This document shows positions 1 to 64,000 of a stretch of DNA of 64,000 nucleotides, in pieces. The notes beneath the pieces are model-generated. The model worked only from the letters and a program-made list of their open reading frames with translations. It was not told the origin of the DNA and made no database searches. The position numbers were made by a program, and so were the translations under genes. The DNA comes from Bacillus weihaiensis (lineage in GTDB: Bacteria > Bacillota > Bacilli > Bacillales > Bacillaceae): assembly GCF_001889165.1 (NCBI RefSeq), contig NZ_CP016020.1:3012501-3076500 (forward strand), written 5' to 3'. The number at the start of each line of letters is the position of its first letter. The first letter of the stretch is position 1.

Positions 1-51
1 AAGCATTAGAAAAAATACAATGACTAAAACAAGTCCAGCTTGTAATGCCAT
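1..51 (-). CDS. dctM: TRAP transporter large permease DctM, N-terminal fragment
   Basis: Only the first 17 codons are inside the window. They read MALQAGLVLVIVFFLML, a hydrophobic start of the kind found in DctM-type large permeases. The gene follows dctQ on the same strand, which is the usual TRAP order P-Q-M. DctM is the 12-helix subunit that carries the substrate across the membrane using the sodium gradient. The identification rests mainly on position, because 17 residues alone cannot prove the family. Confidence 0.7.
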   Translation of the reverse strand, partial: MALQAGLVLVIVFFLML

Positions 52-92
52 ACTGTTCACTCCTTTAGACTAAATACATAGGGTAAATTGCC

Positions 93-575
93 TTACTCTG
101 CTATTTGCTCTCCTTTTGTAAAATACTCTTTCACATGAAGAATTAAATAGAATAAGAATAAAACTCCTGAAACGATAAGACTTAAATATAAATACTGCAT
201 CGGCATTCCAAGCGCAGATGAAACTTGACCTACTGCATTTTGGTAAGCTTGTGTTCCTCCAAAAAGCAGAATAACCACAATAAACACCAACACGACTGCT
301 TCTACAAGTAATTTCACAACAATTTGATATTTTTCTGGAATTTTTCTTGCAACAAACACAACAGCTAAATGCTTCTTTTTACCGTAGGCATACGCAGAAC
401 CGAGCATGGTTAGCCAAATTAATGCATATCTCAGAAACTCCTCTGATACAGTACTAGGAGAATTTAACACAAAACGTGTAAACACTTGCCAGCAAGCAAT
501 TAACACCATAACGATCATTAAGGTGCATGTTAAAAACGCTGTAACCCTATCCACTGCCTTTCTCAATAGGATCAT
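93..575 (-). CDS. dctQ: TRAP transporter small permease DctQ
   Basis: This 160-residue protein has four hydrophobic segments and the DctQ signature near the first loop, with FTRFVLNSPSTVSEEFLRY at about residues 33-51 followed by a second membrane helix. DctQ is the small membrane subunit that partners DctM in tripartite ATP-independent periplasmic transporters. It sits between the binding-protein gene dctP upstream and dctM downstream, so the three form one leftward unit. A long hairpin separates it from dctP and probably allows dctP to be made in excess. The solute cannot be read from the sequence; C4-dicarboxylates or sugar acids are usual. Confidence 0.9.
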   Translation of the reverse strand: MILLRKAVDRVTAFLTCTLMIVMVLIACWQVFTRFVLNSPSTVSEEFLRYALIWLTMLGSAYAYGKKKHLAVVFVARKIPEKYQIVVKLLVEAVVLVFIVVILLFGGTQAYQNAVGQVSSALGMPMQYLYLSLIVSGVLFLFYLILHVKEYFTKGEQIAE

Positions 576-595
576 CTCCTTCTTCTATAATGTAG

Positions 596-639
596 AGGCC
601 TCTATTTCTGAATGTCATACAATCAGAAAGTAGAGGCCT
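596..639 (-). promoter_or_regulatory. Long hairpin between dctP and dctQ
   Basis: Bases 596-611 and 623-639 pair over 16 positions with one bulged base and an 11-base loop. The hairpin lies just after the dctP stop codon. No uridine tract follows on the minus strand, so it is more likely an mRNA-stabilising or partial stop element that raises binding-protein levels over the membrane subunits than a full terminator. Confidence 0.65.
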
Positions 640-653
640 ATTATTCCTATACC

Positions 654-1694
654 TTATTTTAGATGACTTTGGAACTCATCAAAGTATTTCACATTCGTTT
701 CATTTTCTGCTTTGAAGGTATCATGTAAAGGTGTTGCAGCATCAATAAATGATTGCTTATCAATCGTATAGAATGTTACACCCATTTCCTCTGATGCCTT
801 AATTGATTCTTCAATAGCACTTTCCCATACATCTTTATGACTTTCTGTTGAAGCACTAGCTGCATCTTGAATCGCTTTTTGTTGGTCTTCAGAAAGTTTA
901 TCCCACATTTTCGTGCTGACAATCAACACATCAGGTACATACTGGTGCTCTGTATAAGTGTAAGCCTTCGCAACTTCACCATGTTTACTGTTTGTTAATG
1001 CTGTTTCATTATTCTCTGCACCGTCAATAACACCTTGTTGTAGAGACGTATATACTTCACCATAAGACATAGGGGTTGGTGCTCCACCCATAGCTTCAAT
1101 CATAGAAATGGATGTTGGACTTTCTTGAACACGAATTTTCATCCCATTCATATCTGCTGGAGATTCTACTTTTTTATCTGCTGTATAAATACTACGTTGA
1201 CCTGCATCATACCAACCAATTCCTACAAAGCCGTCATCTTTAGTTCCTTGAAAAATCTCCTGTACAGCCTCACTGTTATCCATTACTTCATAGTAATGCT
1301 CCTTGCTTTGGAATACATATGGGAGCGAGAAGATTGCATAATTAGAATCAAACGCTTCCAATGCACTGGCACTTACCTTCGCCATATCAAGAGTACCTGA
1401 CTTTACAAGCTCAATGACATCGCGCTCTTGTCCTAATTGACCATTCGGGAACAATTCTATCTTGACATTGCCATCTGAGTTTTCTTCTGTAAGAGTTGAT
1501 AGCTCCATTAATGAAGTATGAACTGGATGATCCTCAGGCTGATTATGTGCCAAGCGTAATGATACAGCTTCTGCACTTTCTGAGCTCCCTCCATTTTCTG
1601 CATTCTCACTTGCACTATTAGATCCACATGCCGCTAGAAGTGATAAAGATAAAACGCCAGTTGCTGCTACTGATAATAACTTTTTCATTTTCAT
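654..1694 (-). CDS. dctP: TRAP transporter solute-binding lipoprotein DctP
   Basis: The 346-residue product begins with a lipoprotein signal peptide ending in the lipobox LLAAC, then a Ser/Glu-rich linker, then a DctP fold. The typical elements RLAHNQPEDHPVHTSLMEL, FPNGQLGQERDVIELVKSG and GMKIRVQESP are all present. The Arg of the KIRVQ stretch is the residue that in this family usually holds the carboxylate of the ligand. It is the extracytoplasmic receptor for the DctQM permease encoded downstream. The promoter region upstream carries a cre-like site and a 22-bp palindrome, so the operon is probably under CcpA and the adjacent LacI-type repressor. Confidence 0.93.
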   Translation of the reverse strand: MKMKKLLSVAATGVLSLSLLAACGSNSASENAENGGSSESAEAVSLRLAHNQPEDHPVHTSLMELSTLTEENSDGNVKIELFPNGQLGQERDVIELVKSGTLDMAKVSASALEAFDSNYAIFSLPYVFQSKEHYYEVMDNSEAVQEIFQGTKDDGFVGIGWYDAGQRSIYTADKKVESPADMNGMKIRVQESPTSISMIEAMGGAPTPMSYGEVYTSLQQGVIDGAENNETALTNSKHGEVAKAYTYTEHQYVPDVLIVSTKMWDKLSEDQQKAIQDAASASTESHKDVWESAIEESIKASEEMGVTFYTIDKQSFIDAATPLHDTFKAENETNVKYFDEFQSHLK

Positions 1695-1807
1695 ATCTCT
1701 TTTCCCCCTAATGAATTGTATGTTAAAACCAACGCCAGATTTGTAACCCCTTTCAAACTCTTTTAAAAAATAAAGACATTTAAATGAGTTTTGCTAGCTT
1801 CACCACT

Positions 1808-1822
1808 CGCAAACGTTTTCAA
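1808..1822 (-). promoter_or_regulatory. Probable cre (CcpA) site upstream of dctP
   Basis: Read on the minus strand the 15 bases are TTGAAAACGTTTGCG, which fit the Bacillus cre consensus WTGNAANCGNWNNCW at every defined position except the last. The site lies about 115 bases upstream of dctP. Catabolite repression of a carboxylate transporter would be expected. Confidence 0.55.
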
Positions 1823-1858
1823 ATAATCTTAAAAATAAAGGGGTCTTACTAATCTCTT

Positions 1859-1880
1859 TAAATAACAACGTTGTTATTTA
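1859..1880. promoter_or_regulatory. Perfect 22-bp palindromic operator
   Basis: The two 11-base arms are TAAATAACAAC and its exact complement GTTGTTATTTA, with the central ACGT expected of LacI-family operators. It lies between dctP and the LacI-type gene, about 165 bases upstream of dctP. It is probably the main operator for the neighbouring regulator. Confidence 0.7.
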
Positions 1881-2019
1881 TATTATTATCCTACCTTACT
1901 ATTTAGAACTTTTCAAGAGAATTTTTCTACTTTTTTAATAATTCACCACCTCTTGAGAGCGTTTTATTTTTCTGGTAAACTGTAAAAATATGATATTATC
2001 GTAATCATTTTACTTTTTT

Positions 2020-2033
2020 AACAACGTGATTAT
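2020..2033. promoter_or_regulatory. Partial second operator at the LacI-type gene promoter
   Basis: AACAACGTGATTAT repeats the left half and centre of the 22-bp palindrome at 1859. It sits directly before a possible -10 element TATACT (2031-2036). This would place the regulator on its own promoter and suggests autoregulation. Confidence 0.45.
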
Positions 2034-2077
2034 ACTTATATGGCTGAGTTTAAAATACATGATAGTTGGTGAAATCA

Positions 2078-3064
2078 ATGTCAATTACAATAAAGGATAT
2101 CGCAAAAAAAGTGGGGGTTAGTTATTCAACTGTATCCAAAGCATTAAATAATAGTCCACTTGTAAAGCCTGATACAAAAGAGAAAATTATTAAATTAGCG
2201 AAGGAAATGGGCTATGAACCAAATTACGCAGCACAACGACTTGTATCTAAGCGATCAAATGTAATCGGTTTAATTTGGCCGACTTTAGAACGAGTAGCCC
2301 CTTCCACATTAATTACAAAAATAAATGAAGAAATTAGTAAGCATAATTATTCAATGATTCTCTCCATCAATTCTATTGAAGAGTCAATTGATATGTTCAA
2401 ACGCTTCCAGATAGATGGTGGGATTGTATTTAATAAAGAGAATTATCAAATGCCTGATACATTTCCTATGCCTATTGTTACCTATGGTGTAAAACAGCAA
2501 AATTCTATTCCAGTTATTGATGTAAACTATAGAGAAGCCATGCATACTGCTGTCCACTACTTACATCAATTAGGACATGAAAAGATTGCGTTTCTAGGAG
2601 ATTTTTCGATCGTTGATGAACGGCAAGTAGAAAAATATCACGGCTTTCAACAGGCGATGGAAAACCTCGGTCTTACATTATCATCACATAATTTAGTCAA
2701 TACTGCTGGACTTGACTGGTATGATGGATATATGGCGACGAATCGCCTGCTTAGCACTTCCTTTAAGCCAACAGCCATCATTGGAACTAGTTATGATATT
2801 AGTGCCGGGATTATCCGTGCCTTGCGACAAGCAAATTACATTATTCCAAAAGATATGTCTGTCATAAGTTATGACAATATTCCACAAATGGAAAATTTAG
2901 AAGTTCCGTTAACAAGCGTAGGAGTACCTGTAGAGGAAATGGCCCAACAAATGGTAGAAACTCTGTTAAACTATATTGAGCAGCCTAGCTCTGTACCACT
3001 TAGCCAGATCTTAACACCTAAAATATTTGAAAGGGCCTCTTGTGCCCTTGCTAGTACAAAATAA
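2078..3064 (+). CDS. LacI-family transcriptional regulator
   Basis: The product has an N-terminal LacI helix-turn-helix, TIKDIAKKVGVSYSTVSKAL at residues 3-22, followed by a periplasmic-binding-protein-like sensor domain of about 270 residues. The full length near 328 is normal. I chose the ATG at 2078, with GGTGA five bases upstream, instead of the in-frame TTG at 2066, because family members start just before the ITIKDIA motif. It is divergent from dctPQM with palindromic operators between them, so it most likely represses that transporter and itself until a ligand related to the transported acid is bound. Confidence 0.92.
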   Translation: MSITIKDIAKKVGVSYSTVSKALNNSPLVKPDTKEKIIKLAKEMGYEPNYAAQRLVSKRSNVIGLIWPTLERVAPSTLITKINEEISKHNYSMILSINSIEESIDMFKRFQIDGGIVFNKENYQMPDTFPMPIVTYGVKQQNSIPVIDVNYREAMHTAVHYLHQLGHEKIAFLGDFSIVDERQVEKYHGFQQAMENLGLTLSSHNLVNTAGLDWYDGYMATNRLLSTSFKPTAIIGTSYDISAGIIRALRQANYIIPKDMSVISYDNIPQMENLEVPLTSVGVPVEEMAQQMVETLLNYIEQPSSVPLSQILTPKIFERASCALASTK

Positions 3065-3130
3065 GTGTTTTTGAATATACATTTACTACTACAAATAAAG
3101 CCCCTAAAAAAGGAAAAGCAAAGTAACTAA

Positions 3131-3175
3131 AAAAGCATGTAGGTCCCTTTTTAATAGAGAGCCCACATGCTTTTT
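3131..3175. terminator. Bidirectional terminator between convergent genes
   Basis: AAAAGCATGT (3131-3140) pairs with ACATGCTTTT (3165-3174), with a short inner GG/CC pairing and T tracts in both directions. It serves the convergent LacI-type and Gfo/Idh/MocA genes. Confidence 0.85.
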
Positions 3176-3225
3176 ATGACTTTATAAGCTGTTAAACGCT
3201 ACGTTTTATAGGTATAAGAATTCTA

Positions 3226-4200
3226 TTACTCGCTTACTTTCACCACTTGCCCACTATCGGCCGAAGCTTGGGCAGCTACTGTTACTTTTAGAGTTTTAAA
3301 AGCATCTTCGTAAGTGGATAATATCCCAGACGTATCCCCAGTTCTAACGGCATGAATAAAAGCTTTATTTTCCAGCACGTACGGATTATCGACATCTTCC
3401 ATGATGTGCTTTTCTCCATTTTTGAATAGCTCTAGGCTATCTGGGCCTAGATGTATAACTCCATTATTTGTATAGTAATTGATCCCAATCTTCGTTTGCT
3501 CATCAGGGATGATACAGGTATTGGATAGGTTTGCAATCAATCCATTGGTGAATTTTAAGCTAACAGTCCCAACATCAGGTACAGTCACTCCTTCATATTG
3601 AGTTGATACATATGTATTCGCATAGGATGCATAAACCTCCTTCACCTCTCCCATTGTATATCGAAGAAGATCAACTAAATGGGTTGTTTGTTCGATAAAC
3701 TGTCCACCAGAGGTTTGTCTATTTCTCCACCATGGCACTTCGGGCATTGACCCCATCCATTCTCCAGTCGCCATTCCTAAAGTACTCTCCCTAAGTTCGT
3801 TTCTTAAAAGGTCTACTGAATTTTTATAACGGAAATGATAGCCAACAGATGTGATGATTGGTTTTTTTCTTACCTCATCCAGTATCCTAGACGGAGCCTC
3901 TTCATCTACACTTAGTGGTTTTTCTACTAAAAAGGGTATGCCCCGAGCAACTAATTCGGATTCAATGTCACCATGGGCAAAAGGTGGAACACATATATAG
4001 ACGGCATCTAGCTTTTCACAATCAAGCATTTGTGTTAGGTTACCGTATGGAGTCATATCTCCGTATGAAGAAGCAAACGTCCTTGCTTTTTCCAAACTAG
4101 TTCCGCAGATTGCTTTTACCTTAACACCCTCCATCTCACTTAATATATTTGCATGTATACCACTAAACCATCCTGTACCTATAATTCCGATAGTAACCAA
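3226..4200 (-). CDS. Gfo/Idh/MocA family NAD(P)-dependent oxidoreductase
   Basis: The 324-residue protein starts with a Rossmann fold, TIGIIGTGWFSGIHANIL, and carries the family motif EKPLS near residue 93, whose lysine is catalytic in this family. The C-terminal half is the alpha/beta domain that binds the sugar or polyol. These enzymes oxidise or reduce the hydroxyls of sugars, inositols and related compounds with NAD(P). The substrate is not visible. The neighbouring TRAP transporter and LacI-type regulator make a sugar-acid or polyol pathway plausible, but the gene is convergent to the regulator and may be an independent unit. Confidence 0.85.
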   Translation of the reverse strand: MVTIGIIGTGWFSGIHANILSEMEGVKVKAICGTSLEKARTFASSYGDMTPYGNLTQMLDCEKLDAVYICVPPFAHGDIESELVARGIPFLVEKPLSVDEEAPSRILDEVRKKPIITSVGYHFRYKNSVDLLRNELRESTLGMATGEWMGSMPEVPWWRNRQTSGGQFIEQTTHLVDLLRYTMGEVKEVYASYANTYVSTQYEGVTVPDVGTVSLKFTNGLIANLSNTCIIPDEQTKIGINYYTNNGVIHLGPDSLELFKNGEKHIMEDVDNPYVLENKAFIHAVRTGDTSGILSTYEDAFKTLKVTVAAQASADSGQVVKVSE

Positions 4201-4583
4201 TTTACTCCAACTCCTTATTATTGAGAACTTTTAGTTTATCCGTTACTACTATCCTTACATGATTATGTTCATCCGTAAATGATTATTTTTCTTAGCTTGA
4301 AGTGAGTCTATCCTTCAAGACCAATCATTCCGTCCTAAGGTAACATTAAAGTGATAAGACAGCTTTAAAAAGGAAAGATTATCACTGTTCTACTTGGAGA
4401 AATTGGTTATTTTAATTATTATTCTGTGTTAGGCATGGTTGTAAATTTCTTCTGTCGGCGCAAAAGCATACAAAAAACCATTCCTCATCATTGAGAAATG
4501 GTTTTTTTCTTAGAATACCTTCTTTGTGTATGATAGCAAACATGGTCATACAATAAGCAACTCACATACTTATGCTATTTAGC
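4201..4583. other. Intergenic region with one inverted repeat and one terminator
   Basis: No gene is seen. GTGATAA (4351-4357) and TTATCAC (4379-4385) form an inverted repeat that could be an operator for the leftward Gfo/Idh/MocA gene. The terminator at 4472-4508 lies downstream of the SDR gene. Confidence 0.5.
4472..4508. terminator. Terminator downstream of the SDR gene
   Basis: AAAACCATT (4474-4482) pairs with AATGGTTTT (4497-4505), with an inner CTCA/TGAG pairing. Strong T tracts follow on the plus strand and shorter ones on the minus strand. Confidence 0.8.
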
Positions 4584-5339
4584 TTATTTCGTATTTGTAA
4601 ATCCACCATCAATACGGATGACTTCCCCATTTATGTACTCTGCTTTAGAAGTTAACAAGAAGGTTACTAATTCTGCAACTTCCTCTGGAGTACCTAAACG
4701 TTTTTGTGGAATTCCACTTGTTGCATTTTCTTTCATTTTTGGATTCGCAGCATAGAATTCCTTTACCATTGGTGTTTCTGTCGGTCCTGGAGCAATCGCA
4801 TTTACACGCAAACCATCTTTTGCGTATTCCGCCACCATACTTTTTGTAATTCCGACAATACCATGTTTAGTTGCAGCGTATGTTACAACAGAATCCTGAC
4901 CAATCACACCAGCACTTGAAGCTGTGTTCACAATGGAACCACCACCATTTTTCACCATCACATCAGCCACATAATGAATACCATATAACGCACCCATTAA
5001 GTTAATTCCTACGATCTTATCAATTTCTTCAATTGATGTATCTAAGAAATACTTACCGCTACCTGAAATTCCTGCATTGTTAAAGAAGTAGTCAATTGTT
5101 CCAAAATGCTCAACTGTTTTATCAACATAATTTTTTACTTCTTCCTGTTTTGACACATCTGCTTTGATGAAAATAGCGTCAACACCCTGTTTTTTCACTA
5201 ATTCAACCGTTTCTTGTCCACCTTTTTCGTTCACATCTACAACAGAAATATTTACGCCTTCTTCTGCTAGACGAAGTGCAGTTGATTGTCCTAATCCACT
5301 ACCAGCACCTGTAATAATCGCAACTTTACCCATTGTCAT
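4584..5339 (-). CDS. Short-chain dehydrogenase/reductase (SDR)
   Basis: This 251-residue classical SDR shows the cofactor motif TGAGSGLG near residue 11, the NNAGI motif near residue 88, a catalytic serine in TASSAG, and the YAATK active-site pair near residue 154. The C-terminal IDGG motif is typical of FabG-like enzymes. It reduces or oxidises an alcohol/ketone with NAD(P); the substrate is unknown. AGGAGG precedes the start. It has its own terminator and appears to be transcribed alone. Confidence 0.9.
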   Translation of the reverse strand: MTMGKVAIITGAGSGLGQSTALRLAEEGVNISVVDVNEKGGQETVELVKKQGVDAIFIKADVSKQEEVKNYVDKTVEHFGTIDYFFNNAGISGSGKYFLDTSIEEIDKIVGINLMGALYGIHYVADVMVKNGGGSIVNTASSAGVIGQDSVVTYAATKHGIVGITKSMVAEYAKDGLRVNAIAPGPTETPMVKEFYAANPKMKENATSGIPQKRLGTPEEVAELVTFLLTSKAEYINGEVIRIDGGFTNTK

Positions 5340-5527
5340 CCTCCTAGTAATTTAGACTATCCCGTATTATATCTAATTTTCAGCTTCTTTCAAAATGATA
5401 TGCCTACATCATTCTTTGTAGAGTGTGTACACTATTTTCAAAAAACGACTTTAGGGTTAAAAAGATAGAGTTTGATAAAATTTTTCTATTCTGATATAGA
5501 AGTGTTTTTTTCTTTATCATGTATAAA

Positions 5528-6358
5528 TTAGCTTATTTCACTCTTCATGTATTCTTTTAATTGCGCAGAAGTTTGAGTTAATTTTTCAATTTCAAACATA
5601 AATTCAGTGACAAGTTTTGCTTCCTCTTGAGATGATTCTGTAATTTCACTAAAATCCTCTTGTAGCTTCTTTATTGAATCTTGAATGGCCCCTAGCGTTT
5701 CTTCAATTCGAATTGTTGCATTTTTTGAATCAATAGAAAGCTTTCTCACCTCATTTGCTACTACGCCAAATCCCGCTCCAGCACTGCCTACTCTCGCTGC
5801 TTCAATGGCTGCATTCAACCCCAGTAAGTTTGTTTGGTCACTTATTCCTTTTATTGTGCCTGTCACCTGTGTAATTTTTGAAGAATGTTCAACCGTAACC
5901 TTTGTGTTTTCCGATATTTGTTCTGCAGTAGCCGATAATTCCTCTGAATGAGCCGCAATGTGCTGTACTTTTGCTAATAAAGAATCAGCGACTTTATCCA
6001 TTGAAAGAATAATTGACTCGAACATATCTTGTTTTTTTGTACTGATGGCAGCATTCACAGCAGCCATCATTTTTCCACTCTCATCCTTAATAGGAAAGGA
6101 AATGCTATTAAATGGGACCCCAAATTCCTCCTCTGGTACCTTAACAATAGTCGTTCCTATTTTGTTTACCATCGCATAATTAGCGTATGCCTCAGGTAAT
6201 GCATCACCAGGGTTATGATTGAAGTTTAAATCAGCACTTGGTGAGTAATACAAATATTTCTCATGATCAAAAACCGTAATCATAGTTTCTTCTCTTAATA
6301 TCTCTTTTATGTAAGGGATAGACATAATAAATGCATCTACTTTGTTCATTTCTTTCAC
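5528..6358 (-). CDS. Soluble methyl-accepting chemotaxis-type protein, YfmS-like
   Basis: The 276-residue protein lacks membrane segments. Residues 1-110 form a small sensor region, and residues 125-275 are a short chemoreceptor signalling hairpin. The highly conserved tip is seen in [20 protein letters not shown] followed by [14 protein letters not shown]. Length and layout match the soluble chemoreceptor YfmS of B. subtilis. It should couple to CheA/CheW in the cytoplasm and report an internal or diffusible signal. No other chemotaxis gene is nearby. Confidence 0.85.
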
Positions 6359-6678
6359 TCCTATGAAATAGTCTTTTCATTATATCGGCCAGTTGTGTTT
6401 TATCTTTAGTTTTTTTATTTATTCATTATGAATGGAAAAAGGTGGTTAAATCACGTCTTGGAATTTAAAGCTTGATCTAATGAAGAAAGGGAAATAGACA
6501 GATGATCACTAATGTGTGAACCATCTTTACTATCCCCTAAAATTGGAGATTGAATTAATAGAAGTCTTCATCCTATTTCACATTCTTTAAAAATGGAAAA
6601 ATAGATAAAATTGTATATATTCTTACTAATTTTTGTTAAAATGTAATAAAATTCTAATTGGACAAGGGGGCGTAATGG
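6359..6678. other. Intergenic region before the Spo0E-like gene
   Basis: AT-rich DNA between divergent genes. A loose promoter (TTGTAT at 6611 and TAAAAT near 6637, with long spacing) and the GGGGG ribosome site at 6666-6670 precede the Spo0E-like gene. Nothing else is recognised. Confidence 0.4.
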
Positions 6679-6864
6679 ATGAATAATCATTTAATTGAGT
6701 TAAATGAAAAAATTGAAAATCTTAAATCCGATCTAATAAAGGTAGGACTACAAATAGGCTTAAGCCATCCAACTACAGTAGCATTAAGTCAAAAATTAGA
6801 TATCGTGATCATTGAACTTCAAAAAGAACAAAACAGAACTGCCTGTACCAAAAACTTTCCTTAG
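6679..6864 (+). CDS. Spo0E-family aspartyl-phosphate phosphatase
   Basis: The 61-residue product has the family signature in LSQKLD near residues 35-40 (SQxLD) inside a two-helix hairpin. Spo0E-type proteins remove phosphate from Spo0A~P and so delay sporulation. The start at 6679 is supported by GGGGG eight bases upstream; the ATG at 6675 runs straight into a stop. It is alone on the plus strand between leftward genes. Its presence is good evidence for a sporulating Bacillaceae host. Confidence 0.85.
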   Translation: MNNHLIELNEKIENLKSDLIKVGLQIGLSHPTTVALSQKLDIVIIELQKEQNRTACTKNFP

Positions 6865-6938
6865 TATACTAAATGCTGGCCTTTATCTTATTACTTTTAT
6901 ATAGTCGATTTTTAGTAAGCGCTTTAGATAAGCCCTGT

Positions 6939-7172
6939 TTACTTATCCTCTTCTATGTCGCTCACTACATCATCTACAGCATCAAAGGATCTTGAGTCAG
7001 GGTGACTAAGAATGTGCCCTCTTTTATGTATTCTAATCATTCGAATACATACTGCTATAAAAATACCACCTAGAGAAAGGAAGAAAAGAAAATCATTTTT
7101 TACTAAATAGGCTAACAAAGAAAGAATAGCAGAGGGTAATGCTAGGAAGAATTGTAATTGTCTCAAACTCAT
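6939..7172 (-). CDS. Small two-helix membrane protein of unknown function
   Basis: The 77-residue product has two hydrophobic segments at about residues 7-24 and 27-46, then a basic stretch and an acidic C-terminal tail ending in DIEEDK. A good ribosome site (AAGGAG) precedes the ATG. It lies just downstream of another small membrane protein on the same strand, so the two may be co-transcribed. No family was recognised. Confidence 0.6.
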   Translation of the reverse strand: MSLRQLQFFLALPSAILSLLAYLVKNDFLFFLSLGGIFIAVCIRMIRIHKRGHILSHPDSRSFDAVDDVVSDIEEDK

Positions 7173-7226
7173 AAAAAGCTCCTTCTAGAATCAAATTTTA
7201 TTCATCTCCTACTAGAGTCTTTAAAT

Positions 7227-7424
7227 TTATCCTTTAAAAAATTTCTTCCAATCTGATATACCGATTGTGCCACAAACGATTACTCCTAATCCTAAAATAC
7301 TGGTTAATACCCAGTTGTCCCCCCAACTAATTAACACGCTATACAAACAGACCAACATAGTAATTAACGCAGAATATTTCATTCGCCACTTTTCTACTTT
7401 AGAAGAATTCGCATTACTCAACAC
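7227..7424 (-). CDS. Small membrane protein of unknown function
   Basis: This protein of about 65 residues has two hydrophobic segments (about residues 16-33 and 37-53) and a basic C-terminus. GAGGTG precedes two possible starts, GTG at 7424 and TTG at 7421; spacing favours the TTG. It heads a two-gene leftward unit with the 77-residue membrane protein. No function can be assigned. Confidence 0.55.
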   Translation of the reverse strand: MLSNANSSKVEKWRMKYSALITMLVCLYSVLISWGDNWVLTSILGLGVIVCGTIGISDWKKFFKG

Positions 7425-8042
7425 TGTTCACCTCTTTTAATATTCTTGAGCTTCTTACACACATTAAATTCAATTAGCAAACCAAACTACGTAATAGACT
7501 GCTAGTAACAATAAAAAGAGAACAACAATTGTTCCTACTCATTTAGTGCTAATCATTGTTTATGAATAGCTTTTTATTATGTACCATCAATTTTAACATA
7601 AATATCCAGGAAACAAGTTAGAAAGATCATTCTTAAACATGACTACTTCATGCAAGGTTCCGAATTTGAGTCAACTTCATATATCTCAGTCCAATGGTCA
7701 CAAGGCTTACTACCCCAGCTCGAGGCTCTCAAAAATGGAAAGGGATTTATAAGCAGAGAACGGCCGTTGAACGAGTTAGTGCCTTTTTAAGTGCTTCTTT
7801 AAAATAAACAATGATGAAATTGAGGCATTTATATAAATTATCCTATTAACTGATTCAGAGAGGAAAAAACACTTCGGGTTTTAGGAGAAGATCGGAAAAC
7901 AACATGTGCTATAAGGAATAAAAAAACGCTCCATTTCGTTGTTTCCACTCGCTTTCTGCGGAGAAAATAAACATTGTTTTTTAGGAAGAATCTCTAGAGA
8001 GGAAGCGAATCCTCCCTAGGCTACATTCCTATTTGCTTTTCA
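7425..8042. other. Non-coding region with decayed repeat and transposase DNA
   Basis: This holds the transposase remnant at 7724-7807. At about 7921-8010 lies a GC-richer stretch with CCACTCGCTTTCTGCGG, which resembles a repeat often dispersed in Bacillaceae genomes. The rest is AT-rich with no recognisable gene. Confidence 0.4.
7724..7807 (+). pseudogene. C-terminal remnant of a DDE transposase
   Basis: One frame reads GSQKWKGIYKQRTAVERVSA and continues for a few residues to a stop. The pattern WKxxYKQRTxVERV is the conserved end of IS4/IS1182-type DDE transposases. No start, upstream domains or terminal repeats are visible, so this is a relic beside the arsenic cluster. Confidence 0.6.
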
Positions 8043-8324
8043 TTAACAGCAATTACTTGCACCTACTAAAACTAATCCTACGCCTTCTTCACTTTCTTCT
8101 TTGTCTAAAGTTAATTCTTCTGTGCCTGTAATTTGTGAATCAATTGCAACGTTGATTCCGTTAATCATTGAAACAGTGTCAGATTCTTCTGGTGGATCTA
8201 ACGAAATGGTGAATTGTGGTCCGCAACAACCTGCAACAGAAGTAAGACGTATTCCTTCTGCTCCTTTTTCACTTAGAAAATGTAGTAACAATTCTTTTGC
8301 TCCATCAGTAATATTCATTTTCAT
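8043..8324 (-). CDS. HesB/IscA-like small cysteine protein in the ars cluster
   Basis: The 93-residue protein has the fold pattern of HesB/IscA iron-sulfur carriers: an N-terminal helix (TDGAKELLLHFLSEKG), a beta-rich middle and a terminal cysteine pair. The cysteines are arranged as GCCGP near residue 33 and a C-terminal NCC, not the usual C-x(n)-CGCG of IscA. It is the last gene of the leftward ars cluster. Cysteine pairs of this type could bind As(III) or Sb(III), or an iron-sulfur cluster; the first idea is inference from context. Confidence 0.65.
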   Translation of the reverse strand: MKMNITDGAKELLLHFLSEKGAEGIRLTSVAGCCGPQFTISLDPPEESDTVSMINGINVAIDSQITGTEELTLDKEESEEGVGLVLVGASNCC

Positions 8325-8340
8325 TTCCCCCTATTTTAAT

Positions 8341-8769
8341 TTATGCTTCTGGATACATTCTTTTTAATGTTTCTTTCATTTCTGGTTTTACATTAATTTT
8401 TGGTCTTGCTGTTTTCGCCATTTCTTCTGCTTCTTCAATCGACTTAGCTTGTCCTAGAGCTAAAAGCGTCCCAATTGCAACAGTACCTGTTCGGTTGCTA
8501 CCTCCCTGACAGTGAAAATATACATTTTTCCCTTCGTTATAAGCATGAACGACAGAATCAATTGCGCTCTTTACCGATACATCTTGTTGATCTGCGTTGT
8601 CTACAATTGGACTGTGCACGCGATTGTATGGTAATTCTTCATTTGTAGCCTCTGCTCTTAAATCATAAGCAACATCGACCTTTTCATTTTTCATCACATC
8701 ATGAAGATCATCTGCACCACCAATATAAATACGATCCTTAATTAATTCATGATAATTTTTCGTTGTCAT
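8341..8769 (-). CDS. Cysteine-based (dual-specificity type) protein phosphatase in the ars cluster
   Basis: The 142-residue protein contains the active-site loop HCQGGSNRTG (H-C-x5-R) near residue 88, and an upstream aspartate-containing region typical of dual-specificity phosphatases. The start at 8769 has GGAGG seven bases upstream; an earlier in-frame ATG overlaps that site. It lies between arsA and the HesB-like gene. A C-x5-R loop can bind phosphate or arsenate, and such folds are used both by phosphatases and by arsenate reductases. Whether it acts on a phosphoprotein or an arsenic compound cannot be told. Confidence 0.75.
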   Translation of the reverse strand: MTTKNYHELIKDRIYIGGADDLHDVMKNEKVDVAYDLRAEATNEELPYNRVHSPIVDNADQQDVSVKSAIDSVVHAYNEGKNVYFHCQGGSNRTGTVAIGTLLALGQAKSIEEAEEMAKTARPKINVKPEMKETLKRMYPEA

Positions 8770-8829
8770 TTTACTTCCTCCTATCATCGTGCATATTATT
8801 TAGCGTCCTTCTACATCTAGAAAAAAACG

Positions 8830-10602
8830 TTAGGATGAACTCAATTCCTTCAATTGATCATATCCAATCTTTTCTTCACTATGCCAAGGAATGATGGCAG
8901 ACCTCGTTGCCAGCTCTTTGTTCACTTTATGAATCCATGTTCGTTCGGAAAGAGCTCTCCCTAATAAAATTGGGTCCTTCGTGTTCGTTGCATATAAGCT
9001 CTGATTGATTATCCACCATACTGGTAGAATTCCTGCACGCTTTAAATCCTCCTGAAGTCTCGAGGCTTCAAAAACAGGCGTTGTTTCAGCTACTGTTACA
9101 ATGACTACACTTGTTTCTTCTGGGTTTCTTAATCTAGGAAGTAGCTTAGCTACATTTTCAGGTACTTCTCCAGACGAACGGCTAAGCTCTTTATGGTAAT
9201 GTTGTGCTGAATCTAACAAAAGCAAAGTATGTCCTGTCGGTGCTGTATCAATTACAACTATTTCCTCTTCTGACTTTGCGACAACGTCTGCAAATGCTCG
9301 GAATACAGCTATTTCCTCTGTACAAGGTGAGTTTAAATCTTCCTGTAAGTAAGCAAGACCCTCCTCATCAAGTTCTTCACTTGCCTTTGAAAGAACTTCT
9401 TCCTTATACTTTTTAACTTCCTCATGCGGTTGAATGGAACTAATAATTAGGTTTTTATGTAAATGATTATTTGTAAACATATCATTTACATGCGAAGCAG
9501 GGTCTGTTGTTGTTAAATGAACCTTATGTCCCTTTTCGACTAGCCCCACAGCAATTGCAGATGCAACAGTTGTTTTGCCTACTCCACCTTTTCCCATAGA
9601 TAGAATAATTCTTTTATTTGATACTGAAAAATCATGGATCACATCATGTAACTCACTTACTGACCTATTAGAATCCAGCTCAGCATTTATTTCTACTGGA
9701 GGTAAAGACTCTCCATTAAAGAAAGAACGAAGATGATGAATTCCTGTTAACGAAAAAGAGACAAAGGGAAGTGAATAGGTAGGTACTTGTTTCAGCTCTT
9801 TAGGAATAGAGTTTACGGCATGCTGCTGACGCTGATAAAAAGCAGTCGATACTACATCATCTGAAGTAAATTCTTTTAACAAGCCGTTCATGATGAGCAG
9901 TTGATTGGTAATACCAATCCCCTTTAACTCTAATGATGCTCGATTAGCCTCTTGTAAGGATGAGACTTCAGGTCGGCTAACTAAGCAAAGAGTAGTTTTA
10001 ACTGAGTCAGACAGCGCTTCTACAGTTCTTGAATACACATCTTTCTTATCATTTAGGCCTGACAATGGTCCTAAGCATGAAGCCCCATGTGTACTTTCTT
10101 CTAAAAATCCACTCCATGCTGTCGGAAGCTGCAGAAGTCTTAATGTATGCCCAGTTGGTGCAGTGTCAAAAAGAATATGATCATATTCTTTTATGATCGT
10201 TTCATCGGCTAATAAACGGGTAAACTCGTCAAAAGCCGCTATTTCTACAGTACAGGCACCAGATAACTGTTCTTCCATCGTGGCCACAACTGATTCCGGT
10301 AGTTTCCCACGATAAGGCCCAACCACTTTTTCTCGATAATTTTTAGCTGCTTCTTCTGGATCTAAATTACAAGCATATAGATTAGGAACATTCGGAATGA
10401 CCTTCGGTGTATTCGTTAAGTCAATTTCTAAGACGTCTTGTAGATTAGAAGCTGGATCAGTACTAACAATCAAAACCTTTTTACCTTCATCTGCTAACGC
10501 TACTGCTGATGCACAGGCTGTTGACGTTTTTCCAACCCCACCTTTCCCTGTGAAAAATAAAAAAGGGGTATTGATACGTTCAAGTTGAAAAGGTTGAAAC
10601 AT
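8830..10602 (-). CDS. arsA: Arsenical pump-driving ATPase ArsA
   Basis: The 590-residue protein is a tandem duplication with two P-loops, GKGGVGKTS at residues 19-27 and GKGGVGKTT near residue 336, each followed later by the DTAPTGHTLxLL signal-transduction motif. Three cysteines that match the metalloid site of E. coli ArsA (113, 172, 422) are present in GACTVE, ASCLGP and SPCTEE. ArsA hydrolyses ATP to drive As(III)/Sb(III) efflux through ArsB. It follows arsD directly, as expected because ArsD hands As(III) to ArsA. Confidence 0.95.
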   Translation of the reverse strand: MFQPFQLERINTPFLFFTGKGGVGKTSTACASAVALADEGKKVLIVSTDPASNLQDVLEIDLTNTPKVIPNVPNLYACNLDPEEAAKNYREKVVGPYRGKLPESVVATMEEQLSGACTVEIAAFDEFTRLLADETIIKEYDHILFDTAPTGHTLRLLQLPTAWSGFLEESTHGASCLGPLSGLNDKKDVYSRTVEALSDSVKTTLCLVSRPEVSSLQEANRASLELKGIGITNQLLIMNGLLKEFTSDDVVSTAFYQRQQHAVNSIPKELKQVPTYSLPFVSFSLTGIHHLRSFFNGESLPPVEINAELDSNRSVSELHDVIHDFSVSNKRIILSMGKGGVGKTTVASAIAVGLVEKGHKVHLTTTDPASHVNDMFTNNHLHKNLIISSIQPHEEVKKYKEEVLSKASEELDEEGLAYLQEDLNSPCTEEIAVFRAFADVVAKSEEEIVVIDTAPTGHTLLLLDSAQHYHKELSRSSGEVPENVAKLLPRLRNPEETSVVIVTVAETTPVFEASRLQEDLKRAGILPVWWIINQSLYATNTKDPILLGRALSERTWIHKVNKELATRSAIIPWHSEEKIGYDQLKELSSS

Positions 10603-10622
10603 CGTCTCCCTCCTTCCTTGGT

Positions 10623-10982
10623 TTACAGTTGCTTTAACTGGATCGATACTCTTTTCTTCGGCTTTTCGGTTAATTCAGCTTTAGCCACACCGAACCATTC
10701 TGAGAGCTCCTCATTGGTAGGATATTTCCCAGACTTTTTCAATTGGCTATCTACTATCGTGACAGGTAATGCGTCTGGTCCTTTTTCATTCAGAATTTGA
10801 GTTATCGTCTCATTTTCAGCGAATATACCAGGTTCATTTGCTAAATTATATCGTTTGATTTCGAACCCTTTTTTTTCAAGGGAGTAAACAGCTGCTGCGA
10901 CACGGGTTAATTCAGGATCAACACTTGGCCCACATACACCCGTTGAGCAGCACATGGCAGGATCAAATATTTCAATTTTCAT
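10623..10982 (-). CDS. arsD: Arsenic metallochaperone ArsD
   Basis: The product is about 119 residues and begins MKIEIFDPAMCC, with the CCSTGVC arrangement that gives the three conserved cysteines (12, 13 and 18 in E. coli ArsD). ArsD carries As(III) to ArsA and is also a weak repressor. I placed the start at 10982, with AAAGGA nine bases upstream, because the upstream ATG overlaps that site and family members begin at this methionine. It is followed by arsA after a 20-base gap and is separated from arsC by a terminator hairpin. Confidence 0.92.
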   Translation of the reverse strand: MKIEIFDPAMCCSTGVCGPSVDPELTRVAAAVYSLEKKGFEIKRYNLANEPGIFAENETITQILNEKGPDALPVTIVDSQLKKSGKYPTNEELSEWFGVAKAELTEKPKKRVSIQLKQL

Positions 10983-11032
10983 ATCCTTCATTCCTTTCAG
11001 CGAGAGAAATTAATTATGAATCATGAAAAATA

Positions 11033-11062
11033 AAAGCCTTGAGAAGATCTCACGGCTTTCAA
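11033..11062 (-). terminator. Terminator between arsC and arsD
   Basis: AAAGCC (11033-11038) pairs with GGCTTT (11054-11059) with an inner TGAGA/TCTCA helix. On the minus strand the hairpin is followed by TATTTTT. It splits the cluster into an arsR-arsB-arsC unit and an arsD-arsA-phosphatase-HesB unit, the second reached by read-through or its own promoter. Confidence 0.75.
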
Positions 11063-11066
11063 TTTT

Positions 11067-11486
11067 TTATTCTCCAGTTTTTGCGAAACGTTCGATTCTT
11101 TCACCAATTTCGTCACGAACTCGACCAAAGAATGCCCATTTTTCTTCATCTGTTCCCTCAGCTTTCGCTGGGTCATCAAATCCCCAATGTACACGTTTAA
11201 TATGTGGCGGCGTTACTGGGCAATTATCTGCTGCATGACCACATAATGTAACAATTAGATCAGCATTGTTTAAAATTTCTTGATCAATCACATCAGATGT
11301 TTGAGTAGAAATATCAATTCCAACTTCATTCATCGCTTTTACTGCGTTTGGATTTAATCCATGTGCTTCTAAACCAGCACTTTTTACTACCCATTCATCA
11401 CCAAGATGTTTTTTAGCCCAGCCTTCAGCCATTTGGCTTCTGCAAGAGTTTCCAGTACATAAGAAATAGATTGTTTTTTTAGACAT
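11067..11486 (-). CDS. arsC: Thioredoxin-coupled arsenate reductase ArsC
   Basis: The 139-residue protein has the low-molecular-weight phosphatase loop CTGNSCRS (Cys10 to Arg16) and the cysteine relay at Cys82 and Cys89 in LCGHAADNC. This is the exact layout of the B. subtilis and S. aureus thioredoxin-dependent enzymes. It reduces arsenate to arsenite for export by the arsB product encoded just upstream. AAGGAG precedes the start. Confidence 0.96.
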
Positions 11487-11511
11487 GATTTTTGCTCCTT
11501 TTTAAGTAAGA

Positions 11512-12810
11512 TTAATGAATGATAAGTAACCAAATATATAAGCCAACAAGTGTAATAAACAGTGTCGGAATGGTTAAGATGATTCCTGTTTTAAAGTACG
11601 TACCCCATGAAATTTTCACACCTTTTAAAGAAAGGACATGTAGCCATAATAATGTAGCAAGTGAGCCAATTGGCGTTATTTTTGGTCCTAAATCAGAACC
11701 GATAACATTTGCATAAATGAGAGCTTCTCTTATAACCCCTGTCGTATTTGTGTCTGAAATGGCTAACGCATCAATCATAACAGTAGGCATATTATTCATA
11801 ATAGAAGACAATATCGCTGCAATAAAACCCATTCCAACTGTTGCAGCAAACAATCCTTGATCTGCTGTAACCTGGATTAGATCTGCTAATACATCAGTCA
11901 ACCCAACATTTCGCAGACTATAAACTACGACATACATTCCAATCGAGAAGAAAACAATCGCCCAAGGCGCCCCTTTTATCACAGTTTTTGTATTAACCGC
12001 AGAGCTTCTTTGTGCCATGATTAGGAAGAAAATCGCCACAATTCCTGCAATAATGGAGACAGGAATTCCAATAAATTCACTTGCAAAATACCCAATTAAT
12101 AAGATACCCAAAACGACCCAAGACAAGTTAAACATTTTTTCATCACGAATAGCTTCCACAGGCTTTTTCAGTTGAGAAGCATCGTAATTTCTAGGAATAC
12201 TCTTACGGAAAAAGAGTAATAAAACTAAAATACTTGCACCTAATGAGAAAAAGTTCGGAATAATCATTCGAGAAGCAAACTCCACGAATCCTATACCAAA
12301 AAAGTCAGCAGAAACAATGTTTACCAGGTTACTTACTACTAATGGAAGAGAAGTCGTATCTGCAATAAAGCCACTAGCAATAATAAATGGAAAGACCATT
12401 TTTTCACTAAAGTTTAAATTTCTAACCATCGCTAGAACAATCGGGGTAAGAATTAAAGCAGCTCCATCGTTCGCAAAGAAGGCTGCGACAATAGCTCCTA
12501 GAATACTTACATAAACGAACATTTTAATACCGTTACCTTTTGCCGCTCTAGCCATGTGTAGAGCCGACCATTCAAAGAATCCTATTTCATCTAAGATTAG
12601 AGAAATAATGATAATCGCTATGAACGCTAAGGTTGCATTCCAAACGATTGATGTTACATCAATTACATCTTTAAAATCTACAACACCCACTAATAAAGCT
12701 AATACGGCACCACCACATGCAGACCACCCAATTGATAGTCCTTTCGGCTGCCATATGACTAGAGTAAGTGTGAGTAAAAAGATGACTGACGCTAAAACTA
12801 CTGATGTCAT
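11512..12810 (-). CDS. arsB: ArsB-type arsenite efflux permease
   Basis: The 432-residue protein has about 12 hydrophobic segments and the ArsB/NhaD superfamily pattern, including [18 protein letters not shown] near residue 113 and [14 protein letters not shown] near residue 337. It exports arsenite or antimonite, alone or powered by ArsA. It lies between arsR (upstream) and arsC (downstream) and is closer to the E. coli ArsB type than to the Acr3 type common in Bacillus. Confidence 0.92.
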
Positions 12811-12828
12811 TTGTTATATCCCCCATTT

Positions 12829-13173
12829 TTATTCACACGAAATTCGTAATCCTTGTACTTCTAATTCTTTTATTCGATAATCTTGATTAGGAAGCTGTTC
12901 AAGTATGTTTTGAACGAATGAATAATACTCACTATTTTTATTTAACGAGTAAATAATCCACTGTCCCCTTCTTGCTTCTTTTACAATTCCTGCATCCTTT
13001 AGTTTACGAAGATGTTGACTAATAGCAGGTTGACTCGCTTTAAAAATTTCAACAAACTCACACACGCAACAATCGTTAGAATCTAACATTTTAACCATTG
13101 TTAACCGCGTTTTATCACCTAATAGCTTTAAGATTGTCGCAGCTTTCTCAATTTCAATTGTCGTTCCTAACAC
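12829..13173 (-). CDS. arsR: ArsR-family As(III)-responsive repressor
   Basis: The winged-helix protein has the metalloid-binding box CCVCEF near residue 34 and the recognition helix SQPAISQHLRKLKDAG. I chose the GTG start at 13173, giving 114 residues, because AGGAGG lies seven bases before it and ArsR proteins begin just before the EKAATILKLLGDKTRL helix; the longer frame would add an unlikely hydrophobic extension. It should leave its operator when As(III) binds the cysteines. An inverted repeat at 13207-13226 is the likely site. Confidence 0.92.
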   Translation of the reverse strand: MLGTTIEIEKAATILKLLGDKTRLTMVKMLDSNDCCVCEFVEIFKASQPAISQHLRKLKDAGIVKEARRGQWIIYSLNKNSEYYSFVQNILEQLPNQDYRIKELEVQGLRISCE

Positions 13174-13206
13174 ATAAACCACCTCCTGTTGCATCCGTAT
13201 ATTACT

Positions 13207-13226
13207 ATATAACAATTCACTTATAT
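13207..13226. promoter_or_regulatory. Probable ArsR operator
   Basis: ATATAA (13207-13212) and TTATAT (13221-13226) form a perfect inverted repeat with an 8-base spacer, just upstream of the arsR ribosome site. ArsR-type repressors bind AT-rich repeats of this kind overlapping the promoter. Confidence 0.5.
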
Positions 13227-13739
13227 GTTCAACAAGAAAAGTCAAAAGTAGTATTAGTTTCATCTTTTACTTTTATACAAGAAACAAGACAAATCGTTTG
13301 GTTCTTAAGACAATTCATTTAAAAAAGCTTAGTAATTCTAAACTTCATAATTGCTTATTTAAAAAAACACAGACCTACACAATGTTAGATACCTTTTACA
13401 TTTTTTACTGCGAATATTATTTTTAAGGATGAGCCTAATAATGTTTATGAAAATGCAGAAATTGACACGGAAATCTTTCAGACACATCCTGACTCTACTA
13501 CAGAGAAATATTTAGATGATAAATACATTGAAGTAAGATACCTTAATAGGCTGATTAACTCATATTTTTAATTGAAGCAGTCCTTCTATTAGCTTCATCT
13601 AGATCTAGCTAAAATATGATTTTAAGTTTCCTTCATTCATTTCTTTACCTACGCAGACTATTAGTATTGAATTTTCTGTAGGATTTCTTTCCATTTCCAT
13701 CTCGTAATTGTGATGTTCTACCACGAATCTTCAATAGAA
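13227..13739. other. Intergenic region with a decayed reading frame
   Basis: This AT-rich stretch separates the ars cluster from the metal importer. It contains the gene remnant at 13401-13571 and no other recognisable gene. Confidence 0.4.
13401..13571 (+). pseudogene. Fragment of an unidentified gene
   Basis: A plus-strand frame reads FFTANIIFKDEPNNVYENAE and continues with coding-like composition to a stop at 13569-13571. There is no start codon or ribosome site. The KDEPNxxYE pattern recalls small DUF3139-type exported proteins, but this match is weak. Confidence 0.3.
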
Positions 13740-14933
13740 TTACCTAACAAGTATTTTACGCCTTTCCATGGAAAAAAGAATCATGACCATAGCTAAAATC
13801 GCACATATCTGATACATAGTTGAGTATGAGAATATGTCAGCTATTGGTCCCATTACAATGCCACCAAGTGACACACCTAAATCCGCCATTGCGATAAAAA
13901 GTCCGAGAAGCACATTGCGATTTAATGGAGGAAGGACAAAACTTAAATAGGTTGTTAATGTTGGATAGAGAATCGCCTGAGCTACTCCCAATAAAACAGC
14001 ACCAACATAGAAAAACACTACTCCCCCAATTATCGAATAGCTTACACATTGTGCACCCAATGCTAAAAGTAGCATCGTTCCCATCATAAATTTAGAATGC
14101 CATTTTCCATCAGAAGGGATTCTTTTTCTAAGAGTAAATCGAGAAATGACAACAGTTACAGCCATAAGCATCAGATAAATTCCTGCGTTTCCGTTTTCCA
14201 TCTGTACGGCATAAAGAGGAATGAAGACCGTTATTGCTCCGAATACTATCGAACCAACTAACATTAATACACTACATGTAAATAAATGTGGATTTTTGAC
14301 TAACTGACCAAATGAATGAAACATATTTACATGTTGATCAGTATCTTCTGCAGAAGGCTGTGTTTGAGGTTTATCCATTTTAGCAGTATAGCCAACCACT
14401 CCCGTTACTAAAGCAATGGCTATCATTCCGAATGCAAAGGAGCTCATTCCCCCTTGCCACATACCTAATGCTACTAAAGGTCCGATAATACCTGGAATAT
14501 ACGAAAATAAGGAATAAAGTGAAATTCCCTGAGATCGATCCTTCTCTGGCAGTGCATCAATAATACCTATCTGTAAAGCCATTGAAAAGAATGCTGTTGA
14601 TACCCCTTGTAACATACGAGCAACTAAGTAGCCTCCAAGTCCGGTTACCGTATATAAAAGTAATGCAAAACCATTCATAATAAGAATAATGCGCAACACT
14701 TTTATCGGTCCGTGCTTTTGAATAATCTGGCCGGCCCAAGGTCTAAAAAACATGGTTGTAAATAAATAGGCCCCCATTATCAAACCTATTGTTGTATTAT
14801 TGGCTCCCAACGCACCCCCTTGCAATGGGATAATAACATTTAGTATGGCGTTTGCACTAAAATAAAGAAGCACTAATAAATACAAACGCAGGAAAGGCAA
14901 GGACATTGCTCCATTCACAGTTTCTTCCTCCAT
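13740..14933 (-). CDS. MFS exporter, CntE-like by context
   Basis: The 397-residue protein has 12 hydrophobic segments and major-facilitator loops such as MFFRPWAGQIIQKHGP between helices 2 and 3. It is the last gene of a five-gene ABC importer unit, 31 bases after the second ATPase gene. In staphylococci the same position after cntABCDF is held by cntE, which exports the metallophore staphylopine. The family assignment is firm; the CntE role is inferred from gene order and from the Zur-like sites upstream of the operon. Confidence 0.75.
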   Translation of the reverse strand: MEEETVNGAMSLPFLRLYLLVLLYFSANAILNVIIPLQGGALGANNTTIGLIMGAYLFTTMFFRPWAGQIIQKHGPIKVLRIILIMNGFALLLYTVTGLGGYLVARMLQGVSTAFFSMALQIGIIDALPEKDRSQGISLYSLFSYIPGIIGPLVALGMWQGGMSSFAFGMIAIALVTGVVGYTAKMDKPQTQPSAEDTDQHVNMFHSFGQLVKNPHLFTCSVLMLVGSIVFGAITVFIPLYAVQMENGNAGIYLMLMAVTVVISRFTLRKRIPSDGKWHSKFMMGTMLLLALGAQCVSYSIIGGVVFFYVGAVLLGVAQAILYPTLTTYLSFVLPPLNRNVLLGLFIAMADLGVSLGGIVMGPIADIFSYSTMYQICAILAMVMILFSMERRKILVR

Positions 14934-14964
14934 CTATAAAAATTCTTTTCCTTTCATCATCGGG

Positions 14965-15711
14965 TTAAAAAGTAATTAGCGATTGTAATAACTTTCTTGC
15001 ATAAACAGACTGAACATCCTTTAAATGTTCTACATTAACAATCTCTTCAATTTGTCCATCTCTAAAAATCATCATTCTGTCGCAAATATAGGCCGCAGCC
15101 TGTATATCATGCGTGATAAAAACGTAACTCATGTTATATATTTTCTTTAAATCTTTAAGTAAATCAAGAACCTGCATTTGAACGGATACATCTAATGAAC
15201 TGATTGCTTCATCTAATACGATACATTCTGGTTCAGTTGAAACCGCTCTGGCAATACACACTCTTTGGATCTCTCCCCCCGATAACTCATGAGGATATTT
15301 GTTCCGATAAGATTCAGATAAACCAACTTGATTTAACAGTTTGACAACTTTGCCTTTATTTTCTCTACTACTCTTGTTCTGAAGTTTCAATGGTTCTAAG
15401 ATTGCCTCTTCCATAGTATAAAAGGGATTAATGGAAGATTTATAGTCTTGAAAAACAGCGCTAATTCTACCTAATCTTACTTTTCTCCCTTCTACATTTT
15501 TCCCATCAAACAAAACCCTTCCAAAATCCGGCTTTTCAATTCCCACTAACAAACGTCCTAACGTCGATTTTCCACTTCCACTTTCTCCGATAATACCAAG
15601 ACATTCTCCACTCTTACATTCAAAACTAATATTTTTCAAAACGTTCTGTCTCTCTGAAGAAAACAAGCCACCTTTTTTATAGGTTTTCCCAACATTATCG
15701 ACTGTCAGCAA
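14965..15711 (-). CDS. ABC transporter ATPase, OppF/NikE/CntF type
   Basis: This 248-residue ATPase has Walker A GESGSGKST near residue 42, the signature LSGGEIQR near residue 143, Walker B with CIVLDEAISSLD, and the switch histidine in FITHD. It pairs with the second ATPase encoded upstream, overlapping it by 17 bases. Together they power the nickel/peptide-class importer. The gene order A-B-C-D-F matches cnt and nik operons. Confidence 0.9.
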   Translation of the reverse strand: MLTVDNVGKTYKKGGLFSSERQNVLKNISFECKSGECLGIIGESGSGKSTLGRLLVGIEKPDFGRVLFDGKNVEGRKVRLGRISAVFQDYKSSINPFYTMEEAILEPLKLQNKSSRENKGKVVKLLNQVGLSESYRNKYPHELSGGEIQRVCIARAVSTEPECIVLDEAISSLDVSVQMQVLDLLKDLKKIYNMSYVFITHDIQAAAYICDRMMIFRDGQIEEIVNVEHLKDVQSVYARKLLQSLITF

Positions 15712-16525
15712 CTAATAGTCCCTCCCCCATAACTTTTTTAAAATGTTCACTCAACGCCAATCTAGTGGATACTAAATACTTTGTATAATCGTGTTGAGGC
15801 TTATTGAAAATGGCTTCCGTTTGCCCTCGTTCTACAATTCTCCCATCCCTCATAACCATAACTTCATCTGCAATTTTTCTTACAACACCTAAATCGTGGG
15901 AAACAAAGATCATGGAACATCCCATTCTTTCTCTCAATTTAATAAATTGATCAACTACTTCATATTGAGAAATGGTATCAAGTGCTGTAGTGGGTTCATC
16001 AGCAATAATAATATCCGGCTCTAACACAATGGCCAATGCTATCATAACTCGTTGCAACATTCCCCCAGATAACTGATGAGGATATTTGTTCATAATATCT
16101 GTCGGATTCTTCAACATGACGCTTTCCATGGCTCTTGTCATTCTTAGCTCTATTTCGCTTTTACTCCATTTGAAGTGTTCTGCAAGTGTTTCTCTCAAAT
16201 GAACACCAACCACATAAGAAGGATCGAAGGCACTCATCCCATTTTGTAAAATCATACAGAGATTTTTTCCTCTCTTCTTTCTCATCTCTTTTGTAGATAA
16301 TTGGCTAATGTTCTCCCCTTTAAATAAGATATTTCCTGATTGATGAAGGGTCGACCTGTTTAGCCTCATGATCGCTCTGCAAGTAACAGACTTACCACTT
16401 CCACTTTCCCCCACAACTGCAAGGCAGCTCCCGTATTTTAATTCAAATGAACTATCCTGAATAATTTCTTTTCCAGAATGGCTATCCCACACCTTTAAAT
16501 TACTAACTTCTAATAGATTTTCCAT
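15695..16525 (-). CDS. ABC transporter ATPase, OppD/NikD/CntD type
   Basis: The 276-residue ATPase has Walker A GESGSGKS near residue 37, signature LSGGMLQR near residue 155, Walker B DIIIADEPTTALD and the switch histidine in FVSHD. It starts directly after the permease stop codon and overlaps the next ATPase gene, indicating translational coupling. With its partner it energises import through the two permeases. Confidence 0.9.
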   Translation of the reverse strand: MENLLEVSNLKVWDSHSGKEIIQDSSFELKYGSCLAVVGESGSGKSVTCRAIMRLNRSTLHQSGNILFKGENISQLSTKEMRKKRGKNLCMILQNGMSAFDPSYVVGVHLRETLAEHFKWSKSEIELRMTRAMESVMLKNPTDIMNKYPHQLSGGMLQRVMIALAIVLEPDIIIADEPTTALDTISQYEVVDQFIKLRERMGCSMIFVSHDLGVVRKIADEVMVMRDGRIVERGQTEAIFNKPQHDYTKYLVSTRLALSEHFKKVMGEGLLVADSR

Positions 16526-17422
16526 CTAATTGGCCACCTCTTTTTCTCGAACCTTCATTTTCGAAAGTGGAATAGTATCTTTCATTTTATTTTTTGAATT
16601 TGCTAATTTAGGATCTATGGTAACTTGAAGCGAATCTGATAAAAAATTGAATGCTGATACTACTATAATGATGGCTAAACCGGGAGCTAGCATTAACTCA
16701 GGTCTTGTAAACATAACTTCTCTTGCTTCATTTAACATCATTCCCCATTCAGCATTTGGTGCCTGAATTCCTAAGCCTAAAAATGAAAATCCTGAAATTT
16801 GTAAAATCATCGATCCAATAGAACCACTAGAAATAACGGCAATATCAGAAAAGGTAACGGGAACAATGTGCTTAAAGATTATTTTCATATCGCTCACACC
16901 ACATGCTTTGGAGAACTTCACATAATTTAATTCAGTATACTGCATGACAGAAGTTCTAATAATACGAGCGAACCACGCCCATTTAATTAAAGCAAAGGCA
17001 ATCAGAATGTTCTCAAGACCCACACCTAGAACCCCAATAATCGCTAGTGCCATCACATATCCAGGAAAAGATAACATGGTGTCACACATTCTCATAATGA
17101 CTGCATCAACTACCCCTCTATAATAACCAGCCAGAAAACCTAAGATAGCGCCAATTAAAACAGATACTAGCAAAACAACTAACACCCATAATACACTCGG
17201 TTGAATTCCATAGATGATTCTAGAGAAAATACATCTCCCTAGGTGATCGTTACCTAATAAATATTCCCACGAAGGTGAAGCATATCGAAGACTCATATTC
17301 ACTTCATTAGGGTCAGAAGGCGCTAGTAAAGGAGCGAAAATCCCCACAATAACGGTGACGACAATAATCAATAAAGAAATCATTCCTATCTTATCTTTCC
17401 TTAAGTTTTTTACTATTCTCAT
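16526..17422 (-). CDS. ABC transporter permease, OppC/NikC/CntC type
   Basis: The 298-residue membrane protein has an N-terminal helix and a periplasmic loop with GNDHLGRCIFSRIIYG, the standard start of the OppC-type domain. The EAA loop follows with SKACGVSDMKIIFKHIVP near residue 181. It is adjacent to the NikB-type gene without a gap. It forms half of the transmembrane channel of the importer. Confidence 0.9.
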   Translation of the reverse strand: MRIVKNLRKDKIGMISLLIIVVTVIVGIFAPLLAPSDPNEVNMSLRYASPSWEYLLGNDHLGRCIFSRIIYGIQPSVLWVLVVLLVSVLIGAILGFLAGYYRGVVDAVIMRMCDTMLSFPGYVMALAIIGVLGVGLENILIAFALIKWAWFARIIRTSVMQYTELNYVKFSKACGVSDMKIIFKHIVPVTFSDIAVISSGSIGSMILQISGFSFLGLGIQAPNAEWGMMLNEAREVMFTRPELMLAPGLAIIIVVSAFNFLSDSLQVTIDPKLANSKNKMKDTIPLSKMKVREKEVAN

Positions 17423-18355
17423 TTAAAGATCATTCCTTAACTTAGGATTCATCGCAGCATTGATTATATCGGAGATTGTATTAAACAAAACAAAAGCTGT
17501 TGCAAGTATTAGAACGTAAGCCTGAATAATTGGAAAGTCTCTGCTTAAAATGCTATTAACACTTAGAGTACCTAGTCCCGGCCATGCGAAAACGTTCTCT
17601 ATCACTACTGTACTTCCCAAAATAATGGGGATCGACATACCGAATATAGTAACGGCGACCTGCAGTGAATTTCTTAGAATATGCTTCGTGATTTTCACTT
17701 CAGATAACCCAGATGCCCTTCCATATAAAACATAATCCTCATGTAAATTGTTTAACATCGATGTTCTTACATTTCGAAAATATATACCGGCATAACTAAT
17801 GGTGATGACAATAACTGGTAAGATATAACTTTTATACGATTCCATTCCACTTGTTGGTAATAAATCTAATTTAACTGATATGTACCAAATCAACATAGAT
17901 GCCAACCAGTATGAAGGCATCGCGGTTAAGAAAAAGGAAAATCCTCTTACCGATTTATCAATCATCTTCCCTTCATTTAACGCACAAATGACACCCAATA
18001 GTATTGACACGAAGATAATAGAAACTGATGAAACTAACGTTAACTTGAACGTATTCAAAAATGCAGGACCTAATAATGACCATACTGGTTTTCCATTAAT
18101 ATATGATTCTCCAAAATCCAATTGTAAGGTAGCAAAAAGCCAGTCGAAATATTGTAAAATAAATGGTTTATTCATCCCAAGCTCTTCTTTCGTTTCTTCT
18201 AGTAAATCTTCTGTTATTTCTGGGACACCTTGAGCTTGTAAGACCACTTCTGCTGGGTCCAAAGGTGAGAGATTAATCAAAATAAATGTCAAAAAAGAGA
18301 TGGTTAACAGTAAAGGAACTGCAATTAGTATTCTCCTAACAATATAACTTCCCAT
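17423..18355 (-). CDS. ABC transporter permease, OppB/NikB/CntB type
   Basis: The 310-residue protein begins with the typical YIVRRILIAVPLLLTISFLTF helix region and has the EAA loop GRASGLSEVKITKHILRNS near residue 212. It forms the channel together with the downstream permease. A 16-bp hairpin separates it from the binding-protein gene upstream. Confidence 0.9.
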   Translation of the reverse strand: MGSYIVRRILIAVPLLLTISFLTFILINLSPLDPAEVVLQAQGVPEITEDLLEETKEELGMNKPFILQYFDWLFATLQLDFGESYINGKPVWSLLGPAFLNTFKLTLVSSVSIIFVSILLGVICALNEGKMIDKSVRGFSFFLTAMPSYWLASMLIWYISVKLDLLPTSGMESYKSYILPVIVITISYAGIYFRNVRTSMLNNLHEDYVLYGRASGLSEVKITKHILRNSLQVAVTIFGMSIPIILGSTVVIENVFAWPGLGTLSVNSILSRDFPIIQAYVLILATAFVLFNTISDIINAAMNPKLRNDL

Positions 18356-18386
18356 ATATAGTCTCCTTCTATTTTAGATATCTTCA

Positions 18387-18422
18387 AAAATAGAAAGGGG
18401 AAGAATTTCCCCTTTCTATTTT
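18387..18422. terminator. Strong hairpin between binding-protein and permease genes
   Basis: Bases 18387-18402 and 18407-18422 pair perfectly over 16 bp with a 4-base loop, directly after the binding-protein stop codon. It probably works as a partial terminator or 3' stabiliser that keeps the binding protein in excess over the membrane subunits. Confidence 0.8.
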
Positions 18423-18426
18423 ATTT

Positions 18427-20043
18427 TCATTTGAAATTCATTAACTCAAATGGCAGCTCAAATTGAGTTTGCTTGAATGAGATATCGTTTACGTTTTTTG
18501 GAGCTACAACAGTAACACTTCCATTTGTAATAGGAATAAAAACTGCTTCATCATGTACAATTGTCAAAATATCAGCGTATAATTTTTTTCTTGTCTGCTC
18601 ATCTGTAGAAACCATAACTTGCTCAATTTTATTGTATAGTTCATCTGCCTTATCAATGCCTTTTGTCGTGTGTAAATACGACGCCTCAGATGTAAAAGCA
18701 GCAATTGTACTTTGTGGATCATATGCTAGACCCCACGTTTGATTGAATAATAAATCATAGTCACCTGTTGATCTTCTATTAGCGATCGAAGTTGACTCTT
18801 CACCAATAATCTCTAGTTGAACACCAATTTCTGTTAATGATGCTTGGATAAATTCTGCCTGTGTTTTCTGAGAAGCAGAATTGCTATCATAATAGAGCTT
18901 CATGGCTAATTCCTTTCCATCCTTCGTTCTAACATCTTCACCATTTTCTATTTTCCATCCATTTTGTTCTAAAATCTCCTTCGCTTTTTCTACATCGTAG
19001 TCTCGCTTCTTTAAATCAACATCTGCATAATTCACATTAGGAGAAAAAAGTGTGTTGGCCACAGTTTCTGTATCATTAAAAATATCTTTACTAATCGTCT
19101 TTCTATCAATTGAGTACCAAACGGCTTCACGAACAGCTGTTTCACTTATAGGATTATCAGCTCTACTACTATTTGCTACAATCAATTTGGTATTCATTGG
19201 TTCACTTCTAACAATCTGATAATCTCCGGAATCTTCCAGTTGATTCATAGCTTCAACATTGAGACTATCTGCGCCTCGATCGTCTGTAAATACAAAATTC
19301 ACTTCTGATTTTTGTAGAGCTAACAATGTGGTTTCTCCAGCAGGAAGTACTTTTGATGTAATTTTCTTAATTGTTGGCGCTCCATTCCAATAGTCTTCAT
19401 TTGCTGTAAAAGTCGCAAACTCATCAATTTTATGTTCAGAGAGCTTGTACGGACCCGTACCATTAAAACCATTTACGCCATCTTTAGTCTCACCGTTTTT
19501 AAAGTCTTTAGGGGATATGAATACATACGGTCTTGTCATAGACAATTCAACCAAAGTTGGGTAGTATGCATCAGATAACACTATTTCAACTGTGTGTTCA
19601 TCAATTACATTCACACTTTTAATTTTTGAAGATAACTTAATCCATGAGTGCTTTTCTGCATTATTCTGTACAGCTTCAATATTTTTCTTCACTGCCTCAG
19701 CATTAAACGGCTCACCATCATGAAATTTCACATCCTTTCTTAACAAGAACGTATAAACTTTTCCATCTTCTGAAACTTCCCACGTCTCAGCTAGTAAAGG
19801 CTTAATTCCATCTTCAGTGTTTTCAACTAATGACTCGTAAATCATTCCTTGAGCTGGCATAGAACCTGTGTAAAGATGAGGATTTAGATCATTGATGTCT
19901 TTAGCAGATGCGTAAATTAATTCACTCTCACTATTAGCAGCTGTATGATCCTCCTTTTTCTCACTAGAAGAATTTTCTGCAGAGCAGGCAACTAGCATAG
20001 ATATAATCAATACTATTAGACCGAGTAACTTACTTTTTTTCAC
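18427..20043 (-). CDS. Metal/metallophore-binding lipoprotein, NikA/CntA type
   Basis: The 538-residue SBP_bac_5 protein has a lipoprotein signal peptide with lipobox LVAC and a Ser/Glu/Lys-rich linker. The mature part begins with DINDLNPHLYTGSMPAQGMI, very like nickel-binding NikA proteins and their opine-metal relatives such as CntA. It should capture free nickel or a metal-metallophore complex outside the membrane. Two Zur-like boxes lie upstream, at 20121 and 20339, so zinc starvation control and zinc-complex import are the favoured reading. No nicotianamine-synthase-like, racemase or opine dehydrogenase gene is in the window. Confidence 0.82.
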   Translation of the reverse strand: MKKSKLLGLIVLIISMLVACSAENSSSEKKEDHTAANSESELIYASAKDINDLNPHLYTGSMPAQGMIYESLVENTEDGIKPLLAETWEVSEDGKVYTFLLRKDVKFHDGEPFNAEAVKKNIEAVQNNAEKHSWIKLSSKIKSVNVIDEHTVEIVLSDAYYPTLVELSMTRPYVFISPKDFKNGETKDGVNGFNGTGPYKLSEHKIDEFATFTANEDYWNGAPTIKKITSKVLPAGETTLLALQKSEVNFVFTDDRGADSLNVEAMNQLEDSGDYQIVRSEPMNTKLIVANSSRADNPISETAVREAVWYSIDRKTISKDIFNDTETVANTLFSPNVNYADVDLKKRDYDVEKAKEILEQNGWKIENGEDVRTKDGKELAMKLYYDSNSASQKTQAEFIQASLTEIGVQLEIIGEESTSIANRRSTGDYDLLFNQTWGLAYDPQSTIAAFTSEASYLHTTKGIDKADELYNKIEQVMVSTDEQTRKKLYADILTIVHDEAVFIPITNGSVTVVAPKNVNDISFKQTQFELPFELMNFK

Positions 20044-20120
20044 TTTACTTCTCTCCTTTTCCTCTTCCTTTTTTATGTATTTATCAGGTCAAATGCTTAA
20101 AATAAGCATTTCTACCTTAA

Positions 20121-20143
20121 TAAAACGTAATCATTCCTATTTA
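20121..20143. promoter_or_regulatory. Zur-like box upstream of the CntA-type gene
   Basis: The 23 bases differ from the B. subtilis Zur consensus (palindrome AAATCGTAATNATTACGATT with one flanking T/TA) at only three positions; the core ACGTAATCATTCCTA is clear. It lies 78 bases before the binding-protein start codon. Confidence 0.75.
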
Positions 20144-20627
20144 TAAAATATAGTAAATGTCTCTAGATCATTATTTCATATCTTTGTCCAACATTTTTCG
20201 TAATTCTCTTCACTCAAGGTCTCTTGTAATATTCTCCTGAATTTTGGTTAATAGAAAGTACATATGAGTACTTCCTCACAACAACCATATATATGAAGTA
20301 GTCTTTCAATACTAGTTACCGCAAAGTATTCTACCAAACAAATCGGAATCGTTACTATTTAATTCTCATGTTTGAAGTATACCATGGAATTATATGGTGT
20401 CAATTCTTGTAATTAATAAAAATTCTATTATATGGAAATGAAGTCACTAATTGAACCTTTAACAGTCCTTATAACCATTTTGGATATGAACATAGGAGTT
20501 ATCAGGTAAACATTTACTTTATTATGTTGAACAAACAAAGTATACTAAAAATAGTAATAATAGGATTTTAACTTTCTTAAATTCTACTAATCCTGACTCG
20601 ACCTTTAAAAGGAGATTAATATAGGAA
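20144..20627. other. Intergenic region upstream of the metal importer
   Basis: Apart from the second Zur-like box at 20339 no feature is recognised. The DNA is very AT-rich. AAAGGAGATTAA at 20608 is a ribosome site for the frameshifted plus-strand gene at 20628. Confidence 0.4.
20339..20361. promoter_or_regulatory. Second Zur-like box
   Basis: The 23 bases contain AAATCGGAATCGTTACTATT and differ from the Zur consensus at four positions. It is about 300 bases before the binding-protein gene and may serve a distal or divergent promoter. Confidence 0.6.
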
Positions 20628-21043
20628 ATGATTAATCAACATGTATCTAAAATGGTATATTTACTCCCCTATTGTTTTTTAACTCTAGTAGTTTCTTCTT
20701 TACTCTTTTCACTTGTACTAAGTATTCCCAATGGAGAGTACCTTTATTTCTTACTATTATCTAGTATGACTGTTATTCCTTTTTATTGGTTGTTATTTAT
20801 TCACTCTTTACCATACCTCTTCAATTTTATCTAAATAGGAACCCAAAGAAATTTGCCTTTCGTTATCTTGTATTTTATACTCTTTGTTCGTTCTTAGCTG
20901 TATGTGCCGCATGTATAGTTGTTTTCAATGGAACTTTATTAGGTATACTTAAAATGGAAGGGTATTATAAGGCTAGTTTTTTTTCAGCTATTCTCTTTTG
21001 GTTTTGCGACTCAATCTTTTTGCAAAGTAAAAAGATAAGCTAA
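20628..21043 (+). pseudogene. Frameshifted small membrane protein gene
   Basis: Two overlapping frames each encode half of one hydrophobic protein. The first (20628-20834) has three helices and ends in HSLPYLFNFI; the second continues from about 20790 with FTIPLQFYLNRNPKKFAFRY and two more helices. A single-base slip near 20790-20810 would join them to about 135 residues. The pattern is reminiscent of UPF0715-type membrane proteins, but that identification is weak. It may be a sequencing error or real decay. Confidence 0.5.
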
Positions 21044-21630
21044 ATAAATGGGCTAAGCAAGAGATTTTTAAATCTTTAACAATACGAAGAATATAAAGAT
21101 TTAGTTTTTAGTAGACATCCCTTTACTTTGGGGCTTTTCTGACGACATGCTCATTACATATGAGTAGACTGTTATTAGAACGACTGTTTTGTTTTATAGA
21201 TAGCATTTTATAGGTAAATAAGCTCTCAATGAAATTCAATAGAGGAATAATATAGAAAATCATTCTATAATAATAGGTACTTCTATAAATTACTATTAAC
21301 GAATAACTTTAAAGTCAACGAGAGGAAGATCAAAGAAAGACCTTCCTCTAAATTTTTTAATCAATTTTATTTTCTTATAGAATACTATTACTAAACTTAA
21401 GCGGTTTAGAGCTATTGTAGTATCTAGGTCCTTTTCTTTTTTCTTAAATATCGTTGCAATTTAATATATAAAATTTAGAATAGGTTATTTTAGACATGAA
21501 GTACTCAGGTAATAAAGAAAGAACCTTTACAAGGGTAAAAATTCGGCACTTATGATTCTAATATAATACCAACAAGCTATGCAACAATCTTTCTTGAAGA
21601 CCCACCAACAAGGGAATACTCTCAAGTAAT
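21044..21630. other. AT-rich intergenic region
   Basis: It holds the terminator at 21321-21358. The rest, up to the IS66 remnant, shows no gene or clear repeat. Confidence 0.4.
21321..21358 (+). terminator. Rho-independent terminator
   Basis: AGAGGAAG (21321-21328) pairs with CTTCCTCT (21342-21349) and is followed by AAATTTTTT on the plus strand. It lies about 280 bases past the frameshifted membrane protein gene. Confidence 0.65.
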
Positions 21631-22132
21631 ATGGTCTTGAACGCAAATTGTTGGGCACATGTTCGTCGTTATTGGCTGAAAGCTGATAGCAAAAATGGTA
21701 GAATCGGTGTGAAGTATTGTGATGATTTATATCGGCTAGAAAGGCAATTTAAGGTTTATCACCTAGCAAACGAAGAAAAACGTAAGAAGTACTCTAAGCC
21801 AATCGTGGACAGATTCCTTCATTGGGTAGAAACATCACCATTTTAGGGAAAAATGCGTTAGCAAAAGCAGCTGATTACACATTGAACAAGGCAAATGGAC
21901 TCAAAGTATTCCTGATTGATGGGCGAATTGAAATAGTTAATAATCCGGCTGAGAACGCCATCCATCCTAACGTTATTTGAAATAAAAAATTGGCTTTTAG
22001 TGTAAGTGAAGCTGGAGCAAAAGCGAATGCCGTCTGTTTGATTTGAGTATCGCTGAAACGATCAAAAGTAACGGCGTTGATTTCTATGAATATATAAAGA
22101 AACTTTTTACTGATCTACCAAAATCTCAGTAA
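21631..22132 (+). pseudogene. Degenerate IS66-family transposase
   Basis: The conserved C-terminal parts of an IS66 TnpC protein are spread over several frames. CWAHVRRYWLKA is at 21650, then LGKNALAKAADYTLNKANGL near 21845, VFLIDGRIEIVNNPAENAIH near 21907, and ETIKSNGVDFYEYIKKLF near 22050. Stops and frame changes interrupt it and the N-terminal half is missing. This is a dead relic next to the metal-uptake genes. Confidence 0.8.
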
Positions 22133-22209
22133 CCAACAAAAACCTGAAACCTTAGATCAATACATGCCTTGGTCAAAAATGATCCAGACAGAATGTAGCA
22201 AATAAATGT

Positions 22210-22252
22210 AATAGCCGTAATTCAATTGAAAAAATTAGAATTTACGGCTATT
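22210..22252. terminator. Hairpin after the IS66 relic
   Basis: AATAGCCGTAA (22210-22220) pairs with TTACGGCTATT (22242-22252), with an extra inner TTC/GAA. T tracts are weak. It may end leftward transcription from the SDR gene. Confidence 0.5.
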
Positions 22253-22325
22253 TGTGATGCGTACCGAGAAGGTGCACTTTTTTAAAAATTCGGGCTTACA
22301 AACTAAATCGTTCTATTAGAATTTC

Positions 22326-23105
22326 TTATAATAATGATTCTGCACCATCTATATATATTTCTGTACCGGTTATATGATGAGATTGGTCAGATAATAGGAA
22401 TTGTACTAAGCTTGCAACTTCTTCCGCTTTCCCAGATCTATGCCCCAAGGGATGATTTCCCTGAGGATATACAATTGGGATTTTAATTTTATCTAATTTT
22501 GTTTTTTCTACAAATGTATTTTGACTAATATTCGTTTCTATGCCACCAGGACATATAATGTTTACACGTATATTGTATTGAGCAAGCTCCAATGCTGCCA
22601 TTTTTCCAAAGGCTACTTGTGCTGCTTTCGAAGAACTATAGGCCGACATTCCGAAGCCTGTAAATTTTCGATTGCCATTGATGGAACTGGTGATAACAAT
22701 ACTCCCACCCCTCTTTTTTAAATGTGGAATGGTGTATTTAACAGTTAAAAAAGTACTTTTTAAATTTGTTGAGAGTGTTTGATCCCAATCCTCAGGAGAC
22801 AAATCTTCTATAGGAGACACAGTGCCATTAATCCCGGCATTAGCAAATACATAATCTATTCGGTTCCATTCTTCAAATATTTCTTTAACACTTTGCTCCA
22901 CCCTTTTCGGATCAGATACATCTGTATCTGTAAAAATGGCTTCTCCTCCAGAATCTAATATTTCTTTTTTGACATTCTCTAGCCGATCATCCTTTAAGTC
23001 AACTAAGCCAATTTTCACTCCTGCTTTAGAAAGACCAAGTGCAGTTGCGCGTCCAATTCCCGAACCAGCTCCTGTAACCAATGCTACCTTGTTATTATGA
23101 GTCAT
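22326..23105 (-). CDS. Short-chain dehydrogenase/reductase (SDR)
   Basis: The 259-residue classical SDR has the cofactor motif TGAGSGIG near residue 12, FANAGI near residue 90, catalytic serine in TSSIN and the YSSSK active-site pair near residue 156. An IDGAE stretch near the end resembles FabG/glucose-1-dehydrogenase relatives. The preserved D in VDLKD after the second strand suggests NAD preference. The substrate is unknown. It stands alone, with AAGGAG before its start and no Zur-like site nearby. Confidence 0.88.
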   Translation of the reverse strand: MTHNNKVALVTGAGSGIGRATALGLSKAGVKIGLVDLKDDRLENVKKEILDSGGEAIFTDTDVSDPKRVEQSVKEIFEEWNRIDYVFANAGINGTVSPIEDLSPEDWDQTLSTNLKSTFLTVKYTIPHLKKRGGSIVITSSINGNRKFTGFGMSAYSSSKAAQVAFGKMAALELAQYNIRVNIICPGGIETNISQNTFVEKTKLDKIKIPIVYPQGNHPLGHRSGKAEEVASLVQFLLSDQSHHITGTEIYIDGAESLL

Positions 23106-23688
23106 CTTGAAATCTCCTTTATTTTATATATAGTTTGTCCTTAGCGAAAAACTTTATGTGAAAAAGATTCCTTAGTGTTTAATAGATGTCCTACTTAGGT
23201 TAATAGCACACCTAAAACCTACATTTCCGACTGAGCTATCTTAATTGTTTTCGATTGAATTTACTTAACTTTTTTTACAATCACAAGCCAAAAACATTGA
23301 TATACCAATACTTAATTAACTCAGTTATAGTCCATTTAATTCTATAATTTCCCACGCAATTTTGACGGAGGCTGCTGGAAAACTGACGTTTTCAGTTTCA
23401 TTTGGAGATTTACCCGTTAACAATATGAAAAAAACCTGCATTATCCAAATTTGGATAAATACAGGCATTTATTAAACAATAATTACGATATTTATTCGTT
23501 TAGAAGTTTGATAATTCGTTTGAGATTCACTACAAAACACTCCATGGTATGTAATAACCCCATGTCGAATGAATTCGCTTTGAATTGTAAAAGAACTCAA
23601 TGTATTCAACTAGTGATTTTTTTGCTTCTTCTCTTATTTTACACTTTGTTAGTTCCATATTAATTATTGGGCCGTCTTTTTGTGAAAA
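23106..23688. other. Intergenic region with a terminator
   Basis: Apart from the hairpin at 23428-23465 there is only AT-rich DNA. A small inverted repeat AAACTG/CAGTTT lies near 23384-23399. No gene is supported. Confidence 0.4.
23428..23465 (-). terminator. Terminator of the CobW-permease operon
   Basis: An 18-bp perfect palindrome TTATCCAAATTTGGATAA (23441-23458) is enclosed by CCTG/CAGG. Seven T residues follow on the minus strand (23434-23428). It lies about 220 bases beyond the TIGR03943-type gene. Confidence 0.75.
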
Positions 23689-24486
23689 TTAAGAAAAAAT
23701 ATAAGGATCTTCAGGTGTATTTATCCTCTTCACACTATCTATATGAATAACAGGAATAAACTGCTGATTGTCTTCCTTCATCTTCAAGGTTCCCTTAATG
23801 TGTACCCACATATTTTTCATTAATACAAACTCATTGCTATTTGCGAGTACAAATCCACTTGCATTTGCATCAGCAACACAGTGGGTCACTTGAAATCTAG
23901 TAAGTACTTTTTGGTTTGTTGCCATTTGTGTATCTTCTGCAATAAACCCTTCCATCTCAATCGTTTTCCCTTCAAACACTTCAGGGTATTTCGAAAGAAC
24001 ACTCATGTTATCAGCAAAACTTGTATGATCAAATAAAATAACCTTCTGACTCATAAGATGATTTACGGCAGCATTCGTTATTTCAAATTCCCCTACATGC
24101 TTGTGATCTAAATTTGAGTATTGAATACCCCGCTTCAACGCTTCATCAGCCCCAAAGGTTTTATAAGGCATCATAAATCCTGTTAAAAGTGGAATGGAAA
24201 TAATTCCAATAGACACTACCACGCTAAGTGAATTCGCCTCTTCCTCGTGATTACATCCAAAAGGACCACAAAGGCTATGATCAACCTCAGCATCAAGTGG
24301 TTTAAAAATTCGGGGGACTTGAAAGAAAAAAAGAATAAAAAAAAGAACTGAAGCCAACTGACTAAACGAAAGATAATCAGGATGGATAAATTGTGTAATC
24401 TCACCCGATTGATGCAAAAAGAAAATAAAACTGGCAAATAGCAACAATATGATCGCCTTTATTGCTTGTCTCTTTTGTAGGATCAA
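23689..24486 (-). CDS. TIGR03943-family protein, YcgQ-like partner of a COG0701 permease
   Basis: The 265-residue protein has two N-terminal membrane helices, a third helix near residues 95-110 and an extracytoplasmic C-terminal domain, with FEGKTIEMEGFIAED and RFQVTHCVADANASGFVL. These match the TIGR03943 family, which is nearly always encoded next to a COG0701 permease, as in B. subtilis ycgQ-ycgR. It lies 15 bases after that permease gene. Its biochemical role is not established. Here the upstream CobW gene and a Zur-like box connect it to zinc starvation. Confidence 0.85.
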   Translation of the reverse strand: MILQKRQAIKAIILLLFASFIFFLHQSGEITQFIHPDYLSFSQLASVLFFILFFFQVPRIFKPLDAEVDHSLCGPFGCNHEEEANSLSVVVSIGIISIPLLTGFMMPYKTFGADEALKRGIQYSNLDHKHVGEFEITNAAVNHLMSQKVILFDHTSFADNMSVLSKYPEVFEGKTIEMEGFIAEDTQMATNQKVLTRFQVTHCVADANASGFVLANSNEFVLMKNMWVHIKGTLKMKEDNQQFIPVIHIDSVKRINTPEDPYIFS

Positions 24487-24501
24487 AAAATAGTTCCTCC
24501 T

Positions 24502-25497
24502 TTATATCAATGGGTGAATTAGTAATAAAACAGCAAGCACAGTACCCGTTATAAGAATCGTTAATATTATGACAAAACGAAGTTTAAAAACAGACATTAA
24601 CATCATCGTATTCTTTAAATCTAGCATCGGACCATAAATTAAAAAGCCGAGCAAGGAAGTTTTTGAAAAAAGGTGCTCAAACGATGCTGCAATAAATGCA
24701 TCCGCTTCTGAACATAGAGATAATAGATAAGCAAGTCCCATCATGACGATAGTTGATCCTATTAAACCATCTCCTAGATCTAAAATAGAACGTGTAGAGA
24801 TAAACGTCTGAACAAAAGCCGCCAAAAATGCTCCAATAATTAAAAACTTTCCCATGTCGAAAAATTCATCAATACCATGTTCAACCATAGACCGTAATCT
24901 AATTACTAGTGGTTGCTTCACATGTATTTGAGCTTCAGTATGAAATGAATCTTTAGATAATTTCAATTGATTCTTCTTAAATAGTACGCTAATAAAAGCT
25001 GTTATCACGATAGCAATGACTAATCCTATTCCCATCCGTAACAAAGCCATTTTTAGATCTTCACCAAAAGCCATGTACGTAGAAAAAATAACAATTGGAT
25101 TGATTAATGGTCCTGTTAGCAAAAAACCAACACCTGCAAAAAGCGGCATTCCTTTTCCGACCAACCGTCGAACAATTGGAACGATACCACATTCACATGC
25201 CGGAAATAATGCACCTATCAGACAACTCATGATAATTGCTAAAAACTTGTTACGAGGAATGAGTCTACTAATTTGTTCCTCTGATACAAATATTTGAATC
25301 ATTCCAGCAATCATAACTCCAAGTAAAACAAAGGGTAACGCTTCTAGTAAAATACTAATAAAAATCACATTGAAGGTTAATAGGGAATCTGAAAAGAAAG
25401 ATTCACTTAGCTTTATCTCCTTATGAAAGGAAAAGAGCAAAAAACAAGCGCCAAGAAAGACAAAGCCTATTAATTCACTATTGGCTTTTGTTCTCAT
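24502..25497 (-). CDS. COG0701-family permease, YcgR-like
   Basis: The 331-residue membrane protein has about eight helices and the hallmark PACECGIVPIVRRL near residue 99 followed by LLTGPLINPIV. COG0701 (DUF318) permeases work with TIGR03943 partners, and the partner lies immediately downstream. In B. subtilis the homologue is YcgR. The transported compound is unknown. Position downstream of a Zur-like box and a CobW-type GTPase suggests a function in metal or cofactor handling during zinc limitation. Confidence 0.85.
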   Translation of the reverse strand: MRTKANSELIGFVFLGACFLLFSFHKEIKLSESFFSDSLLTFNVIFISILLEALPFVLLGVMIAGMIQIFVSEEQISRLIPRNKFLAIIMSCLIGALFPACECGIVPIVRRLVGKGMPLFAGVGFLLTGPLINPIVIFSTYMAFGEDLKMALLRMGIGLVIAIVITAFISVLFKKNQLKLSKDSFHTEAQIHVKQPLVIRLRSMVEHGIDEFFDMGKFLIIGAFLAAFVQTFISTRSILDLGDGLIGSTIVMMGLAYLLSLCSEADAFIAASFEHLFSKTSLLGFLIYGPMLDLKNTMMLMSVFKLRFVIILTILITGTVLAVLLLIHPLI

Positions 25498-25702
25498 TTT
25501 ATTAATCCTCTACCTACTATCACCACAACTACCTCCCACATTTCAATATCTAATCTCTGTGATTACTGTTGAGATGAAGAGGAAGCCAACTATTGCATGT
25601 CAGCTCCATTCTTCTTATAAAGTTAAACACTCTTCATTTTTGGCACTTAACTTATCGCTCTTTTATATGATTTGCAGAAAAAATTAAGTCAGCCTGTACA
25701 CA

Positions 25703-26677
25703 TTATTTTTCAGCATTCACTGGTATTTCAAAATTTTTTTCCCATTCTTCTTTGATTTCTTTTGTATTAAGATTGACTCCAATCACGACTATATAACATT
25801 GACCATTGTATGTTGAAGGTTCCCAATTCACTCGATTCATTACACATTGCATCAAATATATACCTTCTTTAACAGAAAGGTATCCCTTTGCCCGCAGTAA
25901 ATGAGGTTTCCATCTTTTTATAAATTTCTCGATTTGCTTTGTAGTTGTTTGTGTTGTAAGCGGAAGAGAAATGCTTTTAATTCGGGAGAAGGAGTGGCTT
26001 GTGTTCTTTTTATAGTTTATCTCTTCTTTTCTTGTTAATGCCTCTCTCTTACCTCCCCACCTTTTACGAAAGAATATATCGTTTACATCTACTCTACTAA
26101 AAGTTGTATAAATCCTAGGTGATGTTGCATTTTCTTTTCTTACAAGCTTTTCGACCTTTTTCTTTTTATCCTCCGAAACTAAATCGGCTTTATTAATAAT
26201 GAGATAATCAGCCACATTTATTTGCTTTTTTGTTGTTCTGACAAGTTCACGGTCTGACTCAAACACACTATGATAAGCAAGCACATTTTCCGCATCTACA
26301 ATGGTTATAACTTTTTCCAAATAAAGAAGAGGGAGAAGATCGGGCTCAGTTAAAGAATCCACAACCTCTTCTGGATCCGCCACCCCTGTTAACTCAATAA
26401 AGATAACTTCTGGCTTACGGCTAAGAAGTGCCTTTAGATAATCTGTTACCTCATCCTTTTTATTACAGCACATACACCCATCTAGTAATTTTTCTAGGTG
26501 ACTATTCTTTAACATTGTTGATATACTTTCTCCATCTGTATCAGTCTTTCCAATTTCATTCATTAACACTGCTGGGTTAATATTCTTTTCACTGCATGTA
26601 TGTAGTAATTGCTTTAACAGAGTTGTTTTTCCACTCCCTAGAAAACCACTTAAGATATAGACTGGTATTTTTTCCAT
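25703..26677 (-). CDS. CobW/COG0523-family GTPase, probable zinc metallochaperone
   Basis: The 324-residue product has the GTPase P-loop GFLGSGKTT near residue 10, the metal-binding CxCC motif in GCMCCNKKDEV near residue 68, and the guanine motif NKAD near residue 161, followed by the CobW C-terminal domain. The start at 26677 has AGGAGG six bases upstream. Zur-controlled members of this family such as B. subtilis ZagA (YciC) deliver zinc to essential enzymes under starvation. The Zur-like box at 26722, 45 bases upstream, makes a ZagA-like role likely. Confidence 0.88.
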   Translation of the reverse strand: MEKIPVYILSGFLGSGKTTLLKQLLHTCSEKNINPAVLMNEIGKTDTDGESISTMLKNSHLEKLLDGCMCCNKKDEVTDYLKALLSRKPEVIFIELTGVADPEEVVDSLTEPDLLPLLYLEKVITIVDAENVLAYHSVFESDRELVRTTKKQINVADYLIINKADLVSEDKKKKVEKLVRKENATSPRIYTTFSRVDVNDIFFRKRWGGKREALTRKEEINYKKNTSHSFSRIKSISLPLTTQTTTKQIEKFIKRWKPHLLRAKGYLSVKEGIYLMQCVMNRVNWEPSTYNGQCYIVVIGVNLNTKEIKEEWEKNFEIPVNAEK

Positions 26678-26721
26678 CACTTTCCCTCCTATCAAACGGC
26701 CACTCTACATATATACCATCA

Positions 26722-26744
26722 CAAATCGAAATTATTCCTATTAG
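26722..26744. promoter_or_regulatory. Zur-like box before the CobW-type gene
   Basis: The stretch contains AAATCGAAATTATTCCTATT and is weaker than the others, with six mismatches to the 23-base consensus. Its position fits control of the leftward CobW-permease operon. Confidence 0.55.
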
Positions 26745-26846
26745 AATGAGTTACTTTCTACTTGTTATAAAAAAGCGACTACACATAACCATCAAAAATA
26801 ATGGAAATTCATAATTACTAAAAACAACAACCATTCAAATAATATG

Positions 26847-26869
26847 AAAATCGTAATTATTCCTATTTA
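26847..26869. promoter_or_regulatory. Zur-like box before the ZnuA-type gene
   Basis: It contains AAAATCGTAATTATTCCTAT and differs from the 23-base Zur consensus at three positions. It lies about 85 bases upstream of the ZnuA-type start codon. Confidence 0.75.
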
Positions 26870-26952
26870 CAATTATTTAATTACTTGTTATAATTTCTAC
26901 CGATGAAACATGTATGTAAACAAATAACTAATTGCTAGGAGTTTTATTAACT

Positions 26953-28056
26953 ATGAAAACTAAATCTTTAGTAACCTCAATACTGACTATAAGTCTTTTA
27001 CTATCAGCATGCGGAAAGCAAGAAAATCAATCAACAAGTACGGTAGAAAGCAACAATGAGAGTACTAGGAAAATAGAGGTTTACACAACCATTTTCCCAT
27101 TAGAGGATTTCACGAGAAAAATCGGTGGCGACGAGATAAATGTCACTAGCGTTTACCCTCCAAATGTTGATGCTCATACATATGAACCAACAGTTAAAAC
27201 AATGAAAAATATTGCAGACTCAGATCTTTTTATCTTTACTGGCGCCGGCATAGAAGGGTTTGCCGAAAAAGCAGAAGAAACGTTAGAGAAAGAAGACGTG
27301 AATATATTAAGAGCAGCAGAAGGTATTGAACTCCTCGAACACTCTGACGGAGAAGATCATGCTTCACATGAGGATGAACATGCAGACGAAGATGACCATG
27401 CTTCTCATGAAGATGAACATGCAGATGAAGAGGACCATGCTTCTCATAAAGATGAACATACAGATGAAGAGGACCATGCTTCTCATGAAGATGAACATAC
27501 AGATGAAGAGGCGCACCATCATGATCATGGAGATCAAGATCCACATGTATGGCTTGACCCAATCCGCTCGATCGAACTAGCTGAAAACATTAAAGATGCA
27601 CTAATAGAAATAAAACCTGAATCAAAGGATACATTTGAGGAAAATTTCACAAAATTAAAAGCAGATTTAACCAATTTAGATCAATCTTTCCAAGAAACAA
27701 TTAATAAATCAAAAACAAAACACATCTTAGTTTCTCATGCTGCATACGGATATTGGCAGGATCGATATGGTCTTGAACAAATTGCAATAGCAGGTCTTTC
27801 TCCTTCTCAGGAGCCTAGTCAACAACAACTTACAGAAATTATTAAAGAATCCAAAGAACATCATTTACACTATGTCTTATTTGAACAAAACGTACAATCT
27901 AACGTAGCTAAAGTAATCCAAGAAGAAATAGGTGCCGAGTCACTTACTCTTCATAATCTTGAATCCGTTACAGAAGAAGATATAGAAAATAATGAAGACT
28001 ATTTCAGTATTATGGAGAGAAATATTGAGACACTTCAGACTGTTTTAAATGAATAA
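26953..28056 (+). CDS. Zinc-binding lipoprotein, ZnuA/AdcA type
   Basis: The 367-residue product has a lipoprotein signal peptide with lipobox LLSAC. A cluster A-1 metal-binding fold follows, with YPPNVDAHTYEPT (first metal His), DPHVWLDP (second), LVSHAAYGYW (third) and the C-terminal acidic ligand region. Between helices 1 and 2 lies a His/Asp/Glu-rich insert made of four 13-residue repeats. ZnuA proteins capture zinc for a ZnuBC ABC transporter, yet no permease or ATPase gene follows. I use the ATG at 26953; a TTG at 26932 overlaps the ribosome site. A Zur-like box precedes it. Confidence 0.9.
   Translation: MKTKSLVTSILTISLLLSACGKQENQSTSTVESNNESTRKIEVYTTIFPLEDFTRKIGGDEINVTSVYPPNVDAHTYEPTVKTMKNIADSDLFIFTGAGIEGFAEKAEETLEKEDVNILRAAEGIELLEHSDGEDHASHEDEHADEDDHASHEDEHADEEDHASHKDEHTDEEDHASHEDEHTDEEAHHHDHGDQDPHVWLDPIRSIELAENIKDALIEIKPESKDTFEENFTKLKADLTNLDQSFQETINKSKTKHILVSHAAYGYWQDRYGLEQIAIAGLSPSQEPSQQQLTEIIKESKEHHLHYVLFEQNVQSNVAKVIQEEIGAESLTLHNLESVTEEDIENNEDYFSIMERNIETLQTVLNE
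27356..27511 (+). repeat. Four 39-bp tandem repeats coding a His-rich metal-binding loop
   Basis: Four 13-residue units with consensus DHASHEDEHADEE follow one another inside the ZnuA-type gene, ending in AHHHDHGD. Units differ by only a few bases (A to T and E to K changes), so the array expanded recently. Such loops bind zinc loosely and are thought to collect it for the high-affinity site. Confidence 0.9.
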
Positions 28057-28070
28057 AAAATGATTTATGT

Positions 28071-28108
28071 AAAGGAGGTATGTGTGAACGTACTTCCTTT
28101 ATTTAATT
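28071..28108 (+). terminator. Probable terminator after the ZnuA-type gene
   Basis: AAAGGAGGTA (28071-28080) pairs with TACTTCCTTT (28091-28100) with one G-U pair, followed by ATTTAATT. The T tract is weak. Confidence 0.55.
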
Positions 28109-28788
28109 AAAGGAAACATGATTTATCTTTTTACTAGTTAACTAAAGGAAATGAGAAGAAATCTTATCTTTTTATCAAACTTTCTTTCAATCTATAGTAT
28201 GAAAGATAGCACAACAAAAATTCAGAACTTTCAAAAATAACGAGAGATTAACTCACAATGTTGTTGTGAGAAGAATTATTATTTTTTATTATTACTATGT
28301 GAATTAAATTCATAAATGCTTTTTTAAAAAAAAGCTCGAATTTCTAAATCTTAAGCAAGTTGTTGCTGATTTGACATGGCATTAATACAATCCAAAAAGC
28401 CACAATACATAAGGACACGATGTCGTTCCTTTTTTGCGTCTTGAGCCTCTAAGGGTTCAATTTATTAAATTAATAGTAATAAAAAACATTACCTTTTATT
28501 ATTTTTTTCGTATAACCTTAATAATTGGATTAAGGGTCTCTACTAGAAACCGTAAATTTCTAGCTACGAAAAAATATGCTTTCTTGGCATATTTTTTCGT
28601 AGCTTTTTTATGTCATTTAATAGCGAACCAAAAATATAAATAAGAGGTACTGATTATACTGAATGAACTTAATAAATAATGAATTACCTAGTCCTTCCCC
28701 TCATATATTTCTCAATTTTTAAGAGTGTATTTGGGTGGAAAGGTCATTGATCTGTTCTAATATAGATGAGAACTGGAGGATAATATAG
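28109..28788. other. Long intergenic region with an orphan terminator
   Basis: No gene is recognised. An inverted repeat CTCACAA/TTGTGAG occurs near 28253-28271. A very strong terminator at 28562-28609 is more than 450 bases from any upstream gene, so an unannotated plus-strand transcript may end there. Confidence 0.4.
28562..28609 (+). terminator. Strong 18-bp terminator without an obvious gene
   Basis: Bases 28562-28579 and 28587-28604 are exactly complementary with a 7-base loop, and six T residues end the plus-strand copy. The nearest upstream plus-strand gene ends at 28056. Confidence 0.8.
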
Positions 28789-30120
28789 ATGAATATGTTA
28801 ATTAAAAATGCTGAGATAGTAACAATGAATAAAAAAGAAGAAATTTTGACGGCGGATCTCCATATTATTAACGATACAATTGCTTGTATTGGAGCAAATT
28901 TAGATGTTCCTCAAGCAGATAAAATAATTGATGCCACTGGCAAGACAATTATTCCAGGTTTCGTCCAAACTCATATCCATTTATGCCAAACCGTTTTCCG
29001 TGGTCAAGGCGACGACCTTGAGTTAATGGACTGGTTAAGAAATAAAATTTGGCCGTTAGAAGCTTCCCACGACGAAGAATCAATATATTATTCTGCTATG
29101 TTAGGAATTGGAGAGCTTATCCAAAGTGGCACAACAACGATAGTCGATATGGAAACAGTAAATCATACAGAATATGCTTTTAAAGCCATCGCTGAAAGTG
29201 GAATTAGAGCCTTATCAGGCAAAGTTATGATGGATAAGGGTGAAGAGGTACCTCTTGCATTACAAGAAAATACCAACCAATCAATTAGAGAAAGTGTCGA
29301 TTTATTAGAAAAATGGCATAACTATGATAATGGTCGGGTCAAGTATGCTTTTTCTCCAAGATTTGTAGTATCGTGTACAGAACAACTCCTTCGAGAAGTA
29401 CAAACTCTCTCAGAATATTATAACGTAATGGTTCATACACACGCTTCTGAAAACTTAGGAGAAATTGAGATTGTTCAAAGGGAAACAGGTATGAGAAACA
29501 TTGTTTATTTAGACCATTTAGGTCTCGCAACTAACAGACTTATACTCGCCCATTGTATTTGGTTGGATGATGAAGAGAAGAGAATTATTCGTGACCGAGG
29601 TGTTCATGTTAGCCATTGCCCAGGCTCAAACCTTAAATTAGCTTCAGGAATAGCAGAAACTCCTTATATGCTAAGCGAAAACATTTCACTAAGTTTAGGT
29701 GCTGATGGGTCCCCATGTAATAATAATCTTGACATGTTTAACGAGATGAGATTAGCAGCACTCATTCAAAAACCTACACATGGTCCTACCGCGATGGATG
29801 CACATACTGTTTTTAAAATGGCAACTATTGGTGGAGCAAAGGCAGTCGGAATGGAAAGTGAAATCGGCAGCATAGAGGTTGGTAAAAAAGCAGACTTAGC
29901 AATATTAAACTTGAATGATTTTCACACCTTCCCTTCTTATGGAGTAGATCCAATATCAAGAATTGTATACTCCGCTACCCGTGCAGATGTAGAAACGACC
30001 ATTATCAATGGCAAGATTGTCATGGAAGATGGTCTCTTAAAAACTGTGAATAAAAAACTCGTGCTACACGAAGCAAACACTTCAATTAAAAGATTATTGG
30101 ATAGGGCTTTAATAAAATAA
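28789..30120 (+). CDS. Metal-dependent amidohydrolase/deaminase (TrzN/MtaD-like)
   Basis: The 443-residue protein has the amidohydrolase metal site: HIHLCQT near residue 63, VHTHASENLGE near residue 212, HCIWL near residue 252 and the catalytic aspartate in GADGSPCNNNLDMF near residue 303. This places it among 5-methylthioadenosine/S-adenosylhomocysteine deaminase, 8-oxoguanine deaminase and triazine hydrolase relatives. These deaminate or dechlorinate purine-like rings with one metal ion. The exact substrate cannot be read. GGAGG lies upstream of the ATG, and it appears to be a single-gene unit. Confidence 0.85.
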   Translation: MNMLIKNAEIVTMNKKEEILTADLHIINDTIACIGANLDVPQADKIIDATGKTIIPGFVQTHIHLCQTVFRGQGDDLELMDWLRNKIWPLEASHDEESIYYSAMLGIGELIQSGTTTIVDMETVNHTEYAFKAIAESGIRALSGKVMMDKGEEVPLALQENTNQSIRESVDLLEKWHNYDNGRVKYAFSPRFVVSCTEQLLREVQTLSEYYNVMVHTHASENLGEIEIVQRETGMRNIVYLDHLGLATNRLILAHCIWLDDEEKRIIRDRGVHVSHCPGSNLKLASGIAETPYMLSENISLSLGADGSPCNNNLDMFNEMRLAALIQKPTHGPTAMDAHTVFKMATIGGAKAVGMESEIGSIEVGKKADLAILNLNDFHTFPSYGVDPISRIVYSATRADVETTIINGKIVMEDGLLKTVNKKLVLHEANTSIKRLLDRALIK

Positions 30121-30222
30121 AATGATAAATACCAAGAAATACAAGTATTTATTATCTCCTTTATAAGCTTGAGAGCTAGCCTCCCGAACGAAACTGTGCG
30201 TATAACATTTTTTACAATAAAA

Positions 30223-30260
30223 TACGCCTTAATCCAAAGGTAACCATGGACTAAGGCGTA
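30223..30260. terminator. Terminator between convergent genes
   Basis: TACGCCTTA (30223-30231) pairs with TAAGGCGTA (30252-30260), with an inner TCC/GGA. It separates the amidohydrolase from the convergent MFS gene. Confidence 0.65.
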
Positions 30261-30417
30261 CAATCTTTCAGCTAATTGAACTTAAATATAAATCTTAGGA
30301 AACTACTTCTTTTGAGTACCCTTGAACATCCATTAAATATAACGTAGAAATTCCTTTCCTATTATCCCAAATTCGAAAAACCATTTTTCACCTACTCAAT
30401 TCAAAGACTCACCTTCT

Positions 30418-31689
30418 TTATTTTCCTACAGCTGCTTTGATACTTACGATTGTTGATTTTTTCCGTACACTCTTTATTGCTATCTTTGAAAAGATAATTC
30501 CTATTATGACTAGTACCAAGTACCCTACTCCCATCGCCATTCCACCAATAATGTTGCCTAAAATCAATCCTAAAGCACCAATCATTTTCCCAACTTGAAA
30601 CACTAATGAGTTCATGGCCATATAAGCCCCTCTCTTACCGTCATCCACAATATCCGCTAAAAGTGATTGTCGTGTTGGTACATAAAGCAATTCACCAATA
30701 GTTAAGACAACAGTGGATATAAAAAGGGTGAGGATATCATTACTAAAGGCTAAGAAGAAGAACCCAAGCCCAAAAAGTATAAATCCAGTATACATAATCG
30801 GCTCATCTTTTTTACCACTAATCCATTTCGCTATTACACCTGTAAATAGAACAATCATCAATGTATTGACCACTGTCAATAAACTCAACAATTTGATACC
30901 GTCAATATCGAGTGACATAATGTTAAATAATTGTATGGCTTGAGGAATGATTTCTTCTTCAAGTCTCACTGAAATAAAATTATTCCTCTGAAACTCAATC
31001 GAAAGGATTGAGATTCCACCGAAAGTGAATGACATAAATGTCCAGTCCTTTATGACTAAACCATAGCTCTTAATCAATGGCTTAATTCCATATGTCTCTG
31101 CCTTTCTCTCCTTTTCTACTTTGTAGGTATCTATGATGAATGAATTTGTCATCCAAAGTGTCACGATCCCCATTAGTAGTAATACACCAATTAATTCAAA
31201 AAAATGATGTTCAAAGAACCATCCACCTATCATTAGTCCAATCATGATAGACAAGTTAACTGCCCAATAATTGATTGAATACATAAATGCCCTTGTCTCC
31301 TTCGTACTCACATCAATTAGCATTGCTTCTGAAGCAGGATTAACAATCCCCGATGAAATGCCGATTAATAGCATCATTACAAATGTAATCCATGGCGAAG
31401 AAAATAATGGTGAATTCACTGCAAGCATACCTGCAAATGCAGCAACTTTTAATAGTTCACCTGCAACCATTAGTCTTTTTCTTCCTATAATATCAGCCAA
31501 ATATCCTCCGTAAAGCCCTGCAAGAAATTGAACAGCAACTTGGATTAAAACAAGAATCCCTGCAATAGTGGCATTGATCTCTTTCGTAAAATAGATAGCC
31601 ATAAATGGAAATACCGACGAGCCAACCACCCTACTTAAAAAAGATGTATAAATTCTAATTTTTATATTAGGGTGTAGTGTTTTAAACAT
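30418..31689 (-). CDS. MFS transporter, probable drug or metabolite efflux
   Basis: The 423-residue protein has 12 hydrophobic segments, with the MFS motif GGYLADIIGRKRLM between helices 2 and 3 and a central cytoplasmic linker near residues 190-210. It resembles MdtH/YttB-type multidrug pumps. It is divergent from an SgrR-type regulator gene only about 100 bases away, so the regulator probably controls it. The substrate is unknown. Confidence 0.85.
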   Translation of the reverse strand: MFKTLHPNIKIRIYTSFLSRVVGSSVFPFMAIYFTKEINATIAGILVLIQVAVQFLAGLYGGYLADIIGRKRLMVAGELLKVAAFAGMLAVNSPLFSSPWITFVMMLLIGISSGIVNPASEAMLIDVSTKETRAFMYSINYWAVNLSIMIGLMIGGWFFEHHFFELIGVLLLMGIVTLWMTNSFIIDTYKVEKERKAETYGIKPLIKSYGLVIKDWTFMSFTFGGISILSIEFQRNNFISVRLEEEIIPQAIQLFNIMSLDIDGIKLLSLLTVVNTLMIVLFTGVIAKWISGKKDEPIMYTGFILFGLGFFFLAFSNDILTLFISTVVLTIGELLYVPTRQSLLADIVDDGKRGAYMAMNSLVFQVGKMIGALGLILGNIIGGMAMGVGYLVLVIIGIIFSKIAIKSVRKKSTIVSIKAAVGK

Positions 31690-31787
31690 ACTATCATCTC
31701 CTCTGTATTTCCATTATGTGCTAGTGAAAAAGGGATAAAAAGGGTACAATATTAAAAAAAATGTCCCCTTTTAGGAGTAGATTAAAC

Positions 31788-33512
31788 ATGAATAACCGTT
31801 ATTTAACCATGAGAGCTCATTTTCTTGAACGAGAAGCAAAAGGAGAATGCTTCTTTAAATTAAAAGAGCTTGAACAACTCTGGTTTTGTTCGTTAAAAAA
31901 TGTAAAAAGAATCCTTCAACAGTTTGAAGAAGCTGGTAAAATATCATATACACCTGGAGCAGGGAGAGGAAATCCCTCAAAAATCACCTTTGCACAACCT
32001 TTTCAAAAGGAAGTTGAAGAAGCCATGAAAAGATGGGTAGAAAATGGGAATCTTGATCAAGCTGCTCAGCTACTTAGGCTTCCTATCCCAAAATCCTGGA
32101 TTGCTAAGGTTTCCTCTGAAATACAAGAAATGTTCGGATATCAGCAAGGAACTGAGTCAAAGGATGTTCTACATGCATTTATTTCAAGAGATATTACCAC
32201 ATTAGATCCTTTAAAGGTATCAATCTCCTTTGAAGCTCATTTAATAGAATACCTTGGAGATACATTGCTAAAATATGATAATAAAAAAGACCAAATTCTC
32301 CCCCACCTAGCACATCACTTTGAGTCAGATTCTAGCAAACGTCATTGGACATTTTATTTAAGAAAGGGAATTGTTTTCCACCATCAAGCTCCTCTGACAA
32401 GCAAAGATGTAGCCTATACTATTGAGAGGATTAAAAATAGTGCTCATTCTTCCTACCAATGGCTTGCAGATGATGTTGAAAGCGTAGAATGCGCTGGTCC
32501 ATATAAAATTACTATTACATTAAAAAAGAAAAACCCATTCTTCTTGAGATATATAGCCTCACCCAATTTTTGTATCATTTGTTCAACTTTACCTTTTGAC
32601 GAACAGGAGTGGATTGGCACCGGCCCATTTTTTCTAAAGGAACGTACTAAAAATAAATTAGTCTTAGCAGCATTCGACCGCTACTTTCTCGAAAGACCTC
32701 TCTTGGATGAAATTCATTTTTATAAAGTAAGTCATGATGCCGCTTCAATCGTCAATTTCACAATAGAAAATTCACCTTCTAATGAAGTACAAAAAAAACT
32801 TGGAATTGAAACAGGCTTTCGATTCTTAATGTGCAATTTAAGAAGACAAACAATTATTCAAAACGTATCTATTAGAAAGGCAATCTATCATTTAATGGAT
32901 ATGAATAAACTGGCTAATGAACTACAATGGGGTCAATGGATAGAAGCAAGCAGCTTCATCAATTCTAGATCACTTCCCCAAAAAAAGGATCCAAAAGTAA
33001 TCCTCCCTCTTCTAAAGGAAGCTGGGTATAACGGAGAACCAATTACTCTTTATCATATGAATTATCCAGATGCTATCAAAGTAGCTAATTGGTATAAAGA
33101 GCAAGGAGAGAAGTACGGAATTCACTTTGTTTTATACCCATTTACTTTACAAGATTTCTACTGTCAAGATATCGATCAGAAAGCAGACTTAATCTTTATG
33201 GGAGAAGTCTCTTCCTTGGATCCACATCTATCCTTTCTAGGGGCATTCTACAATAACACTCTTTTATTCAGAAGGATGTTTCCATTATCTTCTCTTGCCT
33301 GGATTGATGATATGCTGGAATTGTTCAAACAAGGTGATCTAAGAAAGAGAGAAGCTATCATGGAAAAGATTGAAGAACATATTAGAGAAAACAATCTATT
33401 AATATTCCTTCACCATCCCATAAAAATAAGAAGCTTCCACCCTATGATTAAGGATGTAAAGTTCCATTCTTTTGGGCACTTTGACTTCTCTAGAATTTGG
33501 ATTCCAAATTAA
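31788..33512 (+). CDS. SgrR-type regulator: DNA-binding domain fused to a solute-binding domain
   Basis: The N-terminal 110 residues form an SgrR-like winged helix, with FFKLKELEQLWFCSLKNVKR and PGAGRGNPSKITF. The rest is an SBP_bac_5 (oligopeptide-binding-like) domain, with LRKGIVFHHQAPLTSKDVAY near residue 195. No signal peptide is present, so the sensor works in the cytoplasm. I prefer the ATG at 31788, with AGGAG ten bases upstream, over that at 31761. It is divergent from an MFS exporter and likely activates or represses it after binding a peptide, sugar phosphate or similar ligand. Confidence 0.85.
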   Translation: MNNRYLTMRAHFLEREAKGECFFKLKELEQLWFCSLKNVKRILQQFEEAGKISYTPGAGRGNPSKITFAQPFQKEVEEAMKRWVENGNLDQAAQLLRLPIPKSWIAKVSSEIQEMFGYQQGTESKDVLHAFISRDITTLDPLKVSISFEAHLIEYLGDTLLKYDNKKDQILPHLAHHFESDSSKRHWTFYLRKGIVFHHQAPLTSKDVAYTIERIKNSAHSSYQWLADDVESVECAGPYKITITLKKKNPFFLRYIASPNFCIICSTLPFDEQEWIGTGPFFLKERTKNKLVLAAFDRYFLERPLLDEIHFYKVSHDAASIVNFTIENSPSNEVQKKLGIETGFRFLMCNLRRQTIIQNVSIRKAIYHLMDMNKLANELQWGQWIEASSFINSRSLPQKKDPKVILPLLKEAGYNGEPITLYHMNYPDAIKVANWYKEQGEKYGIHFVLYPFTLQDFYCQDIDQKADLIFMGEVSSLDPHLSFLGAFYNNTLLFRRMFPLSSLAWIDDMLELFKQGDLRKREAIMEKIEEHIRENNLLIFLHHPIKIRSFHPMIKDVKFHSFGHFDFSRIWIPN

Positions 33513-33837
33513 ATAAGAGAATCGTACTCCATTTAGTTTTACACGGCTGTTTTCACTAGGTTTATAGGAAGTAAAACTACCTAGATTGGATTGAAGAACA
33601 AATTATAGTAGGTACTCCTGTATAAAGAAATAGATTGCTTATACGACTTATACCAAACGGGCATTCTAGCTGTATATCAAGGCAATAATACAGGTTCAGT
33701 CCTAACGGAATTTCTCGTTCTTTTGCTATTAAAGGAAATAATTATTAGATTGTTGAGCTGGAAATGCAAAGTTAAATGATTACTATTTAAAAATGATGTT
33801 AAATATCCCTTACACTAATTACCATATAAAAAAAAGG

Positions 33838-33863
33838 ACGCGAATGAGATTACTCATTCGCGT
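33838..33863. terminator. Strong hairpin terminator
   Basis: ACGCGAATGAG (33838-33848) pairs perfectly with CTCATTCGCGT (33853-33863) around a 4-base loop. T residues follow on the plus strand and an A tract precedes it, so it can work in both directions. Confidence 0.75.
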
Positions 33864-33897
33864 TTATTTGTTGATCATTACACTATATAATTCTAAA

Positions 33898-34151
33898 TTA
33901 ATACAGCCAGTCAGTGATGTTATTTTTATGCACAGTATTTTGAGACCATAACGACACTGTAGTCTGTAAGGTTCTTTGAAATGGACTTAAAATCAATATA
34001 CCTCCTCAGTAAATGGAAATACTTTCGCTAAATTTCTAGCCTGCATTATTCCGCTATTGATTAATGCTGGATCATCTATATGTTAACTTTGTGGAATGTT
34101 CAAAGTATGTTCCCCTTGTCCATGTCTTATAAAAATTATTCTTTCTTTCAT
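33898..34151 (-). pseudogene. Histidine phosphatase (phosphoglycerate-mutase-like) pseudogene
   Basis: From an ATG at 34151 the minus strand reads MKERIIFIRHGQGEHTLNI, with the RHG catalytic motif of the histidine phosphatase family, then an in-frame TAA. The same frame continues with HIDDPALINSGIMQARNLAK, and after a frame change ILSPFQRTLQTT appears, the next conserved block. The C-terminal half, with the second catalytic histidine, is missing. Confidence 0.8.
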
Positions 34152-34199
34152 TTCTCTTATGTAATCCTCACTCAGATTTCTCTATAGGTATACTTAAGG

Positions 34200-34470
34200 A
34201 GTTCCACGTCTCATTTTTAATTGCTTTCCAATGTAAACAATCTAACCAAATTTCATATACATAATAAGCAATCGGCCCCCTATCGCATTAAAACTGTATG
34301 GCTCTCACTTCTGATAAATACATTTCTTAAAAGGTCCTCTTTATCCAATTCATGTAAAGTAAAAAAAGAATGATCTCCATCCTTTTCCTAAACCGTATTT
34401 AGTAGATGCTTAGTAGTAATAACTTCCTGTTCGCGACCTCTATTGGGCTCTCCAGCATCGATAAAACCTT
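34200..34470 (-). pseudogene. Decayed coding remnant, family unknown
   Basis: Minus-strand frames give fragments such as GFIDAGEPNRGREQEVITTK and KDGDHSFFTLHELDKEDLLR separated by stops. Composition is coding-like but no family was recognised. It directly precedes the phosphatase relic and may be part of the same decayed locus. Confidence 0.35.
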
Positions 34471-34471
34471 A

Positions 34472-34981
34472 TTAACCTTTAACATTTAATTCAAAGTACG
34501 GCTCTTCCTGCTTAGTATCATCAAACCACTTCATACCTTTATTCTCAAACCCTATTTTTTCTAAGATTTTCAAAGAACCTGCATTTCCTTTGTCAGCGGA
34601 GGCATATATCTTCTTTACCTTAGCATTTTCAATAGCAAATTTAACACATGCTGCTGCAGCTTCAGTTGCGTATCCCTTTCCCCAAGCGACTTTAGCAAAA
34701 TGGTAAAGCAATTCTACTGATTCACTCGAAATTCTTACGTTAAATCCAGCTGCACCAATTACCCTATTTGACTCCTTTTCTACTACCGCATACATAGAAA
34801 GACCTTTTTCCTTTTGACAAGTTGCATATGCAGCTAATGCCTTATGTAAGTGATTGTGAGGTATAGCTCCGAGACAATGCTCCATAACTTCCTGATTTCC
34901 CCAAAATGCCATTGCATCTTCTACATCTGTTTCTTTAAATACTCTTAATAGTAACCTTTCAGTTTCAGCTATTACTTCCAT
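34472..34981 (-). CDS. GNAT-family N-acetyltransferase (RimJ/RimL type)
   Basis: The product of about 169 residues begins with ETERLLLRVFKETDVEDA, the usual start of RimJ/RimL-type acetyltransferases. The acetyl-CoA loop region is GKGYATEAAAACVKFA near residue 105, and NAGSLKILEKIGF near residue 140. The start at 34981 has AGGTGGG seven bases before it. It transfers an acetyl group from acetyl-CoA to an amine; the acceptor is unknown. It is a single gene between decayed DNA and a terminator. Confidence 0.88.
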   Translation of the reverse strand: MEVIAETERLLLRVFKETDVEDAMAFWGNQEVMEHCLGAIPHNHLHKALAAYATCQKEKGLSMYAVVEKESNRVIGAAGFNVRISSESVELLYHFAKVAWGKGYATEAAAACVKFAIENAKVKKIYASADKGNAGSLKILEKIGFENKGMKWFDDTKQEEPYFELNVKG

Positions 34982-35510
34982 TCTAAAACCCACCTTTTGT
35001 TCGATTTATCCATTACATCAAGCATTCCCCTTCTGTTATTCTATAAAATTAAACATTACTCCTTCTTAGGATATAGAGATGTTCTTAAACAAACTTATCC
35101 CGTCTACTTCTTTATCAAATCAAAAAAAAAGAGTATTTCCTTAAAGAAAGTGGCGCGCCTTCTATGTCTCATATGAATTAAACTACGTTCACTCGTTCTT
35201 ACACATACTTTCTAGTCTAGTTTAAGAGGATGCCTCCAAAATGCTGTCTGCTAATAAAGACCTTTCCTATACAGGATTTGGTAAAAAACATCGCTGTGTA
35301 TGGTCAGTTTCTTAATTTCTAAAATCCCCCTCTCTAAATATGAAAAAAGACGTTTACCTAATTGGGTAAACGTCTCTTCAAGGATGTGTTAGTCATTTTT
35401 GTTTAGCGGTGCAACACATTCTTAGTTTTGTTACTCTTATTAAGCATAGACGCGCCTTCATCTATTTCTGTGAGGATCATTTGGAGGATGCATCTATTTC
35501 CTTCTGGTTT
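34982..35510. other. Intergenic region with one terminator
   Basis: Nothing beyond the hairpin at 35348-35375 is recognised. Confidence 0.4.
35348..35375. terminator. Hairpin terminator downstream of the flavoprotein gene
   Basis: AGACGTTTACC (35348-35358) pairs with GGTAAACGTCT (35365-35375). The minus-strand copy is followed by a T tract, so it can end the Rrf2-flavoprotein operon. Confidence 0.75.
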
Positions 35511-36437
35511 TTACACGTGTTTTTCCTGGTTAAATTTCTCTTCTATTAGTGCTGCATTCACAGAAATGGCAGCCATAGAACCCTCTGCTGCAGCAATAAT
35601 TAATTGGGAAGGACCGGCAATGCGCGTATCTCCGCAAGCAAATACCCCTTCTGTATTCGTGCGTTGCCAGCTGTCAGTTTCAATTCCTCCATGCTCATTT
35701 AACGTGTATTTAAGTGTAGAATCAAAAGAAGCAGCCTGTTTCCATTCCGCAGTTATAAATCCTCCTTCACGGAGCACTGCCGTACCATCTTCAAGCTGGA
35801 TTTTATTCAGCATCCCGTCTTCACCAATAAAAGTGTCGATCTTCTTTTCCTTTATACTGATTCCGTAGCTATTGAGCAATTCTTGTTCTTCCAACGAAAA
35901 TATCTTATTGCCATTTGTAAAAACAATTAAATCGTTCGTCCAATTGGAAACCATTTTCACCATATGAAGTGCCCTTTGATCATTTGCTATTACTGCCAGC
36001 GGACGATCTCTTAATTCCCAGCCATCACAGAAAGGACAGCTGAACAGGCTCTTGCCGTAGAACTCTTTCACCCGTGGGATATCCGGAAGGACTTCCTTAA
36101 AGCCAGTTGCGAGAATGATTTTTTTTGCGCTGTATATTCTCCCATTTTCTGTCTCCACCTGAAACAAAGTGTTTTCTTTATTAATACGATGCACCCGTTG
36201 CTTTTCAATCCTCACATCTGGGTACTTACTTAATTCTTCATGGGCGACTCTTTTGAATTCCTGAGGATTAATACCATCCCTAGTGATAAAACCGTGAGAT
36301 TCTGAAACAACTGAATTTCTTGGTTTGTTGTCATCGAACAGGATCGTGTTACGTCTTGATCTTCCAAGAACTAATGCAGCATTAAGTCCAGCCGGACCTC
36401 CACCTATCACAGCGCAGTCTACTATCACCTTATTCAC
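35511..36437 (-). CDS. Thioredoxin-reductase-like FAD/NAD(P)-dependent oxidoreductase
   Basis: The 308-residue flavoprotein has an N-terminal FAD motif GGGPAGLNAALVLGRSRR, the redox-active CPFCDGW (CxxC) near residue 138, and a C-terminal FAD motif with GVFACGD near residue 266. It lacks the GxGxxA NADPH loop of true thioredoxin reductases in its usual form, so it belongs to the related stand-alone oxidoreductases. It follows an Rrf2-family regulator gene after five bases, forming a two-gene redox-responsive operon. Its electron acceptor is unknown. Confidence 0.85.
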   Translation of the reverse strand: MNKVIVDCAVIGGGPAGLNAALVLGRSRRNTILFDDNKPRNSVVSESHGFITRDGINPQEFKRVAHEELSKYPDVRIEKQRVHRINKENTLFQVETENGRIYSAKKIILATGFKEVLPDIPRVKEFYGKSLFSCPFCDGWELRDRPLAVIANDQRALHMVKMVSNWTNDLIVFTNGNKIFSLEEQELLNSYGISIKEKKIDTFIGEDGMLNKIQLEDGTAVLREGGFITAEWKQAASFDSTLKYTLNEHGGIETDSWQRTNTEGVFACGDTRIAGPSQLIIAAAEGSMAAISVNAALIEEKFNQEKHV

Positions 36438-36442
36438 TCCTT

Positions 36443-36862
36443 TTATTTTACGTTATTTTGTTCTATCTGTTTGGATTTTGCCTCTTTAGCGATGTCAATC
36501 AATAGCTTTGATTTCAGTTCAGTTTTCATATTTTCCTCTGCCTGCCTCATTACATTTTCAATTAAGCAGCCTTCATGATGAATGGAGCAATCAAATAAGC
36601 TAGTATCTCCTTCAGTTGCATGAATAACATCTAAAAAGGATATTTCATATTTTCTTCTGGAGATTCTATAGCCCCCCTTTGCACCAGGTGTCGACTCAAT
36701 CAGACCTGCTTTTGCAAGTTTGGTTAATATTTTTGAAAGGTAAGTCGGGGATAGATTCTGCATTTCGGCTAATTCCTGCACTCCCACTGAGCTGTCCCCT
36801 GGCTGCAGCATTAAATGAACCATCGTATGCAAGGCATAGTTTGTCGCGTTTGAATATTTCAT
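36443..36862 (-). CDS. Rrf2-family transcriptional regulator
   Basis: The 139-residue winged-helix protein has the Rrf2 start MKYSNATNYALHTMVHL, a recognition helix in SPTYLSKILTKLAKAGLI and the conserved GAKGGYRI wing. Two cysteines in DCSIHHEGCLI lie where other Rrf2 proteins hold an iron-sulfur cluster or a redox switch. The start at 36862 is preceded by AGGAGG ten bases upstream. It probably senses electrophile or oxidant stress and controls its own operon with the downstream flavoprotein. Confidence 0.88.
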   Translation of the reverse strand: MKYSNATNYALHTMVHLMLQPGDSSVGVQELAEMQNLSPTYLSKILTKLAKAGLIESTPGAKGGYRISRRKYEISFLDVIHATEGDTSLFDCSIHHEGCLIENVMRQAEENMKTELKSKLLIDIAKEAKSKQIEQNNVK

Positions 36863-37335
36863 ACATACATAACCTCCTCTTTTAAAACAGATATTTAAGA
36901 CTCTTGATATCCTTATTATAAATAATTCTATCACTAGACTGAAAGCTAATGACCATTTTTTTAATTTAGACTAACTTGCTTGTTGCTTCAAATCTATGTT
37001 TTATAGTCTCATCCCACTGAAGCATAGTAAATGTCTCCACACATTAAATGTGTTATTCTTTCTGACGTAACGTGATTGTTAAAGATGATCTAATAACTAA
37101 ATGTGAGTAATGTAAACGTCTTAATTCTTAATAGAACTCGGAGAACTAAAGGTTATAAACAAGCCTCCGAAAATGGTTTCTTGTACTGGACAGAAATAGT
37201 AAATCAGTTTTTTGTTCAACACTAAGCTACAGTACGTAATGGCCATAGATTTCTGCCATTTGTGATATTCTCCCCTTTTGGTTATACAATTCACTAAATA
37301 ATTGTACAACCGTGTGACTAATCAAATCGTTCTCT
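36863..37335. other. Intergenic region without recognisable features
   Basis: AT-rich DNA between the Rrf2 gene and the end of the methyltransferase gene. A 62-codon frame inside has no ribosome site or family resemblance and is not called. Confidence 0.4.
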
Positions 37336-37962
37336 TTATACTCTTTTCTTACATTTTATTAAGAAAAAATTTATTGGTGGTTTATTATCTACATCCTTAT
37401 CTGGCTCGTCAATCTCTGAAAACTCTATTAATCCATATTCTCCAAATTCTTTTATAATCGATTCAGAATCGTAAAAGAACATTTTTATTCCTTTCATTAT
37501 CTCGAAATAGTCTTTATCTAATCTTCTTCCTTTACCAAACATTGGAGCTTTTTGTGAAACCGAAGTAAAAATCATATATCCATTTGGCTTCAACTGATTA
37601 TAACAATCTTTAATAAACTTCTTTCTTTCATGCTTATTTAATAAATGGATAAGCGCATGAGAGAATATAGCGTCATAAAGTTTGTTATCAAAGGGCATTT
37701 CCGTTACAGAACCTTGAAAAATAGTACTATTAACCCCATTTTGCCTAGCCAATTCAATGGCTGTCTTTGATATCTCAATACCTGTTACATTCATTCCACT
37801 TTCGATGAAAACACTCGCATTTCTACCATATCCTATCCCTGGTATCAATATCTCTTTAACATTTCTTTCAAGGAAAAAATCCCTAGTCATAATAGCAGTA
37901 TCCGTAGGGTTAAATCCCCACATTGTTTGTTTTTCAATAAAACTTGTTTCCCAGAATTCCAT
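37336..37962 (-). CDS. Class I SAM-dependent methyltransferase
   Basis: The 208-residue protein starts with EFWETSFIEKQTMWGFNPTD and has the SAM-binding motif I region ILIPGIGYGRNASVF near residue 39. Motif II VTGIEISKTAIELA and YDAIFSHALIHLL follow. It is similar to TehB/thiopurine-type small methyltransferases. The acceptor molecule is not known. It stands alone on the minus strand. Confidence 0.85.
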   Translation of the reverse strand: MEFWETSFIEKQTMWGFNPTDTAIMTRDFFLERNVKEILIPGIGYGRNASVFIESGMNVTGIEISKTAIELARQNGVNSTIFQGSVTEMPFDNKLYDAIFSHALIHLLNKHERKKFIKDCYNQLKPNGYMIFTSVSQKAPMFGKGRRLDKDYFEIMKGIKMFFYDSESIIKEFGEYGLIEFSEIDEPDKDVDNKPPINFFLIKCKKRV

Positions 37963-38889
37963 TCCTTCCCTACCTCCATATTTTTAATAAAAGCACTCAA
38001 GCCAGCTGTTCCTTCATTAATTATGACCCATTCAACCTTCATTTAATTAAATATATAAAAGACACTTAATATCTATAATTAATCTAAAAAAATCTGAACT
38101 GCTCAATCACTATCTTACATCAAATTTTAGATCCATCTGTTCAGCGCTGTCACAGATGTTCATTTGTTAATTACATCTGTCATTGTTCATTTTGTGAAAC
38201 ACCATCTAGAAAAGAGGGATCAGTTGAATGTTTGAGAAAACTGTCCCGGTATTAACACCAGGGAATGTTATTCGTTCTGCTTAAACCAATTTTGTCAGTA
38301 TCTTTGAATGATAGGTTGGTGATAGGTGATATAATGTAAGATTTCGCTAGTTGCTCAACCCCAACTGTTTGGTTCTTTGGCATTTTTAAATATAAAAATA
38401 CATTCGTATACAGGTGACACTTTAATCTCAAGATAAATCATATTAAAGAGTCTTCATGTCTTTAATTGATTATAACTGAAAAAAATTTTTTATCAAGTAT
38501 TATTTAGAATTTTAGGCTTTACTATTCCTGTAAAAGTTTACTACAACTATCTTGTTACCTTTAGAAAGATACCTACTACTAACACGATCTCCTTCAATCA
38601 CACAAGAATTTGATGTTTCATTCCTCTAGACGTGTTAATAACACTTATCTTTCGTTCCTGATAAAATAAAAAAACGCCTCATATCCAGTTCTATCAAGGA
38701 TTTAAGGAGTTTTAACTATTAATTCTTTGTTGTGTTAATAGATATTTCACACGAAGTTTAATTTATTAGAAGTAGAGGGAGTTAAATTAGATATTCAAAA
38801 GGTTATATATACAACTTAAATCAACATAAAGCTTTAGGTTTATAGGCAATAAAAAAAGATCTTCCATTAAAGATCTTTTTTTATTATTA
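37963..38889. other. Long intergenic region with an inverted repeat and a gene fragment
   Basis: ACAGATGT (38152-38159) and ACATCTGT (38173-38180) form a perfect inverted repeat, possibly a TetR-type operator. Just beyond, a plus-strand ATG at 38228 with GAGGGA upstream opens an 18-codon frame (MFEKTVPVLTPGNVIRSA) that stops at 38284. This looks like the truncated start of a lost gene. A terminator is at 38852-38882. Confidence 0.4.
38852..38882. terminator. Terminator downstream of the 125-residue protein gene
   Basis: The palindromic AAGATCTT is repeated on each side of a short loop, flanked by A and T tracts, so it can stop transcription in both directions. Confidence 0.75.
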
Positions 38890-39267
38890 CTAAGGTCTGA
38901 CAAAAATAGCTTTTATTTCTTTAGTTATATCATCAGTAATAAGATAAGTATTTTTTGTTTTTGATGCGAAGTACCTAAGGGTGACTGTTTCTGCTATTTC
39001 ATTAATAAGCGTCCATGAATTAGGTTGAATAAATATGCCTCCATCTGCAGCAAAGAAACTTTCGCTAAAAAACTCCCTTACTGAATCAAAGGAAAAATCA
39101 TCAATTGTTTTCATTTTTGAACAATTGACTTTATAAATCTTAGTTATGTTTGATGTATTTACTTCTTTAAAATCACCTGCAAATAATTCATTTATAATCG
39201 GATGCAATTGCTTATTTTTTTTCATTTTGTTTATTTGTTGAGTACTATTATCTTTTAGATGTTGCAT
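38890..39267 (-). CDS. Hypothetical protein next to the integration site
   Basis: The 125-residue product has no signal peptide or membrane segment and no recognised motif. The central part NSWTLINEIAETVTLRYFAS and the terminal ITDDITKEIKAIFVRP look like a small alpha/beta domain. It lies just outside the left attachment site and is probably chromosomal, though an older cargo origin cannot be excluded. No function can be given. Confidence 0.5.
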   Translation of the reverse strand: MQHLKDNSTQQINKMKKNKQLHPIINELFAGDFKEVNTSNITKIYKVNCSKMKTIDDFSFDSVREFFSESFFAADGGIFIQPNSWTLINEIAETVTLRYFASKTKNTYLITDDITKEIKAIFVRP

Positions 39268-39326
39268 TTGAACATATATTGGAGTGTCATTTTGATAAAA
39301 GGGTTAGCTAATCAAGATAAATAAAA

Positions 39327-39360
39327 AAGCCCCAATCCCTATATAAGGAATTGGAGCTTT
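39327..39360 (-). terminator. Original terminator of the tRNA-Val gene, displaced by the element
   Basis: The minus-strand RNA forms a 14-bp stem with two G-U pairs followed by TTTTTT; the plus-strand copy would carry A-C mismatches. It follows the 3' tRNA fragment by eight bases, exactly where the terminator of a leftward tRNA-Val gene should be. The tRNA itself now lies 16 kb away. Confidence 0.8.
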
Positions 39361-39367
39361 CTAATTC

Positions 39368-39416
39368 GATGATCCGAGAGGGATTCGAACCCCCGACCCC
39401 TACCCTGTCAAGGTAG
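39368..39416. repeat. Left attachment site with displaced 3' part of tRNA-Val
   Basis: The 49 bases are identical to 55421-55469 and comprise the acceptor 3' strand, T arm and most of the anticodon arm of tRNA-Val(GAC). This copy has no 5' half. The native tRNA terminator lies directly beside it, so this is the host's original tRNA end. Confidence 0.93.
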
Positions 39417-39467
39417 ACCGAATCAATTATTTATGTATCAATTAGTCAATAAACATTTATAGAAATC

Positions 39468-39479
39468 GACCACTTCACT
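39468..39479 (+). repeat. Probable integrase arm site, left end
   Basis: GACCACTTCACT occurs 52 bases inside the left attachment core and again, inverted, 84 bases inside the right core at 55326-55337. Facing copies near both ends are the expected layout for integrase arm-type sites. Confidence 0.45.
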
Positions 39480-39538
39480 TATTATTTTTACAATTTCTAT
39501 TATAAAGTGGTTGTATAAATTTGTAAAGTGTTCCTTTA

Positions 39539-40120
39539 CTAAACAATTTCACAAGTTAAAATTAATAGTCCATTTTTAGTGAAGTCTCTATTAATTACCT
39601 TCCATTTAGATTCATAGAGATCATATTCATAGTTAATTTTAAACATATCCTTGTTTGAGGAATTATCCTGTAGAATTAAACTCATTTGATTATTAGGTAA
39701 CCTTATAGCACTAGATTGACTAACACTAAACATTGTTTTTTCTATAATTATTGGAACGAATATAGATTCACCTTCTATGTATTCATAGATTGGTAGTCCA
39801 AATACATCTGTGCCAACTTGAGTTTTTGTCGTTTCACCAGGAATATTAATAACATAATTACAATGTCTTATAAGCGCTTTATACTTAGAATTTCGCTTAG
39901 TTATAGACTCTGTGATAACTAAGTAATACTCACCTTCTAATTCAACCAAATCACCCCTAGAAACGTCTGAAAGAGTATGTATATATCTTTCCTCCGCTTC
40001 ACTAATAGAGGGGTTAGTAATTAACACTTTTGTTGTTTCTCCATTTATCAAAACATCTTTTCCAGCGTTATCTAATAAGAATTGAACATCATTTGTATTC
40101 GTTTCAAGTGGATTAAACAT
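39539..40120 (-). CDS. Satellite protein, possible head-tail joining component
   Basis: The 193-residue product is beta-rich, with DVSRGDLVELEGEYYLVITE near residue 51 resembling small phage stopper or head-closure proteins. I base this on secondary-structure impression and on position after a connector-like protein, not on a clear motif. It is the last gene of the head block, with GGGGG before its start. If it is a head-closure protein it would form the surface to which a helper tail binds. Confidence 0.4.
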   Translation of the reverse strand: MFNPLETNTNDVQFLLDNAGKDVLINGETTKVLITNPSISEAEERYIHTLSDVSRGDLVELEGEYYLVITESITKRNSKYKALIRHCNYVINIPGETTKTQVGTDVFGLPIYEYIEGESIFVPIIIEKTMFSVSQSSAIRLPNNQMSLILQDNSSNKDMFKINYEYDLYESKWKVINRDFTKNGLLILTCEIV

Positions 40121-40136
40121 CTATATCCCCCTTCCA

Positions 40137-40472
40137 TTAAGAGTTAAATAGCATAAAGAAATTACTATCTGATTCATCTCTTTTCATAGTTCTAATTTTC
40201 CTCTCTAATTGATCTATACGTGATTGTATATTCTCCGCAAAGTCAGAAACAGACATATCATCTTCTTTGTAGTTTTTCATGTTTGATGGATTATTAGCAA
40301 TTGATTCAAGGATACTTAATGCTGCACAATATATGCTGCGTTTAGAGGTGGATGATTGAGGATTGTATTCTTGATGTGGGTTTAAATCGGCTTCCATAAG
40401 GTAGATAGATAATTCTTCTTGAGATAAGGTAATTCCTTTTACTTCTAATTGTAGCCGCTGTAAGTTTGTCAT
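40137..40472 (-). CDS. Satellite connector-like (head-tail adaptor) protein
   Basis: The 111-residue, largely helical protein has SKRSIYCAALSILESIANNP near residue 44 and a C-terminal coiled segment RIDQLERKIRTM. This layout resembles phage head-tail connector or adaptor proteins of the gp6/gp15 class. It follows a 111-residue protein after two bases. GGAGG precedes its ATG. The call is moderate because only pattern resemblance supports it. Confidence 0.5.
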   Translation of the reverse strand: MTNLQRLQLEVKGITLSQEELSIYLMEADLNPHQEYNPQSSTSKRSIYCAALSILESIANNPSNMKNYKEDDMSVSDFAENIQSRIDQLERKIRTMKRDESDSNFFMLFNS

Positions 40473-40474
40473 TG

Positions 40475-40810
40475 TTAATCCTCCTTGTTTATGTGATATT
40501 CGTGGTAAACATCAATGATAAATGCTTTAACTGTATCTTCTGTTACTTCATTACCTAGACCAACATACCAAGATTTACTAAACTCAAACCATTTACCATT
40601 CTGATCTAATATGTATCTTCTAAATTGATTACCATATTGTTTATGAAATCCACGTAAATAAGAATGTCCGCCTGTAGAATGTTTAATTTCTTGGTGTTCA
40701 ATCTTACTAATGAAATCAGTAGATAAATATTCACTGACATATTCACTAAACTGCTTAATAAAATCATGATATTTCACTTTATAGATAGCGTCATATTGAT
40801 ATTGTTGCAT
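40475..40810 (-). CDS. Satellite protein of unknown function in the head block
   Basis: The 111-residue product has no recognised motif. A His-rich central part SYLRGFHKQYGNQFRRYILD and aromatic FEFSKSWYVGLGN stretches suggest a compact structural fold. It is translated immediately before the connector-like gene, so a role in head completion is possible. AAAGGAG precedes the start. Confidence 0.5.
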   Translation of the reverse strand: MQQYQYDAIYKVKYHDFIKQFSEYVSEYLSTDFISKIEHQEIKHSTGGHSYLRGFHKQYGNQFRRYILDQNGKWFEFSKSWYVGLGNEVTEDTVKAFIIDVYHEYHINKED

Positions 40811-40841
40811 TGGTCACACTCCTTTCATAAAAAATAAAAAA

Positions 40842-40861
40842 AAGTGCCGAAAATGGCACTT
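40842..40861 (-). terminator. Terminator directly after the FxLYD-domain gene
   Basis: AAGTGCC pairs with GGCACTT around a 6-base loop. The minus-strand copy is followed by eight T residues. It begins three bases after the stop codon. Confidence 0.85.
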
Positions 40862-40863
40862 CC

Positions 40864-41727
40864 CTAATAATCTGTATTAAAATCGACAACTTCTACCTTA
40901 TATTTTGGATACTTTTGTCCTACCATTTGTGTCATAATCTCAAAACTTTTTCTTTCATTAGGTAATAGTGAATCACTGCTATTTACAAAAGATGTTTCAG
41001 TATCAAGTACATTTCCATCTTTATCAAAGTATGTAACCTTAACTTCTACAAAACTATAAGCAAATTCACTGTTATTTTTAACTGCTCCTGTAACATAAAT
41101 ATAATCACCGTCAATTGTGCCTTTATGCTCCACCACTTCTATACTTGGTGTATTATCTGTAGATTCTGAATTAGTTGTAGTAATATTTTCTTTCTCATTT
41201 GAAACATTTCTTGGATTGTAATCTCCGTTTTCATCATACGAAACTTCCATTGAATAATTAACTTCCTCATTTAAATCCACATTAGATATTTGATAATAAG
41301 TTCTATTCCCATCCTTCTCACCACTTATTACAAATGTATTAAATGAACAAATATTTTTCTTGCCACAATCGAAGTCTCCACCTGCTACACTATTATTCGA
41401 ACTCTCGTCTCTTACAGTTTCGATTATAGTTTGCATGATATTCAATTTTTCAATATCGTCTAAGTTTTCGAAATCTGCTGTTGGATTACTAGAAACAAAA
41501 TAATCTGCAAATCTAAAACCTTCTGTCTTATTAACTGATTCTTCATCACGAAAGAAAACTACATCATTAATATATTCATTAATTTCTTCATTCTGTAAGA
41601 TTGCTTCCTCATATTTTGGGAAATCATCTTCAATAAATCTGTTATTATAGAAATAAAAACTTACAATAATAACACTTAATGAAATGACATAAGCAATGAT
41701 AAACTTTACAGACAATAATTTCTTCAA
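40864..41727 (-). CDS. Membrane-anchored FxLYD-domain protein of the satellite
   Basis: The 287-residue product has one N-terminal membrane helix (residues 8-27), a long polar extracytoplasmic part and a C-terminal FxLYD domain. The domain is seen in DGDYIYVTGAVKNNSEFAYS and VKVTYFDKDGNVLDTETSF. The start is a TTG with GGGGGA seven bases upstream. A surface protein in a satellite might alter phage adsorption or the host envelope, but this is inference. It interrupts the head genes and has its own terminator. Confidence 0.65.
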   Translation of the reverse strand: MKKLLSVKFIIAYVISLSVIIVSFYFYNNRFIEDDFPKYEEAILQNEEINEYINDVVFFRDEESVNKTEGFRFADYFVSSNPTADFENLDDIEKLNIMQTIIETVRDESSNNSVAGGDFDCGKKNICSFNTFVISGEKDGNRTYYQISNVDLNEEVNYSMEVSYDENGDYNPRNVSNEKENITTTNSESTDNTPSIEVVEHKGTIDGDYIYVTGAVKNNSEFAYSFVEVKVTYFDKDGNVLDTETSFVNSSDSLLPNERKSFEIMTQMVGQKYPKYKVEVVDFNTDY

Positions 41728-41852
41728 AATTAATCCCCCTTATGTAGTATAGTTAAATTTTACCACGCCAGGACATTATAAAGAACAATTATGTTTCTTA
41801 ATAAGAAAATACACCCAAATTAATGAGTGTTTTTAAAAGATTAATCTTTGAA

Positions 41853-42197
41853 TCAATTTTTTTGTAAAGTTTCTTTGAACTCTTTTAATTTAATTAACGT
41901 ATCTTTTGCTTTAGAAATATCTCTATCAAAATGCAAAGGTAAAAAGTGATCTTCTGGAAAATTTAACGAATGAGTTAAATCATTAATTGCATTGTCTAAA
42001 ACTTTAAGATTATAACATTTCTCATTGCAAAATTTATGATGACCAAATTTATAATGATTTGCATATACCAGTTCTAATGAATCATTAGGTACAATTTCAT
42101 TAGGAATAATTAATTTGAATATTTTTTCTTGTTCACTATTTTCTATATTCGTTTCGGTATTACAATTTAAACATTTATATTTTTTATCTACAATCAA
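41853..42197 (-). CDS. Small zinc-finger-like satellite protein
   Basis: The product of about 114 residues begins with CLNCNT and later has HKFCNEKCYNL, giving two CxxC-type pairs that probably hold a zinc ion. The C-terminal half is helical. I place the start at the TTG at 42197 because GGGAGG lies eight bases before it; a GTG at 42206 overlaps that site. No family was recognised. Confidence 0.5.
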   Translation of the reverse strand: MIVDKKYKCLNCNTETNIENSEQEKIFKLIIPNEIVPNDSLELVYANHYKFGHHKFCNEKCYNLKVLDNAINDLTHSLNFPEDHFLPLHFDRDISKAKDTLIKLKEFKETLQKN

Positions 42198-42250
42198 TTC
42201 GCACACCTCCCATATACCTACTTAATTCGACACAAGGGAATGATTTCCTT

Positions 42251-42418
42251 CTACGTGTATTTAATATGTTTATCCTCATCATCTAAAATAGAAAGAACTT
42301 CTCTTAATTTCTTTATTGCATCCTCTTTTGTATATAAATGGTCTTGCTCAAGATTAATTATTACACCAATAACATTTAATTTTAGTTCAATGATTTTTTC
42401 TTTCTGCATTAAATTCAT
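42251..42418 (-). CDS. Small helical satellite protein
   Basis: The 55-residue product reads as two helices, with KEKIIELKLNVIGVIINLEQ followed by EDAIKKLREVLSILDDEDKH. GGAGGTG lies four bases before the ATG. Such short helical proteins are common in phages; no function can be stated. Confidence 0.45.
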   Translation of the reverse strand: MNLMQKEKIIELKLNVIGVIINLEQDHLYTKEDAIKKLREVLSILDDEDKHIKYT

Positions 42419-42433
42419 AAAGCACCTCCACAC

Positions 42434-42948
42434 ATAATTATTAGCGAGAGGGAAAAGAGAAATACTTCTCGTGTGAAAAATTTAGTATGCTGCGGACTCA
42501 TTTTTCTGATTAGGGGTATCTATATTCAGTCATTCGTATATCTTATATGTATATAAGTGTATATAGTATACGAATCTAGTTTACATAATAGCACCTATCG
42601 GAAGTTAAGTTTTCCAAGAACCCTTATGTATCAACGCTTTAGCAACTTCTATTTATTATAAGATATACAGTATTTTATACAACCTTGATATATCAACGTT
42701 TTTAACTCTTCCTACTCTTTAAAAACTGTATAAAATTTTGGTTTTATCATCTCTAAAATATGCATGGAATCTGAATAAAAACACTGTAAAGTTAATATAC
42801 TTGACAGAATATTTTTTTCTACCCAACTAGCCTATTTTTTTTGACTGGCTCGCTGACCGTTTCATAACAAGAGCGAAAGTTTCAATATATCACTTTACCC
42901 TCTCACCCTTGTCATATCAACAATTCCATTTAATCAATCTTATTCTAT
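42434..42948. other. Non-coding region with a nested palindrome
   Basis: ATTCGTATA (42532-42540) pairs with TATACGAAT (42567-42575), enclosing CTTATAT/ATATAAG (42542-42548 and 42551-42557). A second inverted repeat ATTTTATACA/TGTATAAAAT spans about 42672-42738, and TATCAACG-type repeats occur near 42630 and 42695. No gene is seen. This could hold regulatory sites or a replication or packaging signal. Confidence 0.5.
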
Positions 42949-44283
42949 TTAAATCTCTAATACCTCTACTTTATCCTCTATCTGACTACCCTCTTCATTT
43001 ATCCTTTGTAACTCCATTTGCACATCACTTGTATATGGACTATGTGATAGTAGGCTTTCTAAACTCAATCCACCTAACAGACGTAATTCTTTGATGTTCT
43101 CAATAATCTCCTTATCATTTGAAGGCATAGCATATTGAAATACAATATCTAAACTCTCATAATCATCTTCACTGAACGTTATACCTTTATACGCTAACAA
43201 TGTTCTAATCTTATCAAATCTTTGTTCTAACCCATCACGCATAAACTGTTCATTCATTCCTGCTTTAATATTAGCCAATGAGAACAATAACTTTATACTA
43301 ACCTCACTTAGATTAGATATATCTGTCTTGTTCATACTGACAGCAGGTGTCTGTGATATGTCTAGTAATGATTGTACTAGAGTCTTATAGATAGTATTAA
43401 ATGATTGATAGTCCAATTGATTACTTACCATCTTGAAATCGCTGCCATCATCTAATTGGATACCCTGACCTACAACATTAGCCGATATACCTTCACCTTT
43501 TAATTGTTGACCAATAGCAACTGGAATAGGATTATGATGTTTATAGAAAGAATCTGTATATTTACTAATTAAATCTTCCATTGAATCTAATAGACTAATC
43601 CAATCCTCTAATTCACTTCTACCTTCTGTGGCACTCAATTCATTTTGATTATGATATACAATTGGTAATCCACTAATATTAGGATTCTGACCTACTAAGC
43701 GTAATTTACCACCTAGATTGTTATAACTATATACAATTTCATCTGTAAACACAGTATAATAACTAACTGCGTCTTGGACATATGCTTCAATGAACGCAAT
43801 TAAGTTATTCTCATTATCGTATATTGGATAACTTGCAGAAGGATCAATTAACTTACTTTTAATAACTCCTTTATCCATATAGATATATTCAGCACAGATT
43901 CCATATTTGTTTATCTTATCGAGAATAGAGATATTTAAACGGTCATATTTACCTTTCTTATTTACCTTTTGATACTCTCTCACAACATTCTCTTTACCTG
44001 TCAATGTAATAGGATTCTGTAATAAATATGCTGTTTGAAAGTTTAATAACGTTTTAGCATATTGCAGTATAATCTTTCTCGGTTTAAACTCTTTTCCATT
44101 GTACAATTCACTAGGTCTATTTAATATCGCATGAAAACCGTTTAAATATTCTTTTAAGTCATTTATTTTAGTAACCCTTTGTTGCTGGCTAACCATTCCT
44201 ATTTCATCTAAGAACCACTCTGAACGATTCTCATGATACTGTTTCAAATAGGTTTCTAATTTATCCTGTAGTTCACTTTTCAC
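42949..44283 (-). CDS. Portal protein of the satellite
   Basis: The 444-residue protein matches SPP1 gp6-type portals. It starts with a helical region containing NRPSELYNGKEFKPRKIILQ, then QTAYLLQNPITLTG, and PIVYHNQNELSATEGRSELE followed by LDSMEDLISKYTDSF. The C-terminal NKTDISNLSEVSIKLLFSLA block is also typical. The start is GTG with GGGGG upstream. The portal is the ring through which the terminase pumps DNA into the capsid. It follows the large terminase gene, the usual order. Confidence 0.85.
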   Translation of the reverse strand: MKSELQDKLETYLKQYHENRSEWFLDEIGMVSQQQRVTKINDLKEYLNGFHAILNRPSELYNGKEFKPRKIILQYAKTLLNFQTAYLLQNPITLTGKENVVREYQKVNKKGKYDRLNISILDKINKYGICAEYIYMDKGVIKSKLIDPSASYPIYDNENNLIAFIEAYVQDAVSYYTVFTDEIVYSYNNLGGKLRLVGQNPNISGLPIVYHNQNELSATEGRSELEDWISLLDSMEDLISKYTDSFYKHHNPIPVAIGQQLKGEGISANVVGQGIQLDDGSDFKMVSNQLDYQSFNTIYKTLVQSLLDISQTPAVSMNKTDISNLSEVSIKLLFSLANIKAGMNEQFMRDGLEQRFDKIRTLLAYKGITFSEDDYESLDIVFQYAMPSNDKEIIENIKELRLLGGLSLESLLSHSPYTSDVQMELQRINEEGSQIEDKVEVLEI

Positions 44284-44310
44284 TGTATTTCCCCCTTATA
44301 ATAAAAATAA

Positions 44311-44335
44311 GGTTAGGACTTAAATGCACCTAACC
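44311..44335 (-). terminator. Hairpin overlapping the large terminase stop codon
   Basis: GGTTAGG (44311-44317) pairs with CCTAACC (44329-44335). On the minus strand TTATTTTTATT follows. It sits between terminase and portal and may act as an attenuator. Confidence 0.65.
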
Positions 44336-45931
44336 TGCTATATCCACGTACCATTTACCAACTTTAATTCCTTGAACTGCTAATGCAGATGAAATAACTA
44401 AGTCATCATGATTCTTTTCACCTTTTTTGTTACCCATCTTGCCATCTGACTCTTGGAATATCTGCATTTGTTGAAGCGTTTCTTTACACTCTATATTTAT
44501 TAATCCTCGTTCAAATTGCTCTTTGAAATCACTAATTAGTACACTCTTACTTGCTACTGTTGTCATGAAACCTAATTGCATTTTCTTTTTACCTTTTTGG
44601 TCGAACATCTTCTGCTTATATAGATTCATGTAATTGTAATCTCTTCTTAAACGCTCTAATAATGGAGAACCGTAACTATTTCTTTCCACACAAAGAAAAG
44701 CGTAATTGTACAATCTACCAATCTCATTTACTATTTCTGCAAATAAATAAACAGGTACCTTGTTATTGTAGAAACTAAGCACCTGTTGTCCATCTGAATC
44801 AAATAATGAAATTGTAGAATCATCACCGCCACCACCAGCAGACGTATCAACACCACCGTAATACTTCATACCACGTTTAGGTAAATGATAGATATATAAA
44901 CCACGATTCACATATTTGTGAAGTATAACATCTAGTTCAGGCTGCACTGTAGCCTTTTCCATTGGTGGAAGTAGATAATTAATCCTTTCTAGTACCTTAG
45001 ATTGATCAAATACACTTAACCCTGTACTAATGAAACTTTCCATTGGATTTGAAGGATACTCTTGTTGAAAATCCTGTAAATCCATATCAAGTAATTTATA
45101 TCTTCTCCACATTAGGAAACGTAAATTAGCACCACTTTTATGTAACATCTTCTCTTCTGGCTCTAATTCTGCTACAGATAACCGTTTACCTTTATTATCT
45201 TCCTTGTACCATTTCTCGGCTTCGTCATGGTCATTTTTGAATTGCTTTTTATACAAGTCATGATAGAAAGGAATGAACATAGCCTTGTACTTTGAATTAC
45301 CTTTCCATGCAGACATGAACAATTCATAATACTTATTTCCGATACCATTAGAAGTAGTTTCAATGGTTAATTGACTAATATCACCTTTCATAAGCGACTG
45401 TTCAGCAGATAACAATTGCATATCTTGTTTACTGTAAAAAGCAAACTCCGATAAATGGATATAACTGTATGTACTACCACGACCAATAGATTTGTTACCT
45501 GCAACAATACAACTAATCCTAGAACCGTTATTAAAGAATATTTCATCTCTATTTTCCCTTCTTACTTTAGGGAATAAATCAGGATATTTGTCTCTAGGCA
45601 ACCATTCTTGCATAGTTTTCAACTTCTCAAATAATGCCTTTGATGAATCTAATTTATAGGAAACAATAATAATATTTTCATTTTCGTTTTTTAATGCTCT
45701 CCACAATGCTTTAGCCAGGGTATAAGTAGATATCCCTCCTTGACGGGCCTTAGAAACAATTACAAAGCGATTCTTATTCATAAGGTTATTTAACTCTAAC
45801 TGTGCAGTATTTAGTTCTAATTTAACCTTCTCGTTGTTGTTATCAATAATATAAACAAAGTTTTTTGCAAACAGTGTAAAGTCATCCATTATCATTTTCA
45901 GTTTTTGTTGCTTGGTCATCTTTGTTGTCAT
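44330..45931 (-). CDS. Terminase large subunit of the satellite
   Basis: The 533-residue protein has a Walker A-like SKARQGGISTYT at residues 60-71, a Walker B-like SYIHLSEFAFY near 156-166, and an RNase-H-like nuclease. The nuclease's first acidic loop is GGVDTSAGGGGDDSTISLFD near 359-378, with Glu416 in LCVERNSYG and the last aspartates in HDDLVIS. It should cut and package the element's own DNA. An intact large terminase is unusual for classical PICIs, which borrow it from the helper. GGGGGTGAG precedes the ATG. Confidence 0.92.
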   Translation of the reverse strand: MTTKMTKQQKLKMIMDDFTLFAKNFVYIIDNNNEKVKLELNTAQLELNNLMNKNRFVIVSKARQGGISTYTLAKALWRALKNENENIIIVSYKLDSSKALFEKLKTMQEWLPRDKYPDLFPKVRRENRDEIFFNNGSRISCIVAGNKSIGRGSTYSYIHLSEFAFYSKQDMQLLSAEQSLMKGDISQLTIETTSNGIGNKYYELFMSAWKGNSKYKAMFIPFYHDLYKKQFKNDHDEAEKWYKEDNKGKRLSVAELEPEEKMLHKSGANLRFLMWRRYKLLDMDLQDFQQEYPSNPMESFISTGLSVFDQSKVLERINYLLPPMEKATVQPELDVILHKYVNRGLYIYHLPKRGMKYYGGVDTSAGGGGDDSTISLFDSDGQQVLSFYNNKVPVYLFAEIVNEIGRLYNYAFLCVERNSYGSPLLERLRRDYNYMNLYKQKMFDQKGKKKMQLGFMTTVASKSVLISDFKEQFERGLINIECKETLQQMQIFQESDGKMGNKKGEKNHDDLVISSALAVQGIKVGKWYVDIAG

Positions 45932-45953
45932 ATTCTCACCCCCAACATAAAAA

Positions 45954-45976
45954 GAGAAGTTTCCAATGAACCTCTC
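45954..45976 (-). terminator. Hairpin between small and large terminase genes
   Basis: As minus-strand RNA, GAGAGGTT pairs with AACTTCTC over eight positions with one G-U pair, followed by TTTTTATG. The plus-strand copy would have an A-C mismatch, so the structure belongs to the minus transcript. Confidence 0.65.
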
Positions 45977-46370
45977 AAATTTCTAAATCATCATCTTCTT
46001 CAATTATTTCTTCATCTACACTAAATGCTTTTTCGGCTGCCTTTGCATAATTAGATATATCCTTTTGTAATTGGAGAAATAATTTTACACTTTGTGTTTC
46101 TCCTGTCTTGGCTAATTCAGATACCTTCTTATAGATTTCATCTAAATCATTAGCAATACAACTGTCTAAGTAAATTGCTAGTAGTTGCTTATACTCGGCT
46201 GTACGTTCCCATTTAATAAACTCGTTCATAGTCTTATTGCCAATCATATTTAAAAATTCTTCCGCTGTCTTTTGTGGAAGAGTTTGATCATAACGAATAT
46301 CATGTTTCCATTTGAAATACTCTGCTTTCTTCCAACCCCTAAGTTGCTTCAACGCTTCATAGATGCTCAT
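45975..46370 (-). CDS. Terminase small subunit-like protein
   Basis: The 131-residue, highly helical protein lies directly before the large terminase, the standard position of the DNA-recognition subunit. KTAEEFLNMIGNKTMNEFIK and the acidic tail EEIIEEDDDLEI fit small terminases of the phBC6A51 type, which start with a helix-turn-helix. Its ATG overlaps the stop of the upstream gene as TAATG, so the two are coupled. It would choose the packaging site and is a key specificity factor of the satellite. Confidence 0.7.
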   Translation of the reverse strand: MSIYEALKQLRGWKKAEYFKWKHDIRYDQTLPQKTAEEFLNMIGNKTMNEFIKWERTAEYKQLLAIYLDSCIANDLDEIYKKVSELAKTGETQSVKLFLQLQKDISNYAKAAEKAFSVDEEIIEEDDDLEI

Positions 46371-46594
46371 TAATTTTCACCTTCCTTACGCATTTCCTTT
46401 AAAACACCTTTTGCTTCTTCAAGAAATAAACTCATATACTGTGTATGATTAAGCAATTCATCTATATCTAATTGTATAGTTTCAACATTTTCTCTAACAT
46501 CCTTAAGCATAACCTTCATATCATTAAGTTCTCTTATTTCTTCTTTCAACAAATGAATAACTTTTCTTTTAGATTGACGTTTAAATAATTTCAT
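46370..46594 (-). CDS. Small coiled-coil satellite protein
   Basis: The 74-residue product is basic at the N-terminus (KRQSKRKVIHLLKEEIRE) and then a coiled coil. It is translationally coupled to the small terminase gene. GGAGG lies upstream of its ATG. It may help terminase assembly, but there is no direct evidence. Confidence 0.5.
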   Translation of the reverse strand: MKLFKRQSKRKVIHLLKEEIRELNDMKVMLKDVRENVETIQLDIDELLNHTQYMSLFLEEAKGVLKEMRKEGEN

Positions 46595-46633
46595 TATAAA
46601 TTCCTCCTGGATTGTTTTAAGAATAAAAAAAAA

Positions 46634-46654
46634 GGACTAGATTAGACCTAGCCC
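46634..46654 (-). terminator. Terminator before the small terminase unit
   Basis: The minus-strand RNA pairs GGGCTAG with CTAGTCC (one G-U), followed by nine T residues. It lies between the origin-like AT-rich region and the 74-residue protein gene and would end transcripts arriving from upstream. Confidence 0.75.
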
Positions 46655-46677
46655 ACATACCAAATTTATGTATTTTT

Positions 46678-46841
46678 AAAAAACCCCACATTTTGCGCTA
46701 TATGAAATATAGATAGTTAATATTTATACTTAGTTTATAATAGTTAACGTTAAATATAATATATAATAATAGAGTATAATAACTAACATTCCATTCACAT
46801 TATCACTCTATGTTATATGTATCGCATAAAAGGGGTTTTTT
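46678..46841. repeat. AT-rich region enclosed by an inverted repeat, candidate origin
   Basis: AAAAAACCCC (46678-46687) and GGGGTTTTTT (46832-46841) are perfect complements, extended inward by TTTTGCG and CGCATAAAA. Between them lie about 140 bases of nearly pure A and T with repeated TAGTTAA motifs (for example near 46714, 46743 and, inverted, 46781). It directly follows the helix-turn-helix protein gene. This is what a small replication origin or packaging site could look like. Confidence 0.45.
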
Positions 46842-46847
46842 TAAAAA

Positions 46848-47801
46848 TTAGAAATTTAAAGGTAAATTATCATTAACATTTTCCTCAATTACCACTGATT
46901 CTAATTTTTTCTTCTCATAATCCTCTAAAGTCATTGATCTCATTTTCATGATAGGCACTACTTCATCTGAAAAAGCAACGTATTCATTAGTAATATAAGT
47001 GTTTGCTTTTCTTTCTTCTTTACTTAAACCTGCAACATAATATTCTTGATTATAAATACAATTTATCATTCTGAATTTCTTTAGTACGTCAATATATTTA
47101 TCTAGTGTTCTAGGTTTAATTCCTGTTTCGTATGCTAAATTTGGCAACGGTACATCATAACCTTCACCATACTTATCATTCATTTTCTTCAAGTAACAAT
47201 ATAAATAAAACCCTGTACACCCTAACTCCTTATTACTCATACAGAATAAGAACACTTGAAAGTCAATCATATGAGTATTACTAATATCGTAAAATATCCC
47301 GTCTAAATCACCACATTCAAATGATTCTTTATCTCTATGAAAATGTTTAACTGGATATTTGATCTTAGTATTTCTACCTCTACGTTTAACCTCATCTAAT
47401 CTCACTATTTCATCTAAATCACTTAGTAAACAGAATTCTATATCCAAATTAATCCCCTCTTTAAACTCCCAAGTCAATGGATAGTCTTTAGTAGTGAGAG
47501 TGTAGTTAATTTGATCAAGAATTCCATCTTTCTTAATGATATAATCAATTTTTTCATAGTTTGGTTTATAACCTAGAATTTCTTTAATCATTTTTACATT
47601 AACATATATTTGTCCATATTTAGCGTATCTATAAAACCAAGTAATTAAGTAAATGTAAGAATAAGAAAATGCTAAATGTGAAGTCGATTTAAATTGTATC
47701 TTCTTCAAATCGTCAAATATTTCATTAGGCATATATAAGTCGGTTTCGAATCCTTTAAAATCATTGTATCCTGATAGTTTTTTTACATCTTCGTATTTCA
47801 T
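46848..47801 (-). CDS. Satellite helix-turn-helix protein, possible replication initiator
   Basis: The 317-residue protein has a winged-helix-like segment LPNLAYETGIKPRTLDKYIDV near residue 226 followed by LKKFRMINCIY. An N-terminal part VNVKMIKEILGYKPNYEKID looks like a second helix-turn-helix. Two such domains are found in Rep and DnaD-like initiators. It precedes the AT-rich inverted-repeat region, which could be its origin. GGAGG precedes the ATG. The call is inference from domain impression and position. Confidence 0.45.
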   Translation of the reverse strand: MKYEDVKKLSGYNDFKGFETDLYMPNEIFDDLKKIQFKSTSHLAFSYSYIYLITWFYRYAKYGQIYVNVKMIKEILGYKPNYEKIDYIIKKDGILDQINYTLTTKDYPLTWEFKEGINLDIEFCLLSDLDEIVRLDEVKRRGRNTKIKYPVKHFHRDKESFECGDLDGIFYDISNTHMIDFQVFLFCMSNKELGCTGFYLYCYLKKMNDKYGEGYDVPLPNLAYETGIKPRTLDKYIDVLKKFRMINCIYNQEYYVAGLSKEERKANTYITNEYVAFSDEVVPIMKMRSMTLEDYEKKKLESVVIEENVNDNLPLNF

Positions 47802-47845
47802 GGTAAAACCTCCGATTAAATTTAAGATTGTTTTTTTGGATATGA

Positions 47846-48025
47846 TTAGTTGTTTAGTTGTTTGTACTCTGCAAGTGCCTTTTGTAAATCGTCATTAATG
47901 TAATAAAGTGAGAACATTTTCTGTGATTTCGGCTCAATTGCTACACATATAAAATTGATTCCTTTAGTTTTTAGAAAGTCGCTTACTCGTTTGTTATAAA
48001 CAAAGAAAAAATCTGATTTATTCAT
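47846..48025 (-). CDS. DUF5659-type small protein
   Basis: The 59-residue product begins MNKSDFFFVYNKRVSDFLKT, then GINFICVAIEPKSQKMFSLYY, which fits the DUF5659 pattern (DFFFxYxKxxxxFLxxKGxxFI). The start at 48025 has AGGAGG six bases upstream. These small proteins occur in Gram-positive phages and plasmids. Their function is unknown. Confidence 0.6.
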   Translation of the reverse strand: MNKSDFFFVYNKRVSDFLKTKGINFICVAIEPKSQKMFSLYYINDDLQKALAEYKQLNN

Positions 48026-48050
48026 GTGATTACCTCCTGGAATTTTAAAA

Positions 48051-48071
48051 GGAGTGCCATTAAGACACCCC
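48051..48071 (-). terminator. Hairpin after the 293-residue protein gene
   Basis: Minus-strand RNA pairs GGGGTG with CACTCC (one G-U) and is followed by TTTT. It lies between the 293-residue protein gene and the DUF5659 gene. Confidence 0.55.
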
Positions 48072-48084
48072 ACAGAGTTATGTA

Positions 48085-48966
48085 TTACGCTGGATAACTT
48101 GTATAAACTACTTTATCCCGATTAATTACAGACAAAGAAAAAACATGACCATTAAGATCATGTTTAGACATTCCTGTATAAAATTTTGTATTAATTGGTT
48201 TAGCTAGTTCAAAATAATTTACGAAAGTGATTTCCAAACTAAAATCTAACATCGGGAAATGTTCTTTTAAATAATCTAAATCTAAACCAGTTCCTAAACC
48301 AGTTCCTTTAGTAAATATACTTCCTTTTAATTTTTTATCCTTTTGAAAATGTTCTAATTCCTTTTGTGTACTATTGTCAAATATATCTTGAAACATTTCT
48401 AATTCCAATACTCGTTGCCATCTGTAAAAGTAGTCATATCCTTCATAGTGTTTATGTAAATAAGCACCTAAAAAGTAACTATCAATGGAAACAAGTATCT
48501 TTTTTTGTTCATCCGTTAATTCTTTATGGTTAGGTAATAATAATTTATCAAATGCTTCATAGAGTGATAAAACAGTTAATGCGGTAGACCCACCATATTT
48601 ACGGAAATAAGTTGTTGATTGAATTGAACCGCCACCATATACACCTTTTGCAAAATTATTCAAATTAGCCGACATTGGATTTACAGTATCTCCCTTTGTC
48701 ATTCTTGTAACGTGATTGCAAAAAGTTTTAATCTCTTTATCTTCAATCGCTAAATCTGCACCGATTAATTTTGTTTTATCAAATCTTTCTGACTTTGTAG
48801 AATATAAAGTTTTGAAGTCATAAAATAAACCTACCTGACACCCGAATAAATGTTTTAATACAGCTACTGTAAATAAACTATCCAAGTCATTTGTAAGGAT
48901 TAATTTATAATCCTCATTAATATCATTTGTCCAACTTTGAAATTTTTCTTTCAATACTTGCTTCAT
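48085..48966 (-). CDS. Satellite protein with a DHH-like N-terminus
   Basis: The 293-residue product starts with KLILTNDLDSLFTVAVLKHL, followed by GLFYDFKTLY and KLIGADLAIED. These aspartate-containing strands recall DHH phosphoesterases of the RecJ type (DxDS, then D), although a full DHH motif is absent. The C-terminal half is unassigned. The gene lacks a normal ribosome site: the only purine-rich stretch is inside a 9-bp hairpin that ends six bases before the ATG, and a larger structured region lies upstream. Translation may therefore be regulated. Confidence 0.5.
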   Translation of the reverse strand: MKQVLKEKFQSWTNDINEDYKLILTNDLDSLFTVAVLKHLFGCQVGLFYDFKTLYSTKSERFDKTKLIGADLAIEDKEIKTFCNHVTRMTKGDTVNPMSANLNNFAKGVYGGGSIQSTTYFRKYGGSTALTVLSLYEAFDKLLLPNHKELTDEQKKILVSIDSYFLGAYLHKHYEGYDYFYRWQRVLELEMFQDIFDNSTQKELEHFQKDKKLKGSIFTKGTGLGTGLDLDYLKEHFPMLDFSLEITFVNYFELAKPINTKFYTGMSKHDLNGHVFSLSVINRDKVVYTSYPA

Positions 48967-48972
48967 AACTTT

Positions 48973-48994
48973 GTGAAAGAGAAAACTCTCCCAC
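48973..48994 (-). promoter_or_regulatory. Hairpin hiding the ribosome site of the 293-residue protein gene
   Basis: As minus-strand RNA, GTGGGAGAG and CTCTTTCAC pair over nine positions (two G-U) around a UUUU loop. The Shine-Dalgarno-like GGGAGAG lies inside the stem. On the plus strand two A-C mismatches would break it, so it acts as leftward RNA. Confidence 0.6.
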
Positions 48995-49011
48995 TACCTT
49001 TTATATACACT

Positions 49012-49153
49012 GACAACATTATTTGTCGTCATTAACCATCTACCCCACAAAATTAAAGGGTAGACTCTCCTTTTATTCAGTGACCATAATTGTTTGAAGT
49101 ATATTCCTCATTTTCTTCAAACGGTCATAAAATAAAAGGAGTGGTCATGACGA
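49012..49153 (-). ncRNA. Candidate three-way-junction RNA or leader
   Basis: Helix P1 is 49026-49031 with 49148-49153 (TCGTCA/TGACGA) plus ACC/GGT inside. P2 is 49039-49045 with 49058-49064 (TCTACCC/GGGTAGA). P3 is 49067-49077 with 49131-49141, an exact 11-bp match, continued by TGACC/GGTCA and GTTTGAAG/CTTCAAAC. A short hairpin, GACAA (49012-49016) with TTGTC (49023-49027), competes with P1. The region lies between two satellite genes and could be a regulated leader of the 293-residue protein, a small RNA, or a DNA site. Confidence 0.6.
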
Positions 49154-49204
49154 ATTTCTAAATTCTTTCACTTTTTCACCTCAACTTCCGATTGTATTTT
49201 AGAA

Positions 49205-49378
49205 TTATTTTTTATCTATGTATTCTCTATATCTCTTTATTTTGCTGTCACTCATACCACAATCACCAGTCTCATAGCGACTGATCAATGATTGGCTACA
49301 GCCTATATTTTTTGCTAATTCCTTCATTGAAATTTTCTTTTGTCTACGTTTTAAAAAATACTCATCCTTTTTAATCAT
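49205..49378 (-). CDS. Small XRE-type DNA-binding protein
   Basis: The 57-residue product is little more than a helix-turn-helix: SMKELAKNIGCSQSLISRYE followed by a short helix. The start at 49378 uses AGGAG upstream; the longer frame would run into the terminator stem. Such mini-repressors control lysogeny genes or Rep expression in phages and satellites. It lies between capsid and the structured region. Confidence 0.75.
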   Translation of the reverse strand: MIKKDEYFLKRRQKKISMKELAKNIGCSQSLISRYETGDCGMSDSKIKRYREYIDKK

Positions 49379-49400
49379 TCCTTTTTCTCCTAAATAAAAA

Positions 49401-49428
49401 GAGCCTACAAGCATATGCAAGTAGACCC
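49401..49428 (-). terminator. Terminator after the capsid gene
   Basis: Minus-strand RNA pairs GGGTCTAC with GTAGGCTC (two G-U pairs) and encloses the palindrome GCATATGC; TTTTTATTT follows. It starts 19 bases after the capsid stop codon. Confidence 0.8.
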
Positions 49429-49446
49429 TTCTTGATTATGTATTAA

Positions 49447-50319
49447 TTATTCTGTAACAGTCACAACTGCTACTGCTTTCTTAGAACCAACTTTAAGAGT
49501 AGATTCAGCAATTACATGACCTTTAACTGAATCACCTGTTTTAGCAAGTGCTTCAAAGTGTGGCTCACGAAGGTAAACTAAATCAACATAAGCGTCATTA
49601 AACACAACAATCTTATCTGCTGGAACATGTTTAGATAGAACAAAGTTCACTTTACCGTAATTAGTATTGATTGATTCAACTAATAGACCAAATGATGTAG
49701 TTACGTGATTGTAACCATATTTGTCTTTGTAGATGTTATCAACTTGTTCCTTTAAATCTGCATTAAGGAAAGCATATACTGTACCTTCTGCTAAATCTTG
49801 ATTCCAAAGTTTACGCATTACCTCTTTAACTTTTTCCTCTGTAACAACACCAGTAACACTTACAGCATTAGAAGCGTCTGCCATTTCAATAAGACCTGAT
49901 AATTGACGTTTGAATGGAGTTACAGAACCATCTGCCTTTAATCCATTGATAAACTTTTTCTCCATGTTAATTTTCAATTCAAGTAAACGGTCATTAACTT
50001 CTTCTGCTAATTGGTTACGTTTCATAGCAATTGCTGTTCCACTTAATGAAGCACCTTTTTTAAAGATTTCAAGAATGTTAGATAATTCTGCTCTAGCAGA
50101 CTCGAAAAATTCTGTAGTATCTTCACCTTCAAGTGCTGATAAATCATCAGTTTGATCCAATGTTTTTTCTCTCCATGTATAAACTGTGCTAAGTGCTTTC
50201 TCAATGTTACCTTTTGCCATAAGCATAGAAGTAAATGGAGTTGCTTGCACACCGATAATAGCAATTTCTTGTGATAATGAAATTTGTTCAGTTTTAGTAA
50301 AGTTTTCAGATGTAAACAT
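49447..50319 (-). CDS. Major capsid protein, DUF5309/SU10 type
   Basis: The 290-residue protein shows the SU10-like capsid pattern: an N-terminal VQATPFTSMLMAKGNIEKAL, then STVYTWREKTLDQTDDLSAL. The central EEVNDRLLELKINMEKKFI helix and a C-terminal VNFVLSKHVPADKIVVFNDA with DLVYLREPHFEALAKTGDS are also typical. It should form the satellite's own icosahedral shell. The upstream gene is a scaffold-like protein, the standard neighbour. GAGGAG precedes the ATG. An empty reading of the element as a capsid thief, like classical PICIs, is therefore unlikely. Confidence 0.85.
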   Translation of the reverse strand: MFTSENFTKTEQISLSQEIAIIGVQATPFTSMLMAKGNIEKALSTVYTWREKTLDQTDDLSALEGEDTTEFFESARAELSNILEIFKKGASLSGTAIAMKRNQLAEEVNDRLLELKINMEKKFINGLKADGSVTPFKRQLSGLIEMADASNAVSVTGVVTEEKVKEVMRKLWNQDLAEGTVYAFLNADLKEQVDNIYKDKYGYNHVTTSFGLLVESINTNYGKVNFVLSKHVPADKIVVFNDAYVDLVYLREPHFEALAKTGDSVKGHVIAESTLKVGSKKAVAVVTVTE

Positions 50320-50371
50320 AATATAAATTCTCCTCTAGTGTTGGTCACTACCCAATATTTTTAATATAAAA

Positions 50372-50400
50372 AAGCACCATATACAATGTATAAAGTGCTT
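50372..50400 (-). terminator. Hairpin between scaffold and capsid genes
   Basis: AAGCAC (50372-50377) pairs with GTGCTT (50395-50400), with an inner TATAC/GTATA. TTTTTTATA follows on the minus strand. Confidence 0.7.
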
Positions 50401-50815
50401 ACTTAAATAGGTTTGCTAATTTTGTACCAATCATGCCTTTAGTATTCTTTTCTTGTTCAAACTTATCATATGGATTTGTTTGCTTATGGTCTGTTGGAAC
50501 ATAAGAATTTTCCACTTTGTATTCTTGTAAAACTGCTTGAAACTTTTCAATTTTTTCTACAAGTTGTTCAGTAGACTCAACAACAAAGAACTCTTCAAAT
50601 TTACCAAGACCTGCTGCCTTAACTTCAAGAGATACTTCTTTATCAAATAACTCTTTCTGTTTAGTTAGCATTGCTTTTTCATCTTCTGACAAATCTTTTG
50701 GTTTGAACTGTAAAAGTTCATCCCTTTCTGAAACAATCGGACTTAATTCTAGCTCAATCCATTCTTGTTTCATTTGATCAACTTGCTCCTGGGTAAAACT
50801 GATTTCTTCTGCCAT
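50399..50815 (-). CDS. Scaffold-like protein of the satellite
   Basis: The 138-residue protein is charged and helical: QEQVDQMKQEWIELELSPIV, a coil with EDEKAMLTKQKELFDKEVSL, and a basic C-terminus GMIGTKLANLFK. This profile and its position directly before the capsid gene fit a capsid scaffold (GP20/DUF4355-like). AGGAGG precedes the start. The profile is typical but not specific. Confidence 0.65.
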   Translation of the reverse strand: MAEEISFTQEQVDQMKQEWIELELSPIVSERDELLQFKPKDLSEDEKAMLTKQKELFDKEVSLEVKAAGLGKFEEFFVVESTEQLVEKIEKFQAVLQEYKVENSYVPTDHKQTNPYDKFEQEKNTKGMIGTKLANLFK

Positions 50816-50898
50816 TCTTCTAACCTCCTAGATTATTTTTTGACCCTTTTTTTACAGGTAAAGGAATTTTCTATACCCAACCCTATTAAGGAAAGTAA

Positions 50899-51126
50899 TT
50901 ACTTAACCTCTTCTTTTAAATTTGTAATTTGCATTTCCAACCTTTCAAGCGATTGGACAATTTTTTCTTGTGCTTCATTTTGTTTATTAATTTGTGCAGT
51001 TAATCTTTGTTCACGTTCTCTACTATCTTTTTGTTGATTAACTAAAAGCCAAATAAACAAACAAGCAAATATTCCATTCGATACTAATTGATCTATTGGA
51101 ACAGTAGTAATATCCACTGTAAACAC
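50899..51126 (-). CDS. BhlA/UviB-family holin-like peptide
   Basis: The 75-residue product has one membrane helix, SNGIFACLFIWLLVNQQKD, followed by a long charged coiled coil. This is the family layout of BhlA and UviB. These peptides are found in phages and bacteriocin loci and are thought to permeabilise the membrane. No endolysin gene is visible in the element. GGAGG precedes its start. It may help release, or assist the helper's lysis system. Confidence 0.85.
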   Translation of the reverse strand: MFTVDITTVPIDQLVSNGIFACLFIWLLVNQQKDSREREQRLTAQINKQNEAQEKIVQSLERLEMQITNLKEEVK

Positions 51127-51197
51127 CTCCTAAAAATTAATTGTAAAAAATATGAGTGAAAAAAATGAAGGTATAAAATCGGGGAATAAACAAAAAG

Positions 51198-51221
51198 AGA
51201 GCCACTATAATAAGTGACTCT
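51198..51221 (-). terminator. Terminator upstream of the holin-like gene
   Basis: Minus-strand RNA pairs AGAGTCACT with AGTGGCTCT over nine positions with one G-U, followed by CTTTTTGTTT. The plus copy would have an A-C mismatch. Confidence 0.8.
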
Positions 51222-51728
51222 GATGAAAGGAGAGGTTGTAAAAATGAAAGAATGTATATTGGAGGATTCTTTCGTGAAGGTAATAACCTTCATTCGTGGT
51301 CAATCAGATTATTAGCAATTGGCAACCAATGAAAATTACTAGTGTTATCCATACTGATATATAAACTAAATAACGGTCTTAATTTTCTATATTCTCTTTC
51401 TTCCATATACATTTTTAGACTCGATGTGCTAAAAAGTCAATGGTATCAAGGGTTTCAGGACTTACCTAAGTGTCCACGTGTTTTATTACGATATTCTTTT
51501 TGTTTTTCTGTTCCCTTCCCTTAAAGACGATTAACGTATCTTTAAAAAACATAGAAAAAATGTAGTATTATCAAGGGATAGCGTGTTCTATTTTCCTAAC
51601 AGGATGAAACTGAGCGTGACATTCTTGGGGACACATTCCCCCTCCTATTATCGAGAATACAAACTTAATAGCACCAAGGGTTGAAGGCTTGTTTGTCTGA
51701 ACGTTTTTGTTGTTTTCGAGCAATTTTT

Positions 51729-51769
51729 GGTGGATACTCTGTATTTTTCATCATCCACAGGTATCCACC
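51729..51769. repeat. Inverted repeat with a DnaA-box-like loop
   Basis: GGTGGATAC (51729-51737) and GTATCCACC (51761-51769) are perfect complements. The loop contains TCATCCACA (51751-51759), one change from the DnaA box TTATCCACA. It may be an origin element or the end of the 409-residue protein transcript. Confidence 0.4.
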
Positions 51770-51799
51770 TATAGTAAAAATACTTCTATTTGATAACAA

Positions 51800-53029
51800 C
51801 TAAACAGTTTTATTTCTCATTTTGCGCATATTTTCTTTTACCTTTTCATTTCTAACCTTAATTCTACAATCAGAACAGTATTTAGTTCTATTGCTGTTTT
51901 TCACTATCTTAATTCCACAATCAGTACAATTACCAAATAACACTTTATTTCTACCAAACAACTTATCATACTCGCCTGATAAATTATTTACATCAATAAC
52001 TATTCCATCAGTTAATTCACTATCAGCAAATAATACCTTTATCTTTTCATGCGCTTGATTTTCTTCATAAAACACATCTCCACCTATTAACCTTGCAAAA
52101 TCGTTTCTAGAATAAATCCATGCTATATAATCAATATTCTTCTTTATGTAGTCCAAGTTAATGCTACTGTAGAACTTATCTAGTTCATCATCACCAAGCA
52201 TATCTTCTTCATTCACTTTATGTCTACTTACTTTAAATGCTTCTTTCTGCTCAGGTGTCATTTCTTTATAGTAATCAGAAGTTTTTAAATAAGGAGTTTC
52301 ATAATAATCCTGCTCATATCTCCATATCGCAATTGCACTTTTTCTTGTAGGTCTTAACAAGTGGCTTTCATACTTTATCGCATCGTAAGGTATAAATAAC
52401 TCACCATATTGACTATCAACCTCCACTAATTTCTCAAGTAACCTTTTCCTTCTTTCAACCCTATTGTTGTAACGATATATTATTTTTTCCTTAAATAACA
52501 AAGTAAAATATATATCCTTCAATTTTTTCCCATTTGCATTTATCCCTATCTCATTTGCAATTTGATGCATTGATGCTCTATATGGTTTATTACCATTCGC
52601 CTTCCACATACATAGCATGGTGAATGCAATTTTACGTGTTGTATTATCTGACAAAGAATTAATTTGATCTATCTCATTTTGTGTAATCCTAATAGCTCTA
52701 CAAACTTTCATGTGTTGCTTCTTTGATCCGCTAATAGCACCATCAATCAAACCCTTAAATATTAATTGATTATTGATTGGGAATTTTTTAATCCTTATTA
52801 ATTCCTCTAATTTTTCTTTTATCAATTTATCATTGTTTATCTTTTCAACATGATAGTAATATTTAGCCATAAGGAATACATCTTTGAACATGTGATTACT
52901 AATTGTCTTTCCAATCTTAATTATAAGTTTGGCATACTCGACTTCATCCCAAATGTAATATTTAGATGTTCCAACCCAATTATCACTGTATACTTCACTG
53001 ATTTTTTCTATAAATTTATAGTTTGGCAT
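51800..53029 (-). CDS. Satellite protein with C-terminal zinc ribbon
   Basis: The 409-residue protein has a possible helix-turn-helix (YRASMHQIANEIGINANGKK near residue 154) and a C-terminal four-cysteine ribbon, NCTDCGIKI then TKYCSDCR. It ends in a very basic tail RNEKVKENMRKMRNK. This points to nucleic-acid binding, perhaps in replication or late-gene control. AAGGAG precedes the ATG. It is the largest satellite gene without a recognised family. Confidence 0.55.
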   Translation of the reverse strand: MPNYKFIEKISEVYSDNWVGTSKYYIWDEVEYAKLIIKIGKTISNHMFKDVFLMAKYYYHVEKINNDKLIKEKLEELIRIKKFPINNQLIFKGLIDGAISGSKKQHMKVCRAIRITQNEIDQINSLSDNTTRKIAFTMLCMWKANGNKPYRASMHQIANEIGINANGKKLKDIYFTLLFKEKIIYRYNNRVERRKRLLEKLVEVDSQYGELFIPYDAIKYESHLLRPTRKSAIAIWRYEQDYYETPYLKTSDYYKEMTPEQKEAFKVSRHKVNEEDMLGDDELDKFYSSINLDYIKKNIDYIAWIYSRNDFARLIGGDVFYEENQAHEKIKVLFADSELTDGIVIDVNNLSGEYDKLFGRNKVLFGNCTDCGIKIVKNSNRTKYCSDCRIKVRNEKVKENMRKMRNKTV

Positions 53030-53076
53030 ATTGATTATCTCCTTTGATTATATTGTAATACATTTTTACGATAAAA

Positions 53077-53105
53077 TTGACTTTTTATTGAGGACTATTT
53101 AAATT
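53077..53105 (+). promoter_or_regulatory. Possible plus-strand promoter for a non-coding RNA
   Basis: TTGACT (53077-53082) and TAAATT (53100-53105) are separated by 17 bases. It is the only plausible sigma-A promoter I see pointing right into the gene-free stretch that ends at the terminator at 53720. Confidence 0.4.
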
Positions 53106-53111
53106 AATGCA

Positions 53112-53756
53112 TGACTTGCTTTTGTGGTTTCGGCTTGATTGGTTGAGGGAATAGCAACGGCTGGACAAAGTTGTTGCCTACTGTCAAAGATAAAAAAATC
53201 AATGACAATAGACAAGCGACTTGATTGTATATCGGTCATAGTATCCGTATGTATCAACCCTATTTGTCGGAGAATTTTCTTCTCAACAAGCCTACTGTCA
53301 AAAGTTTGCCCATGACAGGAAGTGTGGTTTGTCTTGCAGGTATATCTACCTCAAACTTTCCAACCGAACCGTTAACGGTCGTTCGCACCATTCAGACACT
53401 AGCATGAAAAAGGGAAAATGCTTATTGTATCCTATCCTGTTTTTATGGCTTTGGCACAGTCCTAAACCTGACGATGGATATTTATAGTCGATTTAATCGG
53501 CAACCTCGACTGAAACACCCTTCCTATTGCAGATACTTTTTTATAAAATAAACCTAGTCCTACCAATGGATTTAAGAGAACCATTCGGAAAATATTGGTC
53601 ATTTTTCAGAAAAAAGACAATAGGAAACTAGACCCCTTGTAATCTATTTTTTAAAATTTTATAATAGAGGGGAATAAGGTGTTTCTTATTCAGTTTTTAT
53701 TCGACAAAATAAAAGCGTGGAGACAAGGTATTGCGAGTACCTTGTCTCTTTTTTTT
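53112..53756 (+). ncRNA. Candidate large structured non-coding RNA of the satellite
   Basis: This gene-free stretch of about 640 bases is visibly richer in G and C than the surrounding genes and is full of local hairpins. Examples are CTGTCA/TGACAG (53295-53300 with 53313-53318), AGTCGA/TCGACT near 53486-53512, ACCAAT/ATTGGT near 53561-53599 and CCCC/GGGG near 53633-53682. GCCTACTGTCAAA occurs twice (53176 and 53290), both times as the left arm of a similar hairpin. It begins after a promoter-like site and ends at a perfect terminator on the plus strand, opposite to all satellite genes. Confidence 0.55.
53720..53756 (+). terminator. Perfect plus-strand terminator
   Basis: GAGACAAGGTA (53720-53730) pairs perfectly with TACCTTGTCTC (53738-53748) around a 7-base loop, followed by eight T residues. 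It may also work for the leftward gene that ends at 53762, but the T tract is on the plus strand. Confidence 0.85.
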
Positions 53757-53761
53757 ATTCT

Positions 53762-53992
53762 TTATAATTCAAACGCTCTTTCGACTTGCACCTCAAAATC
53801 ATGAACTTTTGGGGTAATTAATTGTTCATTAATGGTAGTGATTTGTAATTTTATCGCCTTTATGCCTAATTCATCTAGTTTTACTTGAGCATGATAAATT
53901 GCTTCTTCCATGTTAGAACATTCTACTTCTATAGATATAGGCAAGTTTATAGTGCCAAACACTTCATATTTTTGGTTATTTTTTGTTTTCAT
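53762..53992 (-). CDS. Small satellite protein of unknown function
   Basis: The 76-residue product looks like an alpha/beta fold: KYEVFGTINLPISIEVECSN, a helix MEEAIYHAQVKLDEL, and two strands. AGGGAGAG precedes its start. It is the last of three small genes after the integrase. No family was recognised. Confidence 0.5.
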   Translation of the reverse strand: MKTKNNQKYEVFGTINLPISIEVECSNMEEAIYHAQVKLDELGIKAIKLQITTINEQLITPKVHDFEVQVERAFEL

Positions 53993-54006
53993 TTTAATCT
54001 CTCCCT

Positions 54007-54264
54007 TTAAATTTTCACTCTACAATCTAATCCTGCAAATAATGACCAACCATCAGTAGATATTGTATTTACTGCTTCCTCATAAGTAATGGGATAGTAT
54101 TCACCATCATTAATAACTTCTATTAAATTTGATTCATTTAGAGTAATTAACTCACCTACAGGCAATTGTAAGAAGGCTTGTCTATCCTCTATTACTAAAG
54201 TTCCAAATTGTTTCTGTAAAAGAAAAGCGTCAATCATATAGATAGTTTCTTTTATAGAGTTCAT
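54007..54264 (-). CDS. Small satellite protein coupled to the SinI-like peptide
   Basis: The 85-residue product has no recognised motif; LPVGELITLNESNLIEVIND and YYPITYEEAVNTISTDGWS suggest a small beta-rich domain. Its ATG overlaps the TGA of the SinI-like gene as ATGA, so the two are translated together. A joint role in regulation is plausible. Confidence 0.5.
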   Translation of the reverse strand: MNSIKETIYMIDAFLLQKQFGTLVIEDRQAFLQLPVGELITLNESNLIEVINDGEYYPITYEEAVNTISTDGWSLFAGLDCRVKI

Positions 54265-54377
54265 TTTGGCTCCCCCTTTTGATTAATTAAAAATGATTTA
54301 ATCTGTTCAATCGTCAACCCAATTTTTTTCGCTTCCAAGAACAATTCCAACCATTCACTTTTAGTTGGTTCAGTCAT
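54261..54377 (-). CDS. SinI-like antirepressor peptide (38 residues)
   Basis: The short frame begins MTEPTKSEWLELFLEAKK and continues to IEQIKSFLINQKGEPK. The segment EWLELFLEAKK...IEQIKSFL closely follows the SinI dimerisation motif EWVELMVEAKE...PEEIRKYL. AGGAGG lies seven bases before the ATG, and the stop overlaps the next start. In B. subtilis SinI binds SinR and relieves its repression of biofilm genes. Here, between integrase and other small genes, it may act on a host or phage repressor of the SinR type. It was not on any longer frame and is easily missed. Confidence 0.75.
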   Translation of the reverse strand: MTEPTKSEWLELFLEAKKIGLTIEQIKSFLINQKGEPK

Positions 54378-54388
54378 TAATAGACCTC

Positions 54389-55303
54389 CTACACCTCTAA
54401 GTTATTTAATGGATTGTATCTGTCATTTTGTTCTTTGAGGTCATTTCCCCACATGGCTGCGTATTTCTCTGTAACTGATATATTTGAGTGTCTCATTAAT
54501 TTTTGAATTGCAAATGTACTCATTCCTGCTTGGATACATTTCTGACAAAACGTATGTCTAAAAGTATGACTTGATAGTCTAACATCACGAAAATTCATAA
54601 TTTTACTTAATCGTTTGAACACATTCTTTACTGCATTAGGTGTTATTTGTTCGTTCTTTTGGTTAGTAAAGATGTATTCATTTAAATTTCCTTTGAAATG
54701 TTGTTCACAAAAGACTTTATACGCTGACAGTTCTTTCATACATTTTTCTGTAACTGGAATAGTTTCACGCTTTCTGTTCTTACCGAAAAGTGACATAGTT
54801 TGTTGAGTGAAATCAATATCACTCCATTTCAATGCACACATTTCAGATAAGCGTACACCAGTGCCTAATAAGGTAACGATAATTGTGTAATCTCTATAAG
54901 AATGAAAGGCATGTTCTCTATTTTTTAACCTTCTGTAATAATTCAACATTTGTTTAATGTGATAATCTGTAAAAACATCAATTTTAATATCTTCTCTAGC
55001 CTTTTGAATTTTCTTAGCAGGGTTCTTTTCGATAACTTCACATTCAATCATATAGTTTAAGAATGCTCTAATACGCTGTAACTTTGAGTTAGTTGTTGTT
55101 GCGTTGTTACCTTTCTTTTGGCAATAAATTAGATATTTCTTGATAGTATTAACGGTAATATCTTCAACATTAAGTAACTCGTTAGTAGTACAGAAATCTT
55201 CAAATTGTTTCAAGATTACCTTGTAACTTTCAAGGGTTGATTGGGAAACATTTTTAAATTCTCTGTCCTCTAAAAAATCTTGTAGGGCAAATTTAATTAA
55301 CAA
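54389..55303 (-). CDS. int: Tyrosine-type site-specific integrase
   Basis: The 304-residue protein has an N-terminal SAM-like core-binding domain (SQSTLESYKVILKQFEDFCT) and a catalytic domain. The expected residues are Arg151 in GVRLSEM, His246 and Arg249 in HTFRHTF, His272 in LMRHSN and the nucleophile Tyr281. It integrates the element at the tRNA-Val gene, 120 bases away. The start is a TTG at 55303, whose AGGTGG ribosome site sits in the 3' arm of a terminator hairpin. No excisionase-like gene is recognised. Confidence 0.93.
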   Translation of the reverse strand: MLIKFALQDFLEDREFKNVSQSTLESYKVILKQFEDFCTTNELLNVEDITVNTIKKYLIYCQKKGNNATTTNSKLQRIRAFLNYMIECEVIEKNPAKKIQKAREDIKIDVFTDYHIKQMLNYYRRLKNREHAFHSYRDYTIIVTLLGTGVRLSEMCALKWSDIDFTQQTMSLFGKNRKRETIPVTEKCMKELSAYKVFCEQHFKGNLNEYIFTNQKNEQITPNAVKNVFKRLSKIMNFRDVRLSSHTFRHTFCQKCIQAGMSTFAIQKLMRHSNISVTEKYAAMWGNDLKEQNDRYNPLNNLEV

Positions 55304-55308
55304 AAAAA

Positions 55309-55337
55309 GACCACCTCACATTTTTAGTGAAGTGGTC
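55309..55337 (-). terminator. Terminator hairpin that also contains the integrase ribosome site
   Basis: Minus-strand RNA pairs GACCACTTCAC with GTGAGGTGGTC over 11 positions (one G-U), then seven T residues. It follows the tRNA-Val gene by about 85 bases and replaces the displaced native terminator. AGGTGG in the 3' arm is seven bases before the integrase TTG. Confidence 0.8.
55326..55337 (-). repeat. Probable integrase arm site, right end
   Basis: Inverted copy of GACCACTTCACT at 39468-39479, placed 84 bases inside the right core. It overlaps the terminator hairpin, so the match could partly reflect that structure. Confidence 0.4.
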
Positions 55338-55420
55338 TTTAGTTTGTATGGCGGTTATTACTCCGACCATAACATTTTTTAATTTTTATAAATGGCTAAA
55401 ACCATTGATACGTATAGAAT

Positions 55421-55469
55421 GATGATCCGAGAGGGATTCGAACCCCCGACCCCTACCCTGTCAAGGTAG
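55421..55469. repeat. Right attachment site within the intact tRNA-Val gene
   Basis: It is identical to 39368-39416. The repeat ends inside the anticodon stem. The element's own copy of the tRNA 3' part rebuilds a functional tRNA gene. Confidence 0.93.
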
Positions 55470-55494
55470 TGTTCTCCCACTGAACTATCGGATC
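55423..55494 (-). tRNA. tRNA-Val(GAC)
   Basis: The 72-base cloverleaf has acceptor stem GATCCGA/TCGGATC, D arm GTTC/GAAC, anticodon arm CTACC-TTGACAG-GGTAG with anticodon GAC, five-base variable region, T arm GGGGG-TTCGAAT-CCCTC and discriminator A. CCA is not encoded. It is the integration target of the satellite and is kept intact by the 49-bp repeat. Confidence 0.95.
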
Positions 55495-55635
55495 GTATGT
55501 AATTCGTTTGTAGCTCTTAAAGCTACATCTTCTATTATAAAAACCAACTTGCTGAAAGTCAATGAATTTTCGTATTAATACGTAATTCACTATTCCCCAT
55601 ATCATCATTCGACTTATTTCCCAGAAAATAACCTT

Positions 55636-55682
55636 GAAACATGTCAAATAGATGATAACTTTCCGTCTACTTGACATGTTTC
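55636..55682 (-). terminator. Hairpin after the TRAP fused permease gene
   Basis: GAAACATGTCAA (55636-55647) pairs perfectly with TTGACATGTTTC (55671-55682). It lies just after the permease stop codon. No clear T tract follows on the minus strand. Confidence 0.55.
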
Positions 55683-55690
55683 TTGCCATT

Positions 55691-57646
55691 CTATGCTTCT
55701 AGCTTTTTGATCTTACTATTATTCTTAAAGAATAATTGAAGCGTTAATAATCCTACAAAGGCAATGATCCCTATGACATCTGATATTCCTTCAGGATAAA
55801 TTAGAAGTAACCCCACTATCAGGGCGATTGCACGTTCCACGTTTAAGAGTTTTCTCATCCAGAAGCCTATGATACTTGCTCCAATTGCAATCATACCTGA
55901 TAAGGCTGTAACGATTACCCAAAGTAATTCTTTCCATGTTGTATCAACCATTAGGAGCTGAGGAGATAGAACAAATATATACGGGATGATGAAGGCGGCT
56001 ATAGCTAGTTTGGCTGAATTGATGCCGGTTCGTAATGGCTCTCCTCCTGCTACCCCAGCTGCTGCAAAGGCTGCAAGTGCAACTGGTGGCGTAATATCTG
56101 CAATGATTCCAAAATAAAATACAAATAAGTGGGCAGATATATCTGGAACACCAAGTAAAATAATTGCTGGTGCTGCAATTGTGGATGTAATAACGTAATT
56201 GGCTGTTGTAGGTGAGCCCATTCCAAGGACAATGGCTGCAACCATCGTTAGCATTAAGGTTGGAATTAAGTAGCCTCCTGCTAAATCGATTAGACCATTT
56301 GCTAATTTTAGGCCTAACCCCGTTTTTGTCACGATTCCCACAATGATACCTGCTGCAGCTGTGGCAGCGGCTACTCCTAATGCGGATCGAGCTCCTTCTA
56401 CTAAAGCCAAAATAAATTCCTTAGGTCCCATTCTCGTCTCTTTGTTTAAAAACCCGACGATAATGGCAATTAAGATTGCGTAAAGGGCTGCGTGTGTCAC
56501 AATCACTCCTGACATTAATAGGACAATAACGGCTACTATGGGTGTTAAAAGATAAAGCCTTTTCAGAACTTCTTTACGATTAGGCATTTCTTCCTTCGTT
56601 AGCCCTCTTAACCCAATTCGCTTTGCTTCAAAGTGGGTCATGATCCATATTCCTGCAAAGTAAAGAAGGGCTGGAATCGCAGCTGCTTTGGCAATTTCCC
56701 AATAGGTAATTCCGTTTCCGATGAATTCGACCATTAAGAAGGCTGCAGCTCCCATGATTGGCGGCATTAATTGTCCACCTGTCGAGGCTGCGGCTTCTAC
56801 CGCTCCTGCGAATTCTCTTTTATAGCCTAATTTTTTCATCATTGGAATGGTGAAGGAACCCGATGTTACAACGTTTGCAACTGAGCTACCACTAATTGTT
56901 CCTTGTAAGGCACTAGAGAATATCGCTACCTTAGCTGGTCCCCCAATGCTTCGACCAGCGATTGTGACAGCCAAGTCGTTAAAATATTGCCCTACTCCTG
57001 TTCGAACTAAAAAGGCACCGAATAGAAGGAATAAGAAAATAAAGGTGGAAGAAACCGCTAACGGTGTTCCAAGTATCCCCTCTGTTGTAAAAAACATCGT
57101 TTGAACTAAGCGTTCAGATGTTAAACCACGATGAGAGAGAAAGCCTGGCATATAAGGTCCTAGATATCCATATAAAAGAAACACCACGGCAATAATGGTT
57201 ATAGGTAAGCCCACTGCACGCCTAGTCGCTTCTAATACTAGTAAAATCGCAAGAATCCCTACAATAAAATCTAAGGTTGAGAGTCTCCCAACACTCATGA
57301 CTAATTTTTCAAAAAAGAGTGGCCAATATAAGCCGACTCCTATACTGAGTAAAGCGAGTAATCCATCATACCACGCAATTTGCAATCGGTGGTTTTTCTT
57401 CTTTTTGCGGTTTGCAGGAAACAATAAAAAGATGAGCGTTAGCGCGAACCCTAAGTGAATGGTTCGTTGAATCTGTGCTGTAAACACCCCAAATATTGCT
57501 GTATATAACTGAAATAAGGAAAAGGCTAATAATCCAATGAAGGCGATCCAACCGATGATTCCAGACAGCTTTCTTGTTCCTGCTTCGGGATCATATTTTT
57601 CGAGCAGCTCTTGTTGTTCTTTATCCGAAAGACTATCATGATTCAT
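55691..57646 (-). CDS. TRAP transporter fused permease (4TM/12TM)
   Basis: The 651-residue protein joins a DctQ-like four-helix N-terminus to a DctM-like 12-helix part. SALQGTISGSSVANVVTSGSF near residue 247 and EAAASTGGQLMPPIMGAAAF near residue 282 are hallmarks of TAXI-type fused permeases. It overlaps the DUF1850 gene by 11 bases and belongs to an operon with a TAXI binding protein. It imports an organic acid with sodium ions; glutamate-like or C4-acid substrates are typical but not proven. Confidence 0.93.
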   Translation of the reverse strand: MNHDSLSDKEQQELLEKYDPEAGTRKLSGIIGWIAFIGLLAFSLFQLYTAIFGVFTAQIQRTIHLGFALTLIFLLFPANRKKKKNHRLQIAWYDGLLALLSIGVGLYWPLFFEKLVMSVGRLSTLDFIVGILAILLVLEATRRAVGLPITIIAVVFLLYGYLGPYMPGFLSHRGLTSERLVQTMFFTTEGILGTPLAVSSTFIFLFLLFGAFLVRTGVGQYFNDLAVTIAGRSIGGPAKVAIFSSALQGTISGSSVANVVTSGSFTIPMMKKLGYKREFAGAVEAAASTGGQLMPPIMGAAAFLMVEFIGNGITYWEIAKAAAIPALLYFAGIWIMTHFEAKRIGLRGLTKEEMPNRKEVLKRLYLLTPIVAVIVLLMSGVIVTHAALYAILIAIIVGFLNKETRMGPKEFILALVEGARSALGVAAATAAAGIIVGIVTKTGLGLKLANGLIDLAGGYLIPTLMLTMVAAIVLGMGSPTTANYVITSTIAAPAIILLGVPDISAHLFVFYFGIIADITPPVALAAFAAAGVAGGEPLRTGINSAKLAIAAFIIPYIFVLSPQLLMVDTTWKELLWVIVTALSGMIAIGASIIGFWMRKLLNVERAIALIVGLLLIYPEGISDVIGIIAFVGLLTLQLFFKNNSKIKKLEA

Positions 57647-58145
57647 GTAATTTCACTCCTTTCAGCTGTTGCCAAATTGAGAGTTTCTTCATTGATATTC
57701 GTACCCATTCACCAGCATGAAGGGTATCCGCTAGAGTGTACGACTTGTTTTTATAAAGTAACTGGTGGTTCGCTCTCACTTGTCCAATTCGTAGGTCAAT
57801 AAAAAGAAAGGTTCGATTCATCTTTTTAATAGAATAGCGATTATCCTTCACTTCAAAAATCTCATTACCTTCTGCATTTGACGGCATTCCTACTGCAAAA
57901 TCCTCAAAGGATAATTCCTTTAAGATTATGTGATTTTCGTTGTATGAATACGATTCAACGACATCCGATAAATGGATTGAATGTGTATATTGAATAGAAA
58001 ATGAACCTTTATTAGAAAGTTTTACATAAGCAAGCATTTTTTCTGTATCTTCATACGTAAAGGAGAGAACATGTTGATAGGGAGTAAACAAGACGAAGAT
58101 CAGGAAAAGGAAGCTGCTGCCTACTAGCAAGAAACGTTTTTTCAT
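57636..58145 (-). CDS. DUF1850-domain protein of the TRAP operon
   Basis: The 169-residue protein has an N-terminal membrane helix and an extracytoplasmic domain with SIQYTHSIHLSDVVESYSYN near residue 51 and FEDFAVGMPSNAEG near residue 82, the DUF1850 pattern. Such genes stand between TAXI binding proteins and fused permeases in many bacteria, as here. It is probably an accessory subunit of the transporter. Its mechanism is unknown. Confidence 0.88.
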   Translation of the reverse strand: MKKRFLLVGSSFLFLIFVLFTPYQHVLSFTYEDTEKMLAYVKLSNKGSFSIQYTHSIHLSDVVESYSYNENHIILKELSFEDFAVGMPSNAEGNEIFEVKDNRYSIKKMNRTFLFIDLRIGQVRANHQLLYKNKSYTLADTLHAGEWVRISMKKLSIWQQLKGVKLHES

Positions 58146-58171
58146 ACTCTTTCACCCTATAGAGAGAAATA

Positions 58172-58197
58172 CTCAAAAGGGAGATTTCCCTTTTGAG
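58172..58197 (-). promoter_or_regulatory. Hairpin after the TAXI binding-protein gene
   Basis: CTCAAAAGGGA (58172-58182) pairs perfectly with TCCCTTTTGAG (58187-58197). It follows the binding-protein stop codon by about ten bases, and should stabilise or partly terminate that mRNA, raising binding protein over permease. Confidence 0.65.
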
Positions 58198-58207
58198 CGA
58201 AGTTGCG

Positions 58208-59215
58208 TTATTTTAACCCTTTTTCCTCATAATACTTCGCAGCACCTGGGTGTAATTCAAGATTCCCAAGTCCTTCTAATGCTGATTCTGGTGTGATAAA
58301 TTCCCCTTTTGCATGAGTGATTTTGTCCGTATTTTCAAACATAGCTTTTGTCAACTCATAGACTAACGCTTCGTCAAGGTCCTTTGTCACGACAAGCATA
58401 GCTTTAACAGCAACAGTACTCACGTCTGCATCAATTCCATACGTACCAGATGTTACTGTGTCCTCTGCGTAATATGGATATGCTTCAATCAGCTCAGCTA
58501 CTTTTTCACTAGCGATTGGCACAATCACAATGTCAGCTTGTGCTGATAATGCTTCAACTGCCCCTGTTGGTGTACCCGCAGTAATGAAAGCCGCATCAAT
58601 TGTACCTGCTTGAATGCCATCCGTTGATTCATCAAATGATAGATTCTGAGGCTTAATATCATCTGTTGATAAACCATGAATCTCTAATAGTTGCATCGCA
58701 TTAATATATACACCCGAACCAGGAGCTCCGATTGATACAGATTTTCCTTTTAAATCTTCTACACTTTCTATTCCACTTTTTGCAGTTGTGACAAGCTGAA
58801 CCGTTTCTGGGTAAAGGGAACCGATTGCTTGAATCGAGTCAATCGCATTTCCTTCAAACATTTCTTTTCCCTCTACTGCATAGGCAGCAATATCTGTTTG
58901 TGTAAACGCTAATTCTGCTTCACCTGCTCGTAAGGTTTCCATATTTTCAGCAGAAGCACCTGATGTTTGAGGTGTAATTTTTGCATTTGAGTTATCCGTC
59001 ATTACCTTACCAATTTGCCCCCCAAGTGGATAATATGTACCACCCGTACCACCTGTTAAGAAGCTAAGATCTTGACTTGCCTCTGTATTTTCATCTGTTT
59101 CAGTTGTCCCTTCATTACCTTCTGTAGAACTACTATCTCCACTTCCACAAGCGGCAATGACCATGACAAAGGCAAGCATTAAAATAAACAACAAGCTAGT
59201 ACGCAATTTCTTCAA
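58208..59215 (-). CDS. TAXI-family TRAP solute-binding lipoprotein
   Basis: The 335-residue protein has a lipobox VIAAC after a signal peptide, then the TAXI family opening LSFLTGGTGGTYYPLGGQIG. SVSIGAPGSGVYINAMQLLE and the C-terminal LHPGAAKYYEEKGL also fit. It captures an organic acid, often glutamate or 2-oxoglutarate-like, for the fused permease. It is the first gene of the three-gene operon. Confidence 0.93.
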   Translation of the reverse strand: MKKLRTSLLFILMLAFVMVIAACGSGDSSSTEGNEGTTETDENTEASQDLSFLTGGTGGTYYPLGGQIGKVMTDNSNAKITPQTSGASAENMETLRAGEAELAFTQTDIAAYAVEGKEMFEGNAIDSIQAIGSLYPETVQLVTTAKSGIESVEDLKGKSVSIGAPGSGVYINAMQLLEIHGLSTDDIKPQNLSFDESTDGIQAGTIDAAFITAGTPTGAVEALSAQADIVIVPIASEKVAELIEAYPYYAEDTVTSGTYGIDADVSTVAVKAMLVVTKDLDEALVYELTKAMFENTDKITHAKGEFITPESALEGLGNLELHPGAAKYYEEKGLK

Positions 59216-59311
59216 TTTTGTATCCCCCTTTAATTTGTTAAATCGTGTAAAAAGCGTTAGCTTACTTTTTTATATATGAAGAAAGTATGAGGTACATGCA
59301 TAAAAATTGAA

Positions 59312-60289
59312 TTAGTTCTGATAGAGCCCCTCCAAAAAATACTTTCTTGCTTTGTTCTTTCCTTCAAAAGATAGATTTAAAGAATGGAAAAGTCTATTAG
59401 CAGCCATTGTTGAGGGGACAAGTAGAAAATTTCTTAGCTCTGAATTCGTGATTACAGGGGAAAAGATAAGAGAATATTCCTCTAATGCTTTCTTATGAGC
59501 ATGTTTTGAATTGTGGTTACAATGCGGACAAAGCCATTTCCCTCTATAGTATTGAATGGGGATGAAAGAGCATGCCGGACAAAAAACGCCTTTAATGATT
59601 TCTTCTTGCGATAGTCCATATTGACTTAAAATATCGGAATCTTTCGGGAGATGATGCTTGAGTAGAGTAGTAGTTAATTGATGTCGTTGCTTTTCACTTA
59701 GTATATTTTTCGAAAGAGAGTGTTCTAATTCTGCTACCCTAAAAGGAAGCTTCGCAGTATGAATGACGAGTTCGGATATTTCCTTCATTGAATTGATTGA
59801 TTTCACTATCGTTCTAGGTGTACTAATAATGACTAAGGATTTAATTGGAATTTGTTTCCACTCAGAATGAGGCGCAAGCCATTTCCTCAGCTGTAACGTT
59901 TGTCGTTGAATTTGAAGAATTGGATCTGCAAACCCTTCGACTTTCTCATCCAGTTGGCGGATTAATTGATGAAAGGTTTGATCAAATGTTAGTGTACCCG
60001 CAATATTTTTCACCTCTAGAATTAGAATGAATTTCTTCGAAAGTATGAGTGTGTCGATCTGAAAGAAGTGAGTTCCATCAAATAATCGAACATCATGTAA
60101 AATTGTGTACTTGTTTTCATCTAAGAAGCTTAAATAGTAATCAATTCCTTGTTCTCCCCTATAGCCAGCTGCTCGTTTAGCGATATTTTCCTTCACTCGC
60201 TCGTATACAGGATGATCATGAGATATTCTTGCTTGCAACGCTTCCAATGCCTTCAAATGTTTAGGATATGTACGTGGTTTTGCGATCAT
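59312..60289 (-). CDS. NERD-domain protein with C-terminal zinc ribbon
   Basis: The 325-residue protein has a NERD domain: AAGYRGEQGIDYYLSFL, HDVRLFDGTHFFQIDTLIL and FILILEVKNIAGTLTFD near residues 43-102. The conserved D and ExK residues belong to the nuclease-like active site. A four-cysteine ribbon, CPACSFIPIQYYRGKWLCPH, follows near residue 237. NERD proteins are thought to act on nucleic acids and the domain is common in bacilli. The gene is single; its role is unknown. Confidence 0.85.
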   Translation of the reverse strand: MIAKPRTYPKHLKALEALQARISHDHPVYERVKENIAKRAAGYRGEQGIDYYLSFLDENKYTILHDVRLFDGTHFFQIDTLILSKKFILILEVKNIAGTLTFDQTFHQLIRQLDEKVEGFADPILQIQRQTLQLRKWLAPHSEWKQIPIKSLVIISTPRTIVKSINSMKEISELVIHTAKLPFRVAELEHSLSKNILSEKQRHQLTTTLLKHHLPKDSDILSQYGLSQEEIIKGVFCPACSFIPIQYYRGKWLCPHCNHNSKHAHKKALEEYSLIFSPVITNSELRNFLLVPSTMAANRLFHSLNLSFEGKNKARKYFLEGLYQN

Positions 60290-60353
60290 TTTGCTCTCCC
60301 TTTCCGAAAGTGTAGGTTTTCACCTAGTATACAGCACTGTTTGTGATTTCATA

Positions 60354-60458
60354 TTTTCGGAAAATGGTGTTTTATTTTCGGTTTTGAGCAATTTATTTTC
60401 GTTTTTTGAACTTTTATTAACGGAAAACCACCTTTTATTTTCGGAAAAAACCTTTTTA
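60354..60458. repeat. Five 21-bp tandem repeats between metC and the NERD gene
   Basis: The motif TTTTCG recurs at 60354, 60375, 60396, 60417 (as TTAACG) and 60438, exactly every 21 bases. On the minus strand each unit starts CGAAAATAAA followed by about 11 variable bases. If translated leftward it gives a seven-residue pattern such as FSENKRW, but no convincing gene holds it. Confidence 0.75.
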
Positions 60459-60528
60459 TTCACTTTTCGACAAAATTCGACACCCTGACACTCGGGCACT
60501 AGCCCTACTATACCCACTACCCCAACAC

Positions 60529-60552
60529 AAAAAGCCGGCCCAAAAGCCGGCC
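60529..60552 (-). terminator. Terminator of the metI-metC operon
   Basis: GCCGGC (60534-60539) pairs with GCCGGC (60546-60551) around a six-base loop, and TTTTT follows on the minus strand. It begins 17 bases after the metC stop codon. Confidence 0.85.
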
Positions 60553-60568
60553 GACTCACTTTCCTCTC

Positions 60569-61729
60569 TTATTCAGGTACCTTCTCTAGCGCGGCTTCAA
60601 AATCTCTTATCAAATCATCCACATTTTCAAGTCCAACACTCAATCGCAATAACCCATCTGTGATTCCACGCTTCTCTCTTTCCTCAGCAGGCATCGCAGC
60701 ATGTGACATTTTCGCAGGATAGGAAAGGATTGACTCCACAGCTCCTAAGCTAACGGCAAAAACAGGTAGCTTTACATTTTCCACTAATAATCGAACAGCT
60801 TCATAATTTGCTAGCTTAAAGGAAAGAACCGCTCCCGGACCGTCTGCTTGATAATGATGTGTCTCATGACCTGGATGGTAGCTTAATCCTGGATAGTAGA
60901 CAGCTTCTACCTTTGGATGCTCAGCTAAATAGTTTGCGATTTTCGTAGCAGATTCCTGTGACTCTTTAAGACGGACGTGCAATGTTTTTAGTCCTCTTAA
61001 CACAAGCCACGCGTCCTGCACACCAAGAACAGCTCCGAATGCATTTTGTAATTTATATAAACGTTGACCAAGCTCCTCATCCTTTACAACAGCAAGCCCA
61101 GCTAATACGTCACTATGTCCTGCGAGAAATTTCGTTGCACTATGCAACACTACATCTACACCTAATTCTAGAGGTCGCTGAAGCTCAGGTGTTAAAAACG
61201 TATTATCGAGAAAGGTTAGACATTGATTAGCCTTCGCTAAGTTAACGATTCCTTTAATATCTGTCACTTTCAATAACGGATTTGATGGTGTTTCCATGTA
61301 AATTACTTTTGTATTTGGACGAATTTCAGATGCCACCTGGTGAAGATCTGTCATATCCACAAAGGTGTGCTCTATGCCAAATCGAGTCAACACATCGGTT
61401 AAAATCCGGAAGGTTCCGCCGTACACATCTTCTGTAACGAGTACGTGATCTCCTTGAGATAATAATAAAAACGCGGTTGAAATGGCTGCCATTCCTGATG
61501 AAAAGGCCAACCCTCTTGTTCCACCCTCTAATTCTGCAATGGCTTGCTCTAAGGCTTCACGAGTTGGATTTCCTGACCGTGCATAATCATATTTTCCAAA
61601 TTCATCAACATGAAATTGATGAAAGGTGGAAGAGTGATGGATCGGAACACTTACCGCACCTGTTCCGCGATCCACCTTTGCTTCATTGTGAAGTAATTTT
61701 GTTTGGAAGGACCAATCATGATTGCTCAA
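60569..61729 (-). CDS. metC: Cystathionine beta-lyase (MetC-type)
   Basis: The 386-residue PLP enzyme of the Cys/Met metabolism family has the cofactor lysine in HSATKFLAGHSDVLAG near residue 195 and the phosphate-binding FSSGMAAISTAFLLL near residue 76. It converts cystathionine to homocysteine. Its ATG overlaps the metI gene by 14 bases, giving the standard Bacillus metI-metC pair controlled by an upstream S-box. Closely related lyases cannot be excluded by sequence alone. Confidence 0.92.
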   Translation of the reverse strand: MSNHDWSFQTKLLHNEAKVDRGTGAVSVPIHHSSTFHQFHVDEFGKYDYARSGNPTREALEQAIAELEGGTRGLAFSSGMAAISTAFLLLSQGDHVLVTEDVYGGTFRILTDVLTRFGIEHTFVDMTDLHQVASEIRPNTKVIYMETPSNPLLKVTDIKGIVNLAKANQCLTFLDNTFLTPELQRPLELGVDVVLHSATKFLAGHSDVLAGLAVVKDEELGQRLYKLQNAFGAVLGVQDAWLVLRGLKTLHVRLKESQESATKIANYLAEHPKVEAVYYPGLSYHPGHETHHYQADGPGAVLSFKLANYEAVRLLVENVKLPVFAVSLGAVESILSYPAKMSHAAMPAEEREKRGITDGLLRLSVGLENVDDLIRDFEAALEKVPE

Positions 61730-62840
61730 CAGCTTCAGCTCCCTTCATTTTCACAAATGCTTGCTTTAAATCGTCTATAATATCTTCGGCATGCTCTACA
61801 CCTACAGAAAAACGTAGTAGCTTATTACACACACCGTTTGCTATACGAATTTCTTCTGGGATATCCATATGTGTTTGTGTTGCTGGATACGTTATGAAGC
61901 TCTCAATTCCACCTAGACTTTCTGCGAATGTAATAGTTTTTAATTGCTTTAAGAATGGATTCACCCACTTCTCATCCTTAAAACGAAACGAAAGCATCCC
62001 ACCTTTACCTGGGTAAAGGACATCCTGGATATCAGGGGACTCTTCTAAAAACTCAGCAACCTGTTTCGCATTTGCTTCATGCTGTCTCATGCGTAAAGAT
62101 AAAGTTTTCATTCCTCTCATTAATAACCATGAGTCAAATGGAGATAAAACGGCTCCAATGGCATTTTGATGGATAAAGAACTCTTCACTTAGCTCTTTTC
62201 CTTTTGTTACAACTAGACCCGCTAACACATCATTATGACCACCTAAATATTTGGTCGCACTATGAATGACAAGATCAGCTCCATCTAGGATTGGTGTTTG
62301 AATGACTGGTGTATAAAACGTGTTATCAACAATAACGAGTAGATTGTGCTTTTTTGCCAGTTCGACAAGGGATTGAACATCCGTTTCCTGCATTAATGGA
62401 TTTGTTGGTGTTTCAATAAATAGGGCCTTCGTTTTTTCATTTATAAGTGTTTCTGTATGCTCTGGATTTGTAAAAGAGTCGTATTGAAAGGAAAGTCCAT
62501 ATTTTCTCCATTCTCTTTCAAAAAGGCGATATGTACCACCGTATAAATCAGAGGAAACAAGTAGTTCATCTCCACTTTCGAATAAAGCCATAATCGTTTG
62601 GATAGCAGCCATCCCAGAGCTAAACGCAAAGCCCCTGTCACCATGTTCAAGATCCGCAATTGCCTGTTCAACTAGTAATCTTGTTGGATTGCCAGTTCGG
62701 ATATAATCAAAGCCTGTTGATTCACCAATGCCTGCATGACGATAAGCTGTTGAAAAGTACACAGGTGGATTTACAGTTCCTGTGATATTTTCGCTACGGT
62801 TTCCGATTTGTGCTAATTTCGTTTCAATACGTTGACTCAT
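61716..62840 (-). CDS. metI: Cystathionine gamma-synthase / O-acetylhomoserine thiolyase (MetI-type)
   Basis: The 374-residue PLP enzyme has its lysine in HSATKYLGGHNDVLAG and the FSSGMAAIQTIMALF motif. It joins an acyl-homoserine with cysteine, or with sulfide, in methionine synthesis. I use the ATG at 62840 (MSQRIETKLAQIG), with AGGATGG upstream; the longer frame would extend into the riboswitch terminator. Transcription comes from a SAM-I riboswitch upstream. Confidence 0.92.
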   Translation of the reverse strand: MSQRIETKLAQIGNRSENITGTVNPPVYFSTAYRHAGIGESTGFDYIRTGNPTRLLVEQAIADLEHGDRGFAFSSGMAAIQTIMALFESGDELLVSSDLYGGTYRLFEREWRKYGLSFQYDSFTNPEHTETLINEKTKALFIETPTNPLMQETDVQSLVELAKKHNLLVIVDNTFYTPVIQTPILDGADLVIHSATKYLGGHNDVLAGLVVTKGKELSEEFFIHQNAIGAVLSPFDSWLLMRGMKTLSLRMRQHEANAKQVAEFLEESPDIQDVLYPGKGGMLSFRFKDEKWVNPFLKQLKTITFAESLGGIESFITYPATQTHMDIPEEIRIANGVCNKLLRFSVGVEHAEDIIDDLKQAFVKMKGAEAVEQS

Positions 62841-62898
62841 GAATGACACCATCCTATTGTAAAGTTGATTTTTTGAGAGGAAGGTTTTACTCAAAATA

Positions 62899-63256
62899 AA
62901 AAGTCTTCCTCGTTAAGAAGAAGACTGTAAATGTATAGGGCGCTCCTTCTTATCTCTCAAGCATGAAAGCTTTTGTAGCTTGCTGGATTTAGCACCTTGG
63001 CACTCGTAAAGGTTTGGTTTGGTAGTTGAAGATTGATGCATAGGAATTAGAAAGGATTCACCTAGTTACTGCTAGTTTTCAGTGCACACGCAAGCTCTCT
63101 CTTGCGTTGCGGCTTGCTATGCAATCCTTGCACTAAAAACTTAACTTAGTTTGCTTCTAATCAGTATGCATGGTTTAACTACTGGTAAACTTTTACTCGT
63201 TTTGAACCGGTTGCTGAGGCTTCATAGGGCCAGTCCCTCTGCCTCTCTGGATAAGA
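62899..63256 (-). promoter_or_regulatory. SAM-I (S-box) riboswitch with enlarged P3 arm
   Basis: The minus strand carries the S-box landmarks: CTTATCCAGAGAGGCAGAGG then ACTGGCCCTATGAAGCCTCA and CAACCGG, later GGTGCTAAATCCAGCAAGC and the closing TTGAGAGATAAG. A terminator AGTCTTC/GAAGACT with TTTTATTTT (62899-62926) follows. Between CAACCGG and GGTGC, P3 holds about 205 bases instead of the usual few tens. SAM binding should stop transcription of metI-metC. Confidence 0.93.
63005..63200 (-). repeat. Long imperfect inverted repeat inserted in riboswitch P3
   Basis: The arms share ATGCATA, ATTAGAA, TTTTYAGTGCA and GTAGTT blocks in opposite orientation on each side of an apical hairpin ACGCAAG/CTTGCGT (about 63087-63107). 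This could be a MITE-like insertion or a gradually lengthened helix. Confidence 0.6.
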
Positions 63257-63331
63257 AAATATATGAAATTGTTTTGGAAAAAAAGTAACTTTTTTACTAC
63301 TTTACCTTATTGCTGCAAAGAATGCAATGAA
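63257..63331 (-). promoter_or_regulatory. Terminator/promoter region ahead of the S-box
   Basis: AAAAAAGT/ACTTTTTT around 63279-63296 may end the SCO1-like gene transcript. TATATT (near 63260) could be the -10 of the S-box promoter with TTACTT upstream. Confidence 0.4.
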
Positions 63332-63904
63332 TTATTGTAATAGTTTGATATCTTCGATGATTTTTTCATATGGTACGTCAGAGACTGCGTCGTATTGTTC
63401 GAGGACTTGATTCCCCTTCATTAAGTAGATGGATGTGCTGTGGACAAATTGGGTTGATCCTTCGAGCTTTGCTGCTGGAGCAAGGTAGCTTTTATTCGAG
63501 AAGATTTCAATTTCTTCCTGTGTGTAGCCTGTTAGGAAGTCCCAGTTATCGTATTCAGCACCAAATTTACGTCCAAATTCTTTTAATACTTCCGGTGTAT
63601 CCACTTCTGGATCAATACTAAACGATACAAGCTTTGCCTCCACCTTTTCATCTCTCATTTGTTCTTGAAGTGTGGCGATATGAGCAGTCATTGGTGAACA
63701 AACGGTATCACAATTTGTAAAGATAAATGTTGCTAACCAAATGTCATCCTCGTAATCTGCCATTGTGACGGTATCTCCATCTTGATTTGTTGCCTTTAGC
63801 GCTTCTACTGTACCATTTAAAGAAAAATGCTCTTCTAGGTTGATAGACTGTGAGCAGCCTACCAACACTAAAACAGCAATCATACTACTTATGATTTTTT
63901 TCAT
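63332..63904 (-). CDS. SCO1/SenC-family copper chaperone lipoprotein
   Basis: The 190-residue protein has lipobox LVLVGC and the copper-binding CDTVCSPM (CxxxC) near residue 69, with the third ligand histidine in FVHSTSIYLM near residue 159. This is the SCO1 pattern that in B. subtilis (YpmQ) helps assemble the CuA centre of cytochrome c oxidase. A weak ribosome site AGGACG overlaps the stop region of the upstream gene, so the two are probably in one operon. Confidence 0.9.
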   Translation of the reverse strand: MKKIISSMIAVLVLVGCSQSINLEEHFSLNGTVEALKATNQDGDTVTMADYEDDIWLATFIFTNCDTVCSPMTAHIATLQEQMRDEKVEAKLVSFSIDPEVDTPEVLKEFGRKFGAEYDNWDFLTGYTQEEIEIFSNKSYLAPAAKLEGSTQFVHSTSIYLMKGNQVLEQYDAVSDVPYEKIIEDIKLLQ

Positions 63905-63913
63905 CTTTACGTC

Positions 63914-64000
63914 CTACTTTGTCAGAAATTGAGTGTCAATTAAGTCACTGAATTCTGGTTTTTCTTTTAGAAATTTTAATTCAAATGAAGAGTTTGCAAA
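63914..64000 (-). CDS. C-terminal end of an unidentified gene
   Basis: The minus strand reads FANSSFELKFLKEKPEFSDL and eight more residues to a TAG at 63914-63916. Only 28 residues are visible and no family is recognised. It lies ten bases upstream of the SCO1-like gene, so it is likely co-transcribed. Confidence 0.6.
   Translation of the reverse strand, partial: FANSSFELKFLKEKPEFSDLIDTQFLTK

Follow-up and report, generated by a model that had tools for sequence, protein, structure and literature searches.

Capsid-forming PICIs (cf-PICIs) were reportedly described by Alqurainy et al. in 2023. PICI-type regulation consists of divergent repressor and AlpA/excisionase genes, and the E. coli-type cf-PICI has an HK97-type capsid, a head protease and an HNH gene. 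In two published accounts, cf-PICIs are integrated elements, on average 14 kb long, which encode their own capsids and packaging functions and depend on helper tails (PMC11389934, PMC10803314), and they are reported from Bacillaceae too (PMC10803314). The same accounts have PICI/SaPI, P4, PLE and PICMI using or remodelling helper heads (PMC10803314, PMC11389934).

Here, we analysed an element integrated in a 64,000-nt stretch of Bacillus weihaiensis DNA (the window). It resembles PICI/SaPI, P4, PLE and PICMI as a small integrated putative satellite and differs from them in encoding its own head. Like the cf-PICIs it is integrated, has its own capsid and packaging genes and has no recognised tail genes. 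A preliminary description had proposed that it follows the cf-PICI strategy and may form a separate lineage; the gene side of the strategy was found in its own integrase, att repeats, terminases, portal and capsid. Unlike in the cf-PICIs, the capsid is SU10-type (PF17236) and not HK97-type, no protease or HNH family was matched, the capsid module is parted from the terminase and portal genes by the HTH, f7, f2 and replication genes, no AlpA or divergent regulators were found, the stopper is YomX-type, and there are integrase-less circular relatives and relatives with YonO. A lineage separate from the cf-PICIs so far described is likely because of this anatomy, namely the SU10 capsid, the lack of a detectable protease, the split of capsid from terminase and portal, and the lack of detectable PICI regulators. 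In the literature searched, which took in few subscription papers, no description of such elements or of SPbeta satellites was found. The element is probably an intact capsid-forming satellite, of a lineage apparently distinct from PICIs, which would take its tails from SPbeta-like phages.

Boundaries and gene content of the element

The insertion measures 16,053 bp from start to start of its two 49-nt direct repeats, and the right copy overlaps tRNA-Val(gac) at 55423-55494 on the minus strand. These exact repeats, the tRNA gene and the PF00589 match confirm the integrase-bearing tRNA-Val insertion that had been claimed. In two congeners a stretch of the left flank, about 70 bp in G004 and about 53 bp in G001, directly abuts the tRNA core, which is consistent with an empty insertion site. 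Further core copies lie 50-65 kb away in both congeners, and other islands could sit there. The features are as follows, where fractions of 26 refer to distinct complete elements, the window's included.

39368-39416: attachment repeat, far end; 49 nt, identical to the int-proximal copy
39539-40120, minus: head-closure (stopper) protein by predicted fold, SPbeta YomX homologue by profile match; last gene
40137-40472, minus: probable head-tail adaptor
40475-42433, minus: variable block of cargo separating the portal gene from the adaptor gene and comprising four genes (40475-40810, 40864-41727, 41853-42206 and 42251-42433) of families in 2-7 loci only
42949-44283, minus: portal protein, SPP1 gp6 type (PF05133, 3.6e-73)
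44330-45931, minus: large terminase (TerL), Terminase_6 type (PF03237, 3.7e-8; phrog_2, 6.7e-35)
45975-46370, minus: probable small terminase, directly preceding TerL; 26/26
46848-47801, minus: probable regulator or initiator of replication (match to phrog_19047 at 3.1e-69, a family with the label transcriptional regulator)
47846-48073, minus: f2, small conserved protein; 25/26
48085-48966, minus: f7, conserved 293-aa protein; 23/26
49205-49420, minus: small Cro-like HTH protein (PF01381, 1.3e-7); 22/26
49447-50319, minus: SU10-type major capsid protein (PF17236, 8.6e-74; phrog_1328, 4.5e-52)
50399-50815, minus: probable scaffold protein, adjoining the capsid gene; 26/26
50899-51126, minus: BhlA holin-like protein (PF10960, 2.7e-8); 20/26
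51800-53029, minus: 409-aa protein with a C-terminal zinc-ribbon-like Cys motif; family in 3/63 loci
54389-55303, minus: tyrosine integrase (PF00589, 3.8e-33)
55421-55469: attachment repeat, int-proximal end, in the tRNA-Val gene; identical 49-nt copy

The head set that had been claimed is secured by family matches for TerL, portal and SU10 capsid. The small terminase and scaffold gave no significant Pfam or PHROG family match, and these two assignments were accepted because of their position and their presence in all 26 distinct complete elements. In one relative (L084) an apparent IS lies between the scaffold and capsid genes. The best-ranked phage matches have 29% identity for TerL and about 30% for the capsid. 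For the capsid these are the SU10-capsid Enterococcus phages VEsP-1, Efs 1-1-1 and SEsuP-1, with record lengths of 33.6-39.3 kb, roughly double that of the element.

The classical PICI repressor/excisionase pair was not found, in agreement with the preliminary description: there was no AlpA match among the scanned element proteins, the Cro-like gene has the same orientation as its neighbours, and the sole opposite-strand ORFs in the gene call, of 52 and 60 aa, are not gene-like because the 52-aa one is a reverse reading of DNA shared with relatives. The protein at 46848-47801 had no Pfam match at 0.01, and its slot is occupied in relatives by DnaD-like, Rep_O-like or AEP-primase proteins. Sequence profiles of the stopper, adaptor, f7, f12 and f10 gave no convincing match to the PDB, nor did f7 give any PDB sequence match, and a Foldseek search with the adaptor yielded nothing significant. 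By eye only, f7 has DHH-phosphoesterase-like motifs. The content of the cargo block varies from relative to relative. The BhlA holin-like gene, the adaptor, the head-closure gene and the replication-slot role of 46848-47801 had not been named in the preliminary description.

Kinship with SPbeta-like phages

The product of 39539-40120 is predicted to have a stopper fold of the SPP1-gp16/lambda-FII type, its model (pLDDT 84) matching neck and head-closure proteins, with one further comparison below significance. The stopper profile matches SPbeta YomX (1.1e-19), Perkons ORF201 (2.1e-26), LC76P1_00160 (1.6e-20) and phi127 CDS84 (4e-14), and among 55 head-to-tail-region proteins of these four SPbeta-like phages it hits the YomX orthologue alone in each. 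Profiles of the capsid, portal, adaptor, scaffold and small terminase found nothing below 0.02 among the same 55 proteins. In the comparison with the SPbeta portal YonE and capsid YonB, the portal profile had no match and the capsid nothing below 0.075, and TerL weakly matches SPbeta YonF (3.4e-6) and its LC76P1 orthologue (6e-7). The element is thus like the Spbetavirus-type phages (SPbeta, Perkons, LC76P1, phi127 and the prophage of genome G254) in its YomX-homologous stopper, whereas its capsid, portal and neck partners do not match those of these phages of about 134-165 kb at this sensitivity. The stopper was found in 19 of 397 genomes, comprising 17 with the element, one with a decayed copy and one with an SPbeta-like prophage.

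YonO, the RNA polymerase of SPbeta, provides what on sequence comparison is a second SPbeta link independent of the stopper. Seven relatives share YonO or its C-terminal domain with the Spbetavirus-type phages: two carry it at full length (L068/L150 and L075/L148; 46% identity) and five carry C-terminal pieces (L137, L070, L090, L092 and L034). A tblastn search with the L150 protein found 27 phage records, and 24 of the 25 listed are SPbeta/phi3T-type phages or Perkons. The window element had no YonO match at 1e-3; the C-terminus of its 409-aa protein matches phrog_37506 (4.3e-4), a family otherwise matching YonO C-termini; compared directly with YonO, the 409-aa protein had no hit at 1e-3. 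The idea that an intergenic motif recurring in the window is an SPbeta (YonO) promoter is not supported, since the motif is not enriched in SPbeta or Perkons stretches.

The satellite probably spreads with the tails of SPbeta-like phages, since it combines a tail-less head set with a shared stopper, and some relatives have YonO. We infer a cycle in which the element would be inserted into tRNA-Val by its own integrase and, upon infection by or induction of a helper phage, would excise and replicate. With TerS, TerL and portal proteins of its own, it would then package its genome of about 16 kb into small SU10-type heads and close these with its own adaptor and YomX-type stopper, and the stopper would offer the docking face for tails of the SPbeta-like phage. 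The helper would complete lysis, and relatives with YonO or its C-terminal domain would probably tap or tune helper late transcription. The broader proposition is about as likely as not: that Bacillaceae harbour a widespread and hitherto undescribed satellite family of integrated islands and integrase-less plasmid-like circles, which makes SU10 heads of its own and is fitted to SPbeta-like phages twice, by a YomX-type closure that accepts their tails and in some members by YonO or a loose C-terminal domain of it acting on their late transcription. If true, tail-only theft has also arisen with a capsid of unrelated type and another gene order, and the two genes held in common identify the helper from sequence alone as the SPbeta-like phages. 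The question of which satellite is moved by which phage, and through which component, would then come within reach of single-gene tests. Satellite biology would moreover take in the SPbeta group, circular forms that lack an integrase, and satellites carrying or mimicking a helper RNA polymerase.

The same capsid-forming satellite could instead usually be helped by other long-tailed phages, the stopper being an old acquisition. The SPbeta-type portal is absent from the host and from the other 16 element-bearing genomes among the 397, and was found in G254 only, which lacks the element. The host genome has no tape measure above the curated cut-off and one sub-threshold match. A resident helper of the kind looked for was consequently not found, and none of the 17 elements shares its genome with an SPbeta-like prophage. 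In the stopper tree the phage stoppers stand on long branches and are not grouped with the satellites from the genus that each phage infects, and two other stopper queries (L041 and L040) gave one weak match to an SPbeta-like phage and none, respectively. A stopper could have been picked up without any durable tie to a helper. Against this stand the YonO genes or pieces in seven relatives and the tblastn search with the window stopper, in which six of 50,697 phage records matched, all of 134-165 kb, and the three that were checked have SPbeta-type heads. On balance we consider habitual help from other phages unlikely, and favour SPbeta-like phages as the tail donors.

Relatives, circular forms and the search for tail genes

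As proposed in the preliminary description, the same gene set was sought in relatives, and it recurs across many genera, the family being widespread in Bacillaceae, and in 26 distinct complete elements with common gene content and no recognised tail genes. Nine of nine further genomes have the genes for scaffold, capsid, TerL and portal, and none has a frame above 550 aa inside the element. Nine relatives are bounded by direct repeats of 31-124 bp with spans of 14.45-16.9 kb, and insertion sites are varied. Three metagenome genomes (L072, L148 and L149; 14.5-17.6 kb) are circular, with terminal overlaps of 127, 127 and 99 bp. In L072 a tRNA-like attP separates the stopper gene from int, and the two others lack an integrase. 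Deposited plasmids gave no TerL at 1e-30, so that integrase-less circles are known from metagenome contigs only; four plasmid records matched the capsid, at 29-33% identity.

The occurrence of two integrase-less circular genomes, one with its own YonO, might point to an autonomous virus with no tail or a minimal one, which would adsorb through surface proteins instead. A surface-type module of f12 and f10 is found in 17 of the 26 complete elements, the GLUG family in 12 and a shorter fibre-like family in four, and in the SPbeta-like phage Sundance a GLUG-type relative is encoded within the tail-protein region. This module and the holin-like gene suggest lysis or adsorption functions of the family's own. 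However, the window element and eight others of the 26 lack the surface module, and tail docking is the only obvious use for the stopper, so that an autonomous virus is very unlikely.

A defective prophage, left by deletion from a complete tailed phage, would also be integrated and without recognised tail or endolysin genes, and some relatives have truly decayed, such as G336 with int pieces, the adaptor and a broken stopper. The claim that tail, tape measure, baseplate and endolysin genes are missing was upheld, as no such family matched at E ≤0.1 among 20 element proteins (ORFs of at least 60 aa; the integrase was scanned separately), and the longest ORF inside the element is 533 aa. The sole tail label listed was a 0.12 match of the scaffold protein. 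Of the 122 non-core proteins that qualified in 32 element intervals, 102 were scanned, with no family contributing more than two, and they included no tail family among the commonest 25 of 65 PHROGs and 25 of 34 Pfam families, and the longest ORF in these intervals (12.9-18.8 kb, duplicates included) is 521-537 aa. A chance deletion is contradicted by the shared gene content without recognised tail genes in 26 distinct complete elements, and by the nine further genomes and three circular genomes, which are alike. In many genera this tail-less set recurs with precise boundaries, and it also occurs in closed circles. It is under purifying selection: when the window element is compared with L053, its nearest relative, 12 of 13 genes have dN/dS values of 0.011-0.281 (f7 was not computable), the stopper being the fastest-evolving of seven head, packaging and neck genes. 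The best-ranked phage matches, at only 30% (capsid) and 29% (TerL) identity, also speak against this origin, and the searches made met no complete prophage with this head set and tails. Neither of the two findings that the preliminary description would have taken as a refutation, tail genes among the unknown proteins or larger complete prophages as the relatives, thus turned up in the searches made. A deletion remnant is therefore extremely unlikely. A domesticated, gene-transfer-agent-like head locus, which could equally keep chromosomal head genes under purifying selection, is scarcely credible for an element that brings its own integrase and att repeats and whose family shows varied insertion sites and circular forms.

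L065, whose IMG/VR record is 55.9 kb, was considered as part of a larger prophage, and this was rejected as the pre-integrase DNA looks, by eye, like an integrative-conjugative element; PF10145 was matched in none of nine records, this one and eight others. Two proteins considered as tape measures, the longest of L148 (about 870 aa) and the longest of L150 (about 827 aa), are both YonO homologues, and a 417-aa family at first assigned to replication consists of surface-type proteins with GLUG repeats.

Boundaries, gene content and integrity of the element

The 16,053-bp insertion is enclosed by identical 49-nt repeats (39368-39416 and 55421-55469), of which the right copy overlaps tRNA-Val(gac), and the tRNA-Val insertion reported in the preliminary description is thereby confirmed. 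That description had also found neither tail, tape measure, baseplate or endolysin genes nor any frame of tape-measure length. In agreement with this, a scan of 20 element proteins at an E cut-off of 0.1 gave no match to any of these families, and the longest ORF of the element is 533 aa. The genes of note share one orientation.

Gene order of the element as transcribed
Integrase (PF00589)
Two small genes, then a 409-aa protein
BhlA holin-like protein, then scaffold
SU10 capsid protein (PF17236)
Small HTH protein, then a conserved 293-aa protein, then a small conserved protein
Replication or regulator protein, then a 74-aa ORF
Small terminase, then large terminase (TerL)
SPP1-type portal (PF05133)
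Four variable genes, then the probable adaptor (40137-40472, minus strand)
Last, the 193-aa stopper, a homologue of SPbeta YomX (39539-40120, minus strand)

The element in the window is intact. In comparison with the related locus L053, dN/dS calculated by our own Nei-Gojobori script was 0.011-0.281 for 12 of 13 genes (TerL 0.035, capsid 0.077, portal 0.087, adaptor 0.148, stopper 0.222), and was not computable for ORF family f7 (48085-48966). Identity to L053 was 69.8% for the stopper versus 94-97% for capsid, TerL and portal.

A cargo block (40475-42433), whose contents vary among relatives in the same slot, interrupts the head gene cluster between portal and adaptor. A 22-nt intergenic repeat occurs at 42617-42638, 42679-42700 and 53240-53261 with the core GTTGATAYAT in coding orientation; this core or a variant was also found in the related loci L053, L072 and L148, but the SPbeta and Perkons stretches showed no enrichment of it. 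It may serve as a promoter, an operator or a packaging site.

A mobile family of relatives

With capsid and TerL as queries, named genomes contributed 20 loci and viral contigs 36 and then 7, of which three sit on contigs found before. ORF clustering of 62 loci and the window gave a single common gene set. The 60 capsid-bearing loci were reduced to 46 by merging identical capsids, and 26 of these (window included) qualified as complete elements, for which integrase, capsid and TerL were required together with either adaptor or stopper; the remaining 20 were not counted. Scaffold, capsid, both terminases, portal and adaptor were present in all 26 and the stopper in 21; in the remainder (L033, L045, L047, L065 and L086) the sequence stops 107-568 bases past the adaptor, which is less than the length of a stopper gene. 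The f7 gene was kept in 23/26, and its motifs D-x-D, G-x-D, N-H and I-D-S are, as we take them by eye, similar to those of DHH phosphoesterases.

Thirty-two intervals, duplicates included, measured 12.9-18.8 kb with a longest ORF of 521-537 aa, i.e. TerL-sized. The largest, L084, carries an apparent IS21-type istA/istB pair (L084:5999-8321) between the scaffold and capsid genes. TerL of this clade (45-100% identical) was found in 17 of 397 genomes of the order, and TerL near 30% in five more. Nine further genomes among the 17 all held scaffold, capsid, TerL and portal, with adaptor and stopper reached in seven and the other two contigs ending earlier; none had a frame above 550 aa inside the element. 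A 737-aa frame in L144 precedes the integrase, outside the element. The gene set that was to be sought in other genomes is shared by 26 distinct complete elements, the window element among them, and by nine further genomes; the element is a family member, not an accident.

Some members deviate. L140 has an altered order, its scaffold and capsid genes being separated by one of fibre type, and is without f7 or the small conserved protein f2; L147 has a broken TerL. Genome G032, from the host's own family, holds a complete set (L137, G032:C7:4000-23900) with a capsid only ~25% identical, while the genes beside it match the family profiles strongly, as if that one gene had been replaced.

Families f12 and f10 precede the scaffold in 17/26 complete elements, the window element not being among them. 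A GLUG-family protein (PF07581, 1.3e-11) is found in 12 and a shorter fibre-like protein in four; nine elements lack this surface module. A relative of f10 is present in the 160-kb phage vB_BcoS-136, and a GLUG relative is located in the tail region of phage Sundance. The module proteins may be head decorations or adhesins. L090 and L091, which are without the f12-GLUG-f10 module, have stoppers (377-378 aa) that are extended at the C-terminus by Ig-like stretches (Big_2-like, by eye).

The family is mobile. Nine loci for which flanking DNA is present at either end have integrase and stopper bracketed by direct repeats (31-124 bp), which bound spans of 14,450-16,897 bp. Insertion sites vary and include tRNA-Val; others, judged from the peptides, are the 3' end of a gene that we take to be ffh and a gene that we take to be ndk. 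In the congeners G004 and G001, ~70 and 53 bp of left flank directly adjoin the tRNA core and right flank, which is consistent with an empty site. At the same locus, G012, G001, G004 and G013 have extra tRNA-core copies ~11-65 kb from the tRNA (50-65 kb in G004 and G001), which may mark other islands.

Metagenome contig L072 (16,386 bp, terminal overlap 127 bp) reads stopper, tRNA-Val-like attP, integrase. Two more metagenome genomes, L148 (17,711 bp, overlap 127) and L149 (14,624 bp, overlap 99), likewise close into circles and have all head genes. The three circles answer the concern that tail genes lie just beyond the contig ends. No integrase was seen in L148 or L149; near its slot lies a gene of MerR/DUF3967 type in the former and, by eye, one of ribbon-helix-helix type in the latter, and both are possibly plasmid-like members. 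L150 is permuted and unclosed. The long non-core proteins scanned in L148, L149 and L150 matched no tail family apart from one label at 0.047, on a protein matching a DNA-binding family at 5e-30.

Helper phages and relation to capsid-forming PICIs

Judged from its genes, the element would work in the same way as the capsid-forming PICIs (cf-PICIs). It was not filed as one because it lacks the PICI hallmarks. PMC10803314 states that cf-PICIs occur in Bacillaceae, and PMC11389934 places them in three capsid radiations. The lineage set apart here by the missing hallmarks may coincide with one of these.

We give an even chance to the family being specialised to SPbeta-like phages, with its own SU10 heads, YomX-type closure and, in some members, YonO or its domain. 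YonO, the RNA polymerase that transcribes the SPbeta late genes, provides a second link to these phages besides the stopper, and this reading gained weight from the YonO results. Full-length homologues are an 827-aa protein of L068 and L150 (46% identity in L150) and a protein spanning the ends of L148 (two pieces, 44-46%), also found in L075. With the L150 protein, tblastn gave 27 matches in 50,697 phage records; among the 25 listed, 24 came from Perkons or from Bacillus phages of the SPbeta/phi3T type, and the other from an unnamed gut phage (22%).

Several observations do not fit an SPbeta-like helper. The SPbeta portal type turned up once among the 397 genomes, in G254, and in no genome of the 17 that bear the element, and the host genome gave a single sub-threshold match to the tape-measure profile PF10145 and no second stopper. 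Two other satellite stoppers used as queries retrieved one SPbeta-like record and none, respectively, and in the stopper tree the phage stoppers cluster with L083 (support 86/81) on long branches. The usual helpers could instead be other long-tailed phages, the YomX-type stopper being an old acquisition, which we regard as rather unlikely. A foreign helper has a parallel in the proven cf-PICI EcCIEDL933, mobilised by phages foreign to its strain according to PMC11389934.

With regard to specialisation to SPbeta-like phages, the YonO C-terminal domain alone was found as a small protein in five loci (76 sources searched, duplicates included), mostly between the integrase and capsid genes; the window element had no match to YonO or this domain.

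Lone YonO C-terminal pieces
L137:17192-17650, minus strand, 1.6e-23
L070:3608-4177
L090:2121-2417
L092:345-602
L034:6694-6861, 1.2e-4

Our guess is that these are candidate regulators or decoys of a helper's polymerase.
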